NCBI RefSeq assembly: GCF_900115715.1
Contig: NZ_FOXM01000025.1
Span: 1-39,963 of the forward strand
Length of the DNA stretch: 39,963 bases
From: Geopseudomonas sagittaria
GTDB taxonomy: Bacteria > Pseudomonadota > Gammaproteobacteria > Pseudomonadales > Pseudomonadaceae
Direction of reading: 5' to 3'
Positions 1 to 39,963 of the stretch are shown piece after piece; within the stretch, counting starts at the first letter, position 1; each line of letters opens with the position of its first letter. The notes under the pieces were generated by a model that was not told the origin of the DNA, did not search any database, and saw only the letters and a list, made by a program, of their open reading frames with translations. A program made the translations under genes and the position numbers.

Positions 1-1061
1 TCTTCGGCGAGCATGACCAGCGCCCGCCGGCCGGTGCGGATGACGGCCTCGCTCGGCACCCACAACACGCCCTGTTCGCTCGCCCGATTCAGGCGTACCT
101 GCGCTGTCAACCCCGGTCGCAGGCGCCCGTCGGGGTTGGCCAGTTCGACGCGGACGCGCAGGGTACGGCTATCGGCGTTCGCCTCGGGCAGGATGGCGGC
201 CACCCGGCCCGTCAGCACCTCGCCGGCGAAGGCCGGCAGGCGCGCCTCGACCGTCTGGCCGGCGGCCAGCACCCCGGCCTCGGCTTCCGGCACCGCCAGC
301 TCCAGCCAGACGCTGTCCAGGCCGTTGATCCGCGCCAGGGTTGCGCCGGCCGCCACGCTCATGCCCGTGCGCACCGCCAGTTCCTGCAACACGCCGCTGA
401 TGGGGCTGGCGATGGTCAGGGTTGGCTGGGCCTTGCCGCTGCGCTCCACCCGGGCGATCAACGTCGCCGGCATCCCGGCCAGGCGCAGGCGCTGGCGGGC
501 TGCCGCCAGCAGTTCGGCATCGCCACTGCGCGCAAGGGCGAGAAACTCTTCCTGGGCGGCGGCCCATTCCGGTACCAGCAGGTCAGCCAGCGGCGCGCCG
601 GCTGCCAGCACGTCGCCCGGTGCATGGGAATAGACCCGCTCGACGAAGCCGCTGGTGCGCGCCTGGACCACCGCGACGTCCCGCTCGTTGAACGCCAGCA
701 CGCCGCTCACCTCCAGGCTGGTGGCGAGGGGCCCGCGGGCGACGGTCGCCAGGCGCAGACCGAGATTCTGGGTCAGCCGCGGATCGATGCTGACGGCGGC
801 GCTGTCCGCGGCGGCATCGGTATAGCGGGGCACCAGCTGCATGTCCATGAAGGGGGACTTGCCCGGCTTGTCGAAACGCTGCTGCGGGTACATCGGGTCG
901 TACCAGTACAGCACCGGACGGTCGTGCTGCGCGGTGGCCGTGGGTTCGACTTTGTCGACCGCCTCGGACGAGCGCTGCTGGGCGAGCCAGTAACCCCCGC
1001 CAGCGCCGAGAACGAGGGTCAGGCCGCCCCATGCGATTGTCGAGCCGATTCGCACGCTCAT
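1..1061 (-). CDS. cusB: CusB-type RND efflux periplasmic adaptor (partial)
   Basis: This is the periplasmic adaptor (membrane fusion protein) of a copper/silver RND efflux pump, linking the inner-membrane pump to the outer-membrane channel. The reading frame starts at the ATG at 1061 and stays open to the window edge, so the C-terminus is missing. Residues 1-28 form an N-terminal membrane anchor or signal. Residues 52-79 form the heavy-metal-binding domain typical of CusB, with YWYDPMYPQQRFD followed by KPGKSPFMDMQLVP. The start overlaps the cusC stop (ATGA at 1058-1061), indicating translational coupling in a cusC-cusB(-cusA) operon. cusA is expected outside the window. The family assignment is firm; the metal (Cu or Ag) is inferred from the domain and the Met/Cys-rich neighbour. 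Confidence 0.93.
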   Translation of the reverse strand, partial: MSVRIGSTIAWGGLTLVLGAGGGYWLAQQRSSEAVDKVEPTATAQHDRPVLYWYDPMYPQQRFDKPGKSPFMDMQLVPRYTDAAADSAAVSIDPRLTQNLGLRLATVARGPLATSLEVSGVLAFNERDVAVVQARTSGFVERVYSHAPGDVLAAGAPLADLLVPEWAAAQEEFLALARSGDAELLAAARQRLRLAGMPATLIARVERSGKAQPTLTIASPISGVLQELAVRTGMSVAAGATLARINGLDSVWLELAVPEAEAGVLAAGQTVEARLPAFAGEVLTGRVAAILPEANADSRTLRVRVELANPDGRLRPGLTAQVRLNRASEQGVLWVPSEAVIRTGRRALVMLAE

Positions 1062-2314
1062 GGCTTCGCCTCCCCGTAGGCGAAATGCAGCCGCGCGCCG
1101 GTCCGGGCGCGCTGTGCCTCCAGCTCGACCTGGCGCAGGCGCGCCTCGATCAGCTCCTGGCGGGCGGCGATGACGCCGAGCAGATCGCCCTTGCCTGCGC
1201 GGTAGCTGGCCAGACTGAGCTCCACCTTCTCGCGGGCCAGCCGCACGAAGCTGTCGCGGTTGCGCTGCGTGGCGCGCTGCAGCCGCTGGTAGTCGGCCAG
1301 ATCCTCTTCCAGTTGCTGGGCGTGCTCGCGCAGCAGGGCCTCGCGCTCGGCCTCCAGCTGGGCGAGTTCGGCATGCCGGGCGGCGATTTTCGGATCCTGC
1401 CGGGAGCCGGGGAACAGCGGCAGATCGAAACTCACCTGCATACCGACCATGTCGCCGAACTCGCGGCCGCGGCGCTGGTAGTCGAACTCCCAACTCCAGT
1501 CGGATTTCTTCTCCGCCTGCGCCTCGTGCACCTTGGCCTGGGCTTCGCGGGTCATCGGCTCGAAGGCGGCCAGCGCCGGGTGTCGCGGCAACTGGTGGGC
1601 GTAGCGGGCATGGTCGACAGACCATTCCGGCCAGTCGCCCGTCAGCGGCTGGTCGGCGGCCAGGCCTATCCAGCGGCGCAGAGCCGCGCGTGCCCGAACC
1701 TCCTGCTGGGCCAGCTCGTCCTGCCGCTCGGCCAGGCGCGCCGCTTCCTGTCTGGGCCGCACCGCATCGGCGGCCGGTCCTCGCCCGCCGGCGATCTGCG
1801 CCTGCACGGCGGCGGCCAGCAGGCGATTCTCGCGGAAGAAGTCGGCGAACAGCGCCTGCTGGCGTTCCACCGCGAGGCGGTCGATCCAGGCCAGCGCGGT
1901 AGCCTGGCGGACGTTGAGACGCTCGACCACGCCTTCGGCGGCGGCGCGCTCCACCGCTGCCGCGGCCACCTCGACCCGCGCCTGGCGCTTGGCCCGGTTG
2001 GGCACTTCCTGCATGACGCCGACCGTCTGCATGGTCATGAAGTCGCGGTCGATGCTCCAGCGCTCGGGGCCGCCGACCGGATAGTTCTGCACCCCCAGGC
2101 GCAGCTGGGGATCGGGCAGTTCGCCGGCGGGAATGGCCGCACTGCTGGCGGCTTGCAGTTTGGCCTGCTCGGCGGCCAGCGAAGGGGCGTTGTCTTCCGC
2201 CAGGCGCAAGGCCTCGACAAGAGTCAGCGGGGCAGCCTGGCTCGGCGAGGCCAGCACGGCCGCCACCAGGGCAACGGCGCTGGGCCACCCCGGATAGTGA
2301 CGTTGGATGTTCAT
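1058..2314 (-). CDS. cusC: CusC-like outer-membrane efflux channel
   Basis: This is a TolC/OEP-family outer-membrane channel of 418 aa, the exit duct of the copper efflux pump. I chose the ATG at 2314 because it opens directly into a signal peptide (MNIQRHYPGWPSAVALVAAV, ending near SQAA at about residue 26). The frame stays open further upstream but gives Pro/Arg-rich sequence unlike a protein. The mature start, PLTLVEALRLAEDNAPSLAA, is typical of the first OEP helix, and the two long Glu/Arg/Ala-rich helical stretches in the second half fit the coiled-coil barrel. It lies 80 bp downstream of the small Met/Cys-rich gene and overlaps cusB, so all three are probably one operon. Confidence 0.9.
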   Translation of the reverse strand: MNIQRHYPGWPSAVALVAAVLASPSQAAPLTLVEALRLAEDNAPSLAAEQAKLQAASSAAIPAGELPDPQLRLGVQNYPVGGPERWSIDRDFMTMQTVGVMQEVPNRAKRQARVEVAAAAVERAAAEGVVERLNVRQATALAWIDRLAVERQQALFADFFRENRLLAAAVQAQIAGGRGPAADAVRPRQEAARLAERQDELAQQEVRARAALRRWIGLAADQPLTGDWPEWSVDHARYAHQLPRHPALAAFEPMTREAQAKVHEAQAEKKSDWSWEFDYQRRGREFGDMVGMQVSFDLPLFPGSRQDPKIAARHAELAQLEAEREALLREHAQQLEEDLADYQRLQRATQRNRDSFVRLAREKVELSLASYRAGKGDLLGVIAARQELIEARLRQVELEAQRARTGARLHFAYGEAKP

Positions 2315-2393
2315 GCTCTCGATTCCTGTGATGTTTCGCGCAGAGATCGGCCGTCGCGCAGGGCGGGGGCAGCGATCCGGGGAAAAGCAGGAA

Positions 2394-2759
2394 TCAGGCG
2401 CGAGGGGGACGCCAAGGGCCGGAAGCAGACTGCTCAGGCGGGAGATCGTGGGTATCGGATACCGCCAGGGAGGCGGACAGAGGAACGGGGGGTTTGGTCG
2501 TCGCCACCTGCAGCAGGCTGGCGGTCTTGCATTCCTGCCCCGTTTTGCAGGGCTTGCCATGCCCGGCGGAGCTGTCCATGTCCTGGCAGCAGTCGGGCAG
2601 CACATCCATGTCCATGGTCTGCGCCATGGCCGTCATGGCCGCCATGTCGCTCATCTGCATCGGGCAGGGCTCCACAGGCGTCTGTACCCCCGCCATCCCC
2701 GTGAAGGGAAGCGCCAGGCTGATCAGGAAAACCAGGTAGAGCCGCAGGTAGCGTTTCAT
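2394..2759 (-). CDS. Small exported Met/Cys-rich protein, probable copper locus partner
   Basis: This 121-aa protein begins with a clear signal peptide (MKRYLRLYLVFLISLALPF, cleavage near GMAG). The mature part is rich in metal-ligating residues: PCPMQMSDMAAMTAMAQTMD, then DCCQDMD and GHGKPCKTGQECK. It is the first gene of the cus operon. Such small Met/Cys/His-rich proteins are common in front of copper efflux genes in pseudomonads, where a periplasmic copper-binding or sensing role is assumed rather than proven. I recognise no named family. The C-terminal third (PPVPLSASLAVSDTHDLPPE) is low complexity. Confidence 0.75.
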   Translation of the reverse strand: MKRYLRLYLVFLISLALPFTGMAGVQTPVEPCPMQMSDMAAMTAMAQTMDMDVLPDCCQDMDSSAGHGKPCKTGQECKTASLLQVATTKPPVPLSASLAVSDTHDLPPEQSASGPWRPPRA

Positions 2760-2874
2760 GGAGGGCAGTTTAGTCCTCGCTTCGCGGGAGGCACAATTTC
2801 TACCTTGCCCTCAGGACCAGGCGCAGGTGCTGTCTCTGCCCCCTCCAGACTCGGAATGTGGCGCCAAATGGGAT

Positions 2875-2890
2875 TAGTCTCCTAAGACGA
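2875..2890 (+). promoter_or_regulatory. Regulon element 1 (TAGTCTCCTAAGACGA) with -10 AAGAAT
   Basis: This is a 16-bp imperfect inverted repeat (TAGTCT-N4-AGACGA). A -10-like AAGAAT lies at 2913-2918, exactly 22 bp downstream, which centres the element at about -42.5. It serves the SDR gene starting at 2975, with a predicted leader of about 50 nt. It is one of 11 copies in the window with the same geometry. Confidence 0.75.
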
Positions 2891-2974
2891 TGTTGCCCCT
2901 CCCGCCCGTTGCAAGAATCGGATCCAGTCGAATGCGGGCTCGATCCGCGCTGATCCAGCAACGGGAGAACAACA

Positions 2975-3733
2975 ATGAAACGAGTCGAAGGCAAGGTTTG
3001 CATCGTGACCGGCGCCGCCAGTGGCATCGGTCTGGAGGACGCGAAGCTGCTGGTCCGCGAAGGGGCCAGGGTGGTGCTCACCGACCTCAACGAGGAAGCC
3101 GGCCAGCGTGCGGCTGCCGAAATCGGCGGCGCCGCCCTGTTCGTTCGCCACGACATCGCCAGCGAAGCCGACTGGCAGCGGGTGATCGATACCACCCTGG
3201 AAACCTTTGGCCGCCTCGACGTACTGGTCAACAACGCCGGCATCCTCGCCGTCGGCACCATCGAGGACACCTCGCTGGAGCTGTTCCAGAAGGTGCAAAG
3301 CGTCAACAACGCCGGCTACTTCCTCGGCTGCAAGTACGCGGTGCTGGCGATGAAGGAAACCGGCGGCGGCTCGATCGTCAATATGTCGTCGATGGCCGCA
3401 CTGGGCGGTATGCCGGCGTTCTGCGCCTATTCGGCGTCCAAGGGCGCGGTGGCGGCGATGACCCGCTCGATTGCCATGCACTGCAAGCAGCAGGGCTACC
3501 GCATCCGCTGCAACAGCGTGCATCCGGACGGCGTCAACACGCCGATGACCAGCGCCCTGCACGGTGGTCAACCGATTGCCCAGGAGGATCTGGAAAAGGA
3601 TCCGAAGAACCGCATGTGCGCCCCGCTGGACATCGCCAACGTGGTGCTGTTCCTGGCCTCGGACGAGTCGCGCTTCATCAACGGCGCGGAGATCCGCGTC
3701 GACAATGCCCAGCTGATCGGTGGCTCCGCCTGA
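2975..3733 (+). CDS. SDR, 3-beta/17-beta-hydroxysteroid dehydrogenase-like
   Basis: This 252-aa NAD(P)-dependent short-chain dehydrogenase probably oxidises a steroid or cyclic secondary alcohol to the ketone. Visible motifs are TGAASGIG (12-19) for nucleotide binding, Asp37 at the end of beta-2 (NAD preference), NNAG (86-89) and the catalytic Ser139-Tyr152-Lys156. From memory, segments match Comamonas testosteroni 3-beta/17-beta-HSD closely (FVRHDIASEADW, KQQGYRIRCNSVHPDGVNTPM), and the catalytic numbering differs by one residue. It is monocistronic, preceded by regulon element 1 and followed by a terminator. The exact substrate is inferred; the ketosteroid isomerase at 25064 supports a steroid. 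Confidence 0.85.
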   Translation: MKRVEGKVCIVTGAASGIGLEDAKLLVREGARVVLTDLNEEAGQRAAAEIGGAALFVRHDIASEADWQRVIDTTLETFGRLDVLVNNAGILAVGTIEDTSLELFQKVQSVNNAGYFLGCKYAVLAMKETGGGSIVNMSSMAALGGMPAFCAYSASKGAVAAMTRSIAMHCKQQGYRIRCNSVHPDGVNTPMTSALHGGQPIAQEDLEKDPKNRMCAPLDIANVVLFLASDESRFINGAEIRVDNAQLIGGSA

Positions 3734-3807
3734 CTCGGTGCATCAGGCTGAAATTGCCTGAGTGAAAGTCTTCGTGTGCTGACAGGTCTTTCCCTTTGTC
3801 ACCCTTT

Positions 3808-3834
3808 CCCCTGCCTCGAGGCCGGGTTTTTTTT
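3808..3834 (+). terminator. Rho-independent terminator after the HSD-like SDR
   Basis: The interrupted stem CCC-T-GCCT/AGGC-C-GGG around a CG centre is followed by eight T residues. It lies 75 bp after the SDR stop and separates it from the convergent LuxR gene. Confidence 0.7.
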
Positions 3835-3915
3835 GCCCGCGCTGCGCCGTATCGCCAGTGAGCTACCCCACACCCTCGTCCGAGGGCGGCATGGGGCAGT
3901 TCACGCGGTTCGCTA

Positions 3916-5079
3916 TCAGGCCAGCGCGGCGACGCTGTTGAGCAGGGTCTTGACCAACTGGGCCTGGCGCGTCGCGCCGGTCTTGGCGAAGACCCCGCGC
4001 AGATGGGCGCGCACGGTATTGCGCGAGAGGCACAGGCGCCCGGCGCTCTCGTCCAGGGTCAAACCATCCATCATCAGCATGGCCACCTCGGTTTCCGTGC
4101 GGGTCAACTGGAACAGGCTGCGCAGCAGGTGCCGCGAGGCCTGCGGCGAGTCGCTCGGGTCGCGGATGAACACCGCCACGGCCGGCCGCCGGGCGTGGCC
4201 CTGGCCTTCGTAGTTGAGGGCGATGGGGCGCAGCAGCACGTTCAACGGTACTTCGCCGGTCGGACGGGACAGGGTGAGCACTTCCACCGACTCGTCGCGG
4301 CCCTGCTGGTGATGCTGGAGCACGCTCTGCACGGCCTTCTGCAGCTGGCGGTTGTCCTGCGCGGAATACGCGTGCAGCCGCTCCTGGCGACATTCCAGGC
4401 CATCGCGCGCGGCGAACAGGCGCTGGGCGGCCTGATTGCTGCGCATCACCTTGCCGGTCTCGTCGAGGATCGCCGTGCCGACCAGCAGGCGGTCGATGGT
4501 GGCGGCGTAGAGCAGGCGCTCCGAGTCCAGCTCGTCGACCGTCGAGTGCAGGTCCACCGCCTGCTGCAGGTGCGGCCGGAGCAGCTCGATCAGCGCCCGT
4601 TCCGACGCGTCGAAGTCCTCCGCCGCATGGTCACGGCAGACGAACAGGGCGCAGTGCATGCCGGCGTCGGTGCGCAGGTTGGCCACCAGCACGTAACGCA
4701 GGTCCAGCGGCTGCAGGTAGCTCCGGTAGAAGTCGTCGGCCAGCCAGTCCTCCGGGCCCAGCACCTGGTCGGCGCTGGCCACCTGGCCGGCTGGCCAGTC
4801 GAGGAAGGGGCAGATCGAATAGTAGTGCTCGCTGTAGGACGGCTCGCCCGGCAGGTGCGGTCCGTGGACCGAGGCGTTGACGATCAGGCCGGGGCGGTCG
4901 TGGGCGGGGTTGCGCAGCACCAGGGTCGCGAAGCTAGCGCGAAAGCGCAGGCGCAGCGCCTCCAGCAGGCCGGACCAGGGCGTAGGCTCCAGCGGGCCGC
5001 GGTAGGTCAGGGCGAGCAGGTCGCTCAGTTCGCGGGCGCCGAGCCCCGCCAGTTCATGAGCATGTGACGACTCGTGCAT
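3916..5079 (-). CDS. LuxR-type HTH regulator 1 (TeiR-like size)
   Basis: This 387-aa transcription factor has a C-terminal LuxR/FixJ-type helix-turn-helix (about residues 320-385: LTRTETEVAMLMMDGLTLDE, then recognition segment SRNTVRAHLRGVFAKTGATRQ). The N-terminal 300 residues look like a ligand-sensing domain with a PAS-like segment around DETGKVMRSNQAAQRLF. There is no acyl-homoserine-lactone domain and no luxI nearby. Its length and architecture fit TeiR, the LuxR-type activator of testosterone degradation in Comamonas (family knowledge, not an alignment). Its promoter carries regulon element 2, suggesting autoregulation or cross-regulation. Its recognition helix closely resembles that of regulator 3 (35862). 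Confidence 0.85.
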   Translation of the reverse strand: MHESSHAHELAGLGARELSDLLALTYRGPLEPTPWSGLLEALRLRFRASFATLVLRNPAHDRPGLIVNASVHGPHLPGEPSYSEHYYSICPFLDWPAGQVASADQVLGPEDWLADDFYRSYLQPLDLRYVLVANLRTDAGMHCALFVCRDHAAEDFDASERALIELLRPHLQQAVDLHSTVDELDSERLLYAATIDRLLVGTAILDETGKVMRSNQAAQRLFAARDGLECRQERLHAYSAQDNRQLQKAVQSVLQHHQQGRDESVEVLTLSRPTGEVPLNVLLRPIALNYEGQGHARRPAVAVFIRDPSDSPQASRHLLRSLFQLTRTETEVAMLMMDGLTLDESAGRLCLSRNTVRAHLRGVFAKTGATRQAQLVKTLLNSVAALA

Positions 5080-5148
5080 CCCGCGCCTCGCTTGTTGTGG
5101 TTGTCAGGCTGGATGGGGCCAGTATTTGCGCGCCGCAGGGCGGGCAAA

Positions 5149-5164
5149 TCGTCCGTTTGGCCTA
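5149..5164 (-). promoter_or_regulatory. Regulon element 2 (TAGGCCAAACGGACGA) with -10 AATACT
   Basis: On the minus strand this copy differs from the consensus at position 4 (GGCC for GTCY). The -10 AATACT lies at 5121-5126 with 22 bp between. The predicted leader before the LuxR 1 ATG at 5079 is about 35 nt. Confidence 0.65.
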
Positions 5165-5185
5165 GGTGCGGGACTCGCATGAGCG

Positions 5186-5279
5186 GTAGGGGCGAATTCA
5201 TTCGCCAAGCAGGCCGGAGGTCTGCCCGGGCAACATCGGGGGCCGCGTGGCGGCCCATGGCGAATGAATTCGCCCCTAC
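5186..5279. repeat. Inverted pair of REP-like elements
   Basis: GTAGGGGCGAATTCATTCGCC at 5186-5206 is repeated as its reverse complement at 5259-5279, separated by 52 bp. Related copies occur at 13634-13692 and 24876-24903. Short extragenic palindromes of this type are frequent in Pseudomonas. This pair sits between the LuxR 1 promoter and the end of the NTF2-like gene, in an otherwise empty gap of about 260 bp. Confidence 0.85.
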
Positions 5280-5339
5280 AGGATGGCGGGCCCGCCAGGG
5301 CACGCTTGGCCTGTCAGCGCGGTAGCAGGAAGCTGCCGA

Positions 5340-5795
5340 TCAGTTGATCGGCTTAGAGGTGATCCTCCACTGGGGATCCAGCGGGCCGATCATCTCCAGC
5401 AGCCGTTTGTAACCGGTGCGCAGGATGCGCCACTCGCCGTCCCGCTTGATGTAGCGATCTTCGTAGATCGCGCTGCCGTTGAGCAGGGTCTGCTCGTCGA
5501 GGTTGATGAAGACGTCGTTGAGGTACCAGAGGCCGGTGGCTTCGTCACCGTTGACGACGATTTCCGGGGTGTGGCCGTTGTGCATGCCGAAACGGCGGTT
5601 GGTGAAGCTGGTGCGGTAGAACTCCATGGCCTGCTCGAGACCGTTCAGTTCGAGTTGGTAGGTCGGGCTGTCGAAGCGGATCTGCACCTCGGGGGCGAGG
5701 ATGCTGCGCAGCAGTTCGAGGTTGCAGGTGTCGATACCACGGAAATAGCGGGCCTTGAGCTGTTTGATCTGCTCGATGGCAACGAGATCCAGCAT
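5340..5795 (-). CDS. NTF2/SnoaL-like fold protein
   Basis: This 151-aa protein has the cone-shaped NTF2/SnoaL fold pattern: an N-terminal helix pair (VAIEQIKQLKARYFRGIDTC), an acidic strand (LAPEVQIRFDS) and a C-terminal beta sheet ending in YEDRYIKRDGEWRILRTGYK. I prefer the ATG at 5795 over 5828 because a GGAG Shine-Dalgarno precedes it at good spacing. It is the last gene of the minus-strand operon that begins at cysD. Fold relatives include ketosteroid isomerase, dehydratases and hydrolases, but the isomerase catalytic set is not evident, so the reaction is unknown. Its C-terminal residues (ITSKPIN) reappear as a remnant at 7193-7225. Confidence 0.75.
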   Translation of the reverse strand: MLDLVAIEQIKQLKARYFRGIDTCNLELLRSILAPEVQIRFDSPTYQLELNGLEQAMEFYRTSFTNRRFGMHNGHTPEIVVNGDEATGLWYLNDVFINLDEQTLLNGSAIYEDRYIKRDGEWRILRTGYKRLLEMIGPLDPQWRITSKPIN

Positions 5796-5873
5796 GTCAG
5801 TGATCTCCAGGGGAAGGGCGAGGGCCATTCTGGGAGTAGCGAAAGGAGGCGACTTCCCTGTCGCCCCGGCTAG

Positions 5874-6665
5874 TCAGCAGGGCAGAAAGTGGCCGCCGTT
5901 GACGTCCAGTTGCGCGCCGGTAATGACCTTGGCGTAGTCGCTGGCCAGGTACAGGGCAGCCATGGCGCAGTCGCCGTCTTCGGGGATCTTGCGCAGCGGA
6001 ATCTGCTGGGCGACCTGGTCGACCAGCGACTCCATGGTGACGCCCAGGCGCTGGGCTTCGCTCTGGAAGTAGCCGATCACCGGCGCGCCCCACATCCAGC
6101 CCATGAAGGTGGAGTTGACGCGGATGCCGAACGGGCCGAGGTCCTGGGCCAGGTACTGCACGGCGGTTTTCAACGCGCCCTTGGAGACGGCATAGCCGGA
6201 TTCCAGCTGGTTGGGGACGCGGGTGGCCATGGTGTTGATCATGACGATGCTGCCCGAGCGCTGCTGCTTCATCTGCGGCAGCACGGCCTGGGTCATCTGC
6301 ATGGTGCCGAACAGGTTGACGTCCATGGCCTGGCGCCAGTCGTCCATGGACGACGCGGAGGAGCTGCCCCAGGCGCCATGGGAGTAGGCGGAATTGATCA
6401 GCGCGTCGATCCGGCCGAAGTGCTCGACCGTCAGGTCGGCGAGCTTCTGGCACTGTTCGACATCGGCAATGTCGGTGGGGACCTTGAGGACCGGGGTGTC
6501 GTAGCCCGCGTCGCGGATGGCCTGTTCGGCTTGGTCCAGCTTGGCCGGCGTGCGGGCGGCCAGCACCACGGCCTTGGCCTGGTATTCGGCGACACGCACG
6601 GCCAGCTTGATACCCAGGCCCGGGCCGATACCGGAGATGATGACGACTTTATCCTTCAGCAACAT
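5874..6665 (-). CDS. Atypical SDR oxidoreductase
   Basis: This 263-aa short-chain dehydrogenase has the nucleotide motif SGIGPGLG near residues 11-18 and a Tyr-x3-Lys active site (GYAVSKGAL). Two family landmarks are altered: the NNAG segment reads NSAY, and the residue 13 before the Tyr, normally Ser, is Thr (MINTMATRVPN). Arg38 (LAART) at the end of beta-2 suggests NADP. The C-terminal DVNGGHFLPC resembles the usual DGG ending. It lies between the SRPBCC and NTF2-like genes with short gaps (39 and 78 bp). It could act on a bulky substrate; the actual reaction is not clear. Confidence 0.8.
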   Translation of the reverse strand: MLLKDKVVIISGIGPGLGIKLAVRVAEYQAKAVVLAARTPAKLDQAEQAIRDAGYDTPVLKVPTDIADVEQCQKLADLTVEHFGRIDALINSAYSHGAWGSSSASSMDDWRQAMDVNLFGTMQMTQAVLPQMKQQRSGSIVMINTMATRVPNQLESGYAVSKGALKTAVQYLAQDLGPFGIRVNSTFMGWMWGAPVIGYFQSEAQRLGVTMESLVDQVAQQIPLRKIPEDGDCAMAALYLASDYAKVITGAQLDVNGGHFLPC

Positions 6666-6704
6666 GGCAATTACCTTCTTGTTGTTGTGGTGCGAATGGA
6701 CTGT

Positions 6705-7172
6705 TCAGGCGCGGCTGGCGTGCAGTTGTTCGGCGCGTCGTTTCAAATCCAGGGCCATCTGGTCGAAGCCTTTTTTCACCCAGGCACCGTGCTCGCGCAT
6801 GATGGTGTCCTGATTCAGACCCAGGAAAATGTCAGTGGTGAAATAGCTGCAGCGGTTGGCGTCGATGGCCTGGATGTACTGATCGCGGCGGGCGGCGTCC
6901 ATGTTTTCCGGGACGGGACGCTGCTCCCAGGACAACAGCTGCTCGGGGTCGCAGGCCACCAGGTATTCGAAGACCGGAACGGTTTCGGCGCTATCGGGGA
7001 CACGTACCTGCATCAGCACCGGATCGCCGATCTGCAGGCCGCACTTGATGCTCGGACAGAAGCTGTTCCATGCGTGGTAATTGTCCAGATCGGTCAGCAC
7101 TTCCCAGACCACTCGGGCGGGGGCGTCGATTTCCACCGTGATCGAGGTGACGATGTTTTCGGCCTTGGCCAT
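6705..7172 (-). CDS. SRPBCC (START-like) family protein
   Basis: This 155-aa protein has the SRPBCC/polyketide-cyclase signature: VTSITVEIDAPARVVWEVLT near the N-terminus, then LDNYHAWNSFCPSI and a C-terminal helix (HGAWVKKGFDQMALDLKRRA). Members bind hydrophobic ligands in a deep cavity, which suits a steroid- or terpenoid-like substrate. The start at 7172 is preceded by a purine-rich GGAGCGAG. The frame is open much further upstream inside cysNC, but that part is antisense-phase noise. It follows cysNC after about 90 bp, which contain the NTF2 remnant. Confidence 0.75.
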   Translation of the reverse strand: MAKAENIVTSITVEIDAPARVVWEVLTDLDNYHAWNSFCPSIKCGLQIGDPVLMQVRVPDSAETVPVFEYLVACDPEQLLSWEQRPVPENMDAARRDQYIQAIDANRCSYFTTDIFLGLNQDTIMREHGAWVKKGFDQMALDLKRRAEQLHASRA

Positions 7173-7192
7173 GACTCGCTCCTGTTGGGCAC

Positions 7193-7225
7193 TCAGTTGA
7201 TGGGTTTGGAAGTGATCTGCAGCCG
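7193..7225 (-). pseudogene. C-terminal remnant of an NTF2-like gene (ITSKPIN-stop)
   Basis: On the minus strand this segment reads R-L-Q-I-T-S-K-P-I-N-stop, in the same form as the end of the intact NTF2-like protein at 5340 (W-R-I-T-S-K-P-I-N-stop). The nucleotides are similar but not identical. No matching upstream coding sequence remains, because the cysNC stop lies about 40 bp further up. I infer a leftover of a duplicated NTF2-like gene lost when the operon was rearranged, possibly when cysNC joined it. Confidence 0.55.
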
Positions 7226-7261
7226 CCCGGGACCGGCTGGCGGCCCCGGGCGAAGGGCGCC

Positions 7262-9139
7262 TCACTGCGCCAGCAGGTAGTCGACGATGCGCTCGGCGGC
7301 GGCTTCCGCCGATTCGCGGCTGGTGTCGATGCGCAGGTCGGGCGCCAGCGGCGGCTCGTAGGGTGAGTCGATGCCGGTGAAGTTCTTCAGCTCGCCGCGC
7401 CGGGCCTTCTGGTACAGGCCCTTGGGATCGCGCTGCTCGGCCAGCGCCAGCGGTGTGTCGACGAAGATCTCCAGGAAGGCGTCGTCGCCGGCCAGGCTGC
7501 GCGCCAGTTCGCGCTCGGCGCGGAACGGCGAGATGAACGAGACCAGGGTGATCAGCCCGGCATCGAGCATCAGCCGGCCCACCTCGGCCACCCGGCGGAT
7601 GTTCTCCACCCGGTCGGCTTCGCTGAAGCCCAGGTCGCGGTTCAGGCCGTGGCGCACGTTGTCGCCATCGAGCAGGTAGGTGTGGCGGCCCAGAGCGTTC
7701 AGCTTGCGTTCCACCAGGTTGGCGATGGTCGACTTGCCGGCCCCCGACAGCCCGGTGAACCACAGCATGCGCGGGGTCTGGCCCTTCAGCGCGGCGCGGG
7801 CGCCGGCGTCGACGTCGATGGCCTGCCAGTGCACGTTATGCGCGCGGCGCAGGGCGAAGTGCAGCATGCCGGCGCCGACGGTCTGGTTGCTCAGCCGGTC
7901 GATGACGATGAAGCCGCCGGTGTCGCGGTTGTCCGCGTAGGAGTCGAAGGGGATCGGCTGGTCGAGGCCGAGGTTGCACACGCCGATCTCGTTGAGCTGC
8001 AGGGTCCGGGCGGCCAGCTGTTCCAGGCTGTTGACGTCGACCTTGTGCTTGAGGGTGGCGCAGCTCATGCCCAGCGTGCGGCAGCCGATCTTCATCAGGT
8101 AGGGGCGGCCGGGCAGCATGGGCTCCTCGCCCATCCATACCAGGGTGGCCTCGAACTGGTCGGCCACCGCCGCCGGCGCGTCGGCCAGGGTGATCAGATC
8201 GCCACGGCTGATGTCGATCTCGTCCTCCAGGCTCAGGGTCACCGCCTGGCCACAGAGCGCCTCCTGCTGCTCGCCGGCCATGCCGAGGATGCCGCTGACC
8301 CGGCTTTGCCTGCCCGACGGCAGGACGCGGATCGGATCGCCGACGCGAATGCCGCCGGCGGCGACGTTGCCGGCGTAGCCGCGGAAGTCGAGGTTGGGCC
8401 GGTTTACCCATTGCACCGGCAGGCGGAAGGGCGTGCGGCTGGCGCGGCCGTCGTCCAGCGGGGCGCTTTCCAGGTGCTGCAGCAGGCTGGGGCCCTGGTA
8501 CCAGGGCATGCTTTCGCTGCGCTCCAGCAGGTTGTCGCCCTTGAGCGCGGAGAGCGGGATGCACTGGATGTCGGTCAGCCCGAGCTTGGCGGCGAAGGCG
8601 CGGTACTCGGCCTCGATGGCGCGGAACACGCTTTCCGAATAGTCCATCAGGTCCATCTTGTTCACCGCCACCAGCACCTGGCGGATGCCCAGCAGGGACA
8701 CCAGGAAGCTGTGCCGGCGGGTCTGCGCCAGCAGGCCCTGGCGGGCGTCGATGAGGATCACCGCGAGGTCGGCGGTGGAGGCGCCGGTGACCATGTTGCG
8801 GGTGTACTGCTCGTGGCCGGGGGTGTCGGCGACGATGAACTTGCGCTTGTCGGTGGCGAAGAAGCGGTAGGCCACGTCGATGGTGATGCCCTGTTCGCGT
8901 TCGGCGGCCAGGCCGTCGACCAGCAGGGCGAAGTCCAGTTCGCCGCCCTGGGTGCCGAGCTTCTTCGAGTCGACTTCGAGCTGGCCGAGCTGGTCCTCGA
9001 AGAGCACCTTGGTTTCGTAGAGCAGGCGGCCGATCAGGGTGCTCTTGCCGTCGTCGACGCTGCCGCAGGTGATGAAGCGCAGCAAATCCTTGCGCTGTTG
9101 CTGCTGCAGGTACTGGTCCAGGCTGGTAATCGCGTTCAT
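7262..9139 (-). CDS. cysNC: Sulfate adenylyltransferase GTPase subunit fused to APS kinase
   Basis: This 625-aa bifunctional enzyme has an N-terminal EF-Tu-like GTPase that drives ATP sulfurylase (GSVDDGKST at 26-34, then DTPGHEQ and NKMD). The C-terminal APS kinase (P-loop GLSGAGKST near residue 463, then [10 protein letters not shown] and FISPFRAER) phosphorylates APS to PAPS. The start at 9139 gives the canonical [11 protein letters not shown] and overlaps the cysD stop (ATGA). Both halves look intact. The kinase domain matters here because the sulfotransferase encoded divergently needs PAPS. It may be a second, cluster-specific copy or the only genomic copy; that cannot be told from this window. 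Confidence 0.95.
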
Positions 9140-10035
9140 CAGAAGTACCCCTCTTGCTTCTTCTTCTCCATGGAACCAGCCGAATCGCTGTCGATCAGCC
9201 GGCCCTGGCGCTCCGAGGTGCGGCTCACCAGCATCTCCTGGATGATGGCTTCGAGGCTGTCGGCCTCGCTGTCGATGGCGCCGGTCAGCGGGTAGCAACC
9301 CAGGGTGCGGAAGCGCACCTTGCGCAGCTCGGGCGTCTCGCCCGGCAGCAGCGGCAGGCGCTGGTCGTCGACCATGATCAGCGTGCCGTCGCGGCGCACC
9401 ACCGGGCGCTCGGCGGCGAGGTACAGGGGAACGATGGGGATGCGTTCCAGGTAGATGTATTGCCAGATGTCCAGCTCGGTCCAGTTGGACAGCGGGAACA
9501 CCCGCAGGCTTTCGCCCTTGCGCTTGCGCGTGTTGTACAGGTGCCACAGCTCGGGGCGCTGCTGCTTGGGGTCCCAGCGGTGCTGCGCGGAGCGGATCGA
9601 GAACACCCGCTCCTTGGCGCGCGACTTCTCCTCGTCGCGGCGGGCGCCGCCGAACGCGGCGTCGAAGCCGTAGTGGTCCAGCGCCTGCTTGAGGCCCTGG
9701 GTCTTCCAGATGTCGGTATGCAGGGCCGAGCCGTGCTCGAAGGGGTTGATCCCGCGCTCCACGCCTTCGGGGTTGACGTGCACCAGCAGCTCCAGGCCCA
9801 GGCGCTCGGCGGTCTGGTCGCGGAAGGCGATCATCTCGCGGAACTTCCAGGTGGTGTCCACGTGGAGCAGGGGGAAGGGCGGTTTGCCCGGGGCGAAGGC
9901 CTTCATCGCCAGGTGCAGCATCACTGCGCTGTCCTTGCCGATGGAGTAGAGCATCACCGGGTTCTCACACTCGGCGACCACTTCGCGGATGATCTGGACG
10001 CTTTCCGCTTCCAGGCGTTGCAGGTGAGTCAGCAT
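9139..10035 (-). CDS. cysD: Sulfate adenylyltransferase catalytic subunit
   Basis: CysD (298 aa, normal family size) forms APS from ATP and sulfate in complex with CysN. The PP-loop motif is [14 protein letters not shown]. Other family segments are [42 protein letters not shown] and the C-terminal KKQEGYF. The ATG at 10035 gives the standard [16 protein letters not shown] start, although the frame is open antisense far beyond it. It is the first gene of the minus-strand operon and lies under regulon element 3, not under an obvious CysB-type arrangement. Its promoter region is shared with the divergent DUF1214-sulfotransferase-DHH operon. Confidence 0.95.
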
Positions 10036-10119
10036 CGCTTGTCTCCGTGGGAGGGGACCGGCGCCGCGGGCTGCGGGCCGGATTTTTTCCACGGTAGGGA
10101 AGCTGCCGCTCTGGCTTCT

Positions 10120-10135
10120 TCGTCTGACCAGACGA
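10120..10135 (-). promoter_or_regulatory. Regulon element 3 (TCGTCTGGTCAGACGA) before cysD
   Basis: This is a nearly perfect palindrome, TCGTCT-N4-AGACGA. Read towards cysD, the -10-like TACCGT lies at 10091-10096, about 23 bp away. It is the first of two elements in the cysD/DUF1214 intergenic region, so each divergent operon has its own. Confidence 0.7.
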
Positions 10136-10191
10136 ACTTTTACCGCCCTCGACGAGCAGGGTTTCCGGCCGCGCACCGGCTGCGCGCTTTT

Positions 10192-10207
10192 TAGTCCGCC
10201 CAGACGA
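10192..10207 (+). promoter_or_regulatory. Regulon element 4 (TAGTCCGCCCAGACGA) before the DUF1214 operon
   Basis: This plus-strand copy has a -10-like TAAGGT at 10231-10236 (23 bp spacing). The predicted leader to the ATG at 10279 is about 37 nt and contains AAAGGAG as ribosome-binding site. The half-sites match the consensus except for the variable middle. Confidence 0.7.
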
Positions 10208-10278
10208 AGAATCGATGTCCGTGGCCTCCCTAAGGTGACGACAGCGGCGCCCATCGCGCCGGACCAAAGGAGACCGAC

Positions 10279-11391
10279 ATGGCGACAGATGAGATCGAAC
10301 GGCAGGTGTGCAGCGGGCAGGTCTGGAGCGATTTCTGCGACCAGCTCAAGCGTTGCGGCGAGCAGATCCTGCGGGCCGAGGCGCCCAGCGACGCGCTGAA
10401 CCGCGCGGAGGGTTACCGCTACCTCACCCGCTTGCTGCGCATCGCCCTGGAAATGCACCTGGAGTTCGCCGACCCGGACTTCCCCGGCTTCTTCTCGCCG
10501 TCCCACGAGACGGCCAAGATCGGCGCCGACAACCCGGACAACCTGTACCAGTACGCCCGCCTCAACGGCGAGAACCAGTACCGCGTCAGTGGCCGGCGCG
10601 GCAGCGTGGCCTACCTCAGCTTCGGCACCCAGAAGGGCGGCTACGAGAGCGACGGCACCATGATCCAGACCGGCTTCATCGACGCCAGCCAGTTGCAGCT
10701 GGAGGCCGACGGCAGCTTCGAGCTGATCCTCAGCCAGCAGCCGCCGGCCGCCGGCAACTGGTTGCGCATCGAACCGGAGAGCAACGCACTGATCGTGCGC
10801 CAGACCTTCCTCGACCGCGCCGCCGAGCAGCCGGCCCAGTTGCGCATCGAGCGGCTGGATAGCCAGCAGCAGCCGCAGCCGCTGACTGCCGAGCGTCTGC
10901 AGCAGAGCCTGGGCCGGGTCGCCAGCTTCGTCGAAAACACCGCGCGGCTGTTCGCCGACTGGGCCGAGGGCTACCAAGCCCGGCTGAACCAGCTGCCGCC
11001 GGCCGACCAGGCGCTGTGCCAGGCGGTGGGCGGCGATCCGAACATCTTCTACTACCACGGCTACTGGAAGCTGGCGGCGGACGAGGCGCTGCTGATCGAG
11101 GTGGAGCAGGTACCCGACTGCGACTTCTGGAACCTGCAGATCGACAACTACTGGATGGAGTCGCTGGACTACCGCTACCACCGCATCTGCCTGAACAAGC
11201 GCTCGGCGCGGCTCGATGCCAACGGCGGCGTGCGTCTGGTGCTCAGCCATCGCGACCCCGGCCTGGCCAACTGGCTGGAAACCGCCGGCCATAGCAACGG
11301 CACCTACTGCCTGCGCTGGGTCGGCGCCACGCACCCGGTCCATCCCACCACCCGCGTGGTCAAGCTCGCCCACCTCGAGGAGCTGCAATGA
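10279..11391 (+). CDS. DUF1214-domain protein
   Basis: This 370-aa, apparently cytoplasmic protein has a C-terminal DUF1214 domain (about 250-365: [57 protein letters not shown]). The N-terminal half ([20 protein letters not shown], then a strand-rich region) is the usual partner region. The biochemical function of the family is unknown. From general experience these proteins often occur beside sulfotransferases and steroid or lipid catabolic genes. Its stop overlaps the sulfotransferase start (ATGA), so it is translated together with that enzyme and may handle its substrate or product. Confidence 0.8.
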
Positions 11392-12587
11392 GCCATTCCG
11401 TTTCCTTCGCCCCGGACAGCCTGCTGGCCGAGGCCAGCGCCCGCGTCGGCGGGCTGGACGACTTCGGTCCCGGCGATTTTCGCGAGGCCCTGCGCGTGCT
11501 GGAGCCGGCCCTGCACGGCCAGTCGCGCCTGTCGGCCCAGGGCGCGGCGCTGCTGCGCGAGAAGCTGGTGTCGCAATTGGCCAACCGCCTGGTGATCGAG
11601 GACCACTGCAAGCGCTTCCCGGAGATCCTCGAGCAGCCTGTCGACGACCCGCTGGTGATCGTCGGCCTGCCGCGCACCGGCACCACCCTGCTGCAGCGCC
11701 TGCTGGCGGTGGACCCGCAGTTCAGCAAGGCGCAGTGGTGGGAGACCCGCTATCCGGCGCCGCTGCCCGGGGAAAGCCTGGAGCAGCCGGACCAGCGCAT
11801 CGGCCGGGCGCGCGGCGAAGTGGCGGCGATGATCGAGTTCGTGCCGCAGATCCTCGCCATCCACCCGCTGGACGCCGAACAGCCGGACGAGGAATTCATG
11901 CTGATGGAGCACTCCTTCCTCTGCGCCATGGATTCCTACGTCAACGTGCCGGACTACACCGCCTGGCTCGATCGCCAGGACCAGACCCAGGTCTACGCCT
12001 ACCTGAAGAAGACCCTGCAGTTCCTGCAGTGGCAGCAGGCCCGCCGCGGCATCGCCCCGGGGCGGCGCTGGCTGCTGAAGAGCCCGCAGCACCTGCATAC
12101 CCTGGAGCTGCTGCTGCAGGTGTTCCCCGGCGCGCAGGTGATCCTCACCCACCGCGATCCGGGCAAGACCATTCCCTCGCTGGCCAGCTTCATCCATACC
12201 CTCTGGCAGATGTACAGCGACCAGGCCGACCCGGCCCAGGTCGGCGAGCAGTGGAACAGCCGCATGGCCCGCGCCCTGCGCCACAGCATGGCGGTCCGCG
12301 AGCGGATGCCGGCCGGCGCTTTCCTCGACGTGCGCTTCGAGGACACCGTGCACGCGCCTCTGGAGGTGGTGGAGCGCATCTACCGCTTCGCCGGTTTGGA
12401 GCTGGCGCCGGCGACCCGAGTGGCGATGGCCGCCTGGCTGGCGCTCAACGGCCGCGACAAGCGCGCCGCCCACCAGTACGACGCGGCCGCCTTCGGCCTG
12501 GACGAGGCCCGCCTGGAAGAGGACTACGGCGCCTATCGCGCCCGTCACGCCGTCCAGCTCGACGCCAACGGCGAGCGGATGCGCTGA
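11388..12587 (+). CDS. PAPS-dependent sulfotransferase
   Basis: This 399-aa sulfotransferase (Sulfotransfer_3-like) moves the sulfuryl group of PAPS to a hydroxyl group. The 5'-phosphosulfate loop is GLPRTGTT (93-100). The conserved WLLKSPQHL (228-236) and [11 protein letters not shown] (254-264) form the 3'-phosphate-binding region. The length is typical of bacterial members acting on small lipophilic acceptors. It is coupled by overlap to the DUF1214 gene and followed after 10 bp, with GAGGAGG, by the DHH gene. The acceptor is unknown; by context it is a steroid or polycyclic alcohol, or an intermediate of its breakdown. Confidence 0.9.
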
Positions 12588-12597
12588 GGAGGCGAAC

Positions 12598-13575
12598 ATG
12601 CTGGATCATTGCGCCTTCAATGGCGATGCCGACGGGCTGTGCGCCCTGCAGCAGCTGCGCCTGGCCGGCGAGCTGGACGCGGCGGTGCGCCTGGTCAGCG
12701 GGGTGAAACGCGACATCGGCCTGCTCGAACGGGTGCAGGCCGGCGCCGGCGCGCGGGTCACGGTGCTGGACATCGCCCATGAGCAGAACCGCGCGGACGT
12801 GGCGCGACTGCTCGCAGGCGGTGCCGGCGTGCGCTACTTCGACCACCACTTCGCCGGCGAGCTGCCGGTCCACCCGGGGTTCGCGTCGTTCATCGACACC
12901 GCCGCGGACGTCTGCACCAGCCTGCTGGTGGATCGCTTCCTCGATGGCCGCTTCCACCGCTGGGCGGTGGCGGCGGCCTTCGGCGACGGCATGCCGGGGC
13001 CGGCACGAACCCTGGCCCGCCGCCACGGACTGGGGGAGGGCGACACCGCGCTGCTCGCCGAGCTGGGCCTGCTGCTCAACTACAACGCCTACGGCGAGCA
13101 GCTGGACGATCTGCATTTCGACCCGCTGGCGCTGGCGGCGGAACTGCTGCCGTACCAGGACCCGCTCGACTTCGTGCAGGGCAGCCCGTGCTTCGCCAGG
13201 CTGCGCGAGGGCCATGCGGCCGACATGGCGGAAGCCGCCGCCCTGCGCCCGTGGCGGGAGGGGCCGGGGGCCAGGGTCTACCGCCTGCCTGCCGCGCCCT
13301 GGGCGCGGCGGGTCAGCGGGGTGCTGGCCAACCAGCTGGCGGCCGGCGAACCACAGCGCGCGCTGGGTCTGCTCTCGGCGCGCGCCGACGGTAACTGGCA
13401 GTTCAGCCTGCGGGTACCCGCCGACGCGACGTTGTCGGCGGATGCCTTCTGCCGGCGTTACCCCAGCGGCGGCGGCCGCAAGCGCGCCGCGGGCATCAAC
13501 CGCTTGCCGGACGCGACGCTGGAGGATTTCGTGGCGGCATTCCTGACCAGCTATCCCGCGCGCGCTCTTCGCTGA
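12598..13575 (+). CDS. DHH-family phosphoesterase, possible PAP phosphatase
   Basis: This 325-aa DHH/DHHA1 phosphoesterase has FNGDADG (7-13), LDIAHE (about 57-62, Asp58) and FDHH (81-84), which supply the two-metal centre. C-terminal GGGRKRAAG (291-299) belongs to the substrate-binding DHHA1 domain. Family members include NrnA, which degrades nano-RNA and dephosphorylates PAP (3'-phosphoadenosine 5'-phosphate). PAP is the inhibitory by-product of the sulfotransferase encoded just upstream, so a PAP-removing role is an attractive inference from position. Related DHH proteins of unknown function exist in pseudomonads, so the substrate remains open. Confidence 0.75.
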   Translation: MLDHCAFNGDADGLCALQQLRLAGELDAAVRLVSGVKRDIGLLERVQAGAGARVTVLDIAHEQNRADVARLLAGGAGVRYFDHHFAGELPVHPGFASFIDTAADVCTSLLVDRFLDGRFHRWAVAAAFGDGMPGPARTLARRHGLGEGDTALLAELGLLLNYNAYGEQLDDLHFDPLALAAELLPYQDPLDFVQGSPCFARLREGHAADMAEAAALRPWREGPGARVYRLPAAPWARRVSGVLANQLAAGEPQRALGLLSARADGNWQFSLRVPADATLSADAFCRRYPSGGGRKRAAGINRLPDATLEDFVAAFLTSYPARALR

Positions 13576-13633
13576 CGGCAACGCTCGACGGCGTCCCCAG
13601 GCCAGCCGTCCCCAGGGCAATCGCATCATCCGC

Positions 13634-13692
13634 TGCAGGGGCGAATTTATTCGCCAAAATTCCCCGCAAGGCGAATGAATTCGCCCCTGCAG
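13634..13692. repeat. Inverted pair of REP-like elements
   Basis: GCAGGGGCGAATTTATTCGCC at 13635-13655 is followed by the inverted GGCGAATGAATTCGCCCCTGC at 13670-13690, forming a long potential hairpin. It is the same family as 5186-5279 and 24876-24903 and lies 60 bp after the DHH gene, where it could also stabilise the mRNA end. Confidence 0.85.
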
Positions 13693-13766
13693 ACCGGGAA
13701 ATTGGCTTCATGCGATTGCCCTGCCCGCAGCCCCCCTGCAGGCCAGTCACCATGCGGCTTGCGCGT

Positions 13767-13782
13767 TAGTCTCATCGGACGA
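13767..13782 (+). promoter_or_regulatory. Regulon element 5 (TAGTCTCATCGGACGA) with -10 TTAAAT
   Basis: The element matches the consensus fully. The -10 TTAAAT lies at 13805-13810, with 22 bp between. It drives the acyl-CoA dehydrogenase pair and probably LuxR 2. Confidence 0.75.
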
Positions 13783-13973
13783 TGTTGGCCCCCTGGCGCG
13801 GCGGTTAAATCCGGGGCGTGGGGCCTCCCGGCAGTCCGGCCGCGCGGCTCCCCCCACGAACAAGACCGAGGAATGCGCCGCATGGACATCCGTGGCCCGG
13901 GCTACCTCGGGAGGCGCCCGATTTCTTCGCCGAGAAGCGCAGCGCCCGATTCGCAGGCTGAGGCAGGTTGACC

Positions 13974-15140
13974 ATGGAACTGAACTACACCCCGGCCCAG
14001 CAGGCCTTCCGCGCCGAGGTGCGCGCCTGGCTGGCCGCCAACGTGCCCGCCACACCGCTGGCCTCTTTCGACACCGCAGCGGGCTTCCAGCAGCACCGCG
14101 CCTGGGAGGCCCGGCTCAACGAGGGGCGCTGGGGCATGGTGACCTGGCCGACCGAGCTGGGCGGACGCGGCTGCGATCTGATCGAGTGGCTGATCTTCGA
14201 GGAGGAGTACTACCGCGCCGGTGCGCCGGCGCGGGTCAACCAGAACGGCATCTTCCTGCTCGGCCCGACCCTGATGGAGTTCGGCACCGCCGAGCAGCAG
14301 GCGCGCTTCCTGCCGCGCATGGCCACCGGCCAGGACATCTGGGCCCAGGGCTGGTCGGAGCCGGGCGCCGGTTCGGACATGGCGGCGATCCGCTCCACGG
14401 CCAAGCGGGAGGGCGGCCACTATGTGCTCAACGGCCAGAAGATCTGGTCGACCCGCGCGGTGTGGGCCGACTGGCTGTTCGGCATCTTTCGCAGCGATCC
14501 GCACTCCACCCGCCACCACGGCCTGACCTTCATCCTCCTGCCGCTGGACAGCCCGGGCGTCACCGTGCGGCCGATCCCCCAGCTCAATGGCCTGCCGGGC
14601 TTCGCCGAGATCTTCTTCGACGACGTCAAGGTGCCGGTGGAGAACGTCCTCGGCGGCGAGGGCATGGGCTGGCACGTGGCGATGTCCACCGCCGGCTTCG
14701 AGCGCGGGCTGATGCTGCGCTCGCCGGCGCGCTTCCAGGAAACCGCGCGGCGTCTGCTGCAGCTGTACCTGGCCAACCGCGAGCAGGCCGACCACGACCC
14801 GGCCATCGGCGAGGCGGTGATGCGCGCCTGGCTGGACGCCGAGGCCTACACCCTGAGCACCTATATGACCGCCTCTCGGCTGGTGCAGGGCGGCAGGATC
14901 GGCCCGGAGTCGTCGACCAACAAGATCTTCTGGTCGGAACTCGACCAGCGCATGCACGAGACCGCCCTGAGCATCCTCGGCCAGCGCGCCGAGCTGCTGC
15001 CGGAGGCGCCGGACGCCGGCGAGGTCGGCCAGTGGCTGGACGGCTTCCTGTTCGCCCAGGCCGGGCCGATCTACGCCGGCACCAACGAGATTCAACGCAA
15101 CATCATCGCCGAGCGCATGCTCGGCATGCCGCGGGCCTGA
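13974..15140 (+). CDS. Acyl-CoA dehydrogenase, catalytic-Glu subunit
   Basis: This 388-aa acyl-CoA dehydrogenase introduces an alpha-beta double bond into an acyl-CoA. Visible features are WSEPGAGSDMA (127-137) for FAD and substrate binding, LNGQKIWST (152-160) and the C-terminal AGTNEIQRNIIAERMLG. Glu243 in GFERGL occupies the helix-G catalytic-base position known from isovaleryl-CoA dehydrogenase and ChsE4; the alternative Glu of YEGT is Ala here. It lacks the ERxQFG...Q FAD motif, which its partner has. The ATG at 13974 is preferred to an in-frame TTG six bases upstream. The pair resembles the alpha2beta2 dehydrogenases of steroid side-chain and ring degradation. Confidence 0.88.
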   Translation: MELNYTPAQQAFRAEVRAWLAANVPATPLASFDTAAGFQQHRAWEARLNEGRWGMVTWPTELGGRGCDLIEWLIFEEEYYRAGAPARVNQNGIFLLGPTLMEFGTAEQQARFLPRMATGQDIWAQGWSEPGAGSDMAAIRSTAKREGGHYVLNGQKIWSTRAVWADWLFGIFRSDPHSTRHHGLTFILLPLDSPGVTVRPIPQLNGLPGFAEIFFDDVKVPVENVLGGEGMGWHVAMSTAGFERGLMLRSPARFQETARRLLQLYLANREQADHDPAIGEAVMRAWLDAEAYTLSTYMTASRLVQGGRIGPESSTNKIFWSELDQRMHETALSILGQRAELLPEAPDAGEVGQWLDGFLFAQAGPIYAGTNEIQRNIIAERMLGMPRA

Positions 15141-15152
15141 GGAGCAGCGACC

Positions 15153-16220
15153 ATGGACTTTACCTTCAGCGACGATCAACTGCTGCTCCAGGAGAGCGTC
15201 CACAAGTTCTTCACCAACGAGGTGACGCCCGAGCTGATCCGCGAACTGTGGGACAGCCCGGGCGGGCGCAGCGACGCGCTGTGGACGCAGCTGGTCGAGC
15301 TGGGCCTGCCGGCGCTGAGCGTGCCGGAAAGCCATGGCGGGCTGGGCATGAACGAGCTGGATTTCGTGCTGATCGCCCAGGAGTGCGGCTATGCCGGCCT
15401 GCAGGAGCCGCTGGTGGATACCGTGCTGGTCGGCGTGCCATTGCTGGCGGCTCTTGACGAGACCCAGGCGCATCTCAAGGACGGATGGCTGCGCCGGGTG
15501 GCCGCGGGCGAGGCGCGGCTGGCGGTGGGCCAGCCGGGTCATGCGCTGGTGGCCGACGCCCATGTCGCCGACCTGCTGCTGCTACCGCACGGCGACGAGG
15601 TGCATGCCGTGCCGAGCGCCGCGGCGGTCCTGACCGCCAACCCTTCCGTTGACCCCAGCCGCCGGCTGTTCCGCGTCGACTGGACGCCGAGCGCCACCAC
15701 CTGCGTGGCCGCCGGCGAGCAGGGCCGGGCGCTGTGGGCCGCCAGCCTGAACCGCGGCAATCTGGGCACTGCCGCCCAGTTGCTCGGCCTGGCCATGCGC
15801 ATGGTCGACCTGGCGGTGGACTACAGCTTCGAACGCAAGCAGTTCGGCAAGCCGGTGGGCTCGTTCCAGGCGATCAAGCACCTGATGGCCAACGTCGCGG
15901 TGCAGATCGAGTTCGCCAAGCCGCCGCTGTATCGCGCCGCCTACGCCATTGCCCGCGGCCAGGCCGACCAGGACGTGCTGGTCTCCCATGCCCGTCTGGC
16001 CTGCGGCGAGGCGGCGCTGCTGGCGGCGAAGAACGCCATCCAGGTCCATGGCGCGATGGGCTACACGTGGGAAATGGATCTGCAGATCTTCATGAAACGT
16101 GCCTGGGCGCTCGAAAAGGCCTGGGGCGGACGCGGCTCGGACAAGGCACGGATCCGCGAGGCGCTGTTCGGCGGCCTGGTGGCCGCCGGCGCCGGCCACA
16201 CCTTCGCTGCCGCCGGCTGA
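15153..16220 (+). CDS. Acyl-CoA dehydrogenase, FAD-motif partner subunit
   Basis: This 355-aa partner starts 12 bp after the previous gene behind GAGGAGC. It carries FERKQFGKPVGSFQ (226-239), the Arg/Gln FAD-binding motif missing in the first subunit. At the helix-G base position it has LNRG (199-202) instead of FERG, so it lacks the catalytic Glu. The central domain (about 110-190) is degenerate, without the WSEPGAGSD motif. Complementary loss of motifs is the mark of heterotetrameric steroid acyl-CoA dehydrogenases such as Mycobacterium ChsE4-ChsE5. The chain it acts on cannot be read from the sequence. Confidence 0.87.
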   Translation: MDFTFSDDQLLLQESVHKFFTNEVTPELIRELWDSPGGRSDALWTQLVELGLPALSVPESHGGLGMNELDFVLIAQECGYAGLQEPLVDTVLVGVPLLAALDETQAHLKDGWLRRVAAGEARLAVGQPGHALVADAHVADLLLLPHGDEVHAVPSAAAVLTANPSVDPSRRLFRVDWTPSATTCVAAGEQGRALWAASLNRGNLGTAAQLLGLAMRMVDLAVDYSFERKQFGKPVGSFQAIKHLMANVAVQIEFAKPPLYRAAYAIARGQADQDVLVSHARLACGEAALLAAKNAIQVHGAMGYTWEMDLQIFMKRAWALEKAWGGRGSDKARIREALFGGLVAAGAGHTFAAAG

Positions 16221-16284
16221 TCGCCCACAGCACATCCTTCAGCCCTCCCGGCGGGGAGGGCGTTGCCCGCTACGAGGTAATCCC

Positions 16285-17484
16285 ATGGAGGCTGTCGCTG
16301 TCCTCAAGCGTCCGGTCGCGCCGTCACCGGCCACTGGCGCCGCTGTGCTGCCCGAACTGATCGGGCTGGCCTACGAGGGGCTGAACGAGGCCAGGCCCTG
16401 GGGCGGGCTGGCCGAACGCCTGCGGCAGGTGCTGGCGGCGATCAACGTCACGGTGACCCTGCTGCACGCCGAGGACCGGCCAACCGATATTCAGGTGATG
16501 TCGGTCGAGGAGGACGACGACACCGACTGGCTGCTGGCGGAAAGGCTCTACCGCGAGCGTTTCGCGCATATCGAGCTGGTCGATCCCAAGTCGCTGATGC
16601 CGGGCGACCTCATCGTCTTCGGCCCCGAGGATGTGGATGCCGAGTGCGCCGCGCACATGGTCTCCCTCAATCTCGCCAGCTGCCTGCGGACCTGCTTCGC
16701 CGAACCCGGCGGCATGCGTTGCTGGGTCGACGTGATCCGTGGGCGGACACTGCCTGCTCGGCCGTTCTCGGCGGCCGAGCGGGAGCTGGTTGCGGCGCTG
16801 CTGCCCCACCTGACCCGCGCCCTCGGGCTGTACGCCCGGCTCAAGCGTCAGGAGGCGGAAAAGGCGATCTATGAGGGCTGCCTGGATCATCTCTTGCTCG
16901 GCTGCCTGCTGCTCGATGGCGATGGCCGGCTGCTCTGCGCGAACCGGGCTGCCAGGGGCATTGTCGACAAGCACCGCGGCATCGAACTCAGCCACGGGCG
17001 GGTGCAGCTGCAGGACCGCGCGGCCCAGCAGGCGCTGGAGAGGGCGATAGCCCATGCCGTCGCGGCCGGCGCGCGGGAGGGCGGGCACTGCCGCGGCGAG
17101 CTGGTGCGCCTGCAGGCCCGCGATGGCGTGCTGCTGGGCATGCTGGCGACCCCGGCGCCGCTGCTCGACTACTACTACCAGGGCCGGCACGTGCCGAGCG
17201 CGATCATCTACCTCTCGGAACTGACCGAGAGCCTGGCCATGCAGCCGCTCGCCGGCGGTTCCGCGGCGGAGCCGATTGCCCAGCTGCTCGACCTGACCCG
17301 CCAGGAAGCCCGGCTGGCCGCGCTGCTGGCCGGCGGACAGACCATCAGCGAAGCCGCCGGGCAGATGGGCATCGCGGTGACCGCCGCGCGCAACTACTCG
17401 AAGAACATCTACGCCAAGCTCGGCATCAAGGGCCAGACCGACCTGGTGCGCATCCTGTTCAAGAGCTTCGCCCTGCTGCGCTGA
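16285..17484 (+). CDS. LuxR-type HTH regulator 2
   Basis: This 399-aa regulator has a C-terminal LuxR-type HTH (about 335-395: LTRQEARLAALLAGGQTISE, then IAVTAARNYSKNIYAKLGIKG). The N-terminal sensor has the same general layout as regulators 1 and 3 but is more divergent. Its recognition helix differs sharply from the SRNTxRAHLR of the other two, implying a different operator. It follows the acyl-CoA dehydrogenase pair after 64 bp that include a 7-bp hairpin (CCCTCCC/GGGAGGG, 16243-16260), so it is probably co-transcribed. Its stop lies 11 bp from the convergent MFS stop. The ATG at 16285 gives the best N-terminus; the open frame further upstream overlaps the dehydrogenase. Confidence 0.82.
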   Translation: MEAVAVLKRPVAPSPATGAAVLPELIGLAYEGLNEARPWGGLAERLRQVLAAINVTVTLLHAEDRPTDIQVMSVEEDDDTDWLLAERLYRERFAHIELVDPKSLMPGDLIVFGPEDVDAECAAHMVSLNLASCLRTCFAEPGGMRCWVDVIRGRTLPARPFSAAERELVAALLPHLTRALGLYARLKRQEAEKAIYEGCLDHLLLGCLLLDGDGRLLCANRAARGIVDKHRGIELSHGRVQLQDRAAQQALERAIAHAVAAGAREGGHCRGELVRLQARDGVLLGMLATPAPLLDYYYQGRHVPSAIIYLSELTESLAMQPLAGGSAAEPIAQLLDLTRQEARLAALLAGGQTISEAAGQMGIAVTAARNYSKNIYAKLGIKGQTDLVRILFKSFALLR

Positions 17485-17495
17485 GCGGCGCATCA

Positions 17496-18794
17496 CTAGG
17501 CGACAGCGCGTTGCTGCAGGGCAATCGGCAGGGTGGCCGCGGCCGCCAGGGCCGCGCAGAGCAGCAGGGCAGGGGCGTAGCTGCCGGTGGTGTCGACCAG
17601 GTAGCCGACGGCGGCCGGGCCGAACGCCGCGCCGAGCCCGCCGAGCAGGTTGCCGATGCCGAGCAGGCTGCCGAAGTTGCGCTGGCCCACGGCTTCCACC
17701 AGCAGCAGCGGGGCGAGCTGGTTGACCAGGTTGAAGGTGGTGCCCCAGCTCAGGGTGAACACCGCGAGCGCGACCAGGCCCCAGGCCGGGTGCTGGGCGA
17801 GCAGCAGGCAGAGCAGGCCGGCGATGCCGATGGCGTTGCCGCACAGCAGGATGCTCCTGGCGCACAAACGCTGACTCAGCGCGCCGAACAGGAAATTGCC
17901 CGCCAGGGAGGCGGCGCCCACCCCGGCGTACCAGCTGGAGGCGGCCTGCGCCGAATAGCCGGCCGCGACCAGGCAGGAAACCAGCGAGATGTAGATGCCC
18001 ACGCCGCTCATGGTCAGCAGCAGCTGCATGACGATCCACAGCCAGTAGCGGGGCATGCGCAGGACCTGGCCGATGGCGTGGCCGGCAAGCGCCTCCGCTG
18101 CGTGCCGGCTGGCCGCCGCCGGCGCTTCGGGCAGGCGCGCCAACCACAGTAGCAGGGGCACGCAGACCAGCAGGATCAGGCCGGCGATGAGCTGCATGAC
18201 GCTGCGCCAGCCGAGTTCGCCGATCAGCCGGGTGAGCAGGGTGGGAAAGATCACCCCGCCGATGGCGGCCCCGGCGAGCAGGATGCCGAAGGCCAGGCCC
18301 TGCCGGGCGGGGGCCATCCAGCGCGAGGCCAGGGTCATGGCCGGGACATAGGTCGAGGCGCCGACGCCGATGCCGGCCAGCGCCAGGGCGAGGGTGAGCC
18401 GGTCGATGTCGGGGCTGCCGGCGGCGAGCAGGTAGCCCAGCGCCGCCAGCACGCTGCCGGCGGTCATCACCGGGCGCGGCGCGAGGCGGTCGAGCAGCCA
18501 GCCGGCCAGCGGCATGCTCAGGGTCATGCTGAGCATGAAGGCGGTGGCGAAGCGCGCGGCCTGTTCGTGGCTGCAGTGCAGGTCCGCGGTGATCGGCAGG
18601 GTGAACAGGCCCAGCGCGCTGATGGTGGTGCCGAAGATCACGCACAGCACCACCGCCAGGCCAGCGACCAGCAGCCAGGCCTGGCGCTGGTCGGGCAGGG
18701 CCGCCGCCACTGCCTGGGGAGCCGGGCGGTTTTCGGCGGCCTCCGCTAGCGCTGCGCCATCCAGCGCCACTGCCGTCTGTTGCATACGCGCCAT
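17496..18794 (-). CDS. MFS transporter
   Basis: This 432-aa major facilitator protein has about 12 hydrophobic segments, the first near residues 38-60 (AWLLVAGLAVVLCVIFGTTI). The loop 2-3 signature is GWLLDRLAPRPVM and a long central loop follows LARLPEAPAAASRHA. It resembles the monocarboxylate/CynX-like part of the superfamily. It likely imports the growth substrate or exports a metabolite across the inner membrane. It is transcribed divergently from the FAD-oxidoreductase operon across an 18-bp palindrome. The start at 18794 was chosen for its GAGAGA ribosome-binding sequence. Its substrate is unknown. Confidence 0.85.
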   Translation of the reverse strand: MARMQQTAVALDGAALAEAAENRPAPQAVAAALPDQRQAWLLVAGLAVVLCVIFGTTISALGLFTLPITADLHCSHEQAARFATAFMLSMTLSMPLAGWLLDRLAPRPVMTAGSVLAALGYLLAAGSPDIDRLTLALALAGIGVGASTYVPAMTLASRWMAPARQGLAFGILLAGAAIGGVIFPTLLTRLIGELGWRSVMQLIAGLILLVCVPLLLWLARLPEAPAAASRHAAEALAGHAIGQVLRMPRYWLWIVMQLLLTMSGVGIYISLVSCLVAAGYSAQAASSWYAGVGAASLAGNFLFGALSQRLCARSILLCGNAIGIAGLLCLLLAQHPAWGLVALAVFTLSWGTTFNLVNQLAPLLLVEAVGQRNFGSLLGIGNLLGGLGAAFGPAAVGYLVDTTGSYAPALLLCAALAAAATLPIALQQRAVA

Positions 18795-18862
18795 GCTCGA
18801 TCTCTCAGGTGATGGGTCGGAAAGTCCGGCCCGGAGTCTACCCAGCGACCGATCTCCCCCAG

Positions 18863-18880
18863 CAGTACCAGCTGGTACTG
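18863..18880. promoter_or_regulatory. Perfect 18-bp palindrome between divergent promoters
   Basis: CAGTACCAGCTGGTACTG equals its own reverse complement. Plus-strand -10 TAGGAT (18903-18908) and minus-strand -10 TAGACT (18835-18840) are both 22 bp outside the palindrome ends, so they are placed symmetrically. It differs from the TAGTCY elements and may be the operator of regulator 2 for the MFS gene and the 19001-24820 operon. Confidence 0.6.
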
Positions 18881-19000
18881 GAGCGCCGCTCCGCCTCCTC
18901 AATAGGATCGAAACCGCTGCGACAGGCAGTGGCGGGGCGATCCCGCCGCGCCCCGAGCAGTCCGCAGCGTGTGCTGCGCAGTGAATTCGAGGAGGCGGCA

Positions 19001-20368
19001 GTGAGTTGGCGAGGGTTTCGGTATGCAGTGGCGGGACAGGTTCCCGTCTTTCCGGCAGCGGATGCCTATGAAGCAGGGGTGGTGCCCATTCGCTTCAGCG
19101 GTTGGCCGCTGCCAGGGGAAATCCCGGCCTATCCGGCCCTGGATCGGGACATCGAGGCGGACGTGGTGGTGGTCGGCGCCGGGCTGGCCGGCGCCTCGCT
19201 GGCCTTGCGCCTGGCCGAATGCGGCGTGCGGGTCGTGGTGCTGGAGGCCGACCAGCCGGGCAGTGGCGCCTCCGGCCGCAACGCGGGGCATGTGCAGCCC
19301 TATCTGGGCTCGTTCGACCCCCTGCGTAGCCATGCCGACGGCGGAAAGCGCTTTACCGACTACTTCATCGAGCACCGCAACGTGGTCTTCGATCTGTGCC
19401 GCAAGCATGGGCTGCAGGCCGATGCGGCCCAGTCCGGCATGGTCGATGCGGCCAGCCGCCGGCATGCCGCGCTCGACGCCAAGGTGAAGAAGTGGAAGGC
19501 CTTCGGCTATGCCGTGGATGTGGTCGGCGCCGAGTGCCTCAAGGAGCTGCTCGGCACCGACGCCTACAGCTACGGCATCCACTGGCGCGAAGGCGGACGG
19601 GTCAACCCGTTCCTGTTCACCAACGGCATGATCGCCGCCGCCGTCGGTTTGGGCGCCGAGGTGTACGGCAACTCCAGCGTGGTGGGTTGCGAGCGCAGCG
19701 GCTCGTCCTGGTGGGTGCGCACCGCCGTCGGCAGCGTGCGCACCCAACAGGTGGTGCTCTGCACCAACGGCCACGTCGGCAATGCCTTCTTCCCTGAGCT
19801 GGCCCGTACCCAGTTCCCCTTGGTGGCCTGCGGTCTGGCGACCAGGCCGCTGCCCCAGGCGGCGCTGGAGATCATCAATCCGGCGCGGGTCGCCCTCATG
19901 CAGTATCCGGCCGGCCTGTATCCGCTGGTCATCGACGGTCGCAACCGCCTGATCACCGCGACCATTCCGGCCGCCGGCCGCGCGCAACGGGCGGCGGATC
20001 ATTTCGCCTACTTCCTGCGCTACCTGTGGCGCACCTACCCGCAGCTCGGCGACACGCGCATCGAGCTGGAGTCCTACTGGACCGGCATGACCGCCAATTC
20101 GTCCTCGGTCTACGACGCCTGCTACCCGAAGCTGTACCAGGTCGCCGATGGCGTGCTGGCGCTGAACAACTTCGGCTCCTGGGGCAACGTCCTCGGCCCG
20201 TTGCTGGGCGTCAACCTGGCCGATGCGCTGGTCGGCGGCCGCCTGCAGGACTGTGTGCTGCCGCTGGAAACCCCGAGGGCCGTGCAGTTCCCCGGCCTGT
20301 TCGAAACCAAGATCCGCCGCGTGCTGATCCCGGCGGCGCGCTGGGCCGACAAGTTCAACCTCGTCTGA
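19001..20368 (+). CDS. FAD-dependent oxidoreductase (DAO family)
   Basis: This 455-aa flavoprotein of the D-amino-acid-oxidase/glycine-oxidase superfamily starts at a GTG preceded by GAGGAGG (18989-18995). The Rossmann motif VVVGAGLAGASLALRLAE is followed by VLEAD and the FAD-loop GSGASGRNAGHV. Near the C-terminus, ALNNFGSWGNVLGPLLGV is the family's second FAD contact. Relatives oxidise C-N or C-O bonds of amines and hydroxy acids (for example PuuB-like enzymes). It heads an operon with the saccharopine-dehydrogenase-like, DUF1329 and DUF1302 genes, so it may act on the same hydrophobic substrate. The reaction is not predictable. Confidence 0.82.
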   Translation: MSWRGFRYAVAGQVPVFPAADAYEAGVVPIRFSGWPLPGEIPAYPALDRDIEADVVVVGAGLAGASLALRLAECGVRVVVLEADQPGSGASGRNAGHVQPYLGSFDPLRSHADGGKRFTDYFIEHRNVVFDLCRKHGLQADAAQSGMVDAASRRHAALDAKVKKWKAFGYAVDVVGAECLKELLGTDAYSYGIHWREGGRVNPFLFTNGMIAAAVGLGAEVYGNSSVVGCERSGSSWWVRTAVGSVRTQQVVLCTNGHVGNAFFPELARTQFPLVACGLATRPLPQAALEIINPARVALMQYPAGLYPLVIDGRNRLITATIPAAGRAQRAADHFAYFLRYLWRTYPQLGDTRIELESYWTGMTANSSSVYDACYPKLYQVADGVLALNNFGSWGNVLGPLLGVNLADALVGGRLQDCVLPLETPRAVQFPGLFETKIRRVLIPAARWADKFNLV

Positions 20369-20434
20369 GCGGGCAGTGCCCGCGCAGCGAATGCCTTGCA
20401 GAAGAACAACAACCAGAGAAAGAAGGAAAGAACC

Positions 20435-21625
20435 ATGAAAGTCTTGCTATTGGGCTGCGGCAACGTGGGCGCCAACGTGGCGCGCCAGCTGGTCCCGCGC
20501 CACCCCGAGCTGGAGTACGTGGTCGGCGACCTCGACCTCGGCGTCGCCGAGAAGCTCGCCGCCGAGCTGGGCCCGCGGGTCCGCGGCGTGCGCGCCGACG
20601 TGCGCGACCCCGCCCGCCTGGACGAGCTGCTCGACGGCGTCGACCTGGTGTTCAACGCCGTGGGGCCGTTCTACCGCAGCGCCGTGCCGGTCATCGAGGC
20701 CGCGCTGCGCGCGCGGGTCGACTACATCGACATCAACGACGACCACGATGTGGCCGAGGCGCTGTTCCTCGATCCGTCCTGGAATCTGCGCGCGCTGCAG
20801 GCCGGGATCAAACTGGTCATCGGTTGCGGTTCGACGCCGGGGCTGACCAACGTCATGGCCCGCCTGCTCGCCGACCGCCTCGACAAGGTGCGCGAGATCC
20901 ACCTGGCCACCGCCGTGCCGTTCCTGCCGGGCCTGCTGTCGCCGGCTGTGGTCGACCACATGATGCATATCACCGCCGGCGAAGTGGTGCAGTTCATCGA
21001 CGGCGAGTACTGCAAGATGCCGGGCTGGGGCGGTCGCCTCGAAGTGCCCTATGCCGCGCCGTTCAAGGCCTACCCATCGTTCTTTATCGGCCATGGCGAG
21101 ACCGTCACCCTGCCGCACTTCGTCAAGGGCCTGGAGCAGGTGACCAACCGCATCGGCTTCTTCCCCGAAGCCGGCTCGGAAATCTGGCGCAAGCTGATCG
21201 ACCTGGGCCTGGGCAGCACCGAGGTGATCGAGGGGCTGGGCATCTCGCCGCTGAAGTTCCTCACCCGCCACCTGACCAGCGAGGCCGGCGGCAAGAGCAT
21301 GACCGTCGATCTCTCCGACGAGCCCTGGGCCGTCGTCTTCCGCGTGGAGGTGATCGGTGAGCGCGATGGCGCCGAAGTCCGCTCGGTGCTGGAGCAGCAC
21401 CTCGATCTGCCGGTCGAGGAGACCACGGACAGTACCTCCGACCCGACGCCGACCTGCGCGCGGCTGGCCATCGAGGCCTGGCTGGCCGGTCAGGTGTCCG
21501 GCCAGGGCCTGCTGGCCCCGGAGGTCTGCCTGGATGCCGAGGCCTACGTGCACGCCTACGCCTGCGAGACCGGCGCCACCTTCATCACCACCGAAACCAA
21601 GGTCAAGCGCCACGAGCACGCCTGA
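20435..21625 (+). CDS. Saccharopine-dehydrogenase-like oxidoreductase
   Basis: This 396-aa protein has an N-terminal NAD(P) Rossmann domain (MKVLLLGCGNVGANVARQL) and the family segments GVDLVFNAVGPFYRSAVPVI, DYIDINDDHD and GCGSTPGLTNVMARLLADRL. It is related to saccharopine dehydrogenase and carboxynorspermidine synthase proteins, but members in catabolic clusters usually have no known substrate. It follows the FAD enzyme after 66 bp with AGAAGGAAAG as ribosome-binding site. I chose the ATG at 20435 over 20396 because the upstream codons encode a Lys/Asn run overlapping that site. A lysine-biosynthesis role is unlikely in this setting. Confidence 0.78.
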   Translation: MKVLLLGCGNVGANVARQLVPRHPELEYVVGDLDLGVAEKLAAELGPRVRGVRADVRDPARLDELLDGVDLVFNAVGPFYRSAVPVIEAALRARVDYIDINDDHDVAEALFLDPSWNLRALQAGIKLVIGCGSTPGLTNVMARLLADRLDKVREIHLATAVPFLPGLLSPAVVDHMMHITAGEVVQFIDGEYCKMPGWGGRLEVPYAAPFKAYPSFFIGHGETVTLPHFVKGLEQVTNRIGFFPEAGSEIWRKLIDLGLGSTEVIEGLGISPLKFLTRHLTSEAGGKSMTVDLSDEPWAVVFRVEVIGERDGAEVRSVLEQHLDLPVEETTDSTSDPTPTCARLAIEAWLAGQVSGQGLLAPEVCLDAEAYVHAYACETGATFITTETKVKRHEHA

Positions 21626-21657
21626 TCGGTGTGCCACCGGAAACGATGACGAACGGA

Positions 21658-21677
21658 CCGCTCCCCGTCGGGAGCGG
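21658..21677 (+). other. Intercistronic hairpin
   Basis: A perfect 8-bp stem CCGCTCCC/GGGAGCGG with a CGTC loop stands 31 bp before the DUF1329 ATG. It has no T-run, so it is more likely an mRNA processing or stability structure than a terminator. Confidence 0.5.
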
Positions 21678-21708
21678 CCTGGTGCACAACAAGAACAAGA
21701 GGAAAGCC

Positions 21709-23079
21709 ATGAATATCCCGTTTCGTAGCAGCCTGCCGCTGGCAGCCCTGCTGATGCTGGTCGCCCAGACTGGCTGGGCCAGGATCGACACGACCGACGC
21801 GCAGAAGCTCGGCAAGGAACTCACCTGCTTCGGCGCCGAGCAGGCCGCCAATGCCGACGGCTCCATTCCGGCCTTCGCCGGCCAATGGCTGGGCACCCCG
21901 CCCGGCGTCAAGTTCGCTGGCCTGGGCGCGCGCCACCCCGACCCCTATGCCGACGAGAAGCCCCTCTACACCATTACCGCGCAGAACATGGCGCAGTACG
22001 AGCAGCGCCTGTCCGATGGCCAGAAGGCGCTGCTGCGCAAGTATCCGCAGACCTTCGCCATTCCCGTCTACCCCAGCCACCGTGACTTCCGTCTCGACGA
22101 CGTGCGCTGCGATATCACCCGCAAGAATGCCCTCGTTGCCGAGCTGGAGGACGGCAACATGGGCGTGAAGGCCCTCAAGGGCGGCACGCCGTTCCCGATC
22201 CCGCGGAACGGCGACGAACTGCTGCGCAACATGCTGCTGCCGGCCTACGTCCTCGAGGAGGATGCGGTGTACGACCAGGCGGTGGTCTATCCGGACGGCA
22301 AGGCGGCCTGGGGGCAGATGCGCTACGAGATCCTCGACAAGACCGGCGGTCCGGAGGATCTCGGCCAGCCGACGACGGGGGTCTTCGCCTACTCGCGGGC
22401 AACCGTGCTCAAGCCCGAGCGTCAGAAGGGCGAGGCTTCGATGACCTACACCTACTTCAACGAGCTGACCAACCCGCAGACCAGCTGGCAGTACAACCCC
22501 GGCGCCCGGCGCGTACGGCAGTCCCCCGGCTTCGGCTTCGACATGCCGCTGGGCGTGGGCGGTTTCCGCACCATCGACGACGACCGCCTGTTCAACGGCT
22601 CGCCCGAGCGCTACGACTGGAAGCTGGTTGGCAAGCGCGAGCTGTACATCCCCTACAACGGCTACCGGCTGGAAGGCGCGGACGTGAAGTACGCCGACCT
22701 GCTCAAGGCCGGCAGCATCGACCCGCGCTTCATGCGCTACGAGCCGCACCGCGTCTGGGTGCTGGAAGCCACCCTCAAGGAAGGCTATCGCCACCGCTAC
22801 GCCAAGCGCGTGCTGTACATCGAGGAGGACAGCTGGCAGGCGGTGATGGCCGACAACTACGACGCGCGCGGCCAGCTGTGGCGCACCAACTTCATGAACA
22901 CCTTCTACGCCTACGACGCCCGGGTGTTCCACGCCGGGGTCACGGTCTACCACGACCTGATGTCCGGGGCCTACCTCGCCGACCGCCTGACCAACGAGGG
23001 CGCGGCGCCGAAGCTCAACGGCGACCGGCTGAAGCCCTTCATGTACACCACCGACATGCTGCGCCAGGCGGGCCGCTGA
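21709..23079 (+). CDS. DUF1329 exported protein (LolA/LolB-fold family)
   Basis: This 456-aa protein has a signal peptide (MNIPFRSSLPLAALLMLVAQ, cleavage near GWAR). Family segments are ARIDTTDAQKLGKELTCFGA, YNPGARRVRQSPGFGFDMP and the late VLYIEEDSWQAVMADNYDARG. DUF1329 proteins are periplasmic and are predicted to have a LolB-like beta fold. They recur beside DUF1302 genes in clusters for hydrophobic substrates, where handling of lipidic molecules between membranes is suspected. The start is preceded by AGAGGAAAG (21698-21706). It is the third gene of the operon and probably works with DUF1302 at 23216. Confidence 0.9.
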   Translation: MNIPFRSSLPLAALLMLVAQTGWARIDTTDAQKLGKELTCFGAEQAANADGSIPAFAGQWLGTPPGVKFAGLGARHPDPYADEKPLYTITAQNMAQYEQRLSDGQKALLRKYPQTFAIPVYPSHRDFRLDDVRCDITRKNALVAELEDGNMGVKALKGGTPFPIPRNGDELLRNMLLPAYVLEEDAVYDQAVVYPDGKAAWGQMRYEILDKTGGPEDLGQPTTGVFAYSRATVLKPERQKGEASMTYTYFNELTNPQTSWQYNPGARRVRQSPGFGFDMPLGVGGFRTIDDDRLFNGSPERYDWKLVGKRELYIPYNGYRLEGADVKYADLLKAGSIDPRFMRYEPHRVWVLEATLKEGYRHRYAKRVLYIEEDSWQAVMADNYDARGQLWRTNFMNTFYAYDARVFHAGVTVYHDLMSGAYLADRLTNEGAAPKLNGDRLKPFMYTTDMLRQAGR

Positions 23080-23123
23080 TCGGACACGGCGAAACGGGAT
23101 TTCCCTAACTCCCCACCTATGGC

Positions 23124-23153
23124 GCGGTGACGACGGCCTGCCGCCGTCACCGC
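23124..23153 (+). other. Intercistronic hairpin between DUF1329 and DUF1302
   Basis: GCGGTGACGACGG pairs with CCGCCGTCACCGC around a CCTG loop, leaving one A/C mismatch in the stem. There is no T-run. It may set different message levels for the two envelope proteins. Confidence 0.5.
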
Positions 23154-23215
23154 GACCTGCTGCGCCCTGATCGAGCAAAAGAGGCTCCGCGCGGCAGGCA
23201 ATCAGGAGACAGAAG

Positions 23216-24820
23216 ATGAAGCATTTTGCAGATAGGTCGATGGTGAACAGCCGGCTCGGGCCGTGGCTGCTCGGGGTCTGGCTGCTGCCCCTTGGCGCGC
23301 CGGTATCGGCCGGGTCCTTCAGCCTGGGCGACGAAGTCAGCGCCGACTACACGCTCAACCTTTCCTACGGCGCGGCCTGGCGGCAGCATGATCCGGCGCG
23401 CGCCCTGGTGGACGGGCCGATCGACCCGGAGAGCGGCCTGCCGACCACGGTCAACTCCGACGACGGCAACCGCAACTTCAAAGGCGGTGCGATGATCAAC
23501 AACCGGGTGGCGCTGCTCGGCGAGATCGACCTGAAGTACCGCAACTACGGCGGCTTCGTGCGCGCCAGCACCTTCTACGACGACGTGTACTATCACGCCA
23601 ACGACAACGACTCGCCGGAGACCGTCAACAAGAGCGGGACTCACGACCACTTCAGCTCGCAGGCCAAGAACCGCGCCGGCAGCCGCAGCCGCATCCTCGA
23701 CGCCTACCTGTACGGCAACCTGCAGACCGGCGAGCAGTCGATGCTCAACCTGCGTGCCGGCCGCCAGGTGGTGCAGTGGGGGGAGAGCCTGTTCTTCCCC
23801 AACATCGCCGGTGCCCAGTCGCCCGCCGATGCCACCAAGGCCAACGTGCCGGCAGTCGAGGTGAAGGACATCCTGCTGCCGGTCGGCCAGGTGCTCGCCC
23901 AGTGGCAGCTCAACCCGGCGTTCGGCCTGGCGGCCTACTACCAGTACGAGTACAAGCCCACCGAGCTGGACCCGGTCGGCAGCTACTTCTCCTACGCCGA
24001 CATGATCGGCCCGGGCGCCCAGTTCATCCATGCGGCGCCCGGCTTCACTATTCCCAAGGGCCCGGACGACGAGCCGCGCGACAGCGGTCAGTGGGGGGTG
24101 AGCGCCCGCTTCGCGCTCGGCAGCGAGAGCGAGGCGAGCCTCTACTACCTGCGCTACCACGACAAGAACCCCAACGTGGCGCTGAACTTCGAGGACGGTT
24201 TCCCGACCTCGTACAGCGTGGTGAATTTCGACGACATCAAGCTGAGCGGGGCGAGCTTCTCGACCCGCCTGGGCGACGTCAACCTGGCCGGCGAGGTCAG
24301 CTACAAGGAAGATGTCCCGGTGCTGGTCGACTCGCTGATCGGCCCGTCCGCCACCCGCGCCGAGGCCACCCAGGCGCAGCTCTCGGCCATCTATCTCCTC
24401 GGGCCCATGCCGCTGTCGGACCAGACCACCTTCATCGCCGAGGTCGCCTACCTGCACGTCAACGACGTCGATGCCTTCGAGTTCGCCGGCACGCGCTCCG
24501 ACGAGCTCACCTACGACCGCAACTCCTGGGCCTACCAGCTGCTGATGACGCCGTCGTGGACCAACGTCATCGACGGCTGGGACCTGAACATGCCGATCTC
24601 GTTCGCCCACCAGGCCAGCGGCACCGCCGCGGTGGCGGGGGCCTTCGGCAGCCTGGTCGGCGAGGGTGACAAGCGCGTGAGCGTCGGCCTCAACGGCAAG
24701 TACCTCAACAACCTCGAGCTGGGCGTGGCCTACAACGGCTTCCTGGGCAGCGCCGATCTGGACAAGCGTCCGCTGGCCGACCGCGACTACTTCGCGTTCA
24801 GCGCCAAGTACAGCTTCTGA
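23216..24820 (+). CDS. DUF1302 outer-membrane beta-barrel protein
   Basis: This 534-aa protein has a signal peptide (residues 1 to about 32, ending GAPVSAGS) and a mature part full of alternating amphipathic strands rich in Tyr/Asn/Asp. It ends in aromatic YFAFSAKYSF, the typical C-terminal Phe of outer-membrane barrels. Family segments include RVALLGEIDLKYRNYGGFVR and LRAGRQVVQWGESLFFPNIA. DUF1302 proteins are thought to be porin- or channel-like and are often encoded with DUF1329. Uptake or release of a hydrophobic compound is the likely role. It follows DUF1329 after 136 bp and closes the operon. Confidence 0.88.
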   Translation: MKHFADRSMVNSRLGPWLLGVWLLPLGAPVSAGSFSLGDEVSADYTLNLSYGAAWRQHDPARALVDGPIDPESGLPTTVNSDDGNRNFKGGAMINNRVALLGEIDLKYRNYGGFVRASTFYDDVYYHANDNDSPETVNKSGTHDHFSSQAKNRAGSRSRILDAYLYGNLQTGEQSMLNLRAGRQVVQWGESLFFPNIAGAQSPADATKANVPAVEVKDILLPVGQVLAQWQLNPAFGLAAYYQYEYKPTELDPVGSYFSYADMIGPGAQFIHAAPGFTIPKGPDDEPRDSGQWGVSARFALGSESEASLYYLRYHDKNPNVALNFEDGFPTSYSVVNFDDIKLSGASFSTRLGDVNLAGEVSYKEDVPVLVDSLIGPSATRAEATQAQLSAIYLLGPMPLSDQTTFIAEVAYLHVNDVDAFEFAGTRSDELTYDRNSWAYQLLMTPSWTNVIDGWDLNMPISFAHQASGTAAVAGAFGSLVGEGDKRVSVGLNGKYLNNLELGVAYNGFLGSADLDKRPLADRDYFAFSAKYSF

Positions 24821-24875
24821 GGTTTGCCGCGGGGCAGGCAGATGTCTGCTCCGCCGTCCCTGCGCGGCGCCGGCC

Positions 24876-24903
24876 TGTAGGGGCGAATGAATTCGCCCCT
24901 ACA
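24876..24903. repeat. REP-like perfect hairpin
   Basis: TGTAGGGGCGAAT and ATTCGCCCCTACA form a 13-bp perfect stem around GA. It belongs to the repeat family seen at 5186 and 13634. It lies 55 bp after the DUF1302 stop and just before regulon element 6, where it may also protect or end the transcript. Confidence 0.85.
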
Positions 24904-24939
24904 GGGGATCTACCGGTTGCCGCCCTGCATCCTTCGGGA

Positions 24940-24955
24940 TCGTCCATGCGGACGA
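24940..24955 (+). promoter_or_regulatory. Regulon element 6 (TCGTCCATGCGGACGA) before the isomerase
   Basis: This is a perfect inverted repeat of the half-site TCGTCC. The -10-like CAGACT at 24978-24983 has 22 bp between. It drives the ketosteroid isomerase and NTF2-like pair, with a leader of about 75 nt. Confidence 0.7.
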
Positions 24956-25063
24956 TTCCGCGGCGTGCCCCAGTCGCCAGACTCGAGCCCACCGAACGCC
25001 CACGGCGCGCGTCCCCGCGAGCCGCGCGGGCGTGCCGGCTGAAGCGGCCCGAGGAGCGACTAC

Positions 25064-25450
25064 ATGCTTACCCCCAAACAGATCCAGGCCCAGATGGCCC
25101 TCTACGTGCAGCTGGTGGATGCCGGCGATATCGACGGCATCCTGGCGCTGTATGCCGCCGATGCCACGGTCGAGGACCCGGTGGGCACACCGGTGCACCA
25201 GGGTATCGACGCCATCACCCGCTTCTACCGCGAGGGGCTGGCGCGCAGCCGGGCCCGCGCCAGTCTCGACGGCGCCGTCCGCGCCACCCACAACGGCTAC
25301 GGCGCCGTGCCCTTTCGCGTCGAGCTGGACTGGGACGGGCGGCGCTGCTCGATCGAGGTGATCGACGTGATGGAGTTCGACACCGAAGGCTGCATCCGCT
25401 CCATGCGTGCCTACTGGGGCGAGCCCAACCTGACCATGAGGGACCTGTGA
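25064..25450 (+). CDS. ksi: Steroid delta-isomerase (ketosteroid isomerase)
   Basis: This 128-aa enzyme moves the delta-5 double bond of 3-keto-delta-5-steroids to delta-4 by intramolecular proton transfer. It aligns without gaps in its core to the P. putida biotype B enzyme as I recall it: LVDAGDIDGILALYAADATV, EDPVG, RATHNGYGAVPFRVE and VIDVMEFD. The catalytic residues are all present as Tyr14, Asp38 and Asp101 (Tyr16, Asp40 and Asp103 in P. putida numbering). This is the strongest functional marker for steroid metabolism in the window. It follows regulon element 6, and its stop overlaps the next start (TGATG). A related small cyclic enone substrate is a less likely alternative. Confidence 0.92.
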   Translation: MLTPKQIQAQMALYVQLVDAGDIDGILALYAADATVEDPVGTPVHQGIDAITRFYREGLARSRARASLDGAVRATHNGYGAVPFRVELDWDGRRCSIEVIDVMEFDTEGCIRSMRAYWGEPNLTMRDL

Positions 25451-25908
25451 TGAACCTGGAAGCCCGCATTGCCCGCCTGGAGGCACTGGAGGCGATCCAG
25501 CGCCTCAAGCATCGCTATCTCAATGCCTGCGACCTCAAGCAGGTCGAGTCGATCCGCGATTGCTTCGCCGAGGGGGAGATCCTCATCGACTATGGCCCCA
25601 TCGGCACCTTCCGCGACCGCGACAGCTTCGTCGCGGTCTATCGGGAACTGGCCTGCCAGCCGCGGGTGATCGACCTGCACCACGGCGCCAATCCGGAGAT
25701 CTACCTGCTGGGAGAGGATGGGGACGAGGCGGTGGGGCGCTGGGCGCTGTGCTATTGCAACCTTGACGCCGAGACTGGCGCCACCCGCAAGCTGGGCGGC
25801 TTCTACCAGGACCGCTACCGGCGTGTCGACGGGCAGTGGCGCATCGTCGCAACCGCGTTCCGCGGGCACTTCGAAACCAGCGGCGCTAGCCTGCAGCACA
25901 CGCCCTGA
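25450..25908 (+). CDS. SnoaL-like/NTF2-fold protein
   Basis: This 152-aa NTF2-fold protein is co-translated with the isomerase. The N-terminal helices (ARIARLEALEAIQRLKHRYL) and the late strand FYQDRYRRVDGQWRIVATAF are typical of SnoaL-like proteins. A central DLHHGANPEIYLLGEDGDEA could carry active-site His residues. It resembles the NTF2-like protein at 5340 in layout rather than the isomerase. A hydratase/dehydratase or isomerase-like step is possible, but there is no decisive motif. It ends 25 bp before a bidirectional terminator. Confidence 0.78.
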   Translation: MNLEARIARLEALEAIQRLKHRYLNACDLKQVESIRDCFAEGEILIDYGPIGTFRDRDSFVAVYRELACQPRVIDLHHGANPEIYLLGEDGDEAVGRWALCYCNLDAETGATRKLGGFYQDRYRRVDGQWRIVATAFRGHFETSGASLQHTP

Positions 25909-25932
25909 ATGGCGGGATGGCTACGCTGGATG

Positions 25933-25964
25933 AAAAACGGGGATCATCACGATCCCCGTTTTTT
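25933..25964. terminator. Bidirectional Rho-independent terminator
   Basis: AAAAACGGGGATC and GATCCCCGTTTTTT form a perfect stem around ATCAC, with A and T runs on either side. It serves both the isomerase/NTF2 operon (plus) and the convergent SDR at 25970 (minus). Confidence 0.9.
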
Positions 25965-25969
25965 GTTGT

Positions 25970-26743
25970 TCACTCCGCGTTGGCCGCGGCCAGGAAGGCC
26001 GGTGCCTCGCCGCCGCCGTGCACGCAGATGTCCACGCCGCTGACGTAGCTGGCCAGCGGCGAGGCGAGGTACAGGCAGGCGTTGGCGATGTCCTGCGGGC
26101 TGGCCATGCGCTGCAGCGGGATGCTGGCGGCGACCCGCGCGACCCCCTCGGCATCGCCGTAGTGCAGCTCGGCCTGTTCGGTGAGGGTCAGGCCGGCGGT
26201 CACCGCGTTCACCCGCACCCGCGGCGCCCATTCCACCGCCAGCGAACGGGTCAGATTGAGCAGGCCGGCCTTGGCCGCGCCGTAGGCAGCTGTGCCCGGC
26301 GAGGGGCGGATGGCGCTGACGCTGCAGATGTTGATGATCGCGCCGCCGTCTGCCTGCGCCTGCATCACCCGGTTGGCCAGCTGGCAGAGATTGAGCGGCG
26401 CCAGCAGGTTGAGGCGGATGATGGACTCGGAGAAGCGCGGCGAGGCAGTCGCCGCGTCGGCATGCGGCGCGCCGCCGGCGTTGTTGACCAGCACGTCGAG
26501 GCGGCCGTGGCGCTCGACCACCGCCTCGATCAGACGCTGGGCCTGCTCGACGTCGCGCACGTCGCAGGGCACGAAGTGCGCCTGGCGGTCGCCATGGGCC
26601 GGCAGACTGTCTGGCGCGTTGCGCCCGCAGATCACCACCTCGGCGCCGCGCGCGAGAAAGCCCAGGCTGATGCCGCGGCCCACGCCCTTGCCGCCGCCGG
26701 TGACCAGGACCACCTTGCCGCTGAAATCGATCGGATCGTGCAT
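25970..26743 (-). CDS. SDR oxidoreductase
   Basis: This 257-aa short-chain dehydrogenase has TGGGKGVG (about 15-22), NNAGGAP, the catalytic Ser thirteen residues before Tyr (SVSAIRPSPGTAAYGAAK) and Lys four after it. The C-terminal VHGGGEAPAFLAA resembles SDRs that act on hydroxyacyl or hydrindane intermediates in steroid catabolism, but I cannot name an orthologue. It is monocistronic behind its own regulon element 7, divergent from the hydrolase. The start at 26743 has GAGGTG as ribosome-binding site. Confidence 0.85.
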   Translation of the reverse strand: MHDPIDFSGKVVLVTGGGKGVGRGISLGFLARGAEVVICGRNAPDSLPAHGDRQAHFVPCDVRDVEQAQRLIEAVVERHGRLDVLVNNAGGAPHADAATASPRFSESIIRLNLLAPLNLCQLANRVMQAQADGGAIINICSVSAIRPSPGTAAYGAAKAGLLNLTRSLAVEWAPRVRVNAVTAGLTLTEQAELHYGDAEGVARVAASIPLQRMASPQDIANACLYLASPLASYVSGVDICVHGGGEAPAFLAAANAE

Positions 26744-26805
26744 GCTTCACCTCATTAACCAGTCGCTGATGCCGCCAAGGCTAACGGGGCAGGGCGACGG
26801 CGCCT

Positions 26806-26821
26806 TCGTCCGAAAGGACTC
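26806..26821 (-). promoter_or_regulatory. Regulon element 7 (GAGTCCTTTCGGACGA) before the SDR
   Basis: On the minus strand, only the first base departs from the consensus. The -10 TAGCCT lies at 26778-26783, with 22 bp between. It lies 12 bp from element 8, which faces the other way. Confidence 0.7.
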
Positions 26822-26833
26822 GGCGCCGCAGCT

Positions 26834-26849
26834 TAGTCTCCTCGGACGA
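26834..26849 (+). promoter_or_regulatory. Regulon element 8 (TAGTCTCCTCGGACGA) with -10 GATAAT
   Basis: This is the best promoter of the set: it matches the consensus fully, and GATAAT at 26872-26877 follows after 22 bp. It drives the hydrolase at 26911 with a leader of about 27 nt. Confidence 0.78.
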
Positions 26850-26910
26850 TTCCGCTGCAGAACCCCCTTCGGATAATGCCTTTTCCGACAACAAGACGGG
26901 GAGGGCCGCC

Positions 26911-27783
26911 ATGGGCGCGCTACCGCAAGGGCGATTCGTGACGCTGAACGATGGGCTGCAGCTGCATTATCTTGAGGCCGGCTTTCCGGAGGCCGGCTGT
27001 CCGGAGGCCGGCTACCCGGAGGTCGGCTCTGGCGAGCCGGTGGTGTTCATCCACGGCAGCGGGCCGGGCGCCAGCGGCCACAGCAACTTCAAGCAGAACT
27101 ACCCGGTGTTCGCCGCCGCCGGCTACCGGGTGATCGTGCCCGACCTGCCGGGCTACGGCGCCTCGGACAAGCCGGAAACCGTCTACGACCTGGACTTCTT
27201 CGTCAATGCCCTGAGCGGCCTGCTCGATGCGCTGGACATCCCGCGCTGCGTGCTGGTCGGCAACTCGCTGGGTGGCGCCATCGCCCTCAAGCTGGCGCTG
27301 GACCAGCCGCAGCGGGTCAGCAGGCTGATCCTCATGGCGCCCGGTGGGCTGATGGAGAAGGAGCAGTACTACCAGCAGATGGAAGGCATCCAGAAGATGG
27401 GCGCCGCCTTCGCCAACGGCGAACTGAACGACGCCGCCGGCATGCGCCGCCTGCTCGGCCTGCAGCTGTACGATGCCAGCGGGATCAGCGACGAGACGGT
27501 CGAAGAGCGGGTCGCCGTGGTCCTCCAGCAGCCGCGCTGCGTGCTGTCCACCATGCAGGTGCCGAACCTGGCACCGCGCCTGTCCGAGCTGCAGTGCCCG
27601 ATCCTCGGCTTCTGGGGGGTGAACGACAAGTTCTGCCCGGCCTCCGGGGCGCAGACCCTGATGGATGCCTGCCGCAACATCCGCTTCGTGCTGCTCAGCG
27701 AGTGCGGTCACTGGGTGATGGTCGAGCACCGCGAGCTGTTCAACCGCACCTGCCTGGACTTCCTGGCCGAAGGCAGGCAATAA
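26911..27783 (+). CDS. Alpha/beta hydrolase, meta-cleavage-product (HsaD/TesD/BphD) type
   Basis: This 290-aa hydrolase resembles the C-C bond hydrolases HsaD, TesD and BphD, which cut ring-opened vinylogous diketones. Family marks are HGSGPGASGHSNF (48-60, oxyanion region), PDLPGYGASDKPE and GNSLGG with Ser119 (117-122). The acid is Asp239 (FWGVNDKF) and the base is His267 (ECGHW). Spacing of the triad agrees with HsaD. An unusual feature is four tandem copies of a 15-bp unit (26974-27033) encoding EAGxP pentapeptides, inserted before the first core strand. It has its own regulon promoter and no extradiol dioxygenase beside it, so the natural substrate may be a non-aromatic diketone or an ester. 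Confidence 0.87.
   Translation: MGALPQGRFVTLNDGLQLHYLEAGFPEAGCPEAGYPEVGSGEPVVFIHGSGPGASGHSNFKQNYPVFAAAGYRVIVPDLPGYGASDKPETVYDLDFFVNALSGLLDALDIPRCVLVGNSLGGAIALKLALDQPQRVSRLILMAPGGLMEKEQYYQQMEGIQKMGAAFANGELNDAAGMRRLLGLQLYDASGISDETVEERVAVVLQQPRCVLSTMQVPNLAPRLSELQCPILGFWGVNDKFCPASGAQTLMDACRNIRFVLLSECGHWVMVEHRELFNRTCLDFLAEGRQ
26974..27033 (+). repeat. Four tandem 15-bp units inside the hydrolase gene
   Basis: The unit is GAGGCCGGCTNNCCG, with a last degenerate copy (GAGGTCGGCTCTGGC). It codes EAGFP-EAGCP-EAGYP-EVGSG in frame. Family members usually have a single EAG turn here, so this is probably a slippage expansion on the protein surface. Confidence 0.8.
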
Positions 27784-27790
27784 GCAAAGC

Positions 27791-27826
27791 CTGTAGCGCT
27801 AGTGGATCGCTCCACTGGCGCTACAG
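27791..27826. repeat. Long hairpin after the hydrolase gene
   Basis: CTGTAGCGCTAGTGGA pairs with TCCACTGGCGCTACAG (one mismatch) around TCGC, 8 bp after the stop. No T-run follows. It resembles a Pseudomonas extragenic palindrome and may act as transcript end or stabiliser. Confidence 0.65.
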
Positions 27827-27886
27827 GTTGTTCCGGTCTGTGTGGCTATGTGTTGCTAAGGCACCCTGCATGGGGCACGTAGCCTT

Positions 27887-27942
27887 GTAGGGTGGGCTTT
27901 AGCCCACGCTGACCTCCGTTGGTGGGCTAAAGCCCACCCTAC
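27887..27942. repeat. Perfect 21-bp inverted repeat
   Basis: GTAGGGTGGGCTTTAGCCCAC at 27887-27907 is repeated exactly as its reverse complement at 27922-27942. Each arm also contains an internal palindrome (GTGGGCTTTAGCCCAC). This is a second class of dispersed extragenic repeat, between the convergent hydrolase and monooxygenase genes. Confidence 0.8.
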
Positions 27943-28008
27943 GGGCTGGCGCTGCAGGCGGGAGTCCGCGGCCCGATCGGGCAGCGGACTTCCGGGTTCT
28001 CCGAGTGA

Positions 28009-29142
28009 TCAGCCCTGCGCCTGCTTGTTGCGGAAGTAGGGGATGACCTTCTCGCCGATGTTCTTCAGCGTCTCCAGCTGCGCCCACTGCGGCACGGTAC
28101 CCATCTGGCAGATGAACAGGATCTCGTCGGCGCCGGCGTCGATCAGGCGCTGTACGTAGCCGATGCAGTCCTCGACGGTGCCGTAGGCGTGGTTGGGGTT
28201 CATCATCGCCTGAGTCGGGTCGGAGAAGTCCACGGTCACCTCCTCGGAGGCGAAGCGCGACTTGATCACCGCCTGGCCGTTGCCGTCGACGAAGGTGTCG
28301 TCCTTCCACTTCTCCGGGTCCGGGCGCTCGCCGCCGGCGTACCAGTAGGCCAGCGACTCCATGAAGTAGCGCTGGCCGCGGATGCCGATGGCGCGCGCCT
28401 TGTCGTTGTCTTCGAGGACGATGGCCGGGCACAGCGCGGCGATGTGGCGGTTCGGACGGAAGCCGACCTGGTTCTTCTCGTTACGGTTGTCCCAGGCCTC
28501 GTGGTACACGGCCACCTTCTTGGCGATCTCGTCCGGGCCGCCGAAGCCCAGCACCAGCGCGCCCATGCCGCGGCCGCCGGCGTTCTTCAGCGATTCGGTG
28601 TTGGTGCAGGCCAGGTACATCGGCGGGTGCGGGTCCTGGTACGGCTTGGGATGGATCGGCCGCTTGGGGATCTTGATGAAGTCGCCGTGATGCTCGATCT
28701 CGTCCTGCACGAACATCTTCGGGATCAGGTACATCGCCTCGTCGATCTGCGGATGCAGGGTGGCCAGGTCGTAGCCGAAGGTGCCGGCTTCCTGCTGGGT
28801 GCCGCCCTTGCCGACGCCGAAGTGCACGCGGCCCTTGGACAGCAGGTCGAGGGTGGCGATGCGCTCGGCCACCTTGACCGGATGGTTCATTGCCGGCGGC
28901 AGGCACACCACGCCGTGGCCGATGCCGATGCGCTCGGTCTTGCCGGCGACGAAGGCCAGCATGGTTTCCGGCGCGGACATGTGCGAGTAGTTGGTCAGGG
29001 CGGTGTGCTCGACGCACCAGAAGGTGTCGAAGCCGAGCTTGTCGGCCAGTACGGCCTGCTCGACGGTCTCGTCGAACACGCGGCGGTCGCCCTCGCGGGA
29101 GGCGTCGAGCGTCTGTGCTTCGTAGATCAGGGAGAATTTCAT
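28009..29142 (-). CDS. Luciferase-like FMN-dependent monooxygenase
   Basis: This 377-aa bacterial-luciferase-family oxygenase uses reduced FMN delivered by a separate reductase. Family marks are the N-terminal strand KFSLIYEAQT, VEQAVLADKLGFDTFWCVEH, TERIGIGHGVVCLPPAMNHP, AERIATLDLLSKGRVHFGVG and the late DAGADEILFICQMG. Relatives include the Baeyer-Villiger diketocamphane monooxygenases and various hydroxylases. The flavin reductase at 29412, divergent and under the same regulon, is the natural partner. A ring ketone produced by the SDRs would be a suitable substrate, but oxygenation type is inferred. The start at 29142 has AAGGGG upstream. Confidence 0.88.
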   Translation of the reverse strand: MKFSLIYEAQTLDASREGDRRVFDETVEQAVLADKLGFDTFWCVEHTALTNYSHMSAPETMLAFVAGKTERIGIGHGVVCLPPAMNHPVKVAERIATLDLLSKGRVHFGVGKGGTQQEAGTFGYDLATLHPQIDEAMYLIPKMFVQDEIEHHGDFIKIPKRPIHPKPYQDPHPPMYLACTNTESLKNAGGRGMGALVLGFGGPDEIAKKVAVYHEAWDNRNEKNQVGFRPNRHIAALCPAIVLEDNDKARAIGIRGQRYFMESLAYWYAGGERPDPEKWKDDTFVDGNGQAVIKSRFASEEVTVDFSDPTQAMMNPNHAYGTVEDCIGYVQRLIDAGADEILFICQMGTVPQWAQLETLKNIGEKVIPYFRNKQAQG

Positions 29143-29227
29143 GCGCTACCCCTTGTTGTTATCGGGTTGGTCGGCCCGGTGATACCGGATCTCGGGCGCA
29201 TGGTCGGAAATGAAGGAAGGGGCAGAT

Positions 29228-29243
29228 ACATCCGATCAGACTA
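29228..29243 (-). promoter_or_regulatory. Regulon element 9 (TAGTCTGATCGGATGT) before the monooxygenase
   Basis: The right half is weaker (GGATGT). The -10-like GACCAT lies at 29200-29205, with 22 bp between. This is one of two oppositely oriented elements in the monooxygenase/reductase intergenic region. Confidence 0.6.
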
Positions 29244-29334
29244 GCCAATTCGGCCCGCCGCCCATGCCGGGGTTGGCCCGTCCGCGCGGACCCCAGAGCG
29301 GGCGGGAATCGGCTGGCGGAGCACCAATTCTTGC

Positions 29335-29350
29335 TAGTCCCATGGGACGA
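29335..29350 (+). promoter_or_regulatory. Regulon element 10 (TAGTCCCATGGGACGA) with -10 AAGAAT
   Basis: This is a near-palindromic, full consensus match. AAGAAT lies at 29373-29378 after 22 bp. It drives the flavin reductase-SDR-SDR-SDR operon, with a leader of about 27 nt containing GAGGAGG. Confidence 0.75.
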
Positions 29351-29411
29351 TGCCGGTCGTTTGACCCAGGTCAAGAATCGGCCCGACACAACCCACGAGG
29401 AGGGCCGAGCC

Positions 29412-29924
29412 ATGAGCCAGACCGACCTGAAATCCCAGATGCTCCAGGCGATGCGTCGCCTGGCCAAGTCGGTGACCATCATCACCACCAGCAATGGCCG
29501 CGAGCGCTTCGCCATGGCCGCCACGGCGGTCGACTCGCTGTCCACCGAGCCGCCGTCGCTGCTGATCTGCGTGAACCAGAGCGCCTCGCTGCACGCTGTG
29601 CTGGATGCGGGCGCCGACTTCTGCGTGAACATCCTCGGCCACCAGCAGGAGTACCTGTCGCACCTGTGCAGCGGGCCGATCAAGGGCGAGGGGCGCTTCC
29701 AGCAGGGCCACTGGCAGACCAGCGCTGCGGGAACCCCTTACCTGGCCGACGCCCAGGCGGCGATCCTCTGCAAACAGGACGGCAAGTTCCGCTACGGCAC
29801 CCACACGGTGTTCATCGGCCGCATCGAGCAGATCCATCACCACGGCGAGATCAGCCCGCTGGTCTACGTGGACGGCACCTACACCACCACGGCGGCGACC
29901 CTGCCGCTGGCCGCGGCCAGCTGA
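29412..29924 (+). CDS. Flavin reductase of a two-component monooxygenase
   Basis: This 170-aa FMN-binding split-barrel protein is of the HpaC/HsaB flavin reductase family. It begins MLQAMRRLAKSVTIITTSNG after the first few residues, with MAATAVDSLSTEPPSLLICV as flavin-binding strand and turn, then VLDAGADFCVNILG and GTHTVFIGRIEQI. It would supply reduced flavin to the divergent luciferase-like oxygenase. The ATG at 29412 was chosen over an in-frame upstream one at 29331 because a strong GAGGAGG precedes it and the upstream codons overlap the promoter element. It heads an operon with three SDRs. Confidence 0.87.
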   Translation: MSQTDLKSQMLQAMRRLAKSVTIITTSNGRERFAMAATAVDSLSTEPPSLLICVNQSASLHAVLDAGADFCVNILGHQQEYLSHLCSGPIKGEGRFQQGHWQTSAAGTPYLADAQAAILCKQDGKFRYGTHTVFIGRIEQIHHHGEISPLVYVDGTYTTTAATLPLAAAS

Positions 29925-30005
29925 GCCGCGCCCGCCCAATCCCGGGGCGGGGCCTGCCTGCGCAGCACGCTGCGCAGGGCGTCCCGCCCGATCCGAGGAA
30001 TTCCC

Positions 30006-30833
30006 ATGAGACTTGCTGACAAGGTCGCGCTGGTCACCGGCGCCGGCTCGGGGATCGGCCGCGCCACCGCCGAGCTGTTCGCCGCCGAGGGCGCCCGCGT
30101 GGTACTGGCGGACATCGACGAGGCAGCGGCGCGCCGGGTGCTGGAGAGCCTGCCGGCCGGCAGCGACGGCTTGGCCTGGGGCTGCGACATCGCCAACGGC
30201 GCCGCCGTGGAGCGGCTGTTCGCCGCAGTCGAGCGGCGCTACGGCCGCCTCGACGTGCTGGTCAACAACGCAGGACTGGGCCAGGTGCCCGGCGACGGCT
30301 TCGAGCACTACCAGCAGCGCATGGCCCAACGCAACGCGCAGCTGGCGGTCGGGCAGACGCCCGACGTGTTCACCGACATGATCGTCGACCTGACCGACGC
30401 CGGCTGGCAGCGCCTGCTCGCCATCAACGTCGACGGCGCCTTCTACTGCAGCCGCGCGGCGGTGCGCCTGATGATCGCCAGCGGCCGAAAGGGCTCGATC
30501 GTCAACGTCGCCAGCCTGTCGGCGCTGAGCGGCGAGGGGCCGCTGGCCTACTGCACGGCCAAGGCCGCCATGCTCGGCATGACCAAGTGCCTGGCCCGCG
30601 ACCTCGGCCCGCGCGGCATCCGGGTCAACGCGGTGTGCCCGGGGCCGACCCGCACGCCGATCATGCAGTCGATCTCCGCCGAGTGGGTGCAGGCGCTGGA
30701 GCGTGCCATCCCGCTCGGGCACATGCTCGAGCCCGAGGAGATCGCCCGGACCAACCTGTTCCTGGCCAGCGACGAATCCAGCGCCTTCACCGGCCAGACC
30801 CTCGCCGCCAGTGGCGGCATGTTGATGCTTTGA
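30006..30833 (+). CDS. SDR oxidoreductase (long variant)
   Basis: This 275-aa short-chain dehydrogenase has TGAGSGIG (about 11-18), Asp at the end of beta-2 (LADID, NAD preference), NNAG and the active site [17 protein letters not shown]. Compared with classical SDRs it has about 20 extra residues after NNAG ([20 protein letters not shown]), which probably shape the substrate pocket. The Ser-Tyr distance is one residue shorter than in the other SDRs here. It follows the flavin reductase after 81 bp and precedes the next SDR by 14 bp with AAGGAG. Its substrate is unknown. Confidence 0.85.
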
Positions 30834-30847
30834 TAAGGAGAACGACC

Positions 30848-31657
30848 ATGAGTGTGAGCATGCAGGACAAGGTGGCACTGATCAGCGGTGCCGGTACCGG
30901 CATCGGCGCGGCCGCCGCGCAACTGTTCGCCGCCCAAGGGGCGAAGGTGATGGTCTGCGGGCGCCGCCAGGCCCCGCTGGAAGCCGTGGTGGAGAAGATC
31001 CGCGCGGCCGGCGGCGAGGCCGACTGGGTGCAGGCCGACGTCACCGACGAGGAAGCTATCGACCGCGCGGTGGCGCGTACCGTCGAGCGCTTCGGCCAGC
31101 TCGACGTGATGGTCAACAACGCCGTCAACTACACCTGGGGCCCGCTGGCCCAGCTCAGCACCGAGGACTGGCAGCGCAGCCTGCGCGGCAGCCTCGACGT
31201 GGCCTTCTTCGGCACCCGCGCGGCGTTCCGCGCCATGGCGGGCCGCGGCGGCTCGATCGTCAACCTCGGCTCGGTGGTCGGCCTGCTCGGCAGTCCGGGA
31301 CTGTCCGCCTACGGCGCGGCCAAGGCCGGGGTGCTCAACTTCAGCCGCGCGGCGGCCCTGGAAGGCGCGGCCGAGAACATCCGCGTCAACGTGGTGATTC
31401 CCGGCGTGGTGTGGAGCGAGGGTACCCGCGAGGCGATGCGCAGCGAGCAGATGGCCGCCGGCACCGCCCGCGCCGTACCCATGCGGCGCATCGGCGAGCC
31501 GGTCGAGGTGGCGAATGCCATCCTCTTCCTGGCCTCGGACGCTTCTTCCTATATCACCGGGCAGAGCCTGGTGGTCGACGGCGGCAAGACCTGCGAACTT
31601 AACGTCGGTGCCACCGACTACACCTCGCAGACATCCAGCGAACTCAGAGGAGAATAA
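30848..31657 (+). CDS. SDR oxidoreductase
   Basis: This 269-aa short-chain dehydrogenase has SGAGTGIG near residue 13, Arg-rich CGRRQAP at beta-2 (NADP preference) and NNAV in place of NNAG. The catalytic Ser-Tyr-Lys lies in [21 protein letters not shown]. The C-terminus carries an extra tail after VVDGGK ([20 protein letters not shown]). The ATG at 30848 follows AAGGAG, whereas the longer open frame begins inside the previous gene. It is the second of three consecutive SDRs, which implies several redox steps on alcohols or ketones of one substrate. Confidence 0.85.
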
Positions 31658-31659
31658 CA

Positions 31660-32424
31660 ATGCACAATCTGCTCAACACGCCGGCCAGCCCGGTACTGGT
31701 CACCGGCGGCGCTTCCGGTATCGGCGAAGCCTGCGCCGAGGCCCTGGCCGCGGTGGGCCGCCCGGTGATCATCTGGGATCTGCAGGAAGAGAAGGCACGC
31801 GCCGTCGCCGCGCGCCTGGCCGAGCAGTACGCGGTGGCTTGCCTCGGCATCGGCATCGACCTGTGCGACGCCGAGGCCATCGCCCCGGCGCTGGCGCGCA
31901 CCCGCGCCGAGCTGGGCGCGCCGGGCGGCCTGGTGCACGCCGCCGGGGTGGTCGACCAGAGCGGCCTGGAGGGGCTCACTGCGGCGCGCTGGGACGCGGT
32001 GCTGAACGTCAACCTGCGCGCCATGGCCCTGCTGGTGCAGGCCATGCTGCCGGACCTGCGCGCCAATCCCGGCTCCTCCGTGGTCGGCATCGCCTCGATC
32101 AACGCCACCCTGGGCAACGGCCTGATTCCGTCCTACAGCGCCTCCAAGGGCGGCATGCTGTCGATGGTGCGCTCGATGGCCGACGCCCTCGGCGCCGACG
32201 GCATCCGCGTCAACTCGGTGTCGCCGGGGCAGATCCTTACGCCGATGGTCGCGCCTATCGCCGCGGCCCATCCGGGCATGTTCGAGCGACGCATCCTGCT
32301 CGGCCGCCTCGGCCAGCCCGAGGAGCTGGGCCGGGTAGTGCGCTTCCTGCTCTCGGACGAGGCCAGCTACATCAACGCCGCCGAGATCGTGGTGGACGGT
32401 GGCAATATCTCTTCGCAGCGCTGA
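31660..32424 (+). CDS. SDR oxidoreductase
   Basis: This 254-aa short-chain dehydrogenase has TGGASGIG near residue 16, Asp at beta-2 (IIWDLQ, NAD preference) and the variant HAAG for NNAG. The active site is SINATLGNGLIPSYSASKGG and the C-terminal EIVVDGGNISSQR is typical. It starts 2 bp after the previous stop behind AGAGGAG, so it is tightly coupled. It is the last gene of the reductase-SDR operon; I see no clear terminator after it. Confidence 0.85.
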   Translation: MHNLLNTPASPVLVTGGASGIGEACAEALAAVGRPVIIWDLQEEKARAVAARLAEQYAVACLGIGIDLCDAEAIAPALARTRAELGAPGGLVHAAGVVDQSGLEGLTAARWDAVLNVNLRAMALLVQAMLPDLRANPGSSVVGIASINATLGNGLIPSYSASKGGMLSMVRSMADALGADGIRVNSVSPGQILTPMVAPIAAAHPGMFERRILLGRLGQPEELGRVVRFLLSDEASYINAAEIVVDGGNISSQR

Positions 32425-32748
32425 ATCAGGGCCAGCCGCTCGGCCGAGGCGCTGATTGCCTGGTGTTGTGAGCCGATGGCCAACTGCAAGGATCCGTTGC
32501 CGTTTTGCACGAGGAGCAGAAGGAAGATAGCAAACCCGCAGAATTGAGGTTCCTACACTGAAGATCCTGCGAGTTTGCAATACCAAGGGGAGTCACGCAT
32601 CAGGAGAGTCAAATATGTCGGCGACGAAGGTATCCAAGTTGCAGTGACCTAGACTGATGGAGACGCCCGGATGGAATTGAGCGACGATCTGAGTAGACGA
32701 GTTACTGGTAGTGGAACCGCAACACAAAACTCCAAAGAGGAAGTGCAG
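32425..32748. other. Intergenic region before the WrbA-like gene
   Basis: These 324 bp have lower GC than the cluster. They contain an 11-of-12 inverted repeat (GCAAACCCGCAG at 32530-32541 and CTGCGAGTTTGC at 32567-32578). No regulon element is present. Short open frames exist but none with a convincing start and ribosome-binding site. Confidence 0.55.
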
Positions 32749-33345
32749 ATGGTTAAGGTACTGGTGCTTTATCATTCGATGTATGGCCATATCGAAACGA
32801 TGGCGCAGGAGGTTGCCGAAGGCGCGCGCAGCGTTCCGGGCGTGGAGGTCACGGTAAAACGCGTCCCGGAAACCATGGATGCCGATGCCTTCAAAGCCGC
32901 GGGTGGCAAGGTGGAGCAAAGTGCAGCGGTGGCCACCCCGTCTGAGTTGGCCGATTACGATGCCATCATCTTCGGCACGCCCACCCGCTTTGGCAACATG
33001 TCTGGCCAGATGCGCAACTTCCTCGATCAAACCGGAGGTCTCTGGGTAAAGGGGGCTCTGGTCGGCAAAGTCGCCAGCGTATTCACCTCGACCGGCACGG
33101 GTGGTGGCCAGGAAATGACGATCACCTCGACCTGGACCACGCTGGCGCACCACGGAATGATCATCCTGCCGATCGGCTACAGCACTCCTGCACTCTTCGA
33201 TATTTCTCAAGTGGGTGGCGGCACGCCTTACGGCGCATCGACAATCGCCGCTGCCGATGGCTCCCGCCAGCCTGATGCGCGCGAGCTGGGTATCGCCCGT
33301 CATCAAGGCGAGTATGTCGCCAAGATCGCCGCAAAACTAAAATAA
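32749..33345 (+). CDS. wrbA: NAD(P)H:quinone oxidoreductase, WrbA-like
   Basis: This 198-aa flavodoxin-fold protein reduces quinones by two electrons with FMN. Motifs are [13 protein letters not shown] (about 7-19, FMN phosphate loop), [20 protein letters not shown] and [11 protein letters not shown]. Length and motifs match WrbA. I chose the ATG at 32749 because AGAGGAAG precedes it and the residue after it begins the first beta strand. The open frame starts earlier at 32671 without such support. Base composition is clearly less GC-rich than the SDR genes upstream, and there is no regulon element, so this pair with DoxX may be a separate acquisition or older neighbour. Confidence 0.9.
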
Positions 33346-33357
33346 AGGAAGACCGCC

Positions 33358-33771
33358 ATGCGATATACCTTGTTCGATAATCAAAAGAGCGAGATCCTCC
33401 TGCTGGCTCGCATCCTGTTGATGATCCTGTTCATTATTGCCGGCTGGAGCAAGCTGACGGGCTTCTCGGGTACTGTGGGCTATCTGGAATCGCTCGGTAC
33501 GCCCGCGCCCATGCTCGCCGCAGCCATTGCCGTCATCATGGAGTTCTTCGTCGCCATCGTGATCGTAGTGGGTTTCTATACCCGCCCGCTCGCATTCCTC
33601 TTCGCCCTGTTCACCCTTGGAACCGCCCTGATCGGGCACCAGTTCTGGACGATGGTCGATGCGGAGCGTGCCGCCAACATGACCCAGTTCCTCAAGAACA
33701 TGAGCATCATGGGTGGCTTGCTGCTGCTGAGCATTACCGGTGCTGGCAAATACTCGGTCGATGGCAAGTAG
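33358..33771 (+). CDS. DoxX family membrane protein
   Basis: This 137-aa inner-membrane protein has four predicted helices: ILLMILFIIAGWSKLTGF, MLAAAIAVIMEFFVAIVIVV, LAFLFALFTLGTALIG and MSIMGGLLLLSITGAG. It is a DoxX/DoxD-type protein of the kind linked to redox or thiol balance. It follows the WrbA gene after 12 bp with AAAGGAAG and ends before a strong terminator. The two are often adjacent in proteobacteria, which suggests a shared oxidative-stress or quinone role. Confidence 0.88.
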   Translation: MRYTLFDNQKSEILLLARILLMILFIIAGWSKLTGFSGTVGYLESLGTPAPMLAAAIAVIMEFFVAIVIVVGFYTRPLAFLFALFTLGTALIGHQFWTMVDAERAANMTQFLKNMSIMGGLLLLSITGAGKYSVDGK

Positions 33772-33780
33772 CCCTGAGCT

Positions 33781-33814
33781 GCGCCACGCAAGTTGTCATT
33801 GCGTGGCGCGTTTT
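33781..33814. terminator. Rho-independent terminator after DoxX
   Basis: GCGCCACGCAA and TTGCGTGGCGC form a perfect 11-bp stem around GTTGTCA, followed by GTTTTCCCC. It also lies at the end of the convergent esterase gene. Confidence 0.85.
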
Positions 33815-33821
33815 CCCCTCT

Positions 33822-34745
33822 CTAGACCAGCGCGTTGCGCAGGTCGGCCGCGGCCAGCTCGAGTGCCGCGGCGGCGCCCTCGACCAGCGGGGCGAAGCTG
33901 ACGAAGCCGTGGATCATGCCCTTGACGCGCTGCATGCGCACCGCCACGCCGGCGGCGCGCAGGCGCTCGGCGAAGTCCTCGCCCTCGTCGCGCAGCGGGT
34001 CGAACTCGGCGCTGAGCAGGGTGGTGGGCGGCAGCTGCGCCAGGTCGGCGGCGAGCAGCGGTGAGACCAGAGGCTCCTCGGCCTGCTCGGTGCGCTCCAG
34101 GTACTGGGCGCGGAACCACTCCATCATCGCCCGAGTGAGGAAGTAGCCGTCGGCGAAGGCGGCGTAGGAGGCGCTGGCGCAGCGCAGGTCGGTGACCGGG
34201 TAGAACAGGCACTGGTAGGCGACGCGTGGGCCGCCCTGCTGCGCGGCCTGCAGGCAGGCGACGATGGCCAGGTTGCCACCGGCGCTGTCGCCGGCCACGG
34301 CCAGGCGACTGGTGTCGACCTGCAGCTCGGCACCGCGTCCGGCCAGGTCGCGCAGGGCGTGGAAGGCGTCCAGCGCCGCGGCCGGATAGCGCGCCTCGGG
34401 CGCGCGGCGGTACGCCACCGACACCACCGCCGCGCCGCTCAGCAGGGCCAGGCGGCGGCACAGTTCGTCGTGGCTGTCGAGGTCGCCGATCACGAAGCCA
34501 CCGCCGTGGTAGAACACCAGCAGCGGCAGTCCGGCCTGCGCCTGCGGCCGGTACAGGCGCGCGGCCAGCGGGCCGGCGGCGCCGGCGACGCTCAGCTCGC
34601 GCACCTCGGCCAGCGGCGTCGGCGCGCACATTGGCGGCATGCTGGTGGCTTGACGCAGGGTAGCGGCATCCAGGCGGGCGTAATCGGGGGCCGGCTGGGC
34701 GGCCATCTGTTGCAGCAGGGCGGCGATCTGCGGATCAAGCGACAT
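33822..34745 (-). CDS. HSL-family alpha/beta hydrolase (esterase)
   Basis: This 307-aa carboxylesterase of the hormone-sensitive-lipase family has HGGG (80-83) for the oxyanion hole and GDSAGG (152-157) with nucleophile Ser154. The acid is probably Asp249 (SAEFDPLRDEG) and the base His279 (GMIHGF). It could open a lactone or ester made by the Baeyer-Villiger-like oxygenase, or release acyl groups from the substrate. Its start overlaps the end of the upstream SDR gene by 11 bp, so the two are translationally coupled under regulon element 11. Confidence 0.9.
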   Translation of the reverse strand: MSLDPQIAALLQQMAAQPAPDYARLDAATLRQATSMPPMCAPTPLAEVRELSVAGAAGPLAARLYRPQAQAGLPLLVFYHGGGFVIGDLDSHDELCRRLALLSGAAVVSVAYRRAPEARYPAAALDAFHALRDLAGRGAELQVDTSRLAVAGDSAGGNLAIVACLQAAQQGGPRVAYQCLFYPVTDLRCASASYAAFADGYFLTRAMMEWFRAQYLERTEQAEEPLVSPLLAADLAQLPPTTLLSAEFDPLRDEGEDFAERLRAAGVAVRMQRVKGMIHGFVSFAPLVEGAAAALELAAADLRNALV

Positions 34746-35568
34746 GGGCGTCTCCTTGCGGGTCGAAGAGGTTGAATTGCGGATTGCGCTCCTCCAGCAC
34801 CGACTCCATACGGGCGCGCAGCGCCGGCTTGAAGCCCTTGTGCGGCAGGATCCAGAAGCGTTTTTCGGCGATGGCGGCGAACACCAGCTCGGCCAGCTCG
34901 CTCGGGCTCATGCCCTGGCGGATCTGCCCGTCGAGCAGGCGGTTCAGCTCACTGCCGGCGCCCTGGCCCTGGTCGGAGGTCATGATCTCGCTGTTCACCG
35001 GCCCCGGGCACAGCACCGAGACGCCGACCTGGGTGTTCAGGGCGGCCATCTCGTAGTGCAGGCTCTCCGACAGGGCCACCACCGCCTGCTTGCTGACGTT
35101 GTAGGCGGCCATGAACGGACTGTTGAGCAGCCCGGCGAGGGAGGCGGTGTTGACCACGTGGGCCGGCCGGCCCTGGGCCAGCAGCAGTGGCATGAAGGCG
35201 CGGACGCCGTTGATCACCCCGCCCAGATTGACCGCCAGGGCGCGCTGCCACTGCGCCTCGCTGAGCTCCCAGCAGCTGCCGGTCTGCATCACCCCGGCGT
35301 TATTGAACAGCAGGTCGACCGCGCCGAAGTGCGCCACGGCGGCGTCGCGCAGGTGCTCCAGCTGCGTGGCATCGGCCACGTCGGTGACCTGCGTCAGCAC
35401 CTGCACGTCCTGCGCGCGCAGCTGCGCCGCCAGGCGCTCGAGCGCCTCGCCGTCGCGGTCGGCGAGGACCAGGTGCAGTCGCTCGGTGGGGGCCCGTTCG
35501 GCCAGGCCGCGGCCGATGCCGCTGGCCGCGCCGGTGATCACTGCGACGCGGTGCTGTTGTTCGTTCAT
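34735..35568 (-). CDS. SDR oxidoreductase
   Basis: This 277-aa short-chain dehydrogenase has TGAASGIG near residue 12, Asp at beta-2 (VLADRD), FNNAGVM and the active site SLAGLLNSPFMAAYNVSKQA. A C-terminal extension (FWILPHKGFKPALRARMESV) replaces the usual DGG ending, as in the HSD-like SDRs of classical subfamily cP2. It is the first gene of a two-gene operon with the HSL esterase and is preceded by regulon element 11. A direct substrate cannot be named. Confidence 0.85.
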   Translation of the reverse strand: MNEQQHRVAVITGAASGIGRGLAERAPTERLHLVLADRDGEALERLAAQLRAQDVQVLTQVTDVADATQLEHLRDAAVAHFGAVDLLFNNAGVMQTGSCWELSEAQWQRALAVNLGGVINGVRAFMPLLLAQGRPAHVVNTASLAGLLNSPFMAAYNVSKQAVVALSESLHYEMAALNTQVGVSVLCPGPVNSEIMTSDQGQGAGSELNRLLDGQIRQGMSPSELAELVFAAIAEKRFWILPHKGFKPALRARMESVLEERNPQFNLFDPQGDAHVA

Positions 35569-35633
35569 GGCTGTGCGCTCCTCGCTGGTCTGCCGGATGC
35601 CCGCCGTTATTTCAGGAAGGTGGCGCCTCGAAT

Positions 35634-35649
35634 ACGTCCGAGCGGACTA
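35634..35649 (-). promoter_or_regulatory. Regulon element 11 (TAGTCCGCTCGGACGT) with -10 AATAAC
   Basis: On the minus strand, the last base departs from the consensus. AATAAC lies at 35606-35611 after 22 bp. It drives the SDR-esterase operon, leader about 30 nt. The 212 bp from here to regulator 3 hold no further element. Confidence 0.7.
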
Positions 35650-35861
35650 AGGCAAAAGCGCGGGGCGGGTGGACAATGAAGTCCGGCGTGCGCCACCTCG
35701 AATCGGCCGGAGACATGTCGCGCTTTTTCGGCTAAGTGTGCAGGCCGCATCGGATCGGCGCCGCCGGTCGAGCCCCGCTACTGCATCGCGCAGGATGCCT
35801 TTGAAAGGCGGGCGACGGGCTGCCCGGTCATGACCATTGCGCCCACGCAGAAGGCCATATT

Positions 35862-37034
35862 ATGCTTCGAACTACCCAGAATAATTACAAAGCTCCCGCA
35901 AACATGACTGATTCCCTCTCTCTAGAACATTTCGGCGAGATGCTTGGGCATCTCTATCAGGGACCTTTGGAATCTGTACCCTGGAATACCTTTCTGGATA
36001 GCCTCAAGGACTTGCTGTCCTCCAAGTACGCCACGTTCATTCTGCGTCCGCCGAGTCAGTATGTGGACGGCTTGAGCATTTCGACCGCAGGGTCCTCGAT
36101 GGAGGTCACCAGCTCCTACCACGAGCATTTCTATAGCCTGGATCCCTTCGTCGACCTGCCGAATCGCCAGGTGGTCTCGCTCATCGAGTTCGTCTCCGTG
36201 AACGATTGGCTGAACTCGGACTTCTACAAGAGCTTCATGGAGCCGACGGACGTCTTCCATGTGCTTGGCGCCGACATCAACACCCCCGATGGCGCGCAGT
36301 GCCGCATCCGCATCAGTCGCGGGCGCAATGATCCGCCCTTCAGCCAGGTCGACAAGGACCTGCTGACCCTGTTCCTGCCGCATCTGGAGCGCGCGGTGAT
36401 TTTGCACATGCGCCTGAACCGCATGGAAAGCGAGCGCAACCTGTACGCTGGCGCGGTGGATCAGATGGCGGTCGGCACTATCCTTCTCGATTCGGATGGC
36501 AAGGTGTTGCAGATGAATCGGGTGGCCGAGCAGCTGGTGCAGGAAAAGGATGGCGTCAAGTTGGTCGGCGACGGATTGCAGGTTGGCACGCCACGTGATA
36601 GCCAGAAATTCCGTCAGATGATCAAGCAAGCCCTGCTGTCGCAGAAAAGTGGCAATCCCACGGTGGTCGAGGCGATGCGCGTGCAACGCCCCTCCGGCCG
36701 CGCCGACTTCGGCATCGTGGTGCGCTCGGTGCCGCCAGGCGAGTGGAGCGGGGCGAGGCAGTGTCCCGCCGTGGCCATCTTCATCGGCGACCCGGAGCAG
36801 GAGTCGCGCGCGCCGCAGGAGATCGTCCGCGCGCTGTTCGATCTGACCCCCTCGGAAGCCCAGATAGCGCTGCTACTGGCCAACGGGCTGACCCTGGACG
36901 AGGCGTCCGACGAGCTGGGCATCAGCCGCAATACCGCCCGTGCGCACCTGCGCTCGACCTTCTCCAAGACCGGAGTGACCCGTCAGACCATGTTGGTGCG
37001 CCTGATCCTGCGCAGCGTTGCCACCCTCGGCTGA
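35862..37034 (+). CDS. LuxR-type HTH regulator 3 (TeiR-like size)
   Basis: This 390-aa regulator has a C-terminal LuxR-type HTH (about 325-388: LTPSEAQIALLLANGLTLDE, then SRNTARAHLRSTFSKTGVTRQ). The N-terminal sensor domain resembles that of regulator 1 (YQGPLESVPW against YRGPLEPTPW; LNSDFYKSFMEP against LADDFYRSYLQP). No AHL-binding signature is seen. Base composition is lower in GC than the catabolic genes. Its own promoter lacks the regulon element, so it may be the constitutive activator that switches on the others. AGAAGG precedes the ATG at good spacing; an internal ATG at 35904 is a possible alternative. Confidence 0.85.
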   Translation: MLRTTQNNYKAPANMTDSLSLEHFGEMLGHLYQGPLESVPWNTFLDSLKDLLSSKYATFILRPPSQYVDGLSISTAGSSMEVTSSYHEHFYSLDPFVDLPNRQVVSLIEFVSVNDWLNSDFYKSFMEPTDVFHVLGADINTPDGAQCRIRISRGRNDPPFSQVDKDLLTLFLPHLERAVILHMRLNRMESERNLYAGAVDQMAVGTILLDSDGKVLQMNRVAEQLVQEKDGVKLVGDGLQVGTPRDSQKFRQMIKQALLSQKSGNPTVVEAMRVQRPSGRADFGIVVRSVPPGEWSGARQCPAVAIFIGDPEQESRAPQEIVRALFDLTPSEAQIALLLANGLTLDEASDELGISRNTARAHLRSTFSKTGVTRQTMLVRLILRSVATLG

Positions 37035-37081
37035 GAGGGTGCAGGCTTCGAAATCCGAGCGGGTAACGGAGCTGCAGGCGG

Positions 37082-37123
37082 CCGTCATCCGGGTTGGCAA
37101 AACTGTTGCGGCCCGGGTGACGG
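37082..37123. other. Hairpin between convergent genes
   Basis: CCGTCATCCGGG pairs with CCCGGGTGACGG (one G-T pair) around an 18-nt loop, 47 bp after regulator 3. There is no strong T-run, so its role as a terminator is uncertain. The rest of 37035-37243 shows nothing I can name. Confidence 0.45.
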
Positions 37124-37243
37124 TTGTGGGAGTTGCTTGAGCGATGGGGTTTTCCAGGCGCATGGTCCATATCAGCTCGCAGTGCGATACGGACCATGGC
37201 AGGGGGCGGAGAAACACTTGCACCTGACTCCGAAACCGGGTCT

Positions 37244-37999
37244 CTACGGTGGAGTCAGACCTTCGGCATTTTTAGCCAGCAGGTTGAGCTGCTCCACCCC
37301 TTTGCCCAAGTACAAGCTGGCACTTCGGGAGACGACTGTCTGACCGTCTTTCTTCAAGTGCTGGCGAACGAAGTTGTAGTTTCTCCATGCCTCGTTCAAT
37401 GGTGTTTTCATGTCTGGTGCAAGTTCCAGAAGTTGCTCGAGGGTGGAGCCAATTCTCTGATCGATTCTGTTGTAGCTGTGCTCGTCCAATTCCACCGAGT
37501 GTATGCCGATATTACTGAAGCCCTTGCCCTGATAAAGCAATAGCATGCGGCTCATATCCAGACTCATCTGGTGCAGGCTGGCGACTGCAGGGGCTATTTC
37601 TCCGGTCTCGAGATATGCCGCTCCGGCTGCCTTGTCGAGGTCGCTTTGGGCGTGCAGCACGGGATTGAGCGACGAGGTGTACAGCACGCGAGCATTTTCC
37701 GGTTGTTGCTCAAGCTCGCTGATACTTGTCTTCAGCCCCTGCAGGGCCGCGGCTATCCCCGGTTTGTCCGCCACTGTGGCCACCAGCGTGTCGAGCTCCC
37801 GCAGATTCCGCCGATAGGCCTCGCGCGCCGCAGGGTCGAATGCTGCCGTCGGGTCCTGGTTGTTGAAATAGACGAGCAAATTCGAGCAAAGCATGAATCC
37901 ATGGGTGCGGATCTCGTGCAGTTGTTGCGGGACGGACGACTCTGCTCTTGCCGTGATGGACAGAAGCAGCAAAGCAAACGCAAGAATAATTCCATTCAT
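37244..37999 (-). CDS. Exported protein of unknown function
   Basis: This 251-aa protein has a signal peptide (MNGIILAFALLLLSITARAE, cleavage after ARA). The mature part is mostly alpha-helical (REAYRRNLRELDTLVATVAD, LHQMSLDMSRMLLLYQGKG) with a single Cys (FMLCSNLLVYFNN). I recognise no family. It is convergent with regulator 3 and divergent from etfB. Its lower GC and lack of a regulon element suggest it is not part of the catabolic cluster. Confidence 0.7.
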   Translation of the reverse strand: MNGIILAFALLLLSITARAESSVPQQLHEIRTHGFMLCSNLLVYFNNQDPTAAFDPAAREAYRRNLRELDTLVATVADKPGIAAALQGLKTSISELEQQPENARVLYTSSLNPVLHAQSDLDKAAGAAYLETGEIAPAVASLHQMSLDMSRMLLLYQGKGFSNIGIHSVELDEHSYNRIDQRIGSTLEQLLELAPDMKTPLNEAWRNYNFVRQHLKKDGQTVVSRSASLYLGKGVEQLNLLAKNAEGLTPP

Positions 38000-38312
38000 G
38001 TTTGTATCCTTGACGATTATTCGTTATCAATGCGGTGCGCGAGTCGGGAGCGTGGCCGTTTCCATGCCGTCATTAGCCATTGTTACTGGTTGACGATAAG
38101 GTTGATTGCCACCTGCCAGTCTGGCAGTTCGCGCATCGCATTAAATCCCCACGAATCTGCTCTGCCTATAGTCTGGATGGACGATGTAGAGGAGTTGTGC
38201 GCCCGCATGTCCAATGCGTGCGGCATGCATGCACTAGTTCAAGTGAACGAGGCGGGCAGATCTTCCTGTGCCATAGGCTCTATGAAATTGCTCAAGACGG
38301 CTTGGAGGTTGC
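38000..38312. other. Intergenic region before etfB
   Basis: This 313-bp gap holds the promoters of the divergent unknown gene and etfB. It includes a 15-bp palindrome CTGCCAGTCTGGCAG at 38113-38127, which could be an operator. No regulon element is present. Confidence 0.5.
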
Positions 38313-39062
38313 ATGAAAATTATTGTGCCCGTGAAACGTGTGGTTGATTACAACGTGAAGGTCAGGGTCAAGGCCGACCAGAGCGGCGTCGATCTGGCCA
38401 ACGTGAAGATGGCGATGAACCCGTTCTGCGAGATCGCCGTGGAAGAGGCGGTGCGCCTCAAGGAAAAGGGCATCGCCAGCGAAATCGTGGTGGTTTCGGT
38501 CGGGCCGAACACCGCCCAGGAGCAACTGCGTACCGCGCTGGCTCTCGGCGCCGACCGCGCCATCCTCATCGAGTCGAACGACGAGCTGAACTCGCTGGCG
38601 GTGGCCAAGCTGCTCAAGGCGGTCGTGGATAAAGAGCAGCCACAGCTGGTCATCCTCGGCAAGCAGGCCATCGACAGCGACAACAACCAGACCGGGCAGA
38701 TGCTCGCCGCACTGACCGGCTTCGCCCAGGGCACCTTCGCCTCCAAGGTCGAAGTGGCCGGCGACAGCGTCAACGTCACCCGCGAGATCGACGGCGGTCT
38801 GCAGACCGTGGCCCTCAAGCTGCCCGCCATCGTCACCACCGACCTGCGTCTCAACGAGCCGCGCTACGCCTCCTTGCCCAACATCATGAAGGCCAAGAAA
38901 AAGCCGCTGGAGACCGTCACTCCGGACGGCCTCGGCGTCTCCACCGCGTCGACCGTGAAGGTGCTCAAGGTCGAGGCGCCGGCCACGCGCAGTGCCGGCA
39001 TCAAGGTGGGCTCGGTCGCCGAGCTGGTCGAGAAACTGAAGAACGAAGCGAAGGTGATCTGA
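38313..39062 (+). CDS. etfB: Electron transfer flavoprotein beta subunit
   Basis: EtfB (249 aa, standard length) binds AMP and, with EtfA, carries electrons from acyl-CoA dehydrogenases to ETF-ubiquinone oxidoreductase. Family marks are [40 protein letters not shown], the long [13 protein letters not shown] segment and [13 protein letters not shown] near the C-terminus. TTGGAGG precedes the start. It would receive electrons from the dehydrogenase pair at 13974-16220 but is a general housekeeping protein and probably marks the core-genome flank. Confidence 0.96.
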
Positions 39063-39963
39063 TGGCCATTCTCGTCATTGCCGAACACAACAACGCCGCC
39101 CTGGCCGGCGCCACCCTGAACACCGTGGCCGCCGCAGCTCAGATCGGTGGCGATATCCACCTGCTGGTCGCCGGCAGCAGTTGCTCCGCCGTCGCCGAGG
39201 CGGCCGCCCAGGTCGCGGGCGTCGCCAAGGTGCTGGTCGCCGACCACGCGGCCTACGCCCACCAACTGCCGGAAAACCTCGCCCTGCTGGTGGCCGAGCT
39301 GGGCAAGGCTTACAGCCATGTGCTGGCCGCCGCGACCAGCAACGGCAAGAACGTCCTGCCGCGCGTCGCCGCGCTGCTCGACGTCGACCAGATCTCCGAG
39401 ATCGTCAAGGTGATCGACGCCGACACCTTCCAGCGACCGATCTACGCCGGCAACGCCATCGCCACCGTGCAGTCCTCGGCGGCGGTCAAGGTGATCAGCG
39501 TGCGCGGCACCGGATTCGACGCCGTTGCAGCCGCAGGCGGCAGCGCCAGCATCGAAGCCATCACCAATGTCACCGACGCCGGCATTTCCAGCTTCATCGG
39601 CGAGGAACTGGCCAAGTCCGAGCGCCCGGAGCTGACCGCCGCCAAGGTGATCGTCTCCGGCGGCCGCGGCATGCAGAACGGCGACAACTTCCAGCTGCTC
39701 TACAGCGTGGCCGACAAGCTCGGCGCCGCGGTGGGTGCCTCGCGTGCGGCGGTGGACGCTGGCTTCGTGCCCAACGACATGCAGGTTGGCCAGACCGGCA
39801 AGATCGTCGCGCCGCAGCTGTACATCGCCGTCGGCATCAGCGGGGCGATCCAGCACCTGGCGGGGATGAAGGACTCCAAGGTGATCGTGGCGATCAACAA
39901 GGACGAGGAGGCGCCGATCTTCCAGGTGGCCGACTACGGCCTGGTCGCCGACCTGTTCGAGGC
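39062..39963 (+). CDS. etfA: Electron transfer flavoprotein alpha subunit (partial)
   Basis: EtfA starts within the etfB stop (TGATG, one base shared), so the two are co-translated. About 300 residues are present and only the last few are cut off by the window edge. The C-terminal FAD domain is visible: [44 protein letters not shown] and [10 protein letters not shown]. All key FAD-binding segments look intact. Confidence 0.96.

Follow-up and report, generated by a model that had tools for sequence, protein, structure and literature searches.

A 16-bp inverted repeat stands ahead of many genes in a 39,963-nucleotide stretch of the Geopseudomonas sagittaria genome (contig C36, referred to here as the window), which raises the question of what the repeat does and which protein would read it. 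Regulation in bile-acid-degrading Proteobacteria is described as largely unknown in the available portion of a 2021 review (PMC8399759). In Comamonas testosteroni, which likewise has a large steroid gene cluster, excerpted accounts make the LuxR-type regulator TeiR/TesR a requirement for the induction of steroid genes (PMC6895838, PMC6678751, PMC13101464). We consider it very probable, at roughly 0.87, that TeiR/TesR-like LuxR-type activators of steroid (9,10-seco) catabolism use the repeat as their operator. The sites, their spacing, their conservation, the target genes and the co-occurrence with regulators were observed directly. No account of the operator was found in the literature searched; an earlier description beyond that scope is possible.

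The repeat reads TMGTCY-N4-RGACKA, and at the window sites the left arm is usually TAGTC and the right arm usually GACGATG. Its copies, with some of the genes that they precede, are as follows (G numbers denote compared genomes).

2875..2890, plus strand: operator TAGTCTCCTAAGACGA, -10-like AAGAAT at 2913-2918, upstream of the SDR gene 2975-3733; arms kept in G002, G006 and G007
5149..5164, minus strand: operator TAGGCCAAACGGACGA, -10-like AATACT at 5121-5126, upstream of the LuxR-type regulator gene 3916-5079; kept in G006 and G007, unaligned in G002
9139..10035, minus strand: cysD, sulfate adenylyltransferase subunit, target of site 10120
10120..10135, minus strand: operator TCGTCTGGTCAGACGA, -10-like TACCGT at 10091-10096, spacing 23, upstream of cysD/cysNC; arms kept in G006 and G007, unaligned in G002
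10192..10207, plus strand: operator TAGTCCGCCCAGACGA, -10-like TAAGGT at 10231-10236, spacing 23, upstream of the DUF1214 and sulfotransferase genes; identical in G006 and G007, unaligned in G002
13767..13782, plus strand: operator TAGTCTCATCGGACGA, -10-like TTAAAT at 13805-13810, upstream of the acyl-CoA dehydrogenase genes 13974-16220; arms kept in G006 and G007, unaligned in G002
24940..24955, plus strand: operator TCGTCCATGCGGACGA, -10-like CAGACT at 24978-24983, upstream of two SnoaL-like genes (25064-25450 and 25450-25908); arms kept in G002, G006 and G007
26806..26821, minus strand: operator GAGTCCTTTCGGACGA, -10-like TAGCCT at 26778-26783, upstream of the SDR gene 25970-26743
26834..26849, plus strand: operator TAGTCTCCTCGGACGA, -10-like GATAAT at 26872-26877, upstream of the alpha/beta hydrolase gene 26911-27783
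28009..29142, minus strand: luciferase-like monooxygenase gene, target of site 29228
29228..29243, minus strand: operator TAGTCTGATCGGATGT, -10-like GACCAT at 29200-29205, upstream of the luciferase-like monooxygenase gene; identical in G002, G006 and G007
29335..29350, plus strand: operator TAGTCCCATGGGACGA, -10-like AAGAAT at 29373-29378, upstream of the flavin reductase and SDR genes 29412-32424; identical in G002, G006 and G007
35634..35649, minus strand: operator TAGTCCGCTCGGACGT, -10-like AATAAC at 35606-35611, upstream of the SDR gene 34735-35568 and the esterase gene 33822-34745; identical in G002, G006 and G007
38169..38184, plus strand: extra operator-like site TAGTCTGGATGGACGA, upstream of etfBA, without a good -10 at 22-23
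38235..38250, plus strand: extra operator TAGTTCAAGTGAACGA, -10-like TAGGCT at 38274-38279, spacing 23, upstream of etfBA
38313..39961, plus strand: etfB and etfA, targets of 38235 and perhaps of 38169

The initial annotation had placed eleven such sixteen-mers, and all of them were found where it had put them and on the strands it had given, with 22 bp to the -10-like hexamer in nine and 23 bp at 10120 (TACCGT) and 10192 (TAAGGT). By our own gene calls, which depend on the start codons chosen, the centres of all eleven fall between genes, and 15% of the window is intergenic. The annotation erred in leaving the etf genes without a site, as 38169 and 38235 both lie upstream of etfBA. Sixteen-mers similar to 38169 were found in five related stretches, the G004 copy having no etf genes downstream, and site 38169 was left unaligned by blastn in the comparison with G002, G006 and G007; the 38235 sixteen-mer is the same in G002, G005, G006 and G007 and was not found in G004. 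Nearly every catabolic operon had been credited with its own copy; the genes at 17496-24820 (MFS, DAO, saccharopine-dehydrogenase-like, DUF1329 and DUF1302) have no site of their own at 12 bits or above.

Such a set of sites might reflect chance combined with the picking of matching sites by eye. With a matrix built from 16 sites of a second contig, C30, the eleven window sites were all among the 13 best-scoring window positions, and the etfBA pair 38169 and 38235 made up the other two. At or above the score of the weakest of the eleven (13.4 bits), 13 positions were counted in the real window and a mean of 0.9 in 30 first-order Markov copies; the Markov copies reach 16.6 bits, so that the weakest sites alone prove nothing. 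A model made from the eleven window sites only, in a genome scan that the initial annotation had proposed, was run over the 4.61-Mb genome with 150 of 2302 first-look candidates scored; its best 21 matches lay on two contigs only (the eleven window sites and 10 on C30), and the first match off these contigs among the scored candidates had an E of 0.35. Exact copies of TAGTCYNNNNRGACGA number 13 in the whole genome: 7 on C30, 6 on C36 and 0 on other contigs. The proposed regulon is supported, but its extent is larger than the window, with many more copies outside it that reach the second contig. What speaks for chance is that the loose consensus by itself is not enriched genome-wide: with mismatches it gave 72 matches against 262 for the reversed pattern, TAGTCNNNNNNGACGA with at most one mismatch gave 437 against 1182, and a third loose count gave 67 against 173. 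Since the reversed control outnumbers the loose motif, single loose matches carry no meaning, scored models and location are what count, and the counting of loose consensus matches was dropped as evidence. Held-out recovery, spacing and cross-species conservation nevertheless leave chance a vanishingly improbable explanation. The sequence TMGTYYNNNNRRACKW has 24 of its 36 distinct places on C30 or C36, which together make up 9.5% of the genome. A regulator gene contains one of these places, 36190.

The promoter geometry was examined in 21 held-out site orientations on C30, hand-chosen after the sequences had been viewed (one per intergenic site and both for four sites, with the lower-scoring orientation used for 28213 and six matches inside genes excluded). 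The -10 score exceeded 4 bits at offset 22 in 7 of these and at offset 23 in 4, against at most 1 orientation at any other offset from 8 to 44, and the best hexamer among 30 offsets lay at 22-23 in 14/21. At 22 or 23, a -10 carrying A2 and T6 was present in 55 of 80 non-redundant Pseudomonas sites (other adjacent offset pairs: median 3, maximum 8), in 15/20 sites of marine Gammaproteobacteria and Vibrio (median 2, maximum 5) and in 20/28 betaproteobacterial sites (median 1, maximum 2); 104 of 241 non-redundant oriented sites, some of them reverse orientations, have no -10 at 21-23. The promoter unit would consist of the operator, usually followed by TG, then about 22-23 bp and a -10 hexamer xAxAAT, with no TTGACA-like hexamer at the usual distance. 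Column counts over 89 sites with the -10 at 22 gave no TTGACA-like consensus at the 17-bp position, where only the ATG of the operator edge appears, and for this reason the promoters look weak unaided. The TG after the repeat was disfavoured as a degenerate -35, as it stays beside the repeat at a -10 spacing of 22 (58/89) or 23 (19/36).

If the first base of the -10 is taken as -12, the operator would be centred at -42.5 (spacing 22) or -43.5 (spacing 23), and a regulator dimer placed there would adjoin RNA polymerase, acting as a class II activator. Binding, activation, transcription starts and ligands are all matters that we infer from the sequences. The lux-box class II promoters of LuxR in Vibrio fischeri have an inverted repeat near -42.5 upstream of the -10, as the promoters here would, and likewise involve a LuxR-type HTH; the lux-box repeat differs in sequence from TMGTCY-N4-RGACKA. 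Two conserved blocks with near-fixed spacing ahead of many genes would also be expected if the whole unit were the promoter of an alternative sigma factor. This is very improbable, however, given that the upstream block is an inverted repeat, that single copies between divergent genes (C30:145674 and 121179) have a -10-like hexamer on both sides, that the spacing varies between 22 and 23 and that an ordinary -10 forms the downstream block. Activator sites typically keep a fixed distance from the -10, and this feature and the lack of a conserved TTGACA-like hexamer 17 bp from the -10 make it unlikely that the LuxR-type operator serves repression, or several regulators with opposite effects. Repression would nevertheless suit an operator extending up to the -35 place, and excerpted work on Comamonas describes repression of a hydroxysteroid dehydrogenase gene by a LuxR-type protein (PMC6678751, PMC8700777).

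Between species, conservation of the promoter is highest in its two arms and its -10: in comparison with three relatives (29 of 36 site-genome pairs aligned), identity was 0.99 and 1.00 in the arms and 0.95 in the -10, against 0.84 in the spacer and upstream and 0.89 downstream. At least five operators were found in 35 of the 38 family genomes with TeiR-like LuxR-type regulators and in none of the 110 without (148 genomes), which supports the core of the initial annotation, namely a LuxR-type operator with near-fixed, class II-like geometry that defines a regulon. One or two matches occur in 9/110 regulator-free genomes, and three genomes of the genus g31 have regulators yet one match each. 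Panacagrimonas, with a TeiR-like regulator and KshA, gave just one weak genome match (E 0.31) and, in its two loci, 1 site against 1 control site, while G029, G030 and G032, of other families and with both genes, gave weak whole-genome matches (best E 0.11, 0.45 and 0.37). One excellent site lies near the regulator of G029. In G025, G033 and G035, where KshA is present and a TeiR-like protein absent, there were 0 matches, and the LuxR-type gene of Novosphingobium pNL2 had 0 nearby sites against 2 control sites.

Five TeiR-like paralogues of about 390 aa (one with a longer possible start), each with a C-terminal LuxR-type (GerE) HTH, are encoded in the G. sagittaria genome, inside the steroid degradation gene cluster; the name TeiR-like rests on length, domain and gene context. 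Four have one recognition-helix type, two of these four being outside the window. The window itself holds three.

3916..5079, minus strand: TeiR-like LuxR-type regulator P0001, 387 aa, recognition-helix type RNTxRxHLRxxFxKTG; candidate operator binder
16345..17484, plus strand: divergent TeiR-like regulator P0006 with another recognition helix; unlikely user of the operator
35862..37034, plus strand: TeiR-like LuxR-type regulator P0003, 390 aa, recognition helix as in P0001; candidate operator binder

All three had been named as possible binders, a role that the shared helix type still suggests for 3916-5079 and 35862-37034; 16345-17484 is a poor candidate because its recognition helix differs. 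The window regulators as sole candidates were rejected, as C30:28246-29439 and C30:124685-125848 fit a genus-wide role better and, judged by sequence, are good candidates for operator-binding regulators. In the relative G003, whose regulators are of these two types only, 25 matches are retained at E 1 and 10 at E 0.05. Across 38 regulators, with two divergent ones excluded, pairwise identity averages 85% in the recognition region versus 48% for the sensor part. When four of the five regulators were scanned against Pfam, GerE was matched, one protein showed weak similarity to PAS and there were other weak HTH matches, with no match to the autoinducer (AHL)-binding domain, in which these proteins are unlike LuxR of V. 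fischeri. An AlphaFold2 model of P0003 (35 sequences; mean pLDDT 76.5, pTM 0.57), matched by Foldseek to phytochromes and LuxR-type receptors at query-normalised TM-scores below 0.4, hints at a layout of sensor and HTH, and the two matches from a PDB sequence search (E 0.006 and 0.008) are confined to the HTH. Since the paralogues (two in the window, two outside) have near-same recognition helices and divergent sensor parts, different steroid signals most likely converge on one operator. Site 5149, ahead of regulator gene 3916-5079, may allow autoregulation.

The repeat might instead be bound by a regulator of another family from the same clusters, with the TeiR-like proteins just accompanying the pathway. 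Linked genes are inseparable by co-occurrence, in 23 family genomes the co-occurrence of strong KshA is as perfect as that of the regulators, and C30 also has LysR-type (59401-60297) and AraC-type (41866-42789) regulators. However, -42.5 is a fitting centre for a LuxR-type activator, all five weak-scoring GerE proteins of the genome lie on the two operator contigs, the only regulators recognised among the scanned window genes are the three LuxR-type ones, and the recognition region is conserved along with the operator in Gamma- and Betaproteobacteria. We regard this alternative as rather improbable, even with TetR-like regulators noted near steroid genes in excerpted reports (PMC12239570, PMC8700777). 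Binding by the TeiR-like proteins, which we prefer, would liken G. sagittaria to Comamonas; G. sagittaria has five paralogues, and the Comamonas account, in its available parts, names no operator. The preferred reading also has to contend with partial texts that portray TeiR as a polar membrane kinase, ill-fitting a simple DNA-binding activator (PMC6678751), and that report tesR-like genes only in C. testosteroni (PMC6895838).

The pathway under the operator is steroid (9,10-seco) catabolism. On balance we lean towards a wider view, in which one operator-promoter design and a family of TeiR-like activators would run the aerobic breakdown of steroids in a large part of the Gamma- and Betaproteobacteria, several sensors for different steroid ligands would feed one operator, and the regulon, a counterpart of the actinobacterial KstR regulon, would here also take in sulfate activation, a sulfotransferase and an electron-transfer flavoprotein. 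In Actinobacteria, KstR and KstR2 similarly use one operator type common to scattered steroid operons, and their operator differs in sequence and position from the TMGTCY-N4-RGACKA repeat. KstR and KstR2 are TetR-type repressors according to the review portion available (PMC8399759), unlike the LuxR-type regulators that would read the G. sagittaria operator. In the pdc cluster of Caenibius tardaugens, as excerpted, a luciferase-like monooxygenase likewise adjoins a LuxR-type regulator in progesterone breakdown (PMC12239570); that cluster differs in being alphaproteobacterial, and the related Novosphingobium pNL2 locus is without such a site.

With a defined operator and a near-fixed promoter geometry, the question of regulation becomes open to direct test, and the regulon can be traced in many species by sequence alone. 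The operator also flags candidate pathway genes, an unexpected sulfation module among them, and is a possible part for steroid biosensors. The two operator contigs carry 9,10-seco steroid catabolism genes (kshA and kstD-, hsaC- and tesE-like genes), which are operator targets, as is a tesG-type aldolase gene. A site upstream of kshA was found in the 8 genus genomes examined, in 3 other positives of 23 family members (one weak, at 11 bits) and in 6 of 9 betaproteobacterial genomes, a set picked for holding TeiR-like genes and without a regulator-free betaproteobacterial control.

All 11 copies of the 16-bp inverted repeat TMGTCY-N4-RGACKA described in the initial annotation were found at their coordinates. 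The spacing claimed for them, from the end of the repeat to a -10-like hexamer, was equally borne out: 22 bp at nine sites and 23 bp at sites 10120 and 10192. The conserved columns are T-M-G-T-C-Y in the left arm and R-G-A-C-G-A in the right arm, with a less constrained centre and W then K directly after the repeat. The entire window is a single contig, C36, in a draft assembly of 4.61 Mb. That chance is an unlikely origin of these repeats, as also proposed initially, agrees with a whole-genome scan using a model from the 11 window sites only, whose top 21 matches are those 11 and 10 on a second contig, C30; C33, at E 0.35, and C39, at E 0.47, hold some of the next-ranked matches. Conversely, a matrix built from 16 C30 sites only placed all 11 window sites among its top 13 window positions, and Markov copies of the window held a mean of 0.9 positions of that strength. 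All 11 sites are intergenic by our gene caller, which leaves 15% of the window intergenic. A loose consensus allowing mismatches showed no genome-wide enrichment, which counts against a more-than-chance occurrence. The etf genes had been described as lacking a site, which is contradicted by two sites before etfBA:

38169, operator-like site before etfBA
38235, operator-like site before etfBA, TAGTTC/GAAC variant, present in four relatives

On the held-out contig C30, the -10 score is prominent at 22 and 23 bp only, in 21 site orientations that we picked from matches already viewed (one orientation per intergenic site, both for four, the lower-scoring for 28213, six in-gene matches omitted). 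In other genera, among sites of at least 15 bits near TeiR-like genes and with near-duplicates removed, an A2/T6 hexamer follows after 22 or 23 bp in 55 of 80 sites from Pseudomonas, 15 of 20 from Endozoicomonas, Oceanospirillales, Marinobacter and one Vibrio plasmid, and 20 of 28 from Cupriavidus, Ralstonia, Burkholderia and Neisseriaceae; the maxima for other adjacent offset pairs tested were 8, 5 and 2, respectively. Before removal of near-duplicates these groups held 228, 22 and 61 sites, against 25, 5 and 1 with the reversed matrix. The search was negative at two Panacagrimonas loci, with 1 site against 1 control site, and at the Novosphingobium pNL2 locus, with 0 against 2. Over the 241 non-redundant oriented sites from all sources, the -10 lies at 22 bp in 89, at 23 in 36 and at 21 in 12, and 104 have none at these distances.

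Alignment with three relatives (G002, G006 and G007) covered 29 of 36 site-genome pairs, site 38169 being unaligned in all three and sites 5149, 10120, 10192 and 13767 in G002. In the aligned pairs the two arms have identities of 0.99 and 1.00 and the centre between them 0.86; the two bases that follow the repeat and the -10 each score 0.95, the downstream flank 0.89, and the spacer and the upstream flank 0.84 each.

The genome encodes eighteen GerE proteins. Five of them, three from C36 and two from C30, make up a group with low scores. P0001 (window 3916-5079) and the C30 proteins P0004 and P0005 share 36-39% identity with P0003 (35862-37034) and have its type of recognition region. Among 38 regulators, compared without P0006 and the pNL2 protein, mean identity is 85% in the recognition region and 48% in the sensor part. 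The fifth TeiR-like protein, P0006 (16345-17484), is divergent and differs in its recognition helix; likely orthologues, judged by score, occur in six of seven same-genus relatives. Between P0003 and etfB, 1.3 kb (37034-38313) are geneless by our caller and hold two ORFs lacking a Pfam match; in the matching stretch of G002, G004, G006 and G007 a gene is called in part, on differing strands.

Operator cluster, strong KshA (steroid catabolism) and strong TeiR-like proteins coincide in the same 11 of 23 family genomes (among 36 relatives). The remaining 12 include G008 with 10 operator matches, all weak (E 0.32 for the best), weak KshA matches in G008 and G014, and weak TeiR-like matches in G016. 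In a survey of 148 family genomes including our own, filters were stricter and scoring was limited to 40 candidate operators and 13 candidate proteins per genome. At least five operators (E 0.05) were found in 35 of the 38 genomes that encode a TeiR-like protein (E 1e-60) and in none of the 110 that lack one. The three exceptions belong to genus g31 and have one operator match each; nine of the 110 have one or two. Shared ancestry alone does not account for this co-occurrence, since genera g5, g9, g11 and g14 each include both positive and negative genomes. G003 combines 25 matches at E 1, 10 of them at E 0.05, with just two regulators, of P0004 and P0005 types; G022 has 12 (6 at E 0.05) and one regulator, of P0004 type, near kshA. 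Outside the family but in the same order, G029 carries TAGTCTCTTCGGACGA followed by AAAAAT at 22 bp, within a 47% GC stretch, and G030 and G032 have few matches.

In 18 further genomes, picked because of their TeiR-like loci, KshA was always found, and operator matches at E 0.5 number 5-21 in 17 of them and 1 in Panacagrimonas. A same-strand site precedes the KshA_C domain by about 450 bp in six of nine betaproteobacterial genomes (G161-G166); the site near KshA is oppositely oriented in G167, and G168 and G169 have none there among the matches listed. A Vibrio alfacsensis plasmid (NZ_CP140104.1) encodes a TeiR-like regulator with 57% identity to P0004. It also carries many genes of acyl-CoA metabolism, one for a lipid-transfer protein, etf and cysDN, and has operator-like sites at locus positions 16057 and 20146.

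The operator, its spacing, targets, conservation and co-occurrence with the regulators form the demonstrated part of the mechanism. We infer that a regulator dimer would bind the operator, centred at -42.5 or -43.5, for class II activation; ligands would be steroids or steroid intermediates, and several paralogues may converge on one operator. Autoregulation of P0001 is suggested by site 5149 ahead of its gene. Three papers describe TeiR/TesR-dependent induction in Comamonas (PMC6895838, PMC6678751, PMC8700777), and a report cited in one (PMC6895838) confines tesR-like genes to C. testosteroni. For P. stutzeri Chol1, PMC8399759 mentions two TeiR-like genes and, from unpublished data that it cites, a delay in the degradation of cholic acid when one of them was deleted. 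Because such induction is described and our search of the accessible literature found no operator of this kind, both the operator and its regulon are apparently new; systems of this kind are already known.

Window targets comprise an SDR, P0001, cysD/cysNC, DUF1214 with sulfotransferase, acyl-CoA dehydrogenases, SnoaL-like, alpha/beta hydrolase, luciferase-like monooxygenase, flavin reductase with SDRs, SDR with esterase, and etfBA. In C30 (1-170 kb), the first genes downstream of sites are kstD-like, old-yellow-enzyme-like, BNR/MMPL, kshA, an SDR, an HsaC-like extradiol dioxygenase, thiolase-like, SDR and MFS, DUF1329, SDR and enoyl-CoA hydratase, acyl-CoA dehydrogenase and aldehyde dehydrogenase genes; another site precedes an HpaC/HsaB-like flavin reductase, then hydratase and aldolase. 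NCBIfam scores are mostly under curated cut-offs (kstD, HsaC, HsaB, hydratase), the aldolase being over its own, and KshA_C exceeds the Pfam cut-off. A second KshA homologue lies in the gene run behind site 132550. Combined, the set corresponds to the 9,10-seco steroid pathway.

The window also holds a sulfation module (7262-12587: cysD, cysNC, DUF1214, sulfotransferase) with the steroid operator at spacing 23, and in G017 the same hexamers again stand 23 bp from two sites (L149:8194 and 8924; genes there unannotated). Strong near-palindromic sites with a -10-like hexamer at C30:24733 and C30:152426 lack a called gene a short way downstream on one side or both; small genes or RNAs are possible there. 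Finally, both contigs stop inside a cusB-like gene (window 1-2314; C30:1-4202), accompanied by an outer-membrane efflux gene in the window and by a CusF domain and RND pump on C30, so the two may be adjacent or the assembly may have broken at a repeat.
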